DNA from: Ricordea florida
Lineage: Eukaryota > Cnidaria > Anthozoa > Corallimorpharia > Ricordeidae
Length of the DNA: 64,000 nucleotides
Direction of reading: 5' to 3'
NCBI GenBank assembly: GCA_949710005.1
Contig: OX453282.1
Coordinates: 3,463,501 to 3,527,500, forward strand
Part shown: piece after piece, positions 1 to 64,000 of the stretch
How the letters are laid out: each line of letters opens with the position of its first letter
How positions within the stretch are numbered: position 1 is the first letter of the stretch
The notes under the pieces: model-generated
Told to the model about the DNA's origin: nothing
The model's database searches: none
Seen by the model: only the letters and a program-made list of their open reading frames with translations
Program-made: the position numbers and the translations under genes

Positions 1-51
1 CTGATTGGTTGGAACTTGTGCATGCTGTTGAAGGTGCAAACAAGCAGTCAA
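1..51 (+). CDS. 3' part of an exon of an unidentified upstream gene
   Basis: The window opens inside a short open stretch whose frame-2 reading (D-W-L-E-L-V-H-A-V-E-G-A-N-K-Q-S) looks protein-like and stops at a strong donor, TCAA|GTAAGT, leaving phase 1. The family is not recognised. Phase 1 matches the acceptors of the 141-nt exon at 1284 and of every type A exon downstream, so this could be an upstream exon of the exon-array gene rather than a separate gene. Only 51 bases are visible, so the call rests on the donor and the reading frame alone. Confidence 0.35.
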
Positions 52-527
52 GTAAGTTTACATGTTTTGACTGCTGCTGAGATCAAGAACTGATCAATGT
101 GCCAGCTCTCCAAGTGTGAATAAGCCTTGCTATATACTTGTCCACATTGTTCTGGTTTAATCTAATCTTATATGGTTCTTGTTTTGAGGAATCCTGATTT
201 TGTATAAGCCTCGTGGTTTCATTCAGGATTCCTCACCATTTACTTTTTCAAAATTCCTGTAATTATTGTTTCATAGTTTATATTATTTGGCAAAGTATTA
301 TAAATATACAAATAAAATAAATAAATAAATAGATATGAATCTATTCATGAAAAATTTCATATACATGACTGGCGGAAGAAAGTGGAAGTCAGTAAGTGAA
401 AGATCATTGTAGTTATGTGAAAAACTTAAGCAGTTGCAAAGATAAGACCTGAAAAAAAAATTTAGCCTGAATTTTTTTCTCAGGTTTCATCTTTGCAACT
501 GCCTAAGAGTTGCTCACTTAACTGCAA
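52..527. other. Non-coding AT-rich stretch with a short inverted repeat
   Basis: No exon with a plausible acceptor, frame and donor was found. About 23-bp arms at 431-453 and 479-502 (core GCAGTTGCAAAGAT and its complement) form a hairpin around an A/T-rich loop. Similar words occur beside the antisense SINE-like copy near 45.9 kb, so this may be a decayed repeat tail. Confidence 0.4.
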
Positions 528-852
528 CAATCTTTTTCTTATTGAAAATAATTCAACTATGCTGAATATATTTAAAACCATAACTATAAAATGAAGTGGA
601 TGGAACTCAATAAGGAGAATAAAACATTTCATTAGGTGTACAAAATGTCCTTTGAATGTTCAGATACATTTTGTACAGTACCAGTGATAAAATTATCTCA
701 ACACAGTGCATCATTGCATGATGATAATTCCCTAATCCCATATTATTCTCATCACCATTAGCACTCCCTACAGTGTATGCTAATGCACCTATAAGATGTA
801 AACGTTTACTGTGGTGACTAAAAGGGATAAATATTATACACTTAATGTATTG

Positions 853-947
853 TCGGACCGAGGGAAACAGTTAGTTTTGTTTTCCCGAGAGTCCTGATGT
901 TTCAGAACTCGAGGGAAAACAAAACTAACTAGTTTCCTGAGGGACCA
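853..947. repeat. Short inverted-repeat (MITE-like) element, copy in block A
   Basis: Arms read GAGGGAAACAGTTAGTTTTG and the complementary CAAAACTAACTAGTTTCC, separated by a short loop. The same structure recurs at 1892-1986 in the duplicated block, and a diverged relative lies at 50182-50279 in an ECM29 intron, so it is a dispersed family rather than a local accident. Confidence 0.6.
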
Positions 948-1146
948 TACATCAAGTGCTTTGTTATTTATTTGGACTTTCCCTTAAACAAAATATAGCA
1001 AAAACAAACAAACAAAGATGGCACAACTGGCATGTGGGCAACAACTGTGCAATTGTATCCCAGTCGGGATATATTTAAATTTGATCGGGGGCAGTGACCA
1101 AGAATCGACCAATCACAGTGCTCATTTTCTTGAGTGAAAGTCTAGG

Positions 1147-1193
1147 TATATAACAATTAGTGTTGTTCAGTCAAAGAAAACAATTCATGTTGT
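1147..1193 (+). promoter_or_regulatory. Putative TATA promoter and 7-nt coding start exon, copy A
   Basis: TATATAA at 1147-1153 is followed by an initiator-like TTCAGTC at 1167-1172 and an ATG at 1187. ATG-TTG-T runs directly into a good donor, GTATGT (1194), giving phase 1, which fits the acceptor at 1284. The same arrangement is conserved in copy B. TATA, initiator and start exon are inferred from motifs only; the very short coding exon makes the start uncertain. Confidence 0.4.
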
Positions 1194-1283
1194 GTATGTT
1201 TTTGGGGTTGCTGTAATCAGTTTAAATTCTGAAATCACAGAAAGTGTTACACGCACTGGAGATTCATTTTTTGTTTACAACAG

Positions 1284-1424
1284 GTGCTGATAAAGTCTTG
1301 CATTCTCAAGAAATTGATGACAATACTAGCAGTTACTTTGCCGATGTTGACACATCTTCTTGTTGTTCCTTTGACCTGGATACCAATTGGTCTGACTCAG
1401 AGGACAAAGGAACATCATCAAAAG
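1284..1424 (+). CDS. 141-nt acidic Ser/Asp-rich exon (exon 2), copy A
   Basis: An acceptor (TTTGTTTACAACAG|) and a donor (AAAAG|GTGCTT) bound exactly 47 codons, phase 1 on both sides. The encoded segment is acidic and rich in Ser, Asp and paired Cys (for example DDNTSSYFADVDTSSCC). Copy B at 5255 has the same length and phase. No known domain is recognised. Transcripts from promoter A could splice this exon onto copy B or straight to the array, because all options keep the frame. Confidence 0.5.
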
Positions 1425-2244
1425 GTGCTTAATTTTAGTGTAATGGGATGAAACCTATGTGATGCACAGCATTATTGGCATGCTGTCTCTATTTGCATCT
1501 TGCCATCTGTAGCAAAGCTGGTGATGTCAACTCCATCTTGTTTTGATGTTATAAAAACCAGATAATGGCAATCTTTCTCTTATTGAAAATAATTCAACTA
1601 TGCTGAATATATTTAAAACTATAACTATAAAATGAAGTGGATGGAACTCAATAAGGAGAATAAAACATTTCATCAGGTGTACAAAATGTCCTTGAATGTC
1701 CAAATACATTTTGTACAGTACCAGTGATAAAATTATCTCAACACAGTGCATCATTGCATGATGATAATTCCCTAATCCCATATATTCTCATCACCATTAG
1801 TAGTCCCTACAGTGTATGCTAATGCACCAATAAGATGTAAACTTTTACTGTGGTGATTTGAAGGGATAAATATTATACACTTAATGTATTGTCAGACTGA
1901 GGGAAACAGTTAGTTTTGTTTTCCAGAGAGTCCTGATGTTTCAGAACTCGAGGGAAAACAAAACTAACTAGTTTCCTGAGGGACCATACATCGAGTGCTT
2001 TGTTATATATTTGGACTTTCCCTTAACCCTTTAAGACCCAATCGTACATATTTGTACGATTTGACATGTGATCAAAAAAACGTGGGCCCACTTTTGTATG
2101 AATTATGGGATTGGGGTAGAAACATTATTATGGGATATCTAACAACACAAGGTTCTTCTTGATCGAGTTTTTGGGGAATTTCAATGCAATAGTTGCCGTT
2201 TTTTATCGATATTTCTGTGTCCGAGTTTTGGTGGTCATTTAAAA

Positions 2245-4352
2245 ATGGCGGCACGCTATTTCTCTTTGGAAGAGGTGCTCGAAAGAGTTGTAAACGATGA
2301 CGAAGTGAGTGACTTAGACGATGAAAGTGAACAAGACATTGCAGATTTGCCATCAGAAAGCGACGAAAGTAATTCAACTGAACCCGAGGCTGAATTCAGC
2401 GAAAATAGTGACGACTCTGGTAAGTTTATGAGTTTGTTTACACTTGGAATGAAACATTTTTCGCTTACAAACAGTGTCGCTTTGATTTCTATTTCTTCTG
2501 AGTGAAATATTTCTTTTACAAACATTCAGTTTTGGGTAATGAAGATTCGGAGAGCAATAGCGGCCGAGATCGCAGTGTTAGCCCTTCGAGAAGGCAACTT
2601 GGTCGGACACAAGGTTTGCGTGCAAGACGCGGTCGAGGACGAGCTCTTCGAGGAACTCGCCGTGGTGGTCGCTGTGGTGGTCGCGAAAACAGAGGACGAC
2701 CACGAAATGCTGACCCTGATTTACAGTGGTCGAGAGATGCAGGAAGACACACTGCCCCTCCACAGTTCACTGAGGTGGCACCTGGAGCCTCCAGACGATT
2801 TGTAAACCCAGAGAATAATTCATCTAAGTTTTATTTTGATCTTGTTTTCACTGACAGCATCTGGGAAATTATTGTGCAGGAAACAAATAAGTACTATAAT
2901 TTTGTGGTTAGAACTGACCCAACCAAACATAAACAACCATGGAGCCCAGTTACAAGGGAGGAAATGGAGGCTTTTGTCGGGATAATTATTTTGATGGGCA
3001 TTGTTAAGCTTCCACGTTTTAGAATGTACTGGAGAGAAGATTCTTCAAGTAAGGTGAAGCTTAACATCAGAAACATCTTCACCCCCTCTTGGTGAAGAAG
3101 TTTTCTTCACCAAGAGGGGGTCAGTTCTATTATGTCACGGACCAGGTTTTTACAAATCTGGCGTTATTTTCATTTGGCTGATAATTCAACTGCTCCCCCA
3201 GTTGGTGCTGATGGATATGACAAGCTTTACAGAGTTAGAGAATTTCTTAATATCGTTTCCACCAACATCAGCAGGGAGTATAAGCTTTCACGGGACATTG
3301 CAATTGATGAAACCATGGTTCCTCACAAGGGCAGACTGTCCTTCAAACAGTATATAAAGAATAAGCCAACGCAATGGGGTATAAAACTCTGGGTGTTATC
3401 AGAGTCCCAGACTGGTTATGTTTACAAATTTCAAGTGTATCTTGGAAAAGAGGGGGGCAACCCAGAACAACATTTAGCTCGACGTGTTGTCAAAGATCTC
3501 ACAACGCCAATTGAAAGGAAGAACCATCATTTGTATATGGACAATTTCTACTGTGATCCATATCTGTTCATTGAACGCATGAACTGTGGCATTTTTTGCT
3601 GTGGAACAGTCCGGCATGGGAGGAAAGGATTTCCCAAGGATATTCTGATCGCGAAAGCTGATGAAAAGCGCTTGGCCCAGGGGCATTACCAGTTCAGAAC
3701 CCATGACCAGCTTGTTGCTATGAGCTGGTTTGACAGGCGTGGGGTTTACCTTCTATCCACAATTCATCCACCTCAAAATCCTGATGGGACCCTTTCAACT
3801 ATACCACGTAAGAATGGTCGGGAGAAAGTGGATGTTCCTTGTCCACCAGCCCAAGTGGACTACCAAAAGTACATGGGTGGGGTTGACCTATCTGACCAGC
3901 TCATCAAGACCTTTTCTGTGGTCAGGAAGTCAAGGAAAGCCTGGAAGAAGCTCTTTGGGTATGGCCTGGAGGTTTGTCTTCTTGATTCTTTCATTATTAT
4001 GAGGAAAACAAATCCCCAGTCCTCCCAGGAGTTTATACAGTTCAGCCTAGAAGTGGCTCGCCAGCTGATTGGGCAGAGGTCATTTCGAAGGAAAGCTGGC
4101 CGACCTCCCTTCCTCCCTCTATCTGAGACAGGTGAAAATAGGCTAGAAGACAGTAGACATGCTCTGGAAGTGACAGACAGTAGAAGGGACTGTGCTGTTT
4201 GTGCCAAGAGAGCCATCATGGAGGATCTTGGAAAGAATTTTCGATACAAGTCATCTATTGTTTGTGTCACCTGTAATCGTACTCCATTGTGCATAAACAA
4301 AGACCGAAATTGTTGGGAAAAGTGGCACACATTACGTGTTTATTGGCAGTAA
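2245..4352 (+). pseudogene. piggyBac transposase (DDE_Tnp_1_7), two exons, interrupted by one in-frame TGA
   Basis: Exon 1 (2245-2419) encodes an acidic N-terminus and ends in phase 1 at G|GTAAGT; exon 2 starts at 2530 after ACATTCAG. An Arg/Gly-rich segment is followed by the DDE domain. Candidate catalytic Asp codons are at 3306 (in IDETM), 3540 (in YMDNFY) and 3885 (in GGVDLSDQ), matching the three-Asp pattern of this family. A C-terminal Cys-rich zinc-binding region (CAVCAK, CVTC, near 4190-4310) precedes the TAA stop. The frame is otherwise continuous, but TGA at 3093-3095 interrupts it inside a perfect 19-bp-arm hairpin, so the copy is probably inactive unless the stop is bypassed or spliced around. 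An ATG at 3132 could start a shorter product with all three Asp residues but no N-terminus. Confidence 0.93.
3076..3121. repeat. Perfect short hairpin in the transposase gene
   Basis: Arms ACCCCCTCTTGGTGAAGAA and its exact complement are separated by GTT. The in-frame stop TGA (3093-3095) is part of the left arm. The structure looks like a templated inverted duplication that introduced both the stop and extra codons just before the conserved MSRTRF segment. Confidence 0.85.
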
Positions 4353-4939
4353 TAATGACTTGTGGACATTTATTTTCAGTGGACTTTGAAAAATGTAAAC
4401 ATGTTTTCTGTTCAATTTTGAAACCTGAGAGTTTAGTCTTTGTTCCTCTCAGCAGCAAGTAATTGCAACTCACCTTTACATTAGGGGTTACTTTATTGTA
4501 TTCAGGAATATTTACCTGTTTTTGCTTTTGAAAATACCTTCTTAGGACAAAGAATAGTATTTTTTCAAATTTCTTGCTTGTAAATAAGCCTCAAGTTTGG
4601 TTGATTTCAAAATACTGTTTACATTTGGCAGTCAACCGTCATTACACAAATGAGCATAATTTCTGTTCTATTTATGATATTCATAAGGGGTTTTTTTCAT
4701 TTGATTTCTTATAAAATTTGCCATTTGATTAACATAGGTAAAAAACAAAGAAGTTATCTTTTTATGGTGAAAAATGACACAGCTTGGTATTTATTGCTTT
4801 AAAACATCCATTTTTAGAAAGAAAATTTTATAAGGAATCCAAAAATGTATACTTTTATACCATTTAATTCTAGTCCTGATGAACTGTGACTCAAAATAAT
4901 GTTGCGGGTGGGGTGCAAAAAATTTTTCCAAAATAAATT
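4353..4939. other. 3' non-coding part of the piggyBac element
   Basis: AT-rich sequence between the transposase stop and the right terminal repeat. No further gene or exon is seen. Confidence 0.6.
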
Positions 4940-5116
4940 TGGGTCCTAAAGGGTTAAACAAAATATAGCAAAAACAAACAAACAAAGACGGCACAACTGC
5001 TATGTGGGCAACAACTGCGCAATTGTATCCCGGTCAGGATTTATTTATATTTGATCGGGGGCAGTGACCAAGAATCGACCAATCACAGTGCTCATTTTCT
5101 TGAGTGAAAGTCTAGG

Positions 5117-5163
5117 TATATAGCAATTAGTGTTGTTCAGTCAAAGAAAACAATTCATGTTGT
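5117..5163 (+). promoter_or_regulatory. Putative TATA promoter and coding start exon, copy B
   Basis: TATATAG at 5117-5123 and an initiator-like TTCAGTC at 5136-5142 precede ATG at 5157. ATG-TTG-T ends at donor GTATGT (5164), phase 1, as in copy A. The distance from TATA to the possible start site is slightly shorter than usual. The piggyBac right end lies about 160 bp upstream, so the transposon separates this core promoter from the upstream half of the duplicated block. Confidence 0.4.
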
Positions 5164-8100
5164 GTATGTGTTTGGGGTTGCTGTAATCAGTTTAAATTCT
5201 GAAATCACAGAAAGTGTTACATGCACTGGACATTCATTTTTTTGTTTACAACAGGTGCTGATAAAGTCTTGCATTCTCAAGAAATTGATGACAATACTAG
5301 CAGTTACTTTTCTGATGTTGACACTTCTTCTTGTTGTTCCTTTGACCTGGATACCAATTGGTCTGACTCAGAGGACAAAGGAACATTATCAATAGGTACT
5401 TAATGAAACCTATGTGATGCACAGCATAATTATTGGCATGCTGTCTCTATTTGCATCTTGCCATCTGTAGCAAAGCTGGTGATGTCAACTCTATCTTGTT
5501 TTGATGTTATGAAAACCAGATAATGGCCACATACAAAGAGTCTGGCCTGTGGTTTAGGCCAAGATATATTATAATAAGACTTTTCAGTCTCCCTAAATCA
5601 TTCCGTAGTTTTCAACAGAAATTACTTAACAGCTCAACATTCTCTAGTAAGCATCATCTCATAAACGGCAAGGACGCTTGCTTCCTCCCAACATATCATG
5701 CACTATACAGTTCCATCTGATTTATAACTGTGAGATACAAAAGTTCCACCAAGTTATCAAACATGAATACACGTTCCATTTGCTGTACACCAATACTTGT
5801 CAGTAATTGGTTTTAAACGACCTAAATGTATGTAAATTGTTTCCAAGTTTTTGCTTCAGATTCCAGCTACTTTTTTTTTTAGATCATTTTTATGTGTCTA
5901 TGGCATTTCGAGACAGTGGTTCTCTCAAAGCAACAGATGAGTCAGAGGCAGCAGTGTCAGACATGAGTTTGATGGCTGATGATGGTGGTGAGATGCTTGC
6001 AGGCAATTCCCAAAGACCATTAAATGGGTACTCTACTGGTGCTTTTTGCTGTGATGAATGGTTAAAGAGTATTGATGAAGCTAGTTCAGTGACAACAGAA
6101 GGAAAAGGAGTAAAATGCGAAGGTATAATAAGCCATGATGGCATCCCCTGTCGACACTAAACGACATTCTCTAGTAAGCATCATCTCATAAACAGCAAGG
6201 ATGCTTTCACTGACATTTATTCCTCCCAACATGTCACTCACTACAGTTCCGTCTGATTTTAAAACTGTGATGCAGTTACAAAATTTCCACCAAGTTATCA
6301 AACATGAATTAACAATTTCCATTTGCTGTACACCAATACTTGTCAGTAATCACCCTAAATGTATGTAAATTGTTTCCAAGTTTTGCTTCTCATTCCAGAG
6401 AATTTTTTTCATTTTAGAGATTAATAAAAGATGGTTGTCCATTGGGGAAGAAGTCAATGGTTCTCTCAAAGCAACAGACGAATCAGAGGCTGCAGTGTCA
6501 GACATGAGTTTGATGGCTGATGATGGTGGTGAGATGCATGTAGGCAATTCCCGAAGAACATTAAATGGGTGCTCTACTGGTGCTTTTTGCAGTCATGAAA
6601 CCAGGTTAAAGAGTATTGATGCAGCTAGTTCAGTGACAACGAAAGGTAAAGGAGTGAAATGCAAAGGTATAATAAGCCATGATGGCATCCCCTGTCAACA
6701 CTAAACGACATTCTCTAGTAAGCATCATCTCATAAACAGCAAGGATGCTTTCACTGACATTATTCCTCCCAACATGTCACTCACTAAAGTTCCGTCTGAT
6801 TTTAAAACTGTGATGCAGTTACAAAATTTCCACCAAGTTATCAAACATGAATTAACAATTTCCATTTGCTGTACACCAATACTTGTCAGTAATCACCCTA
6901 AATGTATGTAAATTGTTTCCAAGTTTTGCTTCTCATTCCAGAGAATGTTTTTCATTTTAGAGATAAGTAAAAGATGGTTGTCCATTGGGGAAGAAGTCAA
7001 TGGTTCTCTCAAAGCAACAGATGAGTCAGAGGCTGCAGTGTCAGACATGAGTTTGATGGCTTATGATGGTGGTGAGATGCATGTAGGCAATTCCCGAAGA
7101 ACAGTAAATGGGTGCTCTACTGGTGCTTTTTGCAGTCATGAAACCAGGTTAAAGCGTATTGATGTAGCTAGTTCAGTGACAACGGAAGGAAAAGGAGTGA
7201 AATGCGAAGGTATTAATAAGCCATGATGGCATCCCCTGTCGACACTAAATGACATTCTCTAGTAAGCATCATCTCATAAACAGCAAGGATGCTTTCACTG
7301 ACATTATTCCTCCCAACATGTCACTCACTACAGTTCTGTCTGATTTTAAAACTGTGATGCAGTTACAAAATTTCCACCAAGTTATCAAACATGAATTAAC
7401 AATTTCCATTTGCTGTACACCAATACTTGTCAGTAATCACCCTAAATGTATGTAAATTGTTTCCAAGTTTTGCTTCTCATTCCAGAGAATTTTTTTCATT
7501 TTAGAGATTAGTAAAAGATGGTTGGTCATTGGGAAAGAACTCAAGGGTTCTCTCAAAGCAGACAGTCAAGCATTGTACCTTTTGGCTGCAGCTCCATTAC
7601 CCATGGTTGGGTGGGTGCTGGAGCTCCCTTGCGACGTGCAGCATCGTCCTTTTGAGGTATGGTTGAAAGTGGGAAACGTTTTGTTCGCTTTTCTAGCTAT
7701 TTGCCACATTCCTGCACGGTAGGCTGCAAATCAGTGATCTTTCCCTGGTAACTTATCGTGAAGATTCGTCCCTTCCTCAGTTTTACTCTCCGTTGTGACA
7801 GCTTTCCGCGCGCATGTTGTTGACACTTTTTTTCTCGCGCACGTTCAGAACTGACGTCAAATTACGTGTAAAGTAGAGTAAGGCACACTTTTGAATTATG
7901 ATGTTGGAAGTCAAACATGAGAACCTCGTCTTAAGTTCTACCCTGTCTGTCTTTTCGCTTGTATAATTTTTTTTCTTGTCCTTGCTAATTGTTTCTTTTT
8001 GTGCATGAAATTTTGCAGGGATGCAAATTGTTGGATACGAACAGAGTCTCCTCTACTAACTATGATACGAACCATCCTCTCTGCTCCATTGATCCATTAA

Positions 8101-11100
8101 ACCCTACGAATTGTTTAAACTGCAACTGGCGTGCATTAGCAGAGCGACAAGGAGACAGCGACAAGGAGCGGAGTGAAGAGTTTATATTATCTAAAGGAAA
8201 AGGAGTGAAATGCAAAGGTATAATAAGCCATGATGGCATCCCCTGTCAACACTAAACGACATTCTCTAGTAAGCATCATCTCATAAACAGCAAGGATGCT
8301 TTCACTGACATTATTCCTCCCAACATGTCACTCACTAAAGTTCCGTCTAATTTTAAAACTGTGATGCAGTCACAAAATTTCCACCAAGTTATCAAACATG
8401 AATTAAGAATTTCCATTTGCTGTACACCAATACTTGTCAGTAATCACCCTAAATGTATATAAATTGTTTCCAAGTTTTGCTTCTCATTCCAGAGAATTTT
8501 TTTCATTTTAGAGATTAGTAAAAGATGGTTGTCCATTGGGGAAGAACTCGATGGTTCTCTCAAAGCAACAGATGAGTCAGAGGCTGCAGTGTCAGACATG
8601 AGTTTGATGGCTGATGATGGTGGTGAGATGCATGTAGGCAATTCCCGAAGAACATTAAATGGGTGCTCTACTGGTGCTTTGTGCAGTCATGAAACCAGGT
8701 TAAAGAGTATTGATGAAGCTAGTTCAGTGACAACGGAAGGAAAAGGAGTGAAATGTGAAGGTATTAATAAGCCATGATGGCATCCCCTGTCGACACTTAA
8801 CGACATTCTCTAGTAAGCATCATCTCATAAACAGCAAGGATGCTTTCACTGACATTATTCCTCCCAACATGTCACTCACTAAAGTTCCGTCTGATTTTAA
8901 AACTGTGATGCAGTGACAAAATTTCCACCAAGTTATCAAACATGAATTAAGAATTTCCATTTGCTGTACACCAATACTTGTCAGTAATCACCCTAAATGT
9001 ACGTAAATTGTTTCCAAGTTTTGCTTCTCATTCCAGAGAATTTTTTTCATTTTAGAGATAAGTAAAAGATGGTTGTCCATTGGGGAAGAACTCAATGGTT
9101 CTCTCAAAGCAACAGACGAGTCAGAGGCTGCAGTGTCAGACATGAGTTTGATGGCTGATGATGGTGGTGAGATGCATGTAGGCAATTCCCGAAGAACATT
9201 AAAATGGTGCTCTACTGGTGCTTTTTGCAGTCATGAAACCAGGTTAAAGAGTATCGATGCAGCTAGTTCAGTGACAACGAAAGGTAAAGGAGTGAAATGC
9301 AAAGGTATAATAAGCCATGATGGCATCCCCTGTCAACACTAAACGACATTTGTAGAAGGCACAAGTGTGATAAATGGACCCAAGCGTAATAAAGGTCCCA
9401 TCTGTAATAACTTTTGGACCCAAGTGTAATAAAGGTCCCATCTGTAATAACTTTTGGACCCAAGCGTAATAAAGGTCCTAATTAGCTTTATACTCAAACT
9501 GGTAATATGCCAACAACAAATTATGACCAATAAGAGGTAAAAGGAATAAAGTCACCTGATTTTATCTTCCGATGTTTTATGGCCAGTGAGGGTGAGTCTA
9601 ATGTTAAAACAATGAACATATTAATGAAATTGAGATTTTATGGGTGATTCTCCAGGTACCGGCACAGATGACGTAAAACAAGGCCATACAATAAAAAAAT
9701 GTCATTGAATAATTTATCCGCAATGGTGAAACAATGCGCTACGTCATCTGTGCCGGTACCTGGAGAAGGAGCCGATTTTATCGAGTGACCCTTGACATTG
9801 TACATGGTATTTCAAAACTCATGAATAATCCATAAAGGAAAAGCAAAAGAAATTAGTGTTTAATGAGTGTCTTTATACCTGATAAAGACATGGATAGACT
9901 TTCTTTCCAATTTTGTAGAGCAAAGTAAGCCCAAGTCTAGATATTAGAGCAAGAATGAGTTGATCTACATCGGAGATTTTTAGGCTATTCAAAAAACGAG
10001 CACGAGTGTATTGTCAGGTTAAAAGCTTGAGGCGAAGCGTAATCACTCATACCTCACCTTTTGAGGGAGTTATGTTACTAAATGTGGCCAAATTCAGCCG
10101 TGTGTGAAAAGATGCGAAAATGACCGAAATGAATACAGAGGGGGGGAATGAACACAATTCCACTGTATTGAAAACTGTTTAACCTATCAGTTTATCAAAG
10201 CGAACGGAACGGGAAAGATGCGACATATTTGCTTGTTCTGAAACTCTGACCTTTTTTTTTTAAGCATGTTCAGTTGTGGTCAGTAATTGCGAAAACTAGG
10301 CCGAGAGCCACGACAAGAGTTGTTGGCCTATATTTTTCCATTCAAATAGCTTGGTCACGTGACCTGTGACGTCAGCCATATAATTTAAGGTTAAAGATTA
10401 TAGATGTACTATTGTGGACATGTCTCATATTATGTAAGTTCATTACAGATGTGAACTTTATTACGCTTGTGTCCAAATGTTATTACAGATGGGACCTTTA
10501 TTACGCTTGGGTCCAATTATTACACTTGTGCCTTCTACAACATTCTCTAGTAAGCATCATCTCATAAACAGCAAGGATGCTTTCACTGACATTATTCCTC
10601 CCAACATGTCACTCACTACAGTTCCGTCTGATTTTAAAACTGTGATGCAGTTACAAAATTTCCACCGAGTTATCAAACATGAATTAAGAATTTCCATTTG
10701 CTGTACACCAATACTTGTCAGTAATCACCCTAAATGTATGTAAATTATTTCCAAGTTTTGCTTCTCATTCCAGAGAATTTTTTTCATTTTAGAGATTAGT
10801 AAAAGATGGTTGTCCATTGGGGAAGAACTCGATGGTTCTCTCAAAGCAACAGATGAGTCAGAGGCTGCAGTGTCAGACATGAGTTTGATGGCTGATGATG
10901 GTGGTGAGATGCATGTAGGCAATTCCCGAAGAACATTAAATGGGTGCTCTACTGGTGCTTTGTGCAGTCATGAAACCAGGTTAAAGAGTATTGATGAAGC
11001 TAGTTCAGTGATAACGAAAGGTAAAGGAGTGAAATGCGAAGGTATAATAAGCCATGATGGCATCCCCTGTTGACACTAAACGACATTCTCTAGTAAGCAT

Positions 11101-14100
11101 CATCTCATAAACAGCAAGGATGCTTTCACTGACATTATTCCTCCCAACATGTCACTCACTACAGTTCCATCTGATTTTAAAACTGTGATGTAGTTACAAA
11201 ATTTCCACCAAGTTATCAAACATGAATTAAGAATTTCCATTTGCTGTACACCAATACTTGTCAGTAATCACGGTAAATGTACGTAAATTGTTTCCAAGTT
11301 TTGCTTCTCATTCCAGAGAATTTTTTTCATTTTAGAGATTAGTAAAAGATGGTTGTCCATTGGGGAAGAACTCAATGGTTCTCTCAAAGCAACAGACGAA
11401 TCGGAGGCTGCAGTGTCAGACATGAGTTTGATGGCTGATGATGGTGGTGACATGCATGTAGGCAATTCCCGAAGAACAGTAAATGGGTGCTCTGCTGGTT
11501 CTTTTTGCAGTCATGAAACCAGGTTAAAGAGTATTGATGAAGCTAGTTCAGTGATAACGGATGATGTTGGAATGATGTTGGAAGGGATAACGAAAGGTAA
11601 AGGAGTGAAATGCGAAGGTATTAATAAGCCATGATGGCATCCCCTGTCGACACTAAATGACATTCTCTAGTAAGCATCATCTCATAAACAGCAAGGATGC
11701 TTTCACTGACATTATTCCTCCCAACATGTCACTCACTACAGTTCTGTCTGATTTTAAAACTGTGATGCAGTTACAAAATTTCCACCAAGTTATCAAACAT
11801 GAATTAACAATTTCCATTTGCTGTACACCAATACTTGTCAGTAATCACCCTAAATGTATGTAAATTGTTTCCAAGTTTTGCTTCTCATTCCAGAGAATTT
11901 TTTTCATTTTAGAGATTAGTAAAAGATGGTTGGTCATTGGGAAAGAACTCAAGGGTTCTCTCAAAGCAACAGATGAGTCAGAGGCTGCAGTGTCAGACAT
12001 GAGTTTGATGGCTGATGATGGTGGTGAGATGCATGTAGGCAATTCCCGAAGAACATTAAATGGGTGCTCTACTGGTGCTTTGTGCAGTCATGAAACCAGG
12101 TTAAAGAGTATTGATGAAGCTAGTTCAGTGACAACGGAAGGAAAAGGAGTGAAATGTGAAGGTATTAATAAGCCATGATGGCATCCCCTGTCGACACTTA
12201 ACGACATTCTCTAGTAAGCATCATCTCATAAACAGCAAGGATGCTTTCACTGACATTATTCCTCCCAACATGTCACTCACTAAAGTTCCGTCTGATTTTA
12301 AAACTGTGATGCAGTGACAAAATTTCCACCAAGTTATCAAATATGAATTAAGAATTTCCATTTGCTGTACACCAATACTTGTCAGTAATCACCCTAAATG
12401 TACGTAAATTGTTTCCAAGTTTTGCTTCTTATTCCAGAGAATTTTTTTCATTTTAGAGATAAGTAAAAGATGGTTGTCCATTGGGGAAGAACTCAATGGT
12501 TCTCTCAAAGCAACAGACGAGTCAGAGGCTGCAGTGTCAGACATGAGTTTGATGGCTGATGATGGTGGTGAGATGCATGTAGGCAATTCCCGAAGAACAT
12601 TAAAATGGTGCTCTACTGGTGCTTTTTGCAGTCATGAAACCAGGTTAAAGAGTATCGATGCAGCTAGTTCAGTGACAACGAAAGGTAAAGGAGTGAAATG
12701 CAAAGGTATAATAAGCCATGATGGCATCCCCTGTCAACACTAAACGACATTTGTAGAAGGCACAAGTGTGATAAATGGACCCAAGCGTAATAAAGGTCCC
12801 ATCTGTAATAACTTTTGGACCCAAGTGTAATAAAGGTCCCATCTGTAATAACTTTTGGACCCAAGCGTAATAAAGGTCCTAATTAGCTTTATACTCAAAC
12901 TGGTAATATGCCAACAACAAATTATGACCAATAAGAGGTAAAAGGAATAAAGTCACCTGATTTTATCTTCCGATGTTTTATGGCCAGTGAGGGTGAGTCT
13001 AATGTTAAAACAATGAACATATTAATGAAATTGAGATTTTATGGGTGATTCTCCAGGTACCGGCACAGATGACGTAAAACAAGGCCATACAATAAAAAAA
13101 TGTCATTGAATAATTTATCCGCAATGGTGAAACAATGCGCTACGTCATCTGTGCCGGTACCTGGAGAAGGAGCCGATTTTATCGAGTGACCCTTGACATT
13201 GTACATGGTATTTCAAAACTCATGAATAATCCATAAAGGAAAAGCAAAAGAAATTAGTGTTTAATGAGTGTCTTTATACCTGATAAAGACATGGATAGAC
13301 TTTCTTTCCAATTTTGTAGAGCAAAGTAAGCCCAAGTCTAGATATTAGAGCAAGAATGAGTTGATCTACATCGGAGATTTTTAGGCTATTCAAAAAACGA
13401 GCACGAGTGTATTGTCAGGTTAAAAGCTTGAGGCGAAGCGTAATCACTCATACCTCACCTTTTGAGGGAGTTATGTTACTAAATGTGGCCAAATTCAGCC
13501 GTGTGTGAAAAGATGCGAAAATGACCGAAATGAATACAGAGGGGGGGAATGAACACAATTCCACTGTATTGAAAACTGTTTAACCTATCAGTTTATCAAA
13601 GCGAACGGAACGGGAAAGATGCGACATATTTGCTTGTTCTGAAACTCTGACCTTTTTTTTTTAAGCATGTTCAGTTGTGGTCAGTAATTGCGAAAACTAG
13701 GCCGAGAGCCACGACAAGAGTTGTTGGCCTATATTTTTCCATTCAAATAGCTTGGTCACGTGACCTGTGACGTCAGCCATATAATTTAAGGTTAAAGATT
13801 ATAGATGTACTATTGTGGACATGTCTCATATTATGTAAGTTCATTACAGATGTGAACTTTATTACGCTTGTGTCCAAATGTTATTACAGATGGGACCTTT
13901 ATTACGCTTGGGTCCAATTATTACACTTGTGCCTTCTACAACATTCTCTAGTAAGCATCATCTCATAAACAGCAAGGATGCTTTCACTGACATTATTCCT
14001 CCCAACATGTCACTCACTACAGTTCCGTCTGATTTTAAAACTGTGATGCAGTTACAAAATTTCCACCGACTTATCAAACATGAATTAAGAATTTCCATTT

Positions 14101-17100
14101 GCTGTACACCAATACTTGTCAGTAATCACCCTAAATGTATGTAAATTATTTCCAAGTTTTGCTTCTCATTCCAGAGAATTTTTTTCATTTTAGAGATTAG
14201 TAAAAGATGGTTGTCCATTGGGGAAGAACTCGATGGTTCTCTCAAAGCAACAGATGAGTCAGAGGCTGCAGTGTCAGACATGAGTTTGATGGCTGATGAT
14301 GGTGGTGAGATGCATGTAGGCAATTCCCGAAGAACATTAAATGGGTGCTCTACTGGTGCTTTGTGCAGTCATGAAACCAGGTTAAAGAGTATTGATGAAG
14401 CTAGTTCAGTGATAACGAAAGGTAAAGGAGTGAAATGCGAAGGTATAATAAGCCATGATGGCATCCCCTGTTGACACTAAACGACATTCTCTAGTAAGCA
14501 TCATCTCATAAACAGCAAGGATGCTTTCACTGACATTATTCCTCCCAACATGTCACTCACTACAGTTCCATCTGATTTTAAAACTGTGATGTAGTTACAA
14601 AATTTCCACCAAGTTATCAAACATGAATTAAGAATTTCCATTTGCTGTACACCAATACTTGTCAGTAATCACGGTAAATGTACGTAAATTGTTTCCAAGT
14701 TTTGCTTCTCATTCCAGAGAATTTTTTTCATTTTAGAGATAAGTAAAAGATGGTTGTCCATTGGGGAAGAACTCAATGGTTCTCTCAAAGCAACAGACGA
14801 ATCGGAGGCTGCAGTGTCAGACATGAGTTTGATGGCTGATGATGGTGGTGACATGCATGTAGGCAATTCCCGAAGAACAGTAAATGGGTGCTCTGCTGGT
14901 TCTTTTTGCAGTCATGAAACCAGGTTAAAGAGTATTGATGAAGCTAGTTCAGTGATAACGGATGATGTTGGAATGATGTTGGAAGGGATAACGAAAGGTA
15001 AAGGATGCGAAGGAAAAAGAAGAAGAAATGCGAAAAAGAAGAAAAAGAAGAAATGCGAAGGTATAATAAGCCATGATGGCATCCCCTGTTGACACTAAAC
15101 GACATTCTCTAGTAAGCATTATCTCATAAACAGCAAGGATGCTCTTTCACTGACATTATTCCTCCCAACCTGTCACTCACTACAGTTCCGTCTGATTTTA
15201 AAACTGTGATGCAGTTACAAAATTTCCACCAAGTTATCAAACATGAATTAACAATTTCCATTTGCTGTACACCAATACTTGTCAGTAATCACCCTAAATG
15301 TATGTAAATTGTTTCCAAGTTTTGCTTCTCATTCCAGAGAATTTTTTTCATTTTAGAGATTAGTAAAAGATGCTTGTCCAATTGGGAAGAAGCATACATT
15401 CAAGCATTGCACCTTTTGGCTGAATTTCCATCACCCAGTGTAGTGTTAGTTCTGGATCCCCCTTGCGACGTGCAGCATCGTCCTTTTGAGGTATGGTTGA
15501 AAGTGGGAAACGTTTTGTTCGCTTTTCTAGCTATTTGCCACATTCCTGCACGGTAGGCTGCAAATCAGTGATCTTTCCCTGGTGACTTATCGTGAAGATT
15601 CGTCCCTTCCTCAGTTTTACTCTCCGTTGTGACAGCTTTCCGCGCGCATGTTGTTGACACTTTTTTTCTCGCGCACGTTCAGAACTGACGTCAAATTACG
15701 TGTAAAGTAGAGTAAGGCACACTTTTGAATTATGATGTTGGAAGTCAAACATGAGAACCTCGTCTAAAGTTCTACCCTGTCTGTCTTTTCGCTTGTATAA
15801 TTTTTTTTCTTGTCCTTGCTAATTGTTTCTTTTTGTACATGAAATTTTGCAGGGATGCAAATTGTTGGATACGAACAGAGTCTCCTCTACTAACTATGAT
15901 ACGAACCATCCTCTCTGCTCCATTGATCCATTAAACCCTACGAATTGTTTAAACTGCAACTGGCGTGCATTAGCAGAGCGACAAGGAGACAGCGACAAGG
16001 AGCGGAGTGAAGAGTTTATATTATCTAAAGGAAAAGGAGTGAAATGCAAAGGTATAATAAGCCATGATGGCATCCCCTGTCAACACTAAACGACATTCTC
16101 TAGTAAGCATCATCTCATAAACAGCAAGGATGCTTTCACTGACATTATTCCTCCCAACATGTCACTCACTACAGTTCCATCTGATTTTAAAACTGTGATG
16201 TAGTTACAAAATTTCCACCAAGTTATCAAACATGAATTAAGAATTTCCATTTGCTGTACACCAATACTTGTCAGTAATCACGGTAAATGTACGTAAATTG
16301 TTTCCAAGTTTTGCTTCTCATTCCAGAGAATTTTTTTCATTTTAGAGATAAGTAAAAGATGGTTGTCCATTGGGGAAGAACTCAATGGTTCTCTCAAAGC
16401 AACAGACGAATCGGAGGCTGCAGTGTCAGACATGAGTTTGATGGCTGATGATGGTGGTGACATGCATGTAGGCAATTCCCGAAGAACAGTAAATGGGTGC
16501 TCTGCTGGTTCTTTTTGCAGTCATGAAACCAGGTTAAAGAGTATTGATGAAGCTAGTTCAGTGATAACGGATGATGTTGGAATGATGTTGGAAGGGATAA
16601 CGAAAGGTAAAGGAGTGAAATGCGAAGGTATTAATAAGCCATGATGGCATCCCCTGTCGACACTAAATGACATTCTCTAGTAAGCATCATCTCATAAACA
16701 GCAAGGATGCTTTCACTGACATTATTCCTCCCAACATGTCACTCACTACAGTTCTGTCTGATTTTAAAACTGTGATGCAGTTACAAAATTTCCACCAAGT
16801 TATCAAACATGAATTAACAATTTCCATTTGCTGTACACCAATACTTGTCAGTAATCACCCTAAATGTATGTAAATTGTTTCCAAGTTTTGCTTCTCATTC
16901 CAGAGAATTTTTTTCATTTTAGAGATTAGTAAAAGATGGTTGGTCATTGGGAAAGAACTCAAGGGTTCTCTCAAAGCAACAGATGAGTCAGAGGCTGCAG
17001 TGTCAGACATGAGTTTGATGGCTGATGATGGTGGTGAGATGCATGTAGGCAATTCCCGAAGAACATTAAATGGGTGCTCTACTGGTGCTTTGTGCAGTCA

Positions 17101-20100
17101 TGAAACCAGGTTAAAGAGTATTGATGAAGCTAGTTCAGTGACAACGGAAGGAAAAGGAGTGAAATGTGAAGGTATTAATAAGCCATGATGGCATCCCCTG
17201 TCGACACTTAACGACATTCTCTAGTAAGCATCATCTCATAAACAGCAAGGATGCTTTCACTGACATTATTCCTCCCAACATGTCACTCACTAAAGTTCCG
17301 TCTGATTTTAAAACTGTGATGCAGTGACAAAATTTCCACCAAGTTATCAAACATGAATTAAGAATTTCCATTTGCTGTACACCAATACTTGTCAGTAATC
17401 ACCCTAAATGTACGTAAATTGTTTCCAAGTTTTGCTTCTCATTCCAGAGAATTTTTTTCATTTTAGAGATTAGTAAAAGATGGTTTTCCATTGGGGAAGA
17501 ACTCAATGGTTCTCTCAAAGCAACAGACGAGTCAGAGGCTGCAGTGTCAGACATGAGTTTGATGGCTGATGATGGTGGTGAGATGCATGTAGGCAATTCC
17601 CGAAGAACATTAAAATGGTGCTCTACTGGTGCTTTTTGCAGTCATGAAACCAGGTTAAAGAGTATCGATGCAGCTAGTTCAGTGACAACGAAAGGTAAAG
17701 GAGTGAAATGCAAAGGTATAATAAGCCATGATGGCATCCCCTGTCAACACTAAACGACATTTGTAGAAGGCACAAGTGTGATAAATGGACCCAAGCGTAA
17801 TAAAGGTCCCATCTGTAATAACTTTTGGACCCAAGTGTAATAAAGGTCCCATCTGTAATAACTTTTGGACCCAAGCGTAATAAAGGTCCTAATTAGCTTT
17901 ATACTCAAACTGGTAATATGCCAACAACAAATTATGACCAATAAGAGGTAAAAGGAATAAAGTCACCTGATTTTATCTTCCGATGTTTTATGGCCAGTGA
18001 GGGTGAGTCTAATGTTAAAACAATGAACATATTAATGAAATTGAGATTTTATGGGTGATTCTCCAGGTACCGGCACAGATGACGTAAAACAAGGCCATAC
18101 AATAAAAAAATGTCATTGAATAATTTATCCGCAATGGTGAAACAATGCGCTACGTCATCTGTGCCGGTACCTGGAGAAGGAGCCGATTTTATCGAGTGAC
18201 CCTTGACATTGTACATGGTATTTCAAAACTCATGAATAATCCATAAAGGAAAAACAAAAGAAATTAGTGTTTAATGAGTGTCTTTATACCTGATAAAGAC
18301 ATGGATAGACTTTCTTTCCAATTTTGTAGAGCAAAGTAAGCCCAAGTCTAGATATTAGAGCAAGAATGAGTTGATCTACATCGGAGATTTTTAGGCTATT
18401 CAAAAAACGAGCACGAGTGTATTGTCAGGTTAAAAGCTTGAGGCGAAGCGTAATCACTCATACCTCACCTTTTGAGGGAGTTATGTTACTAAATGTGGCC
18501 AAATTCAGCCGTGTGTGAAAAGATGCGAAAATGACCGAAATGAATACAGAGGGGGGGAATGAACACAATTCCACTGTATTGAAAACTGTTTAACCTATCA
18601 GTTTATCAAAGCGAACGGAACGGGAAAGATGCGACATATTTGCTTGTTCTGAAACTCTGACCTTTTTTTTTTAAGCATGTTCAGTTGTGGTCAGTAATTG
18701 CGAAAACTAGGCCGAGAGCCACGACAAGAGTTGTTGGCCTATATTTTTCCATTCAAATAGCTTGGTCACGTGATAATAATAATTTAAGGTTAAAGATTAT
18801 AGATGTACTATTGTGGACATGTCTCATATTATGTAAGTTCATTACAGATGTGAACTTTATTACGCTTGTGTCCAAATGTTATTACAGATGGGACCTTTAT
18901 TACGCTTGGGTCCAATTATTACACTTGTGCCTTCTACAACATTCTCTAGTAAGCATCATCTCATAAACAGCAAGGATGCTTTCACTGACATTATTCCTCC
19001 CAACATGTCACTCACTACAGTTCCGTCTGATTTTAAAACTGTGATGCAGTTACAAAATTTCCACCGAGTTATCAAACATGAATTAAGAATTTCCATTTGC
19101 TGTACACCAATACTTGTCAGTAATCACCCTAAATGTATGTAAATTGTTTCCAAGTTTTGCTTCTCATTCCAGAGAATTTTTTTCATTTTAGAGATTAGTA
19201 AAAGATGGTTGTCCATTGGGGAAGAACTCGATGGTTCTCTCAAAGCAACAGATGAGTCAGAGGCTGCAGTGTCAGACATGAGTTTGATGGCTGATGATGG
19301 TGGTGAGATGCTTGTAGGCAATTCCCAAAGAACATTAAATGGGTGCTCTACTGGTGCTTTTTGCAGTCATGAAACCAGGTTAAAGAGTATTGATGAAGCT
19401 AGTTCAGTGATAACGAATGTTGTTGGAATGATGTTGGAAGGGATAACGAAAGGTAAAGGAGTGAAATGCGAAGGTATAATAAGCCATGATGGCATCCCCT
19501 GTTGACACTAAACAACATTCTCTAGTAAGCATCATCTCATAAACAGCAAGGATGCTTTCACTGACATTTATTCCTCCCAACATGTCACTCACTACAGTTC
19601 CGTCTGATTTTAAAACTGTGATGCAGTTACAAAATTTCCACCAAGTTATCAAACATGAATTAACAATTTCCATTTGCTGTACACCAATACTTGTCAGTAA
19701 TCACCCTAAATGTATGTAAATTGTTTCCAAGTTTTGCTTCTCATTCCAGAGAATTGTTTTCATTTTAGAGATTAGTAAAGGATGGTTGTCCACTTGGGAA
19801 GAACTCAAACGTTCTTTCAAAGCAACAGATGAGTCAGAGGCTGCAGTGTCAGACATGAGTTTGATGGCTGATGATGGTGGTGAGATGCATGTAGGCAATT
19901 CCCGAAGAACATTGAATGGGTGCTCTACTGGTGCTTTTTGCAGTCATGAAACCAGGTTAAAGAGTATTGATGAAGCTAGTTCAGTGACAACGAAAGGTAA
20001 AGGAGTGAAATGCGAAGGTATAAGCCATGATGGCATCCCCTGTTTACACTAAACGACATTCTCTAGTAAGCATCATCTCATAAACAGCAAGGATGCTCTT

Positions 20101-23100
20101 TCACTGACATTATTCCTCCCAACCTGTCACTCACTACAGTTCCGTCTGATTTTAAAACTGTGATGCAGTTACAAAATTTCCACCAAGTTATCAAACATGA
20201 ATTAAGAATTTCCATTTGCTGTACACCAATACTTGTCAGTAATCACCCTAAATGTATGTAAATTGTTTCCAAGTTTTGCTTCTCATTCCAGAGAATTTTT
20301 TTCATTTTAGAGATTAGTAAAAGATGGTTGTCCATTGGGGAAGAACTCAAGGGTTCTCTCAAAGCAGACAGTCAAGCATTGTACCTTTTGCCTGCAGTTC
20401 CATTACGCATGGTTGTGTTCGAGCTGAATCTCCCTTGCGACGTGCAGCATCGTCCTTTTGAGGTATGGTTGAAAGTGGGAAACGTTTTGTTCGCTTTTCT
20501 AGCTATTTGCCACATTCCTGCACGGTAGGCTGCAAATCAGTGATCTTTCCCTGGTAACTTATCGTGAAGATTTGTCCCTTCCTCAGTTTTACTCTCCGTT
20601 GTGACAGCTTTCCGCGCGCATGTTGTTGACACTTTTTTTCTCGCGCACGTTCAGAACTGACGTCAAATTACGTGTAAAGTAGAGTAAGGCACACTTTTGA
20701 ATTATGATGTTGGAAGTCAAACATGAGAACCTCGTCTTAAGTTCTACCCTGTCTGTCTTTTCGCTTGTATAATTTTTTTTCTTGTCCTTGCTAATTGTTT
20801 CTTTTTGTGCATGAAATTTTGCAGGGATGCAAATTGTTGGATACGAACAGAGTCTCCTCTACTAACTATGATACGAACCATCCTCTCTGCTCCATTGATC
20901 CATTAAACCCTACGAATTGTTTAAACTGCAACTGGCGTGCATTAGCAGAGCGACAAGGAGACAGCGACAAGGAGCGGAGTGAAGAGTTTATATTATCTAA
21001 AGGAAAAGGAGTGAAATGCAAAGGTATAATAAGCCATGATGGCATCCCCTGTCAACACTAAACGACATTCTCTAGTAAGCATCATCTCATAAACAGCAAG
21101 GATGCTTTCACTGACATTATTCCTCCCAACATGTCACTCACTAAAGTTCCGTCTGATTTTAAAACTGTGATGCAGTGACAAAATTTCCACCAAGTTATCA
21201 AACATGAATTAAGAATTTCCATTTGCTGTACACCAATACTTGTCAGTAATCACCCTAAATGTACGTAAATTGTTTCCAAGTTTTGCTTCTCATTCCAGAG
21301 AATTTTTTTCATTTTAGAGATTAGTAAAAGATGGTTGTCCATTGGGGAAGAACTCAATGGTTCTCTCAAAGCAACAGACGAGTCAGAGGCTGCAGTGTCA
21401 GACATGAGTTTGATGGCTGATGATGGTGGTGAGATGCATGTAGGCAATTCCCGAAGAACATTAAAATGGTGCTCTACTGGTGCTTTTTGCAGTCATGAAA
21501 CCAGGTTAAAGAGTATCGATGCAGCTAGTTCAGTGACAACGAAAGGTAAAGGAGTGAAATGCAAAGGTATAATAAGCCATGATGGCATCCCCTGTCAACA
21601 CTAAACGACATTTGTAGAAGGCACAAGTGTGATAAATGGACCCAAGCGTAATAAAGGTCCCATCTGTAATAACTTTTGGACCCAAGTGTAATAAAGGTCC
21701 CATCTGTAATAACTTTTGGACCCAAGCGTAATAAAGGTCCTAATTAGCTTTATACTCAAACTGGTAATATGCCAACAACAAATTATGACCAATAAGAGGT
21801 AAAAGGAATAAAGTCACCTGATTTTATCTTCCGATGTTTTATGGCCAGTGAGGGTGAGTCTAATGTTAAAACAATGAACATATTAATGAAATTGAGATTT
21901 TATGGGTGATTCTCCAGGTACCGGCACAGATGACGTAAAACAAGGCCATACAATAAAAAAATGTCATTGAATAATTTATCCGCAATGGTGAAACAATGCG
22001 CTACGTCATCTGTGCCGGTACCTGGAGAAGGAGCCGATTTTATCGAGTGACCCTTGACATTGTACATGGTATTTCAAAACTCATGAATAATCCATAAAGG
22101 AAAAGCAAAAGAAATTAGTGTTTAATGAGTGTCTTTATACCTGATAAAGACATGGATAGACTTTCTTTCCAATTTTGTAGAGCAAAGTAAGCCCAAGTCT
22201 AGATATTAGAGCAAGAATGAGTTGATCTACATCGGAGATTTTTAGGCTATTCAAAAAACGAGCACGAGTGTATTGTCAGGTTAAAAGCTTGAGGCGAATC
22301 GTAATCACTCATACCTCACCTTTTGAGGGAGTTATGTTACTAAATGTGGCCAAATTCAGCCGTGTGTGAAAAGATGCGAAAATGACCGAAATGAATACAG
22401 AGGGGGGGAATGAACACAATTCCACTGTATTGAAAACTGTTTAACCTATCAGTTTATCAAAGCGAACGGAACGGGAAAGATGCGACATATTTGCTTGTTC
22501 TGAAACTCTGACCTTTTTTTTTTAAGCATGTTCAGTTGTGGTCAGTAATTGCGAAAACTAGGCCGAGAGCCACGACAAGAGTTGTTGGCCTATATTTATC
22601 CATTCAAATAGCTTGGTCACGTGACCTGTGACGTCAGCCATATAATTTAAGGTTAAAGATTATAGATGTACTATTGTGGACATGTCTCATATTATGTAAG
22701 TTCATTACAGATGTGAACTTTATTACGCTTGTGTCCAAATGTTATTACAGATGGGACCTTTATTACGCTTGGGTCCAATTATTACACTTGTGCCTTCTAC
22801 AACATTCTCTAGTAAGCATCATCTCATAAACAGCAAGGATGCTTTCACTGACATTATTCCTCCCAACATGTCACTCACTACAGTTCCGTCTGATTTTAAA
22901 ACTGTGATGCAGTTACAAAATTTCCACCGAGTTATCAAACATGAATTAAGAATTTCCATTTGCTGTACACCAATACTTGTCAGTAATCACCCTAAATGTA
23001 TGTAAATTATTTCCAAGTTTTGCTTCTCATTCCAGAGAATTTTTTTCATTTTAGAGATTAGTAAAAGATGGTTGTCCATTGGGGAAGAACTCAATGGTTC

Positions 23101-26100
23101 TCTCAAAGCAACAGATGAGTCAGAGGCTGCAGTGTCAGACATGAGTTTGATGGCTGATGATGGTGGTGAGATGCATGTAGGCAATTCCCGAAGAACATTA
23201 AATGGGTGCTCTACTGGTGCTTTGTGCAGTCATGAAACCAGGTTAAAGAGTATTGATGAAGCTAGTTCAGTGATAACGAAAGGTAAAGGAGTGAAATGCG
23301 AAGGTATAATAAGCCATGATGGCATCCCCTGTTGACACTAAACGACATTCTCTAGTAAGCATCATCTCATAAACAGCAAGGATGCTTTCACTGACATTAT
23401 TCCTCCCAACATGTCACTCACTACAGTTCCATCTGATTTTAAAACTGTGATGTAGTTACAAAATTTCCACCAAGTTATCAAACATGAATTAAGAATTTCC
23501 ATTTGCTGTACACCAATACTTGTCAGTAATCACGGTAAATGTACGTAAATTGTTTCCAAGTTTTGCTTCTCATTCCAGAGAATTTTTTTCATTTTAGAGA
23601 TTAGTAAAAGATGGTTGTCCATTGGGGAAGAACTCAATGGTTCTCTCAAAGCAACAGACGAATCGGAGGCTGCAGTGTCAGACATGAGTTTGATGGCTGA
23701 TGATGGTGGTGACATGCATGTAGGCAATTCCCGAAGAACAGTAAATGGGTGCTCTGCTGGTTCTTTTTGCAGTCATGAAACCAGGTTAAAGAGTATTGAT
23801 GAAGCTAGTTCAGTGATAACGGATGATGTTGGAATGATGTTGGAAGGGATAACGAAAGGTAAAGGATGCGAAGGAAAAAGAAGAAGAAGAAGAAATGCGA
23901 AAAAGAAGAAAAAGAAGAAATGCGAAGGTATAATAAGCCATGATGGCATCCCCTGTTGACACTAAACGACATTCTCTAGTAAGCATCATCTCATAAACAG
24001 CAAGGATGCTCTTTCACTGACATTTTTGTAGAGCAAAGTAAGCCCAAGTCTAGATATTAGAGCAAGAATGAGTTGATCTACATCGGAGATTTTTAGGCTA
24101 TTCAAAAAACGAGCACGAGTGTATTGTCAGGTTAAAAGCTTGAGGCGAAGCGTAATCACTCATACCTCACCTTTTGAGGGAGTTATGTTACTAAATGTGG
24201 CCAAATTCAGCCGTCTGTGAAAAGATGCGAAAATGACCGAAATGAATACAGAGGGGGGGAATGAACACAATTCCACTGTATTGAAAACTGTTTAACCTAT
24301 CAGTTTATCAAAGCGAACGGAACGGGAAAGATGCGACATATTTGCTTGTTCTGAAACTCTGACCTTTTTTTTTTAAGCATGTTCAGTTGTGGTCAGTAAT
24401 TGCGAAAACTAGGCCGAGAGCCACGACAAGAGTTGTTGGCCTATATTTTTCCATTCAAATAGCTTGGTCACGTGACCTGTGACGTCAGCCATATAATTTA
24501 AGGTTAAAGATTATAGATGTACTATTGTGGACATGTCTCATATTATGTAAGTTCATTACAGATGTGAACTTTATTACGCTTGTGTCCAAATGTTATTACA
24601 GATGGGACCTTTATTACGCTTGGGTCCAATTATTACACTTGTGCCTTCTACAACATTCTCTAGTAAGCATCATCTCATAAACAGCAAGGATGCTTTCACT
24701 GACATTATTCCTCCCAACATGTCACTCACTACAGTTCCGTCTGATTTTAAAACTGTGATGCAGTTACAAAATTTCCACCAAGTTATCAAACATGAATTAA
24801 CAATTTCCATTTGCTGTACACCAATACTTGTCAGTAATCACCCTAAATGTATGTAAATTGTTTCCAAGTTTTGCTTCTCATTCCAGAGAATTTTTTTCAT
24901 TTTAGAGATTAGTAAAAGATGGTTGTCCATTGGGGAAGAACTCAATGGTTCTCTCAAAGCAACAGATGAGTCAGAGGCTGCAGTGTCAGACATGAGTTTG
25001 ATGGCTGATGATGGTGGTGAGATGCATGTAGGCAATTCCCGAAGAACATTAAATGGGTGCTCTACTGGTGCTTTGTGCAGTCATGAAACCAGGTTAAAGA
25101 GTATTGATGAAGCTAGTTCAGTGATAACGAAAGGTAAAGGAGTGAAATGCGAAGGTATAATAAGCCATGATGGCATCCCCTGTTGACACTAAACGACATT
25201 CTCTAGTAAGCATCATCTCATAAACAGCAAGGATGCTTTCACTGACATTATTCCTCCCAACATGTCACTCACTACAGTTCCATCTGATTTTAAAACTGTG
25301 ATGTAGTTACAAAATTTCCACCAAGTTATCAAACATGAATTAAGAATTTCCATTTGCTGTACACCAATACTTGTCAGTAATCACGGTAAATGTACGTAAA
25401 TTGTTTCCAAGTTTTGCTTCTCATTCCAGAGAATTTTTTTCATTTTAGAGATTAGTAAAAGATGGTTGTCCATTGGGGAAGAACTCAATGGTTCTCTCAA
25501 AGCAACAGACGAATCGGAGGCTGCAGTGTCAGACATGAGTTTGATGGCTGATGATGGTGGTGAGATGCATGTAGGCAATTCCCGAAGAACAGTAAATGGG
25601 TGCTCTGCTGGTTCTTTTTGCAGTCATGAAACCAGGTTAAAGAGTATTGATGAAGCTAGTTCAGTGATAACGGATGATGTTGGAATGATGTTGGAAGGGA
25701 TAACGAAAGGTAAAGGATGCGAAGGAAAAAGAAGAAGAAGAAGAAATGCGAAAAAGAAGAAAAAGAAGAAATGCGAAGGTATAATAAGCCATGATGGCAT
25801 CCCCTGTTGACACTAAACGACATTCTCTAGTAAGCATCATCTCATAAACAGCAAGGATGCTCTTTCACTGACATTTTTGTAGAGCAAAGTAAGCCCAAGT
25901 CTAGATATAAGAGCAAGAATGAGTTGATCTACATCGGAGATTTTTAGGCTATTCAAAAAACGAGCACGAGTGTATTGTCAGGTTAAAAGCTTGAGGCGAA
26001 GCGTAATCACTCATACCTCACCTTTTGAGGGAGTTATGTTACTAAATGTGGCCAAATTCAGCCGTGTGTGAAAAGATGCGAAAATGACCGAAATGAATAC

Positions 26101-27606
26101 AGAGGGGGGGAATGAACACAATTCCACTGTATTGAAAACTGTTTAACCTATCAGTTTATCAAAGCGAACGGAACGGGAAAGATGCGACATATTTGCTTGT
26201 TCTGAAACTCTGACCTTTTTTTTTTAAGCATGTTCAGTTGTGGTCAGTAATTGCGAAAACTAGGCCGAGAGCCACGACAAGAGTTGTTGGCCTATATTTT
26301 TCCATTCAAATAGCTTGGTCACGTGACCTGTGACGTCAGCCATATAATTTAAGGTTAAAGATTATAGATGTAGTATTGTGGACATGTCTCATATTATGTA
26401 AGTTCATTACAGATGTGAACTTTATTACGCTTGTGTCCAAATGTTATTACAGATGGGACCTTTATTACGCTTGGGTCCAATTATTACACTTGTGCCTTCT
26501 ACAACATTCTCTAGTAAGCATCATCTCATAAACAGCAAGGATGCTTTCACTGACATTATTCCTCCCAACATGTCACTCACTACAGTTCCGTCTGATTTTA
26601 AAACTGTGATGCAGTTACAAAATTTCCACCAAGTTATCAAATATGAATTAACAATTTCCATTTGCTGTACACCAATACTTGTCAGTAATCACCCTAAATG
26701 TATGTAAATTGTTTCCAAGTTTTGCTTCTCATTCCAGAGAATTTTTTTCATTTTAGAGAATAGTGAAAGGTTGGAAGGATCATTGAAGGTTCTGAATCGA
26801 GGTACATCATTCATATCGGAGTGCATACCGCATGAACTCTTTTTCTTTCGTCTTTCTGAGGTATGGTTGAAAGTGGGAAACGTTTTGTTCGCTTTTCTAG
26901 CTATTTGCCACATTCCTGCACGGTAGGCTGCAAATCAGTGATCTTTCCCTGGTAACTTATCGTGAAGAGTCGTCCCTTCCTCAGTTTTACTATCCGTTGT
27001 GACAGCTTTCCGCGCGCATGTTGTTGACACTTTTTTTCTCGCGCACGTTCAGAACTGACGTCAAATTACGTGTAAAGTAGAGTAAGGCACACTTTTGAAT
27101 TATGATGTTGGAAGTCAAACATGAGAACCTCGTCTAAAGTTCTACCCTGTCTGTCTTTTCGCTTGTATATTTTTTTTTCTTGTCCTTGCTAATTGTTTCT
27201 TTTTGTGCAGGAAATTTCAATTTGGAATTTGTTGCCTACGAGATTGGGGGCTATGAACATAGTCTCCTCTACTAACTATGATACGAACCATCCTCTCTGC
27301 TCCATTGATCCATTAAACCCTACGAATTGTTTAAACTTCAACTGGCGTTCGTTAGCAGAGCGACAAGGAGACAGCGACAAGGAGCGGAGTGAACAGCTTA
27401 TATTATCTAAAAGGATTGTGCGTCAAATTTTGCAGGAATGGAAATTGTTGGATATGAACCATCGTCTCTGCTCCATTAATCTATTAAACGCTGTGAATTG
27501 TTTAAACTGCAACTGGCGTGCATCAGCAGAGCGACAAGGAGACAGCGACAAGGAGCGAAGTGAAGAGCTTATATTATCTAAACGGATAACAAAACCCCAT
27601 CAGTGA
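5157..27606 (+). CDS. Unidentified repetitive protein gene built from a tandem exon array
   Basis: Proposed model: start exon 5157-5163, exon 2 5255-5395, then 21 type A, four B and four C exons. Type A exons carry one base of a codon over at each end (phase 1-1), B is 1-0 and C is 0-1, so any order found here stays in frame. Summing all exons gives 6,765 nt, divisible by three, with no stop until TGA 27604-27606. Exon length differences are multiples of three, whereas introns carry 1-nt indels and stops. The predicted protein is acidic, Ser/Asp-rich, with scattered Cys, without a visible signal peptide or membrane segment, and matches no family I know. The start could also lie upstream (exon 1-51 or copy A). 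Splicing is inferred, not observed. Confidence 0.6.
5255..5395 (+). CDS. 141-nt acidic exon (exon 2), copy B
   Basis: Bounded by TTTACAACAG| and AATAG|GTACTT, phase 1-1, 47 codons like copy A. It differs by a few residues (for example YFSDVD against YFADVD). It is the last exon before the array proper and would join A1 with a G|AT Asp codon. Confidence 0.5.
   Translation: MLIKSCILKKLMTILAVTFLMLTLLLVVPLTWIPIGLTQRTKEHYQ
5404..5882. other. Intron with a diverged founder copy of the array intron
   Basis: From about 5636 the sequence matches the intron module found between all array exons (CATTCTCTAGTAAGCATC, CTTGTCAGTAAT, TGTTTCCAAGTTTT) but with more substitutions and small indels than any later copy. 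This marks it as the oldest or least homogenised unit. Confidence 0.6.
5883..6122 (+). CDS. Array exon A1 (most diverged type A)
   Basis: 80 codons, phase 1-1, with a poly-T acceptor and the distal donor GCGAAG|GTATAA; the proximal GTAAAG donor of other copies is absent. The first residues (DHFYVSMAFRDSG) are unlike the EISKRWLSIGEE start of other A exons, while the acidic core DESEAAVSDMS is shared. It has CCDEW where the others have CSHET. Position at the array edge and divergence fit an edge copy not reached by homogenisation. Confidence 0.6.
6418..7209 (+). CDS. Array exons A2 (6418-6645) and A3 (6961-7209)
   Basis: Each starts after TTTTCATTTTAG| and encodes EISKRWLSIGEE, the acidic core and a C-terminal CSTGAFCSHETRLK segment. 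A2 has the proximal donor AAAG|GTAAAG (76 codons) and, 21 nt on, a second in-frame donor. A3 has lost the proximal GT (GGAAAAGG) and must use GAAG|GTATTA, giving 83 codons. Units are about 543 bp apart. Confidence 0.6.
7505..8217 (+). CDS. Array exon pair B1 (7505-7656) and C1 (8019-8217)
   Basis: B1 opens like an A exon (EISKRWLVIGKELKGSLKA) and then switches to a hydrophobic sequence ending CDVQHRPFE at donor GAG|GTATGG, phase 0. C1 begins after ATTTTGCAG| in phase 0 and encodes a Cys-containing segment (LCSIDPLNPTNCLNCNW) and a charged one (ERQGDSDKERSEE), ending in phase 1 at AAAG|GTATAA. The 1-0 and 0-1 phases make the pair a frame-neutral substitute for one A exon. The 362-bp intron between them is unrelated to the other array introns and contains TGACGTCA at 7852-7859. 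Confidence 0.55.
8512..9283 (+). CDS. Array exons A4 (8512-8760) and A5 (9056-9283)
   Basis: A4 uses only the distal donor (83 codons). A5 has the proximal donor (76 codons) and the TLKWCST variant in place of TLNGCST, a change shared with A9, A14 and A17. Each of these four copies is followed directly by the D element, so exon variant and insertion travel together. Confidence 0.58.
9346..10544. mobile_element. TIR element D, copy 1 (non-autonomous)
   Basis: An element of 1,189 bp (9351-10539) has terminal inverted repeats of about 60 bp starting TGTAGAAGGCACAAGTGT and is flanked by ACATT on both sides, a likely 5-bp target duplication; a 3-bp CAT with longer TIRs is equally consistent. GACCTTTATTACGCTTGGGT-type words are iterated within the ends. 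No transposase is encoded. A second inverted repeat with perfect 28-bp arms (CTCCAGGTACCGGCACAGAT core) is nested inside at about 9650-9770. GTCACGTGAC (10354) and TGACGTCA (10367) lie near the right end. Confidence 0.75.
10793..12684 (+). CDS. Array exons A6 to A9
   Basis: A6 10793-11020, A7 11336-11596, A8 11913-12161, A9 12457-12684; all are phase 1-1. A7 carries a 33-nt in-frame insertion (DDVGMMLEGIT) just before the donor, giving 87 codons. A8 opens LVIGKELKG like the B exons, then continues as type A. A9 is the TLKW variant. Exons A4-A7 and A8-A11 are offset by exactly 3,401 bp, so they are two rounds of one higher-order unit. Confidence 0.58.
12747..13945. mobile_element. TIR element D, copy 2
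   Basis: 12752-13940, 1,189 bp, essentially identical to copy 1 with the same flanks, offset by 3,401 bp. Identical junctions show amplification with the array rather than a new insertion. Confidence 0.75.
14194..14997 (+). CDS. Array exons A10 (14194-14421) and A11 (14737-14997)
   Basis: A10 is a standard 76-codon exon and A11 an 87-codon exon with the DDVGMMLEGIT insertion. Beyond the A11 proximal donor an in-frame purine-rich expansion runs to the distal donor at 15060, which would add 21 codons of Lys/Arg-rich sequence if that donor is used. Confidence 0.58.
15357..16051 (+). CDS. Array exon pair B2 (15357-15490) and C2 (15853-16051)
   Basis: B2 is 134 nt, 18 nt shorter than B1, and its middle (NWEEAYIQALHLLAEFPSPS) differs strongly from B1, while the ends and the CDVQHRPFE tail are kept. 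C2 is nearly identical to C1. Phases are again 1-0 and 0-1. Confidence 0.55.
16346..17694 (+). CDS. Array exons A12, A13 and A14
   Basis: A12 16346-16606 (261 nt), A13 16923-17171 (249 nt, distal donor only), A14 17467-17694 (228 nt, TLKW). They match A7-A8-A9 at a constant offset of 5,010 bp. A14 has TGGTTTTCC where the others have TGGTTGTCC, a Leu to Phe change. Confidence 0.58.
17757..18943. mobile_element. TIR element D, copy 3 (12-bp deletion)
   Basis: 17762-18938. Same ends and flanks as the other copies. A local deletion replaces the stretch from GTCACGTGAC through TGACGTCA with GTCACGTGATAATAATAA, which removes the CRE-like site and shortens the copy to 1,177 bp. Confidence 0.72.
19192..19996 (+). 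CDS. Array exons A15 (19192-19452) and A16 (19769-19996)
   Basis: A15 has the 33-nt insertion in a variant form (NVVGMMLEGIT) and the GEMLVGNSQ variant that otherwise resembles A1. A16 opens STWEELKRSFKA instead of SIGEELNGSLKA and has a shortened distal donor context (GAAG|GTATAAGCC). The preceding intron has an extra T (ACATTTATTCC) like the intron after A1. Confidence 0.58.
20311..21023 (+). CDS. Array exon pair B3 (20311-20462) and C3 (20825-21023)
   Basis: B3 resembles B1 but with substitutions in the hydrophobic middle (YLLPAVPLRMVVFELNLP). C3 is nearly identical to C1 and C2. Phases are 1-0 and 0-1. Confidence 0.55.
21318..21545 (+). CDS. Array exon A17
   Basis: 76 codons with the TLKW variant and the proximal donor, followed by element D as in the other TLKW copies. 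It lies 8,861 bp from A9, and the same offset holds for the next element D and for A18 and A19. Confidence 0.58.
21608..22806. mobile_element. TIR element D, copy 4
   Basis: 21613-22801, 1,189 bp, with the same TIRs, flanks and nested 28-bp inverted repeat as copies 1 and 2. Confidence 0.75.
23055..23858 (+). CDS. Array exons A18 (23055-23282) and A19 (23598-23858)
   Basis: A18 is a standard 76-codon exon. A19 is the 87-codon form; its distal donor at 23927 lies after a Lys/Arg-rich purine run six nucleotides longer than that of A11, so still in frame. Confidence 0.58.
24025..24652. mobile_element. TIR element D, 5'-truncated copy 5
   Basis: Only the right half of element D is present, joined to array intron sequence at CTGACATT|TTTGTAGAGCAAAG. 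The left TIR and the nested inverted repeat are missing. The right end and its flank are intact. Confidence 0.72.
24906..25709 (+). CDS. Array exons A20 (24906-25133) and A21 (25449-25709)
   Basis: The pair repeats A18-A19 at an offset of 1,851 bp, including the Lys/Arg-rich donor extension. A21 has GEMHVGNS where A19 has GDMHVGNS. Confidence 0.58.
25875..26503. mobile_element. TIR element D, 5'-truncated copy 6
   Basis: Same truncation junction as copy 5, 1,851 bp away, so the deletion happened once and was then duplicated with A20-A21. Confidence 0.72.
26757..26860 (+). CDS. Array exon B4 (unique sequence)
   Basis: 104 nt, phase 1-0, same acceptor and the same GAG|GTATGG donor and downstream intron as B1-B3, but nearly all encoded residues differ (ending ECIPHELFFFRLSE). 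Only the exon frame and intron surroundings identify it as type B. It joins the terminal exon. Confidence 0.5.
27211..27606 (+). CDS. Terminal exon C4 with an internal C duplication
   Basis: It starts in phase 0 after TTTTTGTGCAG| and runs 131 codons to TGA. It contains two C-type segments in tandem, each with LCSI, NCLN and the ERQGDSDKERSE motif. The second follows CAAATTTTGCAG|GAATGG, which is the acceptor context used by the internal C exons, so a latent or alternative phase-0 acceptor lies within the exon. No C copy elsewhere is doubled. Confidence 0.55.
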   Translation, partial: EISIWNLLPTRLGAMNIVSSTNYDTNHPLCSIDPLNPTNCLNFNWRSLAERQGDSDKERSEQLILSKRIVRQILQEWKLLDMNHRLCSINLLNAVNCLNCNWRASAERQGDSDKERSEELILSKRITKPHQ

Positions 27607-28600
27607 AGTTTTTTCGTCGAGCGTTTAGTGTTGAGTGTGAAATGTCGATGGTCAAGGATAAACTGTCGAGAGTCTAAGGTCTAAATTTTTACTTACGGCC
27701 CTCGCCAGTGTACCCCCTACCCTAGACACTGGAAGAGAGTTTACACGTAATTGATAGAGTAGAATTTTAATGATCGATGGTCCATTAGTCATTTAGGGTT
27801 GATAGAGTAGTTTAAAATTTGACACTTGACATTCAGTCGTCAGTAACATGTCCACACTTAGGTTCCGATGAGATATCGATCGAAGATTTCGAACCAATGT
27901 TCAACTTCTCTCTAGTCTAACGTTTAGACTTTTAATTGAGGTAGAGTAAAAGTACACATTTATAACGAAAAACACAGACTTTGAGAGGTCTAATCCATCA
28001 CGAAAAGCATGAACAAGATTCTCCGACATTTTTCGCCATCCTAGCCTCTCTCACGAACCACGGGCGAAGGCAACAACGATCGCAACAAACTCCAATACTA
28101 CTTAGTATCAATTTCTACAGCGACGTAGCCAGGATTTTTTCGGAGGTAGGCACAATTTTCCAACCCCCCCCCCCCCCATCCCCAACCCCTACCCCCAAGT
28201 CCCAAATCTTTTTCAAATGACTTGATTCAAGTCAAAAATCGACCTCTTTAGGTGCGAACAGGTACATATTTCCCTGTTTTAGCGATATTCCAAGCGGGGT
28301 TCATCGGGGTTTAGTTTAATAGTCTTGGCCCCTTTATACGTGGTTGTCTTAAACAATAAAAGTATAGTAGGAATGTTTTTTCGTAGTATATACATCTTTC
28401 AGATTAAGACAACCGCTCAAGGGATCAAAATGTACCAATAAACTCTTTTTTTCTGGAATGATTTTGGGATCAATTCAAGTATCTGGGGAACTGTGCACCT
28501 ACCCCTCCCCTAACCCAACATTAACGCTAACTTTTTAACTTATTATAACTTGTTGTTTTAAGGGAAGGGCAGGTGCCCAGATACTTACGTTGATCCTCAG
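27607..28600. other. Sequence downstream of the exon-array gene
   Basis: Presumed 3' UTR then intergenic. AATAAA motifs occur at 28355, about 28436 and 28618, none clearly placed as the poly(A) signal. A poly-C run is at about 28165. An imperfect inverted repeat lies at about 28478-28590 (CACCTACCCCTCCCCT against AGGGAAGGGCAGGTG). No gene is recognised. Confidence 0.4.
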
Positions 28601-29260
28601 TATGTTAGATAAGTTGTAAATAAACGGAATCACTTTATACACTTAAAGAAGTCTTATTTGTCAAACCCTCCAGGCTTCGTAGACGGCAGGAGCGAATCAG
28701 TAATTCGCTCCTGTAGGCAATTAGAAGAAAAGTACGAATTATTATTTCCGAAGAAGACTTTGATGGGTAGGTTGCAAATAATAAACTATAAAGTCACTTT
28801 GAAAACTTTAAGAAGTTTGTTATAGTTTATTTATCAACCCCTAAGGCCTGTCGAATTAGGAACTGTTTCCAAAGATTTTGTTAGGTAGATTGTAAATAAA
28901 TGAAGGAAGCACTTTTAGAAGATGGTGTTTTGTACACTTTTATGAGTTTTCTTGACAGTTTGACTATGACTCTTACTCCATAATGTGCTATGTATGAACA
29001 TCGTCCGAATAATCAGCGGTAGCAGCTAAGTTGGGGTAAGTCTCTTAACCTGTAACAGGGTAGAGTGCGTCGTTGGAATGCGGAAGTACATGATACTATC
29101 TATAGCCTTCTTTTGGCTTGGAAATTACACAGATATTTGTCCTTGGAAAATTGATTGGTCCAAGCATAGCAGGAGAAGTGTAGGCCATTTGGAACCTGGG
29201 TGGTATCTTGGGAAGGTTTGGTCTGGGACATGCCACTGGAACTCTCAAGCTATACCACGC
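28600..29260. repeat. Diverged direct repeats, no gene
   Basis: Three diverged repeats of a GTTAGATAAGTTGTAAATAAA-like motif occur near 28606, 28767 and 28881, with a short AGGAGCGAATCAGTAATTCGC inverted repeat at about 28688-28713. The rest of the stretch shows no coding signal. Confidence 0.35.
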
Positions 29261-29510
29261 CAATAAATTGGCTAAATCAAACGAGTTGATTAAGTAAGTT
29301 ATACCACCGTAAGGTAAAAGGGAGGTGCTGACGTTTCGAGCGTTAGCCCTTCGTCGGAGCGAATAACGAAGGGCTAACGCTCGAAACGTCAGCACCTCCC
29401 TTTTACCTTACGATGGTATAACTTACTTAATCAACTCGCTTGATTTAGCCAATTTATTGTGTTTCAATTTCCCACCGACGCAGCACCAGTTTCTTTAGAA
29501 ACTATCCCCA
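29261..29510. mobile_element. Inverted dimer of a retroelement end (Penelope-like, hammerhead-like core)
   Basis: Arms 29261-29354 and 29366-29459 are 94 bp with about two mismatches around an 11-nt loop. Each arm carries ACGAAGGGCTAACGCTCG followed by AAACGTCAGC, a layout close to the minimal hammerhead ribozymes (CUGANGA, stem II, GAAA, GUC) reported in metazoan Penelope-like elements. The first core block reads CCGACGA here, so activity is doubtful. Related diverged copies lie at about 41800-41900 and 59640-59825. Family assignment is from memory and inferential. Confidence 0.45.
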
Positions 29511-30814
29511 CTATACCACACCAAGTTCACCTGAATTTTGCCAACCTGTCCTACACTAAGCCAGACACCCATGAGGGACCGATTATTACTACGCGGGATG
29601 ACGTAGCCAGCCAGTGTATAAAATTCGGTAGCGCATTCCTTTCGTCGTCTTGGGAGTCAAAAATTGCCTTGTTTTTTTAACTTTCCCGTATCCCGAGCCC
29701 GTCCCGAAAAAATTGTGTGATTTTTATTGGCTGTAACTCCGAATCACGTGCAAGTCAGGTTGGATTGCACCATGGATATCCATGATCGCACAATCAGCAA
29801 ATAAAACATAGTGCGTCAGCAATTTTAAACCAACACATCCCGCGTAAACGCCTTCAGGCGTCTTCTTGTTTATGTAGAGGGTGGGGGAATATGTTGCAAA
29901 GATGAAGATTTCTATAAGCCCCTCCCTTCTGGCCATTTAAATAGCAAGTGACCCCCCCCTTCTTCATTCCATATTTACGTGATGAGCCCTCCCCCCTGTC
30001 ACCTCGAAGGAAAAGGTTATTGGGTTATTGAAGTGGGTTATTGAAGTGACAAGCATTTTGTCAGAGGAAAACGCAGTCAAACCAAGTATTAAAGAAGATG
30101 GACCTGGCTTCTTCATTAACTAAATTTTGAGATAAAAATGGATTTATCAGTACTTCTGTGAGATAAAAAATCACTAAGGTGTACAAAATAGTGGTGTTAA
30201 AACAAAAGAAAACAATAGAATTAACACAAACTATTACAATTTAGCATGACTATTTCCCATATATATAGTTTGCACTCTTTCTTGCCCACCTTGGGCAATG
30301 TACCACTCTTAAAATGAACTTCAAACTGCTGACTCCCCTCTAAGCTTCTTTATAACAAGCTTAGCCACTCCTCTGGCCAAGCCTTGCCCACCTACATTTT
30401 TCTCCCCCCCCCCCCCCCCCCTCTACATAAATAATGACCTGTCCATAACCCTGACTAAACTCACCAAATTCCTCATATCATAGAGCCACAATTTACCAAA
30501 AACTCCTGAGGTCACCAGCACAGTCTGGATAAATTTGTCGATTTTATTTTGGTTAGTAATTCCCGGTTTTCAATTAATTTATTAGCTTCCTGGAAAATGA
30601 TACCGTTTTGTAGACCCTATCTCAGATTAAACTGCTTGAAATCATATTCTTCACAGTATCACATACCAGGAGTGATTTGCTCCTGCAGACCTACATAGCC
30701 CATATATGGCAGTACCCTCCCTTAGCTGAATTTGGACTCCGCAACCTACCACTGTCATCCTTAGTCAGCAGTTTAACACCAAATGACACGCACTCTCCCG
30801 ACGATGTAAACAAA
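29511..30814. other. Intergenic region and presumed ECM29 promoter
   Basis: No protein-coding signal. Poly-C runs occur near 29950 and 30404-30421. The last 150 bases before the ECM29 start are the presumed promoter and 5' UTR; no TATA box is evident at a suitable distance. Confidence 0.35.
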
Positions 30815-33800
30815 ATGGCGACCAGCGCGAAAGATGAACTTGGTAAAACTTTTTTTCTTCTAGCAACGCTTTAGGGTTTCTACTACATGTTTTTTCTTGA
30901 TAATCGAAATTAATAATGTAAGATGTTTTTAACCGCTTATCATTTGTCTGTTAGAACTTCTCGAGAGAGTGTTTCTACGGGTTGCATCGGCAGAAACAGA
31001 TGATCAACTTCAAAGAGTCGTAGGAAACTTTTTAACTCCCTTGTTGTTAAAAACCGGGAGTCCACATCAAGACGTGAAGAACAAGGTGGGTTGAGTAGCG
31101 GTGGAATTCAAGGGCTAGATCTCCATCTCACACAATACTTCATCACGCATTGTGTAACTGTACTGTTTCGTTCGTTCTTCAAAAACAAAACACTGAACAA
31201 TACTTGGGGCAAGATTTCCGCACAGGTCCCTACTTCATTATGCATGCTGTAGCCATACTGTTTCATTCTGCAATAACAATAAATGTTTACATGTGCATTA
31301 CTCTAAACACTTCATCTGCTGCATGCATAATGAGGTAGGAACCTGTGCGGAAATCTTGCCCAGTTCAGCTACAACATGCATAGTGAAATGCGGGGTGATT
31401 TAGAAATCTAGCCAATTTGTATAGGTAATCGCATGGGGTAGAGTAAAATTAGTATATATAACAGGACTCCATGCTGTTCAGTTAAGAAAATATTGGATGA
31501 GAAAATTCAGAGGAACACCAAAATTGGAAAAGGCCGCAGGCCGAGTCCAATTTGGTGTTCCAAGGAATTTTCGAATCCAACATTTTCTTAATTGGACAAG
31601 CACGGAGTCCTGTTGTTTGTTAATTATATAGCTACCTCTAAATCCAATATTGGCAACTGTCCAATTTTTCTTAAATTGGATAGGTGTCCAATTTAAGAAA
31701 AATTGGACAGTTGCCAATATTCGATTTAGAGGTAGTTGTATAATTAAGGATTAATATCACGTGTGTTGATGAAATTGCCTGAGTCACGCTTCTTTTCCAT
31801 TTCTGCTAATGTTTGGTATTATTTATTGTGATAGGTAATGACGCTGTTGACTCACCTCAATAAACGCTTGAAAAGTCGACCCAAGATCCAATTACCAATA
31901 GATTCACTGCTCTCACAGTATCAGGTGAGTTTCATTTCATTTATTTCTTTTAAATTTTAAAGCACCATAATCCTAAATCTTCTTTGGATTTTATAAAAAA
32001 AAAACTCTGATCTCATTTTATACTGATTTTTGGTGCCTTCTTTTGAGCTTTTTCGTATTTCTCAACCTGTGCTTGTACCTCTTGGTCTCAGGTCCCAAGG
32101 ACATTTTTAGCAGACATTTGCATGTTTTGAGGCCTAAAAAAACAATGAAAAATTTTTGCAATTATATTCTGAATATCAGTGAAAAAAAAGTTCGTTTCAT
32201 ATATGTTGTGGTTCAATTTTTTCCTCAGTTTAAATTTTATTTTCCTTTGTTTGGTAATGTATGATAATGAGTTTGAAATAATGAAAGGTAGTGGATGGGT
32301 TTAGGGTTAAAATCTCTCCCAGTACTTACAGTTTATTTGATCAACCCTTAGTAGTCAGTTTTGGAAAATACTTGGAATGATTTCTGCACAGGTCCTTACT
32401 TCATTATGCATGCTGAAGCTGTCTTGTTTGGTGTAATGCACATGCAAATATTTTTTGTGTTTGAAGAAGGAAATAATATAGTTACAGAATGCACAATGAT
32501 GTAGGGACCTGTGCAGAAATCTTACCAAATACTGTACATGTACATCACATTTGAAATTATTTTTGAGAAATGAAGTTTGTTTTTTTACTTTTTTTTTCAC
32601 TATAGGATCCTACAGTACCAGCATTTGTGAATGTGAGTATGTGTTAGTTTTGTATTACTATAATTGAATGTAACTTCCTTTATTCCCTTTCCCTTCCAGA
32701 TCTAAGTAGGAATTCTTCTTGGTGAGTACTAGATCAATGAGTGTTAGATCAATGTGTCAACATCCTTGAGTCATACATTTCTCAATTCTCATTATTTATT
32801 GGAATGACAATGTATTGATATCACAGGAAGAAGTTACATATTGTTCATGTCTGGAAGTGAAAGGATTAAACTAGTCACCACTGGTATTAGGTCTGACTGT
32901 CTGTCCTAATGTGACAATGCTTCAAATTAAGTAAAATATTAAGTTGGAAATCTGCAAATAGTTTTCAAAATTTAGGTAGAAGTTTGAAAATTGTATTTGC
33001 AAAAGACAAAAAATAGAACAACTACGCACAAGAGATGCACCCGTGATACACTTGATGAAGAAATTGCTGTAATGGTGTATATCATGGACAGTCATGTCAC
33101 GTAATGTTCAAAGTAATATTCTACTAATAGGATTTTGCCTGTCAAGTTCAAATTTTCAGTAAGTGTTATGAATAACACACATAACACTCTTGGTATTTGA
33201 TAACTGAGAATGTATTAACTTAATCGCTAAAATCCTACCAATCTACTAGCCACAAACTTGTCACAAATTTACCATGCACTGAAGGATTTTATTCGCAAAA
33301 GTAAAATGTTTGGTTGCAAATTAAATGAGCCTGTATCAATTGCAATTTCAAGCCCTGGGGAAGTGCCCAACTGACGAGTAACGTACATTAGTAAAAATCT
33401 ACTTGTAGACTAATGCAAATGCTGCAATCTGATTGGCTGAGCTACTGAAGACTATCAGCCATTAGACAGCACTTGGTTGAAGATTATTTTCAAAATGGCA
33501 ACATCTTCACATGAAGATTTAGTATTTTGGTATTTCTTTCACCGACACATGAATATTATGATTTTTACTAAAAAAATTAGATTATTCGCTCTCGATTTCT
33601 GTGAGGTGATAGTTGATTCGGCCTTCAGCCTCATCAAATGTGACGCCATAGAAATCTCGAGCTCACAATCTAATTATTAAATACAATAGAAATTTAAGCT
33701 GTTACGGTAGAGACTGGATAAGCACTGTAGTGTAGTGGTTTGCAGTCTTATGCTCCTGCTGTGAACCTGTACTACAAGTAGTCAGGATGTTTATTAACAT

Positions 33801-34555
33801 AAGATATTTTTTCTGCCTTTATTTGTCATGATAGAACTTTACTATTTTGTACATACGAATGGGATTTCCAAGGTTGCTTGCTGAGAAACAAGTGGAATTA
33901 GCTCCATTTCTAGTGAAATGCATTCAAGATAAACCTCAACCTCAGCAAGACTGGTGAGCCAAGTCAAAGTTTGTGTACATACAGGCATAATCAGTAACTA
34001 TACAACTTCTCTTTGCAAATTCACACATTCAGTGGTGAACCAAAAGGTGACGGGAGTTTAGACAGTGATCAAATGGAGGATATTTAATTGAATGCAACAC
34101 CCAAGCAGATTTTCCAAACAAACATGATATGAACTCTGTGGTACTATTCTGAATAATTATAATCAAGCAAATGATGAAAAATGGAAAAGGAGCACTGGGT
34201 ATAATTCATAGATCTTGGGAGTGAAAAGTTTAACCATGCCATGTAGAAAGCAGAGTGAAGGGGGCTTTGTCAAGGGAATCCATATCTATTTCTTGGGAAA
34301 AAGTGTTCATCCCTTTCTTTCATAATTTGCAGTCGTTCTGTAGAGAAATTGTCATTATACGAGTTATGTACAGAAAAGTACTCCCATTTTTCATTTGCTC
34401 AACAGCCTTCTTCAACTAGTTTTGCCAGTGTTAGGACAAATCAAAATGCCAGAGTCTGAGGAAGGGAGAAGTAGAATGTTTGAATTCCAGAGCAGGCCTG
34501 CCGTAGCTCAGATTCTGCTGGAATTTCTTCTTGACGTTCTTTTGATGCCTTATAG
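30815..34555 (+). CDS. ECPAS: ECM29 exons 1-6 (N-terminus)
   Basis: Exon 1 30815-30842, exon 2 30955-31085, exon 3 31835-31924, exon 4 32606-32632, exon 5 33835-33953, exon 6 34406-34555. They cover the start through the conserved [13 protein letters not shown] segment. Exon 4 is a 27-nt microexon (DPTVPAFVN), phase 0-0, between normal GT-AG introns; the junction with exon 5 ([10 protein letters not shown]) matches the vertebrate protein, so it is real. Confidence 0.95.
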
Positions 34556-37500
34556 GTCAGGACGATTGTGAACATTGTGTTTGTATTTTTTACCCTTTCC
34601 CTTACAGAAGTGTTCAGTTAATGTACAGCGTCTTGTTACAGTATCAATGAATAATTATTATCAAGCAAATGATGAAAATTGGAAAAGTTACCAAACTAAG
34701 ATTACAGAGTTAATCTATGTGTACAGTACCTACAAATTCTTCAAGGCAACACTATATATTAAAAATGAAGTGCAAACTTTAAATGTTGTGAACCCTGGAC
34801 CCTCAACAGTTTTTTGCAAGTTTTGATTGTCCAGGTGTATGTACAGTGGTTCTGAAAAGACTCAGTTTGTCACCAAGTCTGTCAACTTCGAGAACAACAG
34901 TTCTTTTCAGAGCTACTTACAGTTGGACAATCAAAGACCGCAAACAAGTATTATATTGAAGTGTAAAGCTCTTTTGAAGGAGAATTACAACTTAGACCGT
35001 GGGAGTAAATGGGTTTCTTAGATTGCACACTCCAGTGATAATAACATGGTTTGTGACTCCCATCTACAAAATTCATATCAATTGGGAGGCAGCATGGCTG
35101 AGTGGTTGGGGCTCTGGACTTGTAATCTGGTCACGGCTCTGGGTTCAACTCGCTTTCTGACCACTGCCTGGATATGTAATAGAGTTATCCTGAGTTCCAG
35201 ATCTTCCCTCACGCTTGTAAATACCCAACTGGTCTGCCTCCCACCAGTTGAGATTTGAAGCAAACTTTATACCCGTGGTTAGTATAAATGAATCCACAAG
35301 CTTGTTAGCTTTGAATGGTATCAGGTAAAAACAAAGGTTTTATTTTTTTTCTTATGTTTTATGTTAAGTTAATTGAACAAGCTGTGAATTCTTCAATCAC
35401 CTGCAAGGGATACTGTTACTGTATGGTATGGTTGCATGGTAGTTTTGAGAGCAATAATAGATTTAAGTAATAATCTGGTCCTGTGTCTCTGAGACGACTA
35501 GTCCGTTAAAGCTGTGTGGATCATTTTTTAATCTTGGCAGAAACGTGTTGCAACAACTGAGTGTAGCATCTTCCTCAGACTCTCGCCAGTCATCGACAGA
35601 GTCAGCAGCTACAGAGCAGTCCTCAGCCTCTGCTACCACATCTTCCACTGCTCCTCCAGGGCTAAGTGTGGTTGCCATGAGGCGAGTTTCTGGAGATTCC
35701 TCCTGGGAGCCCAATGAACTTGAAAGGGTATTTGAATAATGCTAACAAATGGCAATAATGATAATGATAATAATTATACAAGTGCTGTTGAAAATTGAAT
35801 GCCAAGTTGAACTACATACATGTAAAGATGTAAGATAGAGTTTTTCATTTTTAATTAACAATAATTATTGGACTGCCAGTAAGAGATTCCTTTGTCAAAG
35901 CAATAGTCAATTATTAATTGACAAAATATTGGATATCATACTTATGTTTTCTTTCCTCATGAAGTTTGTTTGTTCAAAGTGCATTTGAGATGAGACAGAG
36001 TATAAGCGTAGACTGATGGTGATGAGAAGACGTGTTGTTTGCTTTCTGTCCATGCTTGTAGGACTGCAAGAGAAGAAAAAGCAAATTATTGCTAGTATTC
36101 TAGTATGGCTTGGAAGTGACTGCATTTTCCCATGGAAGCAAAGCACCCTTATTTAATCCTACAATTGAAGTGGTGAACCAATGCAATATGGAGCCTACAC
36201 TCACCACATGTTGTGCATTTTTTCTATAACAGGTGAAACTTGGAGTTCTCAAATTCCTGGCATCAGATTTGTTTGACCCTAGTTATGTTATTTGCCATTT
36301 CCTAGTAGCAACTGGAGACTCCAGACACAGGTAATACTTCATATTTACACTTGCAGCAGATATTGTATTGATTATTATGTTTAACTCTTTCACTACTTGC
36401 TAGATACTTTAGTACCAATGTATGCACATGAGAGACAGTCTTTAAGCACATACCAGTATAATTATGTACAATACTTGATGCTAATAAGTCATTTGAAAAT
36501 GCAGTGATGCTCAGAGCAAAATATTTGATTAATTAACATCACATATTTGAGAGCTTCCAATATCAAAAGCAGCCTAAATAATACTTTCATAATCATGTAG
36601 TTTTGTTACTGTAACATTGATTTATTTGTTGTTTTTACGCTGATAGTGTGTTGGACACTGGGGAACATGAGCTGAAAAGATTGTCTCGGTAAGAGTTCAT
36701 GCCCAACATAGAATGCCAAATTGTTACTCTCAATTAAGTCAGAGTTACCATAACCCAAACAATGTGCTGTTAAACACGAAGACGTGCTACAAAAGGGATA
36801 GCTCTGCCCCCCTGCTTGAATTTGCTTATCAAATTCAGCTCGAATTTGATAGTGACCAACAGTATAAAACCAAACAAAGACGGAGCACATAGAAAAGTTA
36901 GTTTAGTTTCCTATTTGATGTCGAATAAATGAATTTTGTTTGTACATTTTTTTTATAATTTTAATGAGAAATATCATTTAGCTTCATAAATCCTGGTGTA
37001 TTGTCGAGGTAGTTGCCTGATGGCGTAATGTAAGCAAACCTTTTTGAATTTCAAAATTAACACAATAACTCTTGGAAACAAGAAAGACAAAGAAATGCTC
37101 CAGATTGATTGCTAGTAGGGGGTCTTGTATTGTAAAAATTTTCACAGAGCTCTGTATGCGTTGACGGTTGAATGACCTAAGGTACCGCGCCTTTCATAGC
37201 ACATCTTCGTGTTTAATTAATGTGCATGCACATTGTGACATTTTTGTTGCAGAACACACATTTAAGTCAAATGTCATCATTATCGCAATCATTGTCATCA
37301 TCATTGTAATGGATTTGAACCATTGGTTTTTGTAAATCTAATTGTTTCTGTAATAAATTATTTAGTTTTGATTTCTTTGTGCATTTGTAGATCAACAGAC
37401 TTTGAAGATGCTAAAGTTGTCAATAAGATGTTTGCAATCTTTCAGGGAACTGCTGTAATGCCCGGGGTCGGCCAGCAGGTACACTCTAGGAGTCTTTCTT

Positions 37501-40500
37501 GTTGACCTATTATTTCCAAGATTTGAGTAGTAATTCTCATTAGTAGGTTCCATACCACTTCCATTGTATTGGTTTGGAGAATTAAGTAGTAGATTCTAGA
37601 TAAATGTTATGTGTAGAATTTAATGACCTGAATAGTAATTTGCTTTAAGAAATGTCAATCACGTCCCTCATGTTGGTTTGGAGAATCTAGTTTTTAACTC
37701 GTGGATACGCGAAGCGTATTTGCGAGTTTTTGTGGGGACTCCGATATGCAAATTGTCTCTCACTCACTCACTCACTCCAGTGTAGACACACTTCGTAATT
37801 AGTCGGATAGAACTCAGGGGCACCGATATGAAGACGACAATTGTCGTGACTGAAGTCACCGAAGTCTGTTGATGAAAGTTCACGCTGAAAGTGTATCGTA
37901 CCGTTGCCAGAGTTTGTAATGATTTTGTAGCTTAAGAGGACGATTAGCGAGGCCCTGTTAGGGGTAAATTTCGACAAGCGACATGGCCTTGAAACGGCGA
38001 CATAAAGGAGCTGAAATGGCGACGAACGACAAGCTGCTCACGGGAAATTACGACAGTGACCTTCGACCTTCCGAAATTGCGACGTGAAAAGGTTTGAAAC
38101 TCAGATGCGCGACATAAAGAACCTCGCTAACAGGACCTCATTAGCGGTCTTACTAAAATCAAAAGGAGTTTAAATGTTTTCAGTTAGGACAATGGCCAAC
38201 TTGGAGACTGAATTTCATGAGCCTTTTACTCAGCCAGGCGCTAAACGTGAACAGATGATAACCATTCGCTTTTCCGACATCGACCGCCATCGACCGCCCC
38301 CAAGATTACAAGCAGTATATGAATTTCAGTTGGCTCGAAAGTGATCTGAAGATGAGAAAATCTCTTGCTAATGTGGTAAGCTTTGATGAGAACTCATAGA
38401 GCGAAATTAGCACTTGAATGAGAACTTATATGAGCGAAATGAGTACTTGTTATTCAACGAAACGACTACTGAAAACAGAATAAATCGACGAATCCATGAT
38501 GTGAAACCGAAGAACTTCTGTGGCCAACCTGGATAAGAAACATCGCATGTAGGACTTTTCTACTGATTTAAGTGTTAGTACTAACAGGAATGGAGTTGTA
38601 GAAGTATTGGGACGGCCAAGAAGTATGTCAACATTTACTTGTAAATATGGAGGCGGCTGCCGTGACGGAGAACCATGAAGGTTACAATGTAACAAAGTCA
38701 TCAAAGGGTTTGAAAAGAGTAAGTCATGTAGAAAATGTATTAAGCGTTATATTATATACAATACACCACAAGCCTTTTCAATGAAAAGTTTTCTGTCTAT
38801 TCATTTCCGAATTTACCTTGAAGTGAACTAGATTGTGTTGAAGTAAACATGTTGGAAAAGTAGGCTTACCTGTGTTGCTTACTGTTGTGTGACTCATCAT
38901 ATTTATATTGTAAAAACAAGAAGTTAATAAGCATAAAAACAGAGATGTATTGCTGTATCAATGATGAAAGTGTGATTCAGCCTTTTAAGTGCGAAACTGT
39001 ATATTTATGGACTTGCTGTGATCAGTTGGTATAGATCATCAGTTACAAAGTGTGATGATAACAAAAACACTAAGTCAGTGCACCAAAAATTTACTAGCTG
39101 CATGCATAACTGGTAAAACTAGTGTAGAAAATACTGTATGGAATGGGTTTAGCCAACCTGCCATTCAAACCTACATGTAAGCAATGGGAAGTTGCCAATC
39201 TGTTCTGAGTGTTGTCCAATACATGTGTGTCTGTTCTAAGGCTACCAAAATGTGATTTCCTGTGAAACCAGAATGCCTAAATAGAGGTGGAGAATTATCT
39301 CTAATGATAGCAATGTTCAGTGTACCAGCTGATGTGACTTCAGTTGTTTACACTCTATCTACACCTATAAATTAATTATAAGCAATTCTTATCAAATTGA
39401 AAAGAAAATTAAGTCACAAGCACCATTATAAGTTTTAAAGTGTTAGACCAAGAAAGTGTTGAAACCAATGAACTCTTTTAAAATGAGCATATACTGATAA
39501 GTCGAGGAGAAGTGTCTGAATAATATGTAAATAGCGCAGCTATAAATGAACACAATGATTGGGAAGTGTTTCTAAACTCCAGTAGTAAACAAATAGATGC
39601 ACCATATTCCAAGGAATCTATCGACAAACATGCCAACAAAACTGAACAATTGAAGCTGTTATTACTGATTCTAAAAAAGATGATATTGATGATGGATAGT
39701 GCGAAGTTGAGGACTGCCATTCAGGTGCCTTAGATTCATCAGCTGGGCAATCCTACATGGTTTTGTTCATTATCAGCTGCAGAATCAAGGTGGATATTTC
39801 TGTTGAAAACATTGAATAGACTTGTAGGCAACAAAAACTATAATGATGATAAAATTGACAATGTCATGGCAACAAAAGTCAAACCTTATTCAGAAGAACC
39901 CTGCTACAGGTATTAGAAACTTTGAACACACAGACAGTGAGCAGCAGGATACCAGAACTACATTTGGTTTTGGCTCCATTTAATCCTGTATTCTTATGTT
40001 AAGTTATCAAATTTTTTAACAACTGTATGCTTGCCACCTGCCTTATCACTGATGCCTAGTGTAGTCAAACAATTGGCATCATGTACTCACTGTATGTTTA
40101 TTTCGAAAAGCTACTCAGCTCCCTGGTCACGTTTATGTTGTGATTATAGATTATTAAAATTATCTTCAAGTTCATTCAATCACAACTATGAAAAAACACT
40201 TCGTTAATTTTAAAATTAATCCTTTTTTCTCTATTTTGTAAACATATCCCCGAGTTCACCATAGTCCTACTTTGATTGATTCTAGATGCATTTTAGTAAT
40301 AGAAGTTTGTGATCTGAATTCATTAAATTATGTTTGATATAAAATATTGTTATTGTAAAGAGCAGTTAATTAATAGGTTAACTGATGTTTTGAATTTCTC
40401 AGGCAGATCTTTATTTTGTATTATATTTCACGTATAGTTAAACCCAGACCGTGCGCGGTCACCAGCTGGAATACGTTTGAAGCAGAAGATATTTCCATAT

Positions 40501-43500
40501 TTCCTGAGATCAAGAAGAGCTGCAGACCAGTTCCCTGCTTGTATTCAGGTATGAGGAGTAAATGAACACACCAATATGCCTGTTACTCCAGGAGTGTGGC
40601 TAAGGGAGATCTTGGATTGCGCGTGATCCCCCATCCTTTGTCAGGTAATGATTGAACCCAGGGGTAAAAATTGGCGCTCGCACTGTCGCCAGTGGCGAGT
40701 TAAAATTGACCAGGGCTACCAAAAGTTAAGGTTTGAACGCCCGATGTGCGACTGTGCTACAGAATTTCGAAAAGTTTCAGTGTAAATTAAAACTCAACAT
40801 GTAGTTTACTACTGAATTTTTAGTTGTGAAGTGGAAATTCCGAGCCGTTTTAACAGTGATTTCACTAGCGATCCACATTCACCACAAAAAGATGCCATTT
40901 TGATTTTGTGATTGCCACGTGACTCTGAAAAAAAAAAATTCATTTTGGAATGGGCCACTAAGAATCCAAGGAAACTGGCCCGACTGGCCACCAAGCACTG
41001 GAGTTAATTTTGAGCGCTGATTGAACAGCAGACAAACCTTGTCAAACTTATTTTGTGAGATTCTCCCTCCCCCCGTTTGCCCGCTGCTCATCCTATAAAA
41101 TGCCATTTTTAGCAGAACACGGCGAGAATTCTCCGGCTACTACAAAGAATTCTCCGGTCAAATTTAGATGGCCTGAGCTAGTTTTAAATTCAGACATGGA
41201 GCGCCTTCAGAATATTCTCCTGTTACTTTACCCAATTATCCTGCTGCTACAATTCTTATTGAAAACCCTGTAGATACCCTGAGTGTGACATGGTGTGACA
41301 CGATTTGATCCTCCCTTGGAAAATCCTAGCTACGCCCTTGTCATTTCTAAACCTAATTTCTTTCTATTTACCCAGGGTTTGTGTCTACAAGCGCACAGTA
41401 AAAGTGAGAAAGGACAGTGTGTTATTCTTGTCTCCTCAGATTATATTTGAAAGTCTATTCGGCCAAGAGCCCAACGCCAAGTTGCGCGTTTTTGCGGTTC
41501 AGTTTGTACATCATGTGTGTCTGTGGAGTTCGGACAAAGTGATGACAATGATGGGTCCTCTCATTCTGAATGGCATGACAAAGCTTATTGGAGAGGACAA
41601 ACAGGTTTGTATTGACTCATGGGAGCTACCATTGAAAACTTAATTTATCTTCTTATAATTGGACACTCATTGGTGTTCAGCTCTCGTGTGGGGGGGGGGG
41701 GGGGGAGAGGAGGGGCTGGGGTCTTTATTTTCCCTGTTTGACTTTGAAACCTTTTCATTTCGAATTTCATGAAAGGTAGAAGTAGTAAGTTTTTATAGAA
41801 ACTCGTGCTGCGTTAGTAGGAAACTGACGAAAGGCTAACGTTCAAAACGCCAGCTTCCCCTTTTATTCTATGATGGTACAAGTTACATTAATAAACACTT
41901 CTTTTTTCTGTGCCCAACTTCGTTATTTTCCATTTTAACCGACTCGGTAAACTAGTTCCTGTTTAGCAGATTGAGAGGATACTGGTCGGCGCGTACGAGC
42001 AGGTTTTTGGCGCGAAAACTTTGCGCGCTTTTGGTGGTTGCCGCGCGGCGAACGAGCCTTGTGAGCCCACGGTCTAGTTTAGCAAACAAGTCTTTTTACT
42101 CTTAATAAATGCTTCTGTTGCAGGACAGCAGTGGAAACTGGACTGCAAAACAAGCAACGCCGCATGCAAATTTGCCTTGAGACAATTTTGCGCGACTTCT
42201 GAAGATCTTGTTTCTTATCTTGGCTTCAGCAATATATTACACACCCTCAGCTCTAGAACATTTGTCAGATTTATCAATATTTTTATGACTGATCTGTTTT
42301 TCATGTTAACTCAGTCAGCGAAATTGTAATTATTTAGTTTAGTTAATTTAGATAATTTGAATATTTCTTTGATTTAATCTGTGCTTTACAGCGTCCCCAG
42401 TTAGAACAGTGCTAGATACAGTTAACACTCAAATAAAGCTTGTTATTATTATTAGTTTTATTTTAACCGGTGGAAAGTTTATCTTTTATTTGATATTTCA
42501 GGAGCCACAGTTACGTCGTTTGGGTTACACAGCTATTGGAAAATTAGCCAAGTAAGTGATTCCTTTTTACTCTAGTCTCGATGCTTATCAATATGCAACA
42601 CTTTCTTACAAATTCAAATTTTATCAAGTGAACACATTATCAAGCTAACATACCCCTCATCGTGGCGTGGCTTCGCGAACGAAGATCACAAATGTCGTCC
42701 ACGTCGACCACAGGCCCGCTTATGGCTGACGAAGCCGATCCGAGACAGGCATGCCGCTCTAGAGCAGCGGCGGCAGACGAAGGTCAGGTCTGGGTTTGGG
42801 TTTGATGAGGTGGAGGCAGCCGTGGTTTTTATCTTATGGCGTTTTTTCTCCAAAGCTTCTCGTCAGGTGCTTTCGTCGTGTGCTTTTCGGATGCTTTTAA
42901 CATATCACAAGAATACAACTATTACTCAACTCAAGGACATTCATTGTAAGAAGATAAATCATTAGGAAATGTGAGGGACTCGCTTGGATTGAAATTAGAT
43001 TATCGTGATAGGTATAAGGACACATTTACAAAGTCTGCATGTATTGAATGGTGAGATGACGGATAAAAACTTCCCTTAAATTTTATAGCCTGAGAACAAG
43101 TCTTTTTTGCCCTCTTGGCTTAGGGCATTGCGGTGAAAATGGATTTTCTCGCGCGTGATTCTCACAGTCTTAAGCGAACGCAGGACAAAGAGAACGCTTT
43201 TCGCCAGTCTCATTCTATACTCGCGCCTTTTTGTTGCGCGTGTTAAATTCACGCTTTTGCAAAAACATCAGATATACTGTACTTCAGTGTTCACAATTGG
43301 CTGTTTCATTTGAAAGGGACTACATTGAGCTCGTTTGGCACTGCAAAACCTTTTAAGACCTTGCTATCTGTTTTTTTGTCTCGTACTTAGACGACTTCCT
43401 CGGCTGTTTTCCAAGGATGTTGGTCTTATTCAGAAGCTTTTCCAAGCTTTGTGTCAGGTTGGTGGCATAATTATGAGTTCCTTCAAACGTCGATTTTACG

Positions 43501-46500
43501 TCATAACACTACTCTTGTCTCTCAGTGGCTACTGAAACGTTATCAGTTATCTTTGATAGCACTCGTCTCCCATCTCTCGTTCCTTGGTTCGATTCCCGCT
43601 GCCTCATGTTGATTGAGTTTGTTGTTGTTTCTCTCCTTGCGTCGAGTGTTTTTCCTTGTGTTCTCCGGTTTTCCTCTTCCCTTGAAAACCAATGCTTCCA
43701 ACTTCCAATTGGATCTGAAACCAGTGAATGGACAGTCATCTGGTGGGTGGGCCACAGTAAAAGAAATAGAGGATATCACACGTTGGCGATAAGATATGAA
43801 TTTTATGTTCGAGTGCCAAGAACAATATCTCACGATTGAGCATAGCGAACCAGTGAGACATTGTTCTTTCCACGACAACACAAAATTCACATCTTCGAGC
43901 TAACGTGTAATTTTCTTTTTTTATTATATAGACAAAAACACAATAAGACGTTCGTTTGGCAGCTTTGTACGTAAACTGAATCGGGTAAGGCGGAGAATGA
44001 CGTAATCGATTTCATCACTTGTAAGGATATGGAAATACTTCACTACGGTCCCGGTTGTAGTTTCGTATGAGTTTTAAGAGCGATGTAATTCCCAGTTAAA
44101 CACTCACGTCTATATGATAAACGCTAGCAGCTCTGGTCTAGTAATTATGGCCCTTCCGTTCTTCTGCTGAAATGCAAACAATGTATTGTTATGTTTTCAC
44201 CCTCTAGGAACAATCTGACACCCGTTTGGCAGTGCAGGAGGCACTGTCTATGATGGCACCTTCTTATAAGAAGGCAGATGGATCTACGCTTACCCTCATT
44301 GAGGCTCTCATACTTAACTATGTAGAACAGGTAACATTTGTCTGAAACTGTTTGATAGCGAATGGCTTATAGGAACAACCTCCAAATTAGACTACTTCTA
44401 AGTCGCAGCCAATGCCAATGAGTCATGCCGACCCTTGTGCTATGAAAGGGTTTACAGAAAAATACCTAAAAATATCGAGAGCATAGTGAACAACAAATGT
44501 TGAAACTTTTATCGGTCTCAAAACCTTATGTATATTTTCCAATCATATAACAAGACTCCTTGACTCTGCCCTGCAATTACAAATTCTATTCCGATCTAAC
44601 AACAAGGCTGAAGCCGTATACTCGTCGTAAGACTCACTGGCTCGCAACAATTTAACTACAAAGAGAAATGCAGTGCAAGTCAACTTTCCTTTGTTGTTTG
44701 GCACCCGACCCGCTGAAGCGACAGAAAGGAAAAAAGTGATGATGATAAAGAGACCGCCCCCCGGTTAGCTCAGTTGGTAGAGTGCCGGCCTGGCGAGCGG
44801 GAGGTCGTGAGTTCAAACCTCGGCCGGACCAACACTCAAGGTCTTAAAATAACGAAGGAGAATTTGCCGCCTCAGTTATGCCATCTGCAAATGGTTAGAC
44901 TTTCTAGTCTTCTCGGATAAGGAGGAAAAACCGTAGGCCCCGTCTCACAGCACTGTTCTTGTAGGATGTTAAAAGATCCCACAACACTGTTCGAAAAGAG
45001 TAAGGGACGTAGAACCCGGTGTTTAAAGGTGTAAAGTTTGATCGTAAATAAGTAATTAACAGAATAATGTTGTAAAGCGCCTTTGAACATATCCATATGA
45101 AAAAGTGCGCTATACAAATTCATCATCATCATCAATATGATGATGATGCTAAAGAGGTCGTTCACGTTGTTCGATAATTGAAGGCTCCTGACTTTCAAAC
45201 ACCTGCCATTTTTTCAGTTTTGTTTACTTGTCATTTCAACACGTGCCCTACTAAATTAATGTCCTCGACTGTGTATGTGATTTTTGTAATATCAGGATAC
45301 GCACCAAGCCAGACTAGTTGCTGTTCAGTTTGCTAATGCTGTATTCCCCAGAGTCCATGTGTCATCTCGCTATGTGTGCATGTTGGCCATAGCTGATGTG
45401 TAAGTATAAATCAGCCGATTTAAACTTCGATTTTTTTTTTTACCGTTAACTTAATAATGATAATGATAATAATAATAATGATAATATCTTTATTGAAGAA
45501 ACTTTTTCGTGATTTTCAAAAAGGACTTCAAAGATGAAGACTAAGATATATGTTGTAGTTCAATTTTTTTCTTGGTTCAAATTTTATTTTCCATTGTTTT
45601 TTGGTATGGTAATGTATGATAATGAGTTTGAAGCAAAGGAAAATAAAATTTAAACCAAGGAAAAAATTGAACTACAATATATACATTGAATTAAAAGATA
45701 TATACATAAAATTAAAAGAGGTGGCTTTCAAACACGTGCATACATTTCTTGTTTTCGAGGGACTAAACAACACACCTACAGCTTGCTTAATAGAGTATGG
45801 GGTGATATAGTAATTAGAGTAATTCGCTCTTCAGGCATCAAAGTAAAGTTAACATGAATGTATCTATATGAAAATTTCATACATGTGCACTGCCGTAGAA
45901 AGATATTTAATAAATGAAAGGTCCTCGCAGTTATGTAAGTAACATAGTCAGTTGCCAAGATGACACCTGAAAAATTTAGGCTTGAACGGGACTAGAACCC
46001 ATGAACATGCTGTACCGGTGCAACACTCTAACCAACTGAGCTATCAAGCCATCTGGGAGCTGGTCATTTGTGTTAACATCTCATTCTGCCTTAGTTGTTT
46101 TAATGTTTGCATGATTGCAGTAAAGATGATGTCAAAGAAGAAGCCAAGAGAGGATTGCGATCAACGCAACTCACAGATCAGACAAGAGGGGACACTATGA
46201 AGTCTGAGGAGCAACTTCCTGCATTTCCCGATATGGTTTCATTTGTTGCTCTTAAGGTACGTCCCATTTTAATCAGTAAACAAGGAGCAGTCTACCCCTC
46301 TCAAATGATTCTTTTGGTGATACTATAAAAGAATCTAAGGGGATTGGGGTGGGGACAAAAATTTTGATCCCCAAGTTCGTTTTTGTACTAGGGAGCTTAA
46401 GCAAGAACGACGACGATTCCGAGGACAGCACGTTCGAAAAAATAGATTTCATTTTCCCCTGTAACAATGGCGGTAAGCTTGTTTCATTTTCTTTCCATAA

Positions 46501-49500
46501 CTTTTCAAACGGCCGATTTTTCCAGCTTAAATTAACCAGTTTACAGTTCATTGCGAATTTTTCATGACAGTTTTGTCGTTGTGCACTCGCGTCTTCCAGA
46601 AAACCTGAAAAATGGTCATTTCACGTAGTTGTTTTGCGGAGCACGGCAAAGAAATCTACCAGACTGTATTTTGCACGTGCAGTTTCATTGTTTCGTTCAT
46701 CAACGCTATTGTTTGGTGCCGTTGTAGTCGACGTCGTCGTCGTCGTGTTTTGCTTAACGTCCCTACTGACATCTGCAACTGCAGTCTAGTCTTCTCGGAT
46801 AAGGACGATAAACTGTATTTCCCATCTCACAACCCTTGTTCATATAACTCAGTGGGAAGTTAAAGAACCCACACACTGATCGTAAAGAGTAGGCGAAGTA
46901 GTTTCCTGAGTTGTGGTATGGCCTTCGGGTTGGTGCTTCACATAGGGATAATCTCATTGCGCCTTTTGTACTCTTGAACAGAATTGCCCAAGAAAAAAAT
47001 AAGTATGTATGTTGAAAACTCATGGTCGCACCGTAGAATATCGCGAATTCTTGTCATAGCTTTAAAAAAAGTGGTGCCTTAGTCAGTATTATAAATAAAT
47101 CAATGAGTACTATAAAGATTAGTAATTGCATATTAATTAGATTTTAATGTTTTGCAGGCCAGCTATTTATACAAGTTTTCTTTTTGACTTTAGGGCCTTG
47201 AGAGACTCAAGGGTAAATACCGTTACACTGCTGGGACCGCTTCTCTACCTTTTAATCCACCAGTCTTCTCACAGGTAACAAATAAGTACAGTTAGTGTTA
47301 CAATTCTATGGAAAGCTACTGAACAGTACTGTACTGTGGTACTGTTTGTTTTACTATACAGTGTGGTTCTAACGTTTTCATCTGTGGATCAAACCATGCA
47401 GTGTGACCATTCTTTTGAGAGCTACTGAACATTACTGTACTGTGGTACTGTTTGTTTTACTATACAGTGTGGTTCTAAATGTTTCATCTGTGGATCAAAC
47501 CATGCAGTGTGACCATTCTTTTGAGAGCTACTGAACAGTACTGTACTGTGGTACTGTTTGTTTTACTATACAGTGTGGTTTTACCGTTTTCATATGTGGA
47601 TCAAACCATGCAGTGTGACCATTCTGAACAGTACTGTACTGTTTTAATCTGTTGGCAAAACCATCAAGTGTGAAATGAGCGTAAAGTACTGTACTAGCCG
47701 TGTTACTGTTTGCGCCACTGATTGGAAAAAAGCTAAAATTTGTACTGTGTTTCAGGTGTTGCTGTATCTCAAACATTGCTTGGAGCACGCTGCTGGCGTT
47801 AGTGAGGAGGACAGAGTAAAGAGTCGCACCCTTATACCTGTTTGTAAATATGTGCAAAGGCTTGTAGCCAATGTTACAAGTGAAGGTAGGATACTATAAT
47901 TTACAGGGTACTGCGGTACATACTTTTACTAGTTTTAAACTTGAAACTGAAGAACGTGATATTTAGTCTCCATCTCATACCTTTACAATATCGAATAATA
48001 ACCAAACGTATTGAATAATTCATAACACATAATCAAACTATTAAAAGGCTAAAAAACTTATCTATTAAAATAACTGTATTAATTTCTTTTTTCTTCGATA
48101 AAATAAAAATTTTAAAAAGATACATTTATATATTTAAAAAAAAAATACGAAAACTGACCGTCGTTACATAAAATCCAACGTAATGACCCTGGCCAAGGAG
48201 CCAATTAGAATTGATGGTAAAAAAACGTCGTAAGCGCTAAGTCACGATTAGTCACAGTTTAACCTGTGATTGGTTGAAATAGTCGTGTGGAATTTTTTAG
48301 CCAATCATTGATCGTAAACACGAAAAAAAAAAAGAAAAGAAAGCAATTGCGCGGTAACTTTCCACAGTGAATATAATACCCATCTATCGTCTCATCCGTG
48401 TGCCACATGTACCTTGTTAATGTAAGGGTTCGTTCCTTTCGTCTGATCCGGATCTGGATCTGTGATTTGAGTTCACACGGATCACGGTGCATCAAAGGAA
48501 CCGATGAATCCGCTCTGGACAAGAATTTGTCGGTTCCTTTGATGCTCCATGATCTGAGTGATCTCGGATCACAAATCCAGATCTAGATCCTAATGCAATC
48601 TGGATAAGGATTCATCGGTTCCTTTGATATTCCATGATCTGAGTGATCTCAGATCAAAAATACAGATCTAGATCCTAATTCAATCTGGACAAGGATTCAT
48701 CGGTTCCTTTGATGCGCCATGATCTGAGTGATCTCAGATCACAAATACAGATCTAGATCCTAATTCAATCTGGATAAGGATTCATCGGTTCCTTTGATAT
48801 TCCATGATCTGAGTGATCTCAGATCAAAAATACAGATCTAGATCCTAATTCAATCTGGATAAGGATTCATCGGTTCCTTTGATATTCCATGATCTGAGTG
48901 ATCTCAGATCAAAAATACAGATCTAGATCATAATTCAATCTGGACAAGGATTCATCGGTTCCTCTGATGCGCCATGATCTGAGTGATCTCGGATCACAAA
49001 TCCAGATCCGGATCAGACGAAAGGAACGCAGCCTAAGGTCTTGGGAGTCCTGTGTCTTAGGGAGAAAGAGAGAGTTTCTTGCCGTTTTGTGGTTTCGCTT
49101 GCAGAGTTTCCAGTGACTGCGATTGGAAAATACATTGAGCTCATCAGACAAGCACTGCAGCCAATTGGAGGTAAGAGTTGTACTTACTTAAAACCTTGGC
49201 TCCTTTTTAGCGGACTGGCTGTACAAGTGCTCCTTGATATTGCTCTTACCTTTACACCGCTTGGGAATTTGATTAAAGCGCTTCTCAACATATCGCCGAA
49301 TAGAATGGTAGCCCCCCAGTTTTATAGTTAACCGAATAGTGCCATAATACGGTACTGTTCATTAGCTTCCGAAAGAATGGTCACATTGCATGGTTTGATC
49401 GACAGATGAAAAAGTCAGAACCACACTGTATAGTAAAACAAACAGTACCATAGTACAGTACTGTTCAGTAGCTTTGTAAAGAATGGTCACACTGCATGGT

Positions 49501-52500
49501 TTGATCCACAGATGAAAACGGTAGAACCACACTGTATAGTAAAACAAACAGTACCACAGCACAGTACTGTTCAGTAGCTTTACAGAGAATGGTCACACTA
49601 CATGGTTTGATCCACAGATGAAAAAGATAGAACCACACTGTATAGTGAAACAAACAGTACCACAGCACAGTACTGTTCAGTAGCTTCCTAAAGAATGGTA
49701 ACACTGCATTCCTCTCCTTATTTGTGCAGGGGCTGATTTGCACGCTGTTGCCCTGTGTTGCCTTCTTCAAGTAGTTGCTGTTGCTCCTGAAAGACTTGCA
49801 GGTCTCTTTCATGATAAGCTTGACTGGATCAAGGTTAGTTTTGCAAGCATTCGGGATAGCTCTACAGTAATGATGGATATACTAACTTGTCCAATGGCAT
49901 AATGCACGACACATAAAGAGCACATTGATTTGGGCTAACAAGTGCTGTTGTCATATGGCTGGCGTTTTTCCCGCTACAGCGCGCCCATTCATTGGCTAGT
50001 TCATGGTCACATGACATCTAACAATGAAACTCTTTACTGCGAAATGCCATGAGCGAGCAACATTGCGAAAGCTATGACGACAAACGGAAAACAATTCACT
50101 GTTACCATTGAAATGTTTACCGCTGTTGCACGTCATCAAATCGTTTTTGTTTTGCTATAAAATAAATCACTTAAATACTGGTACTTTGGGAAACAGTTAA
50201 TTTTGCTTCCTCGAAACTCAATGTTTCCCTCGACTGAGATTCCCGGGAAGCAAAATTCACTGTTCCCCTCGGGACTAGTCATTAAATATTAATTGTTGAA
50301 GTATTCTTTAAAGTGCGAGGGACAGGCAGAGTCAAGTTTACAGTTGATGATCCGCTGAATGGTATAACGGTTTTTTGCTAAAATCGCAGGGTTTTACGAC
50401 GTCAAATAGAGAGGAAGCCCGACACTACTCTGGAAAGTTGCTAGCAATTATCACGTGTACAATGAATGAGGAGAACCTTGTTCAGTTGGTCCGAGAACTG
50501 TCTACATTAGTGGAAAGTGAAGTAAGAGTTACAGTGTCAAGAATTTAATCATTTATACAGATAGTGAAAGCAGCCACACCCCTCATCCCTTGTCAAATTT
50601 AAGAGGGCAAAGTAGACACCTCTTCATACGTTCAGAAACACTCCCCAACACGCCTACCTTTTACTCTTTACTCTTGCCGCAAGGGTCTCGAACTACTTTT
50701 AGCTAACAATTTCTTATTTTATACTTTATCCGTTGTACATTTGTTGATCTTTGAGCGTTTCATATGGCAAAATACGTTGTGATTCTAGAGAATAGCTAAA
50801 TAGGACTGCAAAAACGTAGATCTTTGTTTTGCAACGGTCGACGTAAAAGTGATAAGTATGTAAATTCTCGTTATGGTATCAACACCGTTATATAACCAGA
50901 GGATGATAGTTGGTTATTGAGTGACATAAGGGGAAATCTATTGCATTAACTTGTGAGAATTACTACTCAGATCATTAAAAACAAAAAGCTGAAAGATCCT
51001 AATACATGTCATGCTTGTATTCGTGTATACTACTATTTACACCCAACAGCTATTTGAGCTACAACTTGGTTCAGTCAGTACACTGGGCTTCGTTATTGCA
51101 AGACATTTGTACCTGAAGACGGTAAAGGTTTCTGTCAAAGATGAGGATGTGGAGGTTGAAGACATGGAAGTTGAAGAGCACGGCAATGTGAACAATAGGC
51201 AGCAAGAGGAAGGACTGCTGGCAGACAGCACGAGAAAGATAGGTGTGGTTGTTATTCGGGAATAATTCTATAGTAAAACAAACAGTACCACAGTACAGTA
51301 CTGTTCAGTAGCTTTACAAAGAGTGGTCACACTGCGTGGTTTGATCCACAGAGGAAAAAGTTAGAACCACACTGTATAGTAAAACAAACAGTACCACAGT
51401 ACAGTGATGTTCAGTAGCTTTACAAAGAGTGGTCACACTGCGTGGTTTGATCCACAGAGGAAAAAGTTAGAACCACACTGTATAGTAAAACAAACAGTAC
51501 CACAGTACAGTGATGTTCAGTAGCTTTACAAAGAGTGGTCACACTGCGTGGTTTGATCCACAGAAGAAAAAGTTAGAACCACACTGTATAGTAAAACAAA
51601 CAGTACCACAGTACAGTGATGTTCAGTAGCTTTACAAAGAGTGGTCACACTGCGTGGTTTGATCCACAGAAGAAAAAGTTAGAACCACACTGTATAGTAA
51701 AACAAACAGTACCACAGTACAGTACTGTTCAGTAGGTTTACAAAGAATGGTCACACTGCATGGTTTGATCCACAGATGAAAAAGATAGAACCACACTGTA
51801 TAGTAAAACAAACAGTACCACAGTACAGTGATGTTCAGTAGGTTTACAAAGAATGGTCACACTGCATGGTTTGATCCACAGATGAAAAAGATAGAACCAC
51901 ACTGTATAGTAAAACAAACAGTACCACAGTACAGTGATGTTCAGTAGGTTTACAAAGAATGGTCACACTGCATGGTTTGATCCACAGATGAAAAAGATAG
52001 AACCACACTGTATAGTAAAACAAACAGTACCACAGTACAGTGATGTTCAGTAGGTTTACAAAGAATGGTCACACTGCATGGTTTGATCCACAGATGAAAA
52101 AGATAGAACCACACTGTATAGTAAAACAAACAGTACCACAGTACAGTGATGTTCAGTAGGTTTACAAAGAATGGTCACACTGCATGGTTTGATCCACAGA
52201 TGAAAAAGATAGAACCACACTGTATAGTAAAACAAACAGTACCACAGTACAGTGATGTTCAGTAGGTTTACAAAGAATGGTCACACTGCATGGTTTGATC
52301 CACAGATGAAAAAGATAGAACCACACTGTATAGTAAAACAAACAGTACCACAGTACAGTGATGTTCAGTAGGTTTACAAAGAATGGTCACACTGCATGGT
52401 TTGATCCACAGATGAAAAAGATAGAACCACACTGTATAGTAAAACAAACAGTACCACAGTACAGTGATGTTCAGTAGGTTTACAAAGAATGGTCACACTG

Positions 52501-54841
52501 CATGGTTTGATCCACAGATGAAAAAGATAGAACCACACTGTATAGTAAAACAAACAGTACCACAGTACAGTGATGTTCAGTAGGTTTACAAAGAATGGTC
52601 ACACTGCATGGTTTGATCCACAGATGAAAAAGATAGAACCACACTGTATAGTAAAACAAACAGTACCACAGTACAGTGATGTTCAGTAGGTTTACAAAGA
52701 ATGGTCACACTGCATGGTTTGATCCACAGATGAAAAAGATAGAACCACACTGTATAGTAAAACAAACAGTACCACAGTACAGTGATGTTCAGTAGGTTTA
52801 CAAAGAATGGTCACACTGCATGGTTTGATCCACAGATGAAAAAGATAGAACCACACTGTATAGTAAAACAAACAGTACCACAGTACAGTGATGTTCAGTA
52901 GGTTTACAAAGAATGGTCACACTGCATGGTTTGATCCACATATGAAAAAGTTAGAACCACACTGTATAGTGAAACAAACAGTACCACAGTACAGTGATGT
53001 TCAGTAGCTTTACATAGAATGGTCACACTGCATGGTTTGATACACATATGAAAAAGTTAGAACCACACTGTATAGTAAAACAAACAGTACCACAGTACAG
53101 TGATGTTCAGTAGCTTTACAAAGAATGGTCACACTGCATGGTTTGATCCACAGATGAAAAAGATAGAACCACACTGTATAGTAAAACAAACAGTACCACA
53201 GTACAGTGATGTTCAGTAGGTTTACAAAGAATGGTCACACTGCATGGTTTGATCCACAGATGAAAAAGATAGAACCACACTGTATAGTAAAACAAACAGT
53301 ACCACAGTACAGTGATGTTCAGTAGGTTTACAAAGAATGGTCACACTGCATGGTTTGATCCACAGATGAAAAAGATAGAACCACACTGTATAGTAAAACA
53401 AACAGTACCACAGTACAGTGATGTTCAGTAGGTTTACAAAGAATGGTCACACTGCATGGTTTGATCCACAGATGAAAAAGATAGAACCACACTGTATAGT
53501 AAAACAAACAGTACCACAGTACAGTGATGTTCAGTAGGTTTACAAAGAATGGTCACACTGCATGGTTTGATCCACAGATGAAAAAGATAGAACCACACTG
53601 TATAGTAAAACAAACAGTACCACAGTACAGTGATGTTCAGTAGGTTTACAAAGAATGGTCACACTGCATGGTTTGATCCACATATGAAAAAGTTAGAACC
53701 ACACTGTATAGTGAAACAAACAGTACCACAGTACAGTGATGTTCAGTAGCTTTACATAGAATGGTCACACTGCATGGTTTGATACACATATGAAAAAGTT
53801 AGAACCACACTGTATAGTAAAAGAAACAGTACCACAGTACAGTGATGTTCAGTAGCTTTACATAGAATGGTCACACTGCATGGTTTGATACACATATGAA
53901 AAAGTTAGAACTACACTGTATAGTAAAACAAACAGTACCACAGTACAGTACTGTTCAGTAGCTTTACAAAGAATGGTCACACTGCATGGTTTGATCTACA
54001 GATGAAAAAGTTAGAACCACACTGTATAGTGAAACAAACAGTACCACAGTACAGTACTGTTCAGTAGCTTTACAAAGAATGGTCACACTGCATGGTTTGA
54101 TCCACAGATGAAAAAGATAGAACCACACTGTATAGTAAAACAAACAGTACCACAGTACAGTACTGTTCAGTAGCTTTACAAAGAATGGTCACACTGCATG
54201 GTTTGATCCACAGATGAAAACGTTAGAACCACACTGTATAGTGAAACAAACAGTACCATAGTACAGTACTTTTCCGTCAGTGTCTGACAGCGAGTAGACA
54301 TTTAACTTTTTTAAGTAAAACGTTTTGTTGGTCCTTTAGTAAAGCTCATTGACAGTCGAAACACACTGATCAGCTGTTCAGCTTGTAATTCTGTTGGTGA
54401 AATTGGTCGCAGTAGTTGTCTCCCTCTTCCTGCTGGTGAACAGGCAACCACACAAGGTGAGTAGTGTTTGTTTCATCATGGTCAAAAGCTAGAGTAAAGT
54501 AAACTTGTAACTATATTACCCAAACTAGTCCAGGTTGTGCTCCAGTACGGCAGTACGTAGCTCGTGTTTGTTTTAAGGAGAGCAAGGGTAGCATAGTGGT
54601 GAAAGCACTGGCCTCCCTGCTCTGTGACCAGGTTCGATTCCTGCCTGCTCATGCATGATGGGTTTTCTCAGGGTTCTCCGGTTTTCCTCTGTCAGTAAAA
54701 ATCAGCACTTCAAAATTCCAACTCGACCATGAAACAGTGGACGAAGAGCCACCCTGTGGATGTGCCACTACAAGAAAACTATTTATTTATTTATTATTAT
54801 TATTGTTATTGTTATTGTTATTGTTATTGTTATTGTTATTA

Positions 54842-54889
<48 letters not shown>

Positions 54890-57800
54890 TGTTGCTGTTG
54901 TTGTTTTTCTTACTTCCCCTCTTTTCCAAACAAGTGAAAGTTAAATAAATGGTAATTTTAGTAGCAATCTAGAAAGTAATTGCGTTGTTATCTTCTCTAG
55001 AAATGAGCAAATCCCAACCTACTTCGGCGGAACCTATAACAAAGCTAACAGTGGTAGAGAAACTGATTGACAGACTGCACAAGGCCAAGGAAAATAAGGT
55101 GCTAAAATTCCCTGTGGATTAAACCTTTTTCAATTCCAACTAATTTCTTTAAGGGAGTGCTACATGTATGCACTTCCTCATTTGCTTATTAGAGGAAATA
55201 AGTGTGCAATCGAGTCATGGAACATACTTATTTTTCTTGGACAATTCTGTCCAAGGTGGTAAGGCGCAATGAGGTTATCCCTATGTGAAGCGCCAACCCA
55301 ACTCTTTACGATCAGTGTGTGGGTTCTTTTAACGTCCAACTAAGTTATCATGAACAAGGGTTGTGAGACGGGACCTACGGTTTATCGTCCTTATCCGAGA
55401 AGACTAGAAAGTCTAATCATATGCAGATGTCATTACAAAGGCAGCACTTTCTCCTCAGTTTATTTAAGACCCTGAGTGTTGGTCCGGCCGGGGTTTGAAC
55501 CCGCAGCCTCCTGCACGGTAGTCCAGTGCTCTACCAACTGAGCTAACCTTGAGGGTAGTATTTCCTCTCTTTTCATCATCTGTCTACTTAGTAGGGGGAG
55601 GAAAAATGATGTGTAATGGTCGTGTAGTGAGACCATGATGATAAGTGTTCGTGTGTAGAGGAAGAAGTGGTAAGGTGAGACTGCTTGAAGTTTCATAGAA
55701 GAATTTCGTTTCGTGGTAAAGAGGAAATGAGAGGTAATGTCGATGAGCAAATCCCATTTTGTTCTGTTAACAGTGGGGCATTCTTTTAAACGGAACTTCT
55801 AGCATAACAAATTTATTAGAACAGTTAGGAGAAAATGAATATTGATTTTGGGGCTTGGAAGAAACGCCTTCAGTCACATGACCAGCTGGTACAAACGGAT
55901 GCTCTGCTTTTATAAATAAATGTAAACTTAAAAAAAAGATTAAAAATACGATATAAAAATACAAAATATGTTGTAAAAGAAGACTAGCAGTAAGTAGTCG
56001 AAACGTCGCGATCACCATCCAGTGAGTACATCGTGCGACAAAAGAAGAATTTATATTATCATCACATTTTCCACGATGCACAACAACTCATTCCTTAATT
56101 AATGTCGTAAAATGTTACAGATAACAGGGCTCGATTCAGTTTGTTCATTCCTCCATGTTCAACCGTGTATGGGTATTGACTGACATTTATCTGTTCTAAC
56201 AGGTTCAAGAAAGAGCGGCACACGCTTTAGGCTTCTTACTTGTTGGCGATGAGCACTTTCCGCACCATAAAAGACTCATCGAAGGACTGTGTGAGGCTTC
56301 TAAGGTAACGCGTTGTATGCTGCTTTAGTATAAATACTCAGGTGATTATACAAAATCGCGCGCTCTGATTGGTTCGCTATCTCGGATTATCATCCGATAA
56401 TCACCTCGATGAACAAAATGGCTGCCAGTCGTTCGCGCGCTTTTTATGAAATAAAATTTTGTTTTGTTGTAAAATGCTTTTCTTTTCTTTTTTGAAATAA
56501 TCAACTATGTATTTATACTAAAACAATTATTCGCCTCAGGCTCAGTGATTCTGGGCCTATTAATTTTAAATCAATTGATAAACTAAAGGACGCTTACCAA
56601 TAGCCAAGAGAATTCCACTATCAATCAGAACTGCCCAGCCAGATCAGTTTGTTTCTACACAGCATGTATACCAGTGACAGGTTTTGGCGAAAACTCTCAA
56701 AAGAAGCCTACTTCATTTTCAATTTGACCTGCCCGGCTGGTCAGTTCTGACTTTTGGTAAGCGCCCTAAGTTATACCACCAAACGATATTAAAGAGCCTA
56801 TATTTTTTCTTAAGGTGGTTTTCAACAAATCGACCCAAATTTTCCATGATTACTGAATAAAGAACAAAGCTCAAAGTAACAGCATTTTTTTCTCAAGGCT
56901 TGAATCCGAAAGTGAAAGAATTTAAAAGTTGGAATCACATCGTGTGAAAGATATTAGGCTCAGCATTACATCGCTTGACTGTCACTGTGAAAAGCCCTGT
57001 TCTAAACCCATTGAAAAATACAATTGGTAATTGGCCAATCTCCCTTAGATTCGCCAAGTGGAGTTACAGTTCACTGTAGGGGAGGCCCTGTCTTGTGCAG
57101 GGGCAGGCAGATTGTCGGAAGTGGCCCGCGATCCTTGGGCCTTGGAACAACTGAACAGCGGTGCACTTGATAAAAGAGGCGGCATCATGCAAGAGTTGAT
57201 TGACACGATAGTGCACAAACACGCTAATAGCGGCATACCGTATGTCAGACAAGTAAGTGAACTCCATTTCATTCTATTACTCGGTAATTGTTTCAGTGAA
57301 ATGTAAGTTAGACGTTTGTCCGAGCAACAATTCCCAGTGACAGGCTTTGATTGTGTTCGTGACGCATGCTAATGTAGGGGAGCGTGACTCAAATCACAGC
57401 AGCGATGTAGAGTGGCGACTGGGGTATCATCTCCACTAGGGCAAACATAAAATATAGGGAACATTGGGATTTTGTTTCTTTTCTTTCTTTAATGGTGGTT
57501 GTAAGCAGCAAAGGCATGAATCAGTTACTTTGTTTTTGTACTTCTCAGGCGGCCTGTATATGGCTACTTTCCTTGGTGAAGTACTCAGGTGAACACAGAG
57601 TTGTACAGGTGTGTGGTCTAATGTTCTTACTACAAAGAGGAACAAGTGTAGTGTTTGTCATCACTTACAATTAACGGTGCTTTTGTGGCCGCGATAGAAG
57701 GAATAATTTGTCAATTTTTGGAAAAAGAAAACGAAGATTTGACTGCCCACAACTCACTTGACTCTGGTGATGACTTACGGTCGGGTTGTCGAAACTTTGG

Positions 57801-60800
57801 TCAACGTTATCAACAACAGTTCTTCTCAGAAATGCCTACACATGGACGATTAAAATCGGCAAACAACTACTGAGTTCAAACCATTCACATACGCGTTATT
57901 TACCAAGCGTGAGGTCAATATGGCTGCATATTGGCCGAGTTCTCTGTATTGTTATTATGGACCGAGACGTAGTCGAGGTCAACAAAAACGCAAAAATGAA
58001 CAAGGCAAATGTCTAGCCATGTTGACCAAACAAACTTGGTCTTTGAAGGATTTATTATATGGCAATTTTGCTTTGTTTTGTTTCGCCAGAAAATGTGGGA
58101 AATCCCGAACGGGCGAGATTGGCCCATCTTGCCCGCCGGGTTACCAATTGGAACTCAGCATTCGCCTCTTGTTTCCCTCTCGCGGAAGCAGCTATAGAAT
58201 AAACACCCTTATCATCTCCTTTTCTTACAGGCAAACCTAAAGGAGATTCAATTGGTATTCATGAACATGCTGGCAGAAACAGACGGTCAGTTATTACCTT
58301 TTATTATTTGGACGTGAGTGTTTTCATACTTGTCCAATACTCTGACAAATTTATGCACAGCGTTGTATTGAAATGCATTGTGTTGTATTGTCTCGTTCTA
58401 GAATGTATTGTTGAACTATTGTTATTGCCATGTAATACAATACAATACTATGCATAAATTTGTCGGAGTATTGGACAACCCTCAGTGTTTTACTGGGAAT
58501 TATTATATAGACGAGAGTTTTTTAGTGGGAATTATTATATAGAAATGAGTGTTTTACTGGAAATTAGTATATAGACGAGAGTGTTTTACTGGGAATTATT
58601 ATATAGACGTGAGTGTTTTACTGGGAATTATTATATAGACAAGAGTGTTTTACTGGGAATTATTATATATGTAGGTAAACATGTCACGTGATAGTTTCTG
58701 TTTCTTTCCGCTCAGAACTCACCCAAGAGGTAGCTTCCAAAGGACTGGGTCTAGTGTATGAACTTGGAGGCGAGGACAGGAAGGACGAGCTTGTTTCCTT
58801 ATTGGTCGACACCTTGATGACTGGCAGGAGGTAAGCCAGTCCTGTGTAGGGGTCAATAATCCGGCTTACACGAGTTCCAGTACGCGGAGTTTCGATTAAG
58901 AACATTAAGTCTTTGGTAGAAGGGTCTATTTTTGGCACCTTTGTTTCTCGCCTCTGTCGTAAGACTGAAAAAAGTTTAATGCGCATTGAAACTTGTTTTT
59001 GTTGTTGTTGTTGTTGTTGTTGTTGTATTTATGCCTGTATAAACGTTCATACATGTACTTCGTACTGATGGCGTATCTCAATTAAATACACAGACGAACG
59101 CAGCAAGTCACTGGGGACACAAAGATATTTGATGAGGGAGAACTAGGTCGAGCACCTGAAGGGTACGTAACAGTTGCAGGGAGTATGGCACGTCATGTGC
59201 TTTGTCACGTGGGCATCACATGTGCTCGGTTTTACAACTTGCCTAAAAAAACAAATTAGATTCTTTCGCTCGTTCTGAAACTCCTTAACGTGCGCTTGAA
59301 GTTTCTGGCAAAATGTTCATTTCAGGGGTGGGCTTTCGACGTATAAAGAGCTGTGTTCCATTGCCAGCGATCTCAATCAACCAGATCTGATTTACAAGTT
59401 CATGCATCTGGCAAATCACAACGCTATGTGGAACTCACGCAAGGTAAAGTATTCTAACTCATTTGACAACGCTGGTGTTTTCACTAACAAAATGGGACTA
59501 ACCTCAGATAAGATAAGATAACTTTATTTATAACTGAAACGGTATTTCGAACAGCTTAATTAAATTATTACTACTAACTCACTACCTACTTAATTACAAT
59601 CACACGGAATAAAAAAGATAAAAGTAATAAATATTGTGGGATAGTTTCTAGAGAAACTGGTGCTGCGTCGGCGGGGAATTGAAACACAACAAATTGGTAT
59701 AATCAAACGAATAATTTCGCGCCGACGAAGGGCTAACGCTCGAAACGTCAGTACCTCCCTTTTACCTTACGTGGTATAACTTATTTTATCAATTCGCTTG
59801 ATTATCTCAATTTCTTGTGTAAAAATAATAAAGGCTGCTTTACTTGGAGGCCGTGTTTCAAATCTTACTTAAACTACTCAAATCTTACTCAAAACTGTGG
59901 CGATTCAATTTATTCTTAAAATCTCTCAAGGAAGTCGCTTGTCTTAATTCTAAGGATAAACTGTTTCACAACTGAGCTTCACTATACGAAAAACTTTTTT
60001 TTTGTTTTGGATGTTGATTTCGATGTTGTGGTTGTTGTTGTTGTAGGGAGCCGCGTTTGGCTTTTCATCCATAGCTGCTCTTTCGCGGGAACAGCTGGAA
60101 CCGTACCTCCCTAAGATTGTACCTAAGCTTTTCAGGTGTGGTTTGTCCCATCTTATTTTTCTTGCGCACTGCATTTGGCCTTTTAGTAGCTGTTACAATA
60201 CTGTATATGCAATAGTTTCAACTTGCTGATTGGCGGAGAGCTCGTCAATTAATCCCAAACAGCACAGAAAGTTGAAATTGAGTGCAGAAATTTGAAATTA
60301 ATTTTTGGCGTGCATATTAGTAACAAGTGATCAAATGATTTCGAGTGCAATTTTGTATAAATAAGCACTCGCAAGTTAAAATTTGCTTGGTCTCATTTTT
60401 TTCCAAATTATACTCGAGACCATTTGATTACCTATACATACAGTTCATGTGTATTTGTCGTTATAGATACCAATACGACCCAAATGTGAAGATTCAACAG
60501 GCCATGTCAAGCATCTGGGCCGCATTAGTGCCAGAAACTAAAAACACGGTAAGAGAAACAAGGCAAACAAGGAAAAATAAATATTTCTTGTACCGGTGAT
60601 TTATGGACTTGTTGTTCATGGAACGGGAAAGAACTTATCTTCGGAAGACGTCATTCAAAATATTTTAGCAGTGAGTTTAGGTTTAAAGACTTAAAGCGGG
60701 AACTTTGAATTTACTGTTTTTTTTTTTAAAATAATCCCTCGCCTTTACTTCTGTTGTTCACTCCGCAAAATGGCCTCCTAGTAACTGGCAATTCCCCTCT

Positions 60801-60854
60801 ATGTGAATCAAAAAACTTGGTGAGAAAAGGACATTGGCCGTTTTTATACCAGGG

Positions 60855-60886
<32 letters not shown>

Positions 60887-63453
60887 AACATTCGTAGTTC
60901 GTCTAGTTATGCGTCTCTGGTATTATGCGTCCAGACGAACAACCTTGAGTAATGCGTCGTTCAAGACGTATTACGAAGGGTAGTTCGCCTAGAAGTATAG
61001 TACTTCTTGTGCCCGTCTTTATACCAGAGACGCATAACCAGACGAACTACGAATGTTTGCCCAAGTTCGTCCCGACGGATAATGCGTTGAATTGTTTACA
61101 GAACTGTAAAAAGGAGGCTGTGAGGAGCCGATCTTTCTTTTCAGCCTCTTAAAAGGTATTTTCCGCTCCCTCTTGTTATTCGTGATCACTTGGCGAGTTA
61201 AGAAGAAAGAGGAGATTGCCCATATTCAGTTTTTCAAGGGAAGTGTTTCTTTGGTCATAAAGTATGGCGCGGTCATCGGCGAGCGAACGAAGTTGCAAAT
61301 CAAACATTCATTGGTTACTGTTTTGCCAGGTTGATAAATACATGAAAGAGATACTACAGGACTTGATTAACAGTCTGGGAAGTAATCTGTGGAGGGTGAG
61401 ACAGTCAAGGTAAGACCTAATAAGGATAAGGACGATAAACCGTTGGTCCCGTCTCACAACCCTTGTTCGTCATTACGTAGTAGGACGTTAAAGAACCCAC
61501 ACGTTGCTCATTAGGATTATGGGACGTAGTTTCCGGTGTTGTGTTCTGGTCTTTGGGTTGGCGCTTCGCATAATGAAAACATCAGTGCGCCTTTCCCTGT
61601 TGGACAGAGCTGTCCAAGAAAAGTAAGTATGCTCCAATGCAACATAAACCAAGCACAATGTCTGCCGCTAATGGAATCTCGTTAAAAAGGAACTGTTGTA
61701 AGATGCTGAATTAATAAATGAATGAATGGATTGAGCTATGCGTCAGGTGGGAGTGAGTGATGTTAAGAAATGGACCGTTAGGGTCCATTTATCTCATTGG
61801 TCAGTTGACAGAATTCACAGAAAACCTTAAGGGAAGGGAATGAATGAGTACATAAGCACTTTATGGTTGGGTGGGTGCGTGAGTGCGTGCGTGGGTGGGT
61901 TCATTAGAAAATGCGTGAGTACGTGAGTACGTTATTCAAGAAAAAAACAAACAAGACAGCAGTAAACGAATAGCTGAATTGACGCTAGCTTTATCTGAAT
62001 TTCATTTATTCGCATTTTATAGTGTAAGTAATTAACTTGTTTTCTGCAGTTGTATGGCTCTCAGTGACCTTCTAAGTGGACGACCAGTGGATGACATATT
62101 GGAATCCATACCCACGCTTTGGGAATTGTGTTTTAGAGGTCGTGATGACATCAAGGTAAGACGCTGATCAGCTTGAATCTTCTTATTACCCAGCTGTTCA
62201 GTTTCAACTATAAGAGGGCTTTGAGAGTTACTCGATTTATCAGTTAGTTGTTTTAAATTAAATTTGTTAACTTAAGAGGAACAGTGACACAGTAGAGCAT
62301 TTATTTAGGTGATATGGGAAAACTTGCAAGTGTGCACAGTGATCTTGATTTATATCTGTTCAACTTACTACTTCCTTCCTTCCTAAAAAAGTAGCATCGC
62401 TTCCCTACTCGTTGTTGCAAATAAAACCTACTTTTGAGGTATCGTGTCGCATATGCGTTAGTATGTATGTTGTGGTTCAATTTTATCCTTGGTTTAAATT
62501 TTATTTTCCTTTGTTTGAAACTCATCATCATACATTACCATACCAAAAAACAAAGGAAAATAGAATTTAAACGAAGGATAAGATTGAACCACAACATATA
62601 CACTTTTTCTATAATACAACAATTACTTTGCTAACATTTGAGTCGGTTGATTGTGATGATGGTTTTCCTAGGAATCTGTTAGACAAGCAGCCGAAGTGGC
62701 TTGCAGAACATTGAGTAAGGTAAGACAGAGAAGCTTAAGTTCTAAAACGTATCACAATTTATTATATACACGGGAGTGTTTTACTGGGAATTATTATATA
62801 CACAGGAGTGTTTTACTGGGAATTATTATATAGACATGAGTGTTTTACTGGGAATTATTATATAGACATGAGTGTTTTACTGGGAATTATTATATAGACA
62901 CGAGTGTTTTACTGGGTATTGTTATATAGACATGGGTGTTTTTCTGATAATTACACCACTCGTAAAATTTATACGAAACTACATCCGGGACTGTAGTGGC
63001 GTATTTCCCATATCCTCACTAGTGGGATATCGATGACGTCATTTCCCGCCTTGCACGATTTAGTTTGTGTACAAAGCTGCAAAACGAACTTCTTAATGTG
63101 TTTTTGTCTATATAAGAACGGGCACAAGAAGTAGATGGATAATGCGTCCCCTAGTATAAAAAAGGCCATTGCTAGAGTTAGCTGCGAATCCACCATACTG
63201 CGACTAGGCGCCTCGTGTTTCTCTCAACAATTTGACCGGGATATGATGTGTTTTTCATTTGTAAGAGGCCAAAGACATAAATATGGGAATTCGTTCTGTT
63301 AACCAGACGTTTCGTTTTGTTTCGTTTTCAGGTTTCAATCCGTGTTTGTGACGTGAACCAAGGCAAGCTGGGAGAGACTGCAATCGCCCTAGTCCTTCCT
63401 ACTTTGTTGCACAAAGGACTAGGAAGTAGAGCAGAAGAAGTTAGGGCTGTCAG
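30815..63453 (+). CDS. ECPAS: ECM29 / ECPAS proteasome adaptor and scaffold, 38 exons, 3' end outside window
   Basis: ECM29 is a large HEAT-repeat protein of about 1,850 residues in vertebrates that binds the 26S proteasome, tethers core and regulatory particles and links proteasomes to stress and membrane compartments. The exons encode about 1,295 residues that follow the vertebrate protein in order, from an N-terminal LLERVF and ETDDQLQ segment, through [73 protein letters not shown] and LRGRP-like LSGRPVDD, to the EVRAV segment. All 37 junction phases agree and every intron is GT-AG except possibly the last. The start ATG (in ATGGCGACCAGC) is followed by nine codons and a donor, matching the variable short N-terminus of the family. 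The missing part corresponds roughly to the last third. Confidence 0.97.
31207..31361. mobile_element. MITE-like inverted repeat, copy 1 (ECM29 intron 2)
   Basis: Arms of about 41 bp (GGGCAAGATTTCCGCACAGG and complement) with a GCATGCATAATG core. A second copy is at 32373-32527. Confidence 0.7.
31461..31613. mobile_element. Long inverted repeat, about 70-bp arms (ECM29 intron 2)
   Basis: Ends read ACAGGACTCCATGCTGTTCA and the complement (GGAGTCCTGT), with ACACCAAAATTGGA near the centre and a GC-rich GGCCGCAGGCC loop. About ten mismatches between the arms suggest an older insertion. Confidence 0.65.
31621..31746. repeat. Near-perfect hairpin, 60-bp arms, 6-nt loop
   Basis: Arms 31621-31680 and 31687-31746 differ at about three positions; the loop is TAGGTG. 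A transcript of this intron would fold into a long duplex. It adjoins the preceding inverted repeat and shares the TCCAATTT words, so the two may be one compound element. Confidence 0.8.
32205..32290. repeat. Partial copy of a dispersed MITE family (intron 3)
   Basis: One arm of the family with GTTCAATTTTTTCC and AAATTTTATTTTCC and the GGTAATGTATGATAATGAG loop. More complete copies are at 45551-45681 and 62466-62604. Confidence 0.55.
32373..32527. mobile_element. MITE-like inverted repeat, copy 2 (ECM29 intron 3)
   Basis: Diverged relative of 31207-31361 with the CTGCACAGGTCC and CATTATGCATGC arms and a different centre. Confidence 0.65.
32633..33834. other. ECM29 intron 4, nothing further recognised
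   Basis: AT-rich intron sequence after the microexon. No repeat family seen elsewhere in the window and no additional exon was identified. Confidence 0.5.
35085..35280 (+). mobile_element. tRNA-derived SINE-like element (intron 6)
   Basis: The head resembles a class II tRNA: box A-like TGGCTGAGTGGTTGG and box B-like GGGTTCAACTC, followed by an unrelated tail (CCTCCCACCAGTTGAG). The anticodon region does not fold as a functional tRNA. Confidence 0.5.
35541..41604 (+). CDS. ECPAS: ECM29 exons 7-12
   Basis: Exon 7 35541-35727, exon 8 36233-36330, exon 9 36647-36688, exon 10 37391-37478, exon 11 40438-40548, exon 12 41440-41604. Exon 7 encodes a Ser/Thr/Ala-rich linker where vertebrates also have a low-complexity Ser/Gly run before PPGMSFYAAKR; here it is [11 protein letters not shown]. 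Its donor (AGG|GTATTT) is weak. Exon 11 carries the [19 protein letters not shown] segment. Confidence 0.94.
37479..40437. other. ECM29 intron 10, the largest without a satellite
   Basis: Contains a CTCACTCACTCACTCACT microsatellite at about 37759 and several decayed stretches. The part near 39480-39830 has broken frames on the + strand that may be an old transposon remnant, but no family can be named. No ECM29 codons are missing across it, as the flanking exons align without a gap. Confidence 0.4.
40549..41439. other. ECM29 intron 11
   Basis: A moderately GC-rich segment (40650-41270) resembles a dispersed repeat in composition, with an A10 run at 40928, but no boundaries or relatives were found in the window. 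Confidence 0.3.
41605..42501. other. ECM29 intron 12 with poly-G and a retroelement-end remnant
   Basis: A G run lies at about 41690-41706. At 41800-41900 is a decayed copy of the Penelope-like end, which keeps CTGACGA (41824) but has CAAAAC in place of GAAAC. A CpG-rich patch lies at 41980-42070. Confidence 0.45.
42502..47885 (+). CDS. ECPAS: ECM29 exons 13-19
   Basis: Exon 13 42502-42551, exon 14 43391-43457, exon 15 44208-44330, exon 16 45296-45399, exon 17 46121-46256, exon 18 47194-47274, exon 19 47756-47885. They encode the HEAT repeats from [11 protein letters not shown] through [13 protein letters not shown], including [11 protein letters not shown] and the [13 protein letters not shown] segment. 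Confidence 0.94.
42552..43390. other. ECM29 intron 13 with a GC-rich patch
   Basis: 42660-42830 is notably GC-rich compared with its surroundings and contains no open frame of note. The remainder is ordinary intron. Confidence 0.3.
43510..43760 (+). mobile_element. SINE-like element, box B type (intron 14)
   Basis: Box B GGTTCGATTCC (43585) and the downstream TTCTCCGGTTTTCCTCT block are shared with 54583-54780, which identifies both as one family. The box A region is degenerate. Confidence 0.5.
44758..45151 (+). mobile_element. tRNA-headed SINE, full copy (intron 15)
   Basis: The head (44760-44831) has box A GTTAGCTCAGTTGG and box B GAGTTCAAACC. The body carries TTCTCGGATAAGGA and CCCCGTCTCACA, and a CATCAT-type tail follows. 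Bodies of the same family occur at 46780-47000, 55245-55552 (antisense, with head) and 61418-61627. Confidence 0.7.
45551..45681. mobile_element. MITE-like inverted repeat (intron 16)
   Basis: Arms TAGTTCAATTTTTTTCTTGG and complement around the GGTAATGTATGATAATGAG loop; same family as 32205 and 62466. Confidence 0.65.
45890..46062 (-). mobile_element. tRNA-derived SINE-like element, antisense (intron 16)
   Basis: Reading the minus strand, the head starts GGCTTGATAGCTCAGTTGG and ends in a perfect 7-bp acceptor partner (TCAAGCC), with a box B-like GGTTCTAGTCC. The adjoining A/T tail (AAATTTTTCAGGTGTCATC) resembles the inverted repeat near 430-500. A genuine tRNA gene is not excluded by the stems, but the 8-nt anticodon loop makes it unlikely. 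Confidence 0.5.
46780..47000 (+). mobile_element. SINE body without tRNA head (intron 17)
   Basis: Shares GTCTTCTCGGATAAGGACGA, CCCATCTCACAACCC and the GGTTGGTGCTTCACATAGGG block with the full copy family. Confidence 0.65.
47290..47660 (+). repeat. 106-bp satellite, about 3.5 copies (intron 18)
   Basis: Units contain GTGGTACTGTTTGTTTTACT and ATCAAACCATGCAGTGTGAC. The orientation is opposite to the arrays in introns 20 and 23. Confidence 0.85.
47886..48422. other. ECM29 intron 19, AT-rich part
   Basis: Very AT-rich sequence before the TIR element; no feature recognised. Confidence 0.4.
48423..49036. mobile_element. TIR element with an internal 85-bp minisatellite
   Basis: TAA flanks (48423-48425, 49034-49036) bound an element of 608 bp whose ends (GGGTTCGTTCCTTTCGTCTG and complement, about 40 bp) are inverted. 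Inside are about six tandem units of 85 bp with TCGGTTCCTTTGATATTCCA and GATCTGAGTGATCTCAGATC. A 3-bp TAA duplication and GG..CC ends fit a PIF/Harbinger-type MITE; that assignment is an inference. Confidence 0.7.
49105..55098 (+). CDS. ECPAS: ECM29 exons 20-25
   Basis: Exon 20 49105-49170, exon 21 49730-49833, exon 22 50390-50521, exon 23 51050-51242, exon 24 54340-54456, exon 25 55001-55098. Exon 23 contains an acidic insert ([15 protein letters not shown]) in a region that is a variable loop in the family. The intron after it is filled by the large 106-bp satellite, yet phases 1-1 on both sides still agree. Confidence 0.93.
49338..49720 (-). repeat. 106-bp satellite, about 3.5 copies (intron 20)
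   Basis: Same unit as intron 18 in inverted orientation (AAAACAAACAGTACCACAG). The last unit ends 10 bases before the exon 21 polypyrimidine tract. Confidence 0.85.
50182..50279. mobile_element. MITE-like inverted repeat (intron 21)
   Basis: Arms GGGAAACAGTTAATTTTGCT and complement; diverged relative of 853-947. Confidence 0.55.
50522..51049. other. ECM29 intron 22, nothing recognised
   Basis: Ordinary AT-rich intron sequence. Confidence 0.5.
51268..54275 (-). repeat. Large 106-bp satellite array, about 28 units (intron 23)
   Basis: The period is exactly 106 bp, as shown by the spacing of ACAGTGATGTTCAG at 51401, 51507 and 51613. The unit includes nested short palindromes (GTACCACAGTACAGTAC). 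A block with CATATG and GTGAAAC variants recurs 742 bp apart (52939 and 53681), i.e. seven units, so the array has a higher-order period. Outer units are more diverged than the centre. Confidence 0.92.
54583..54780 (+). mobile_element. SINE-like element with tRNA-type head (intron 24)
   Basis: Box A-like GTAGCATAGTGGTGAAAGC and box B GGTTCGATTCC (about 54631), then GGTTCTCCGGTTTTCCTCT shared with 43510-43760. It ends next to a TTA/TTG microsatellite. Confidence 0.55.
54781..54895. repeat. TTATTG / TTA microsatellite
   Basis: Runs of ATTGTT followed by (TTA)n and (TTG)n, probably grown from the tail of the adjacent SINE-like copy. Open frames across it are low-complexity artefacts. Confidence 0.9.
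55245..55552 (-). mobile_element. tRNA-headed SINE, antisense full copy (intron 25)
   Basis: The antisense head (55480-55549) has GGTTTGAACCC and CCAACTGAGCTAACC, and the body has CGTCCTTATCCGAGAAGAC. Same family as 44758. Confidence 0.7.
55553..56202. other. Rest of ECM29 intron 25
   Basis: No further element with clear ends. A GTAGTCGAAACGTCGCGATC stretch near 55994 resembles text common in invertebrate repeats but has no partner in the window. Confidence 0.3.
56203..59443 (+). CDS. ECPAS: ECM29 exons 26-32
   Basis: Exon 26 56203-56304, exon 27 57049-57252, exon 28 57549-57608, exon 29 58231-58285, exon 30 58716-58830, exon 31 59094-59162, exon 32 59326-59443. This is the best conserved stretch: [69 protein letters not shown] and [10 protein letters not shown]. 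Confidence 0.96.
56305..57048. other. ECM29 intron 26
   Basis: An imperfect inverted repeat is visible around 56583-56770 (AAAGGACGCTTACCAA against TTTTGGTAAGCGCCCTAAG), a probable old MITE. Nothing else is recognised. Confidence 0.4.
57609..58230. other. ECM29 intron 28, nothing recognised
   Basis: Moderate GC, several chance open frames, no repeats shared with the rest of the window. Confidence 0.4.
58331..58477. mobile_element. MITE-like inverted repeat (intron 29)
   Basis: 27-bp arms (TGTCCAATACTCTGACAAAT and complement) with one mismatch around a TGTATTG-rich centre. Confidence 0.7.
58485..58675. repeat. 38-bp minisatellite, about five units (intron 29)
   Basis: The unit holds GTGTTTTACTGGGAATTATT and ATATAGACGAGA. 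The same unit in the same orientation occurs at 62755-62960. Confidence 0.85.
59444..60046. other. ECM29 intron 32 with a Penelope-like end remnant
   Basis: 59640-59825 holds AGAGAAACTGGTGCTGCGTC, then GCCGACGAAGGGCTAACGCT with CGAAACGTCAG, the third copy of the hammerhead-like family. A TTG-rich run (60020-60042) precedes the acceptor. Confidence 0.45.
60047..63453 (+). CDS. ECPAS: ECM29 exons 33-38
   Basis: Exon 33 60047-60135, exon 34 60467-60548, exon 35 61330-61409, exon 36 62050-62155, exon 37 62672-62719, exon 38 63332-63453. They encode [11 protein letters not shown] through the EEVRAV segment. Exon 38 should end in phase 2 before a conserved Ser; the only suitable boundary is AG|GCACGT, a GC donor. 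The remaining exons are outside the window. Confidence 0.93.
60857..61087. mobile_element. Long inverted repeat, 67-bp arms (intron 34)
   Basis: Arms 60857-60923 and 61021-61087 differ at about two positions (ACGCATTATCCGTCTGGACG and complement). A GGATAATGCGTCCCC fragment at about 63138 in intron 37 appears to be a relic of the same family. Confidence 0.8.
61418..61627 (+). mobile_element. SINE body without tRNA head (intron 35)
   Basis: Shares GGATAAGGACGATAAACCGT, CCCGTCTCACAACCC and GGTTGGCGCTTCGCATAATG with the family at 44758. Confidence 0.65.
62466..62604. mobile_element. MITE-like inverted repeat (intron 36)
   Basis: Arms TGTTGTGGTTCAATTTTATC and complement; same family as 32205 and 45551, with the loop ATCATCATACATTACC inverted relative to them. 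Confidence 0.65.
62755..62960. repeat. 38-bp minisatellite, about five units (intron 37)
   Basis: Same GTGTTTTACTGGGAATTATT unit as intron 29. Confidence 0.85.
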
Positions 63454-64000
63454 GCACGTGACATCTGTTAATTATTTCAGGCCCCCGATCTGATTAGTAC
63501 TTCTCCTTCGTGAGGGCGCTACGTATGTTTTCGTCTATCTCAGCTTGGAGAGTTTATCAATTCAACCCAGTATTCTGTACATGATTTCAACCCAAGAGGT
63601 TCAGTAGTTGTTTGTCTGGTAAGGTCGTCTGTGTGTTGGTAGTTCTGACAAGGACTGTGTTAACGGTGGCTGAAGTTTTGACATCCTGAACGTCCTTTGT
63701 ACCAAATGTGTCGAAATATACCGTTCCAAGTCCTCTAGATTCCTAGTCAAGTGGCCCCCATTACGTCAGCTAATTGTCTCTGTTCAACGTTTTGACTTGA
63801 TTGGTCGTTTAAGCCGTGAAGTTACTGGCTATTGGTCAGTAACGTCATGATGTGATTGGCCGTGAAGACTCGATTGATATTGATCAATTTTTGTCAGTTT
63901 TAGTTTTGTTAGTTAATACCGTTCTGTGATGTCCTTTGGTGAACTCCGTTTACTGAGTTTGTCCTGAGTCAGCGAACCAGCCTCCAAGTGCTTCAACTGG
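63454..64000. other. Start of ECM29 intron 38 to window end
   Basis: No exon matching the next conserved ECM29 segment is found before the window ends. Confidence 0.5.

Follow-up and report, generated by a model that had tools for sequence, protein, structure and literature searches.

A predicted frame-neutral exon array in Ricordea florida with B exons that diverge between conserved introns

Layout and reading frame of the array

The stretch of DNA analysed here (the window) comprises 64,000 nucleotides of the Ricordea florida genome, and all predicted exons lie on its forward (+) strand. It opens with the 3' end of exon 8 of an upstream gene (...TDWLELVHAVEGANKQS; 1..51), which starts 5' of the window and ends at the donor CAA/GTAAGT in phase 1. 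The next exon, E2up (1284..1424), is the first of two copies of E2; it is phase 1-1, its donor is weak, and an in-frame TAA lies two codons beyond. An element at 2023..4957 (+), presumably piggyBac-like (a label based on its features, with no family call), is bounded by TTAA sites, splits the tandem copy of the E2 region and has an in-frame stop in its own frame. Beyond it lie E1 (5157..5163), a doubtful start taken from an earlier note on this DNA, and E2dn (5255..5395, phase 1-1), the second E2 copy; that E2 occurs twice had been overlooked in that note.

The array proper contains 21 A, four B and four C exons. A exons 1 (5883..6122, with a diverged 5' end and without the upstream donor described below), 2 (6418..6666, alternative end 6645) and 3 (6961..7209) precede B1 (7505..7656), intron B copy 1 (7657..8018) and C1 (8019..8217). 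A exons 4 (8512..8760) and 5 (9056..9304, alternative end 9283) follow. An unstranded inverted-repeat element of 1,189 bp (9351..10539) then lies within an A intron; it has a 5-bp target duplication and was multiplied along with the modules. Next come A exons 6 (10793..11041, alternative end 11020), 7 (11336..11617, alternative end 11596), 8 (11913..12161), 9 (12457..12705, alternative end 12684), 10 (14194..14442, alternative end 14421) and 11 (14737..15060, alternative end 14997). The second BC module consists of B2 (15357..15490, 18 nt shorter than B1), intron B copy 2 (15491..15852) and C2 (15853..16051), which is identical to C1.

Downstream of C2 are A exons 12 (16346..16627, alternative end 16606), 13 (16923..17171), 14 (17467..17715, alternative end 17694), 15 (19192..19473, alternative end 19452) and 16 (19769..20017, alternative end 19996), and then B3 (20311..20462), intron B copy 3 (20463..20824) and C3 (20825..21023), again identical to C1. 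The last A exons are 17 (21318..21566, alternative end 21545), 18 (23055..23303, alternative end 23282), 19 (23598..23927, alternative end 23858), 20 (24906..25154, alternative end 25133) and 21 (25449..25778, alternative end 25709). The array ends with B4 (26757..26860), intron B copy 4 (26861..27210) and the terminal exon C4 (27211..27606), in which the C segment is duplicated internally (27280-27416 and 27451-27587) and which carries the stop.

A exons are phase 1-1, B exons 1-0 and C exons 0-1. Joined in order, the 31 exons (E1, E2, 21 A, four B and four C) give 6,765 nt and 2,254 residues with a sole, terminal stop. The earlier note had described one such frame with these phases, and we could reproduce it from the sequence, together with the A exon lengths of 228, 240, 249 and 261 nt, which result from the donor set with the upstream GTAAAG donor (present in 16 of the 21 A exons). 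With this set, a GAG codon is formed at every junction of an A or C exon with a following A or B exon. A second in-frame donor set had gone unnoticed: if every A exon ends at the downstream GTAT(A/T)A donor, A exon lengths are 240, 249, 282, 324 and 330 nt and the frame, likewise open, has 7,239 nt and 2,412 residues.

Introns of one phase surround the A exons and the B+C modules alike, except that the last module ends in the stop, as in a frame-neutral tandem exon array. It had been proposed that copies could be gained, lost or skipped without a frameshift, and when subsets were drawn at random 2,000 times from the first 24 modules, with the last BC, the upstream exons and E2up always kept, the frame was never broken. 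The word design that was attached to this property overclaims, since frame neutrality is automatic when phase 1-1 exons are multiplied by unequal crossing-over. The contrast drawn between exon length changes in multiples of three and introns varying by single bases is true but weak, as only three of seven intron length events, tallied by hand, were not multiples of three. Inside the array, the introns that precede A or B exons measure 293, 294, 295, 296, 978, 1,476 or 1,488 nt. The scores of the A, B and C donors and acceptors fall within those of the real splice sites in ECM29, a neighbouring gene, the acceptors of A exon 1 and C1-C3 being weak (5th-8th percentile).

The upstream gene and the start of the protein

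Upstream of E2 there are eight in-frame exons of a gene on the same strand, the last of which ends at window base 51. Joined to E2 and the array they remain free of stops, giving 2,655-2,907 residues in eight variants, all open. The start of this gene, placed at an ATG that we chose, is 7.4 kb or more upstream of the window, and further 5' exons may exist. The protein start previously placed at 5157 is probably wrong, as the E1 donor scores lower than all 37 ECM29 donors. Given this poor donor, the ordinary donor at base 51 (46th percentile of ECM29 donors) and an E2up acceptor that is strong and matches exon 8 in phase, the locus appears to be the 3' end of a longer gene. The donors of upstream exons 1 and 2 and the acceptor of exon 8 are weak (5th-8th percentile of ECM29 sites).

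The upstream gene might instead end at E2up, with the array as a unit of its own that starts before E1 or inside A exon 1. Such an end could be indicated by the weakness of the E2 donors, the in-frame TAA just beyond them and an AATAAA at 1659. In addition, both copies of the region carry before E1 an ATG and a motif that we take to be TATA-like, the copies differing at one site within or next to this motif, and A exon 1 contains an in-frame ATG. We nevertheless consider a separate gene somewhat unlikely: the E1 donor speaks against it, and exon 8, E2 and A are all phase 1 and join without a stop, although the phase match alone has a one-in-three chance of arising. The reading that we prefer, evenly balanced in our judgement between right and wrong, is that the array may form the 3' part of one protein-coding gene running from upstream TIG-/ankyrin-like exons.

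The TIG-like stretch of the upstream gene reaches 13.0 bits against PF01833 (cut-off 20.9, E 0.1). The ankyrin-like stretch has no Pfam ankyrin match; its weak matches, the best at E 8e-5, involve designed ankyrin proteins for the most part, and no single stretch passes there on its own. The 450-residue upstream protein gave no match to the Rel homology domain, and its other Pfam matches, to RNR_Alpha (E 0.007-0.011) and DEPP (0.075), are below cut-offs, as is a match of the paralog exon C13 to VWA_3_C (E 0.0005). The upstream-gene paralogs labelled C5, C13 and C11 did not reveal the ancestral 3' end, and tblastn of A and C in the paralog regions gave no A match at E<1 and C matches at chance level (the best, at E 0.043, contains a stop). 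For the upstream gene, kinship with BCAP/DBB was dropped after pairwise comparison with one segment yielded nothing. The upstream gene product appears to be intracellular.

Relatives and patterns of sequence change

No relatives of A or C were found elsewhere in the 538-Mb genome. Neither a 488-residue joined query, which scores database proteins of about 268-854 residues, nor a 99-residue A query, which scores those of about 54-173 residues, returned anything; proteins of 174-267 residues and those of at least 855 residues fall outside both ranges. A control query, partial ECM29, gave 501 matches. The best named among the 120 listed include Oculina, Pocillopora, Montipora and Acropora, so corals are represented in the database, and ECM29 fits an anthozoan origin of this DNA; the best identity among the matches listed was 75-76%, and the source species itself is seemingly absent. 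In Pfam, the A piece produced sub-threshold noise only (zf-FLZ 0.013, ribosomal S12 0.025, herpes glycoprotein 0.2) and the other four of five array pieces nothing, and two C queries found nothing in the PDB. The earlier statement that the protein belongs to no recognised family agrees with these Pfam and PDB searches, in which no match rose above threshold. Rfam gave no family in window positions 1-30000, and pattern matches in prokaryote and viral contigs contained no confirmed relative. AlphaFold models of C4 and A (pLDDT 39.5 and 44.3) were too poor to serve as structure-search queries.

The array consists of near-identical intragenic repeat units. Seven of 30 listed block pairs, 1.7-3.4 kb long, are 99.2-99.7% identical and the remainder 95.7-98.8%. 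Unequal exchange probably lies behind these units, and blocks that are 99% alike should be young. Near-identical blocks of up to 3.4 kb are also a classic site of assembly error, by which a shorter true array would have been inflated or mis-ordered. This is highly improbable in our view, as the modules differ in distinct combinations of point changes, elements and length classes, the array sits in a 29 Mb contig, and such an error would alter copy number, not the B-exon pattern described below.

Changes among the A exons (28 nonsynonymous, 6 synonymous; P of six or fewer synonymous 0.36; dN/dS about 1) gave no sign of purifying selection. A exons vary more than their own introns (34/222 versus 21/255, P 0.02, A exon 1 left out), and A exon 1, contrary to expectation, is not significantly more conserved than its intron. 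This pattern would also fit an absence of coding constraint. Support from codon usage is equivocal: with 54 open noncoding windows as reference, every one of the 15 distinct A exons scores above the 95th percentile, but B4 does not, nor does either C form or either copy of E2. Of 16 held-out ECM29 pieces, 6 also fall short, and another, stop-containing frame of A outscores its own.

These results bear on the possibility that the array is decayed or non-coding, i.e., that modules of a dead gene end were recently multiplied and the frame is open only because the copies are young. The dN/dS of about 1 in A, introns no more variable than exons, the young blocks and the lack of a homologue in the two length-limited protein searches are all as expected from decay. 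However, no stop occurs among 205 exon changes, which are not all independent (P 7e-5 if neutral); without the two poorly aligned comparisons (78 changes), P is about 0.0035 as a product of per-comparison factors. Every exon length change preserves the frame whereas some intron changes do not, and neutrality would not restrict divergence to B exons between two conserved introns. We regard decay as unlikely.

The divergence confined to B exons had not been remarked on in the earlier note. The four BC modules form six pairs, and in every one the B exon differs by 8-43%, against 0.3-1.5% in those parts of the flanking introns that were compared. Divergence of the B exon is thus 12-42 times that of the two intron pieces (Fisher P 4e-6 to 6e-35). 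B4 is 40-43% diverged from B1-B3, and its bracketing introns are near-identical to theirs. Where B exons can be aligned, changes are mostly nonsynonymous (12 nonsynonymous and 0 synonymous between B1 and B3), a borderline excess (P 0.006-0.045). Judged from these comparisons, the pattern looks coding and diversifying, as if variety were favoured.

Other sources of this pattern were considered. Intron B has four matches genome-wide, every one in the array, and a DNA search with B4 found only itself; hence there was no sign of a dispersed element or of a near-identical donor. Intron B was rejected as a mobile intron on the first ground, and copying of B4 from elsewhere on the second, although the B4 search did not list even B1-B3 and would therefore miss a diverged donor. 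The edge of a conversion tract is insufficient alone, because the introns on both sides are conserved.

A possible diversifying tail and known systems

As part of one longer gene, the array would follow an unnamed N-terminal domain, the TIG-like and ankyrin-like stretches and the acidic, Ser/Asp-rich E2 in two copies. The predicted tail would consist of 24 exchangeable modules (21 A and three B+C) and a fixed last B+C. Being phase 1-1 without exception, A exons and BC modules may multiply by unequal crossing-over, so that tail length could vary freely. The B exon may correspond to an exposed segment under diversifying selection, the introns and the remainder being alike presumably owing to the youth of the copies. 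The product would probably be a TIG/ankyrin protein of signalling or transcription whose tail, multivalent and largely disordered, presents a short acidic motif many times over; its role, perhaps in defence, is a guess from architecture and rate.

The wider proposal, that a single animal gene diversifies from within, its frame-neutral array setting tail length and its B exon diversifying, is tentative and quite unlikely to hold. If true, it would mean a variable-segment repertoire in one intracellular TIG/ankyrin-type protein, which changes in copy number or the choice of exons could expose. The usual expectation is that homogenisation affects an entire exon array; in this one, the introns are almost identical after young duplication and one exon type diverges between its own splice sites. 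If expressed, the locus would be a compact natural case in which mutation, gene conversion and selection could be told apart, as well as a candidate for a fast-evolving coral defence or recognition gene found without any homology.

In NF-kappa-B p100/p105, TIG, ankyrin and death domains occur in this order. The putative protein is similar in its order of TIG-like stretch, ankyrin-like stretch, acidic linker and weakly death-domain-like C segment, and differs in having no Rel domain in its 450 upstream residues and no match at a curated cut-off. Against three death domains, shuffle P values were 0.008, 0.009 and 0.049 for C and 0.008, 0.076 and 0.143 for C4b, a copy of C; these pairwise scores are weak, with four of six at P <0.05, and four queries returned no Pfam family at all, Death included, at E up to 10. 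In Dscam, tandem homologous exons are mutually exclusive. The array shares with it homologous exons in tandem in a single gene, but its phases permit any number together and its frame enforces no rule of one exon per mRNA.

Leucine-rich-repeat (LRR) genes of Tetrahymena, which number in the thousands, carry tandem arrays of 90-bp exons with phase 2 introns, unequal crossing-over proposed and mobile elements nearby (PMC6564038). Both systems have single-phase introns around tandem exons, so that any number stays in frame, and intragenic repeat units with mobile elements nearby, for which unequal crossing-over is proposed. The present array differs from the Tetrahymena type of 90-bp LRR exons in phase 2: it is one locus found in the genome, in phase 1, in an animal, with A exons of 228-330 nt plus a two-exon BC module and no LRR match in Pfam.

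In snake venom three-finger toxin genes, the process called ASSET switches or diverges exon segments between highly similar introns (PMC2711939, PMC2474615). Nothing at the present locus points to toxicity or secretion, unlike in the venom genes so described. The B exons nevertheless resemble that description in being strongly diverged between conserved bracketing introns, in 6/6 pairs; ASSET, as portrayed there, acts between paralogous toxin genes, and here the same contrast appears between exon copies within one predicted gene.

Exon array and its coding potential

Rebuilt from the DNA, the array at 5157-27606 proved to be exactly as the earlier note had counted it, with two short exons that precede 21 A, 4 B and 4 C exons. 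If the upstream A donor (GTAAAG), present in 16 A exons, is used, the joined exons comprise 6,765 nt, their only stop being the terminal one, and every A or B exon that follows an A or C exon is joined to it in a GAG codon. Use of the second donor (GTATAA or GTATTA) in all A exons likewise leaves an open frame, of 7,239 nt. The spacing between the two donors is a multiple of three in every copy, i.e., 21 nt in 13 of 16 and 63 or 69 nt in the three copies with a Lys/Arg-rich insert. When modules were drawn at random from the first 24, with the last BC module kept, none of the 2,000 subsets had a frameshift or an early stop. Since all A exons, and likewise the B+C pair, have phase 1-1, this frame neutrality requires no special design and is ordinary. 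In the last exon, the sequence in front of the second C segment is similar to the intron B 3' end and has an intact CAG (27436), which as an alternative acceptor would keep the frame.

Among the 30 rows listed in a self-comparison, block pairs of 3,407, 3,397, 3,026 and 2,736 bp showed 99.2-99.6% identity, and identity of the remaining array block pairs went down to 95.7%. A 1,189-bp inverted-repeat element with a nested palindrome, located inside one A intron (9351-10539), was multiplied along with the modules: full copies begin at about 12752, 17762 and 21613, and copies of its 3' part alone at about 24021 and 25872. Near-identical blocks and a co-copied element form the pattern that repeated unequal crossing-over makes, and the array probably grew by this process.

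Judged from the DNA, the locus is more likely coding than not. None of 205 counted exon changes, which are not all independent, created a stop (neutral probability 7e-5); without two poorly aligned comparisons (78 changes), the probability of no stop, by our own product of factors, is about 0.0035. All exon length changes keep the frame, and array splice sites are within the range of real sites in ECM29, the downstream neighbor gene, with A exon 1 and C1-C3 near the lower end. Counted against coding is the ratio near one in 20 A exons (A exon 1 excluded), which carry 28 distinct nonsynonymous changes over 173.5 sites and 6 synonymous changes over 48.5 sites. In addition, comparison with six other A exons showed no significant excess of conservation in the core of A exon 1 over the preceding intron (P 0.08 to 1). 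Further points against coding are a somewhat higher variability of A exons than of introns (P 0.02), equivocal codon usage (with ECM29 as the control) and a contrast between exon and intron length changes that is weak by events.

Divergence of B exons

The real oddity of the locus is its B exons. The four BC modules have in common an upstream A-type intron, the B exon, intron B and the C exon. Against the exons we set two intron pieces: from the upstream intron its last 250 nt, and from intron B its first 335 nt. In all six pairs of modules, these pieces differ by 0.8-1.2% and 0.3-1.5%, respectively, whereas the three comparisons among B1-B3 give B exon differences of 8, 14 and 16%, and B4 differs from the others by 40-43%. 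The ratio of B exon to intron divergence is 12 to 42 (Fisher P 4e-6 to 6e-35 for six pairs that are not independent). Changes among B1-B3 are located in the exon interior (positions 17-119 of 152), and those in B4 extend close to both splice sites. C1-C3 are identical, and C4 is about 10% different.

The whole exon has 12 nonsynonymous and 0 synonymous changes between B1 and B3; the corresponding numbers in the last 99 nt are 13 and 3 for B1 and B2, and 14.5 and 1.5 for B2 and B3. The nonsynonymous excess is borderline, with P 0.045 for B1 and B3 alone and 0.006 to 0.027, depending on rounding, for the B1-B3 and B2-B3 pairs combined. Genome searches revealed no copy of intron B and no near-identical copy of B4 elsewhere. 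A conversion tract ending in B could explain the divergence on one side, but not on both. The simplest reading of these sequences is that the B segment was strongly diversified, via point change and segment replacement, in young modules.

Gene start and neighboring genes

The window corresponds to C11:3463501-3527500 of a 537.8-Mb, 48-contig genome. Its downstream gene codes for the proteasome adapter ECM29 (Pfam PF13001 was matched by two of the three pieces tested); by eye, we placed 38 exons at 30815-63453, where the gene is incomplete, and spliced together they encode 1,295 residues with no stop. The best named matches listed include stony corals: Oculina patagonica (75%), Montipora (71%), Pocillopora (70%) and Acropora (68%). 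An ECM29 intron contains a tandem array (51269-54267) in which a 106-bp unit is repeated about 28 times with 98% matches, and short arrays of this period occur at 47294-47625 and 49352-49709.

The earlier note had started the array at exon E1 (5157), which is probably misplaced, as the E1 donor scores below all 37 real ECM29 donors; the gene start probably lies upstream of the window. On the same strand, the 10 kb 5' of the window together with window bases 1-51 contain eight exons whose splicing yields an open frame of 450 residues, counted from a first ATG of our choice. Exon 8 ends at base 51 in phase 1 (CAA before the donor GTAAGT), and E2, found in two copies (E2up, 1284-1424; E2dn, 5255-5395), starts in phase 1. 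A splice-site model trained on 37 ECM29 introns places the exon 8 donor at the 46th percentile of real donors; of all AG sites in the stretch, the acceptor of E2up belongs to the top 0.3%. The upstream exons were joined to the array with each of the two donor sets, including both E2 copies, just one of the two, or none; all 8 variants are open (2,655-2,907 residues). Counted against an upstream start are the weak donors of exons 1 and 2 and the weak exon 8 acceptor (5th to 8th percentile of real sites), as well as the weak E2 donors, with an in-frame TAA two codons beyond and then AATAAA at 1659; E2up may therefore be a terminal exon, alternative or ancestral. A unit consisting of a roughly 460-bp repeat and the E2 region is tandemly duplicated (528-2026 and 4954-5535, about 96% identical); its second copy is interrupted at TTAA by what we take to be a piggyBac-like element, with a transposase frame in two parts (2245-4352) and one in-frame stop in the second.

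A TIG and ankyrin protein of signaling or transcription type is a lead as to the upstream product. Its TIG match is under the Pfam cut-off (E 0.1), and the ankyrin-like stretch is recognised by weak matches alone, for the most part to designed ankyrin proteins (best E, 8e-5, whole sequence). The N-terminal domain (41% on C5) had a sub-threshold RNR_Alpha match (E 0.007-0.011) and no Pfam family above its cut-off, and its C5 relative had no match in PDB. At E below 1e-6, paralogous exons were detected at four further places: C11:3392925-3393293 (with one in-frame TAG), C11:3379095-3379262, C5:3989880-3990182 (minus strand) and C13:14643995-14644222.

Relatives of the array and known systems

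All matches to A DNA (at least 23) and to the C peptide (at least 5) in the genome are within the array, as are 23 of at least 24 matches to the A peptide; one further match, with two stops and E 3.9, is no better than chance. Protein database searches with a 488-residue joined query (scoring proteins of about 268-854 residues) and a 99-residue A query (about 54-173 residues) detected no relative; an ECM29 control query showed that corals are represented there. These results leave the protein unrecognised, and suggest that its distribution is apparently narrow or its evolution too fast for five-residue word matching. The C segment has a weak, inconsistent likeness to part of the death domain (P below 0.05 in four of six comparisons), for which Pfam gives no support.

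In the open-licence literature, we found no description of a symmetric-exon array and exon-biased divergence within one gene, although earlier reports may exist. Each feature has a known counterpart. Tetrahymena LRR genes contain, on a grand scale, tandem exons with symmetric phases that are proposed to have multiplied through unequal exchange (PMC6564038), and the array resembles them in this arrangement. In venom genes, the process termed ASSET involves exons that diverge and introns that are conserved (PMC2711939; PMC2474615), and the B exons, divergent between conserved introns, are similar in this respect.
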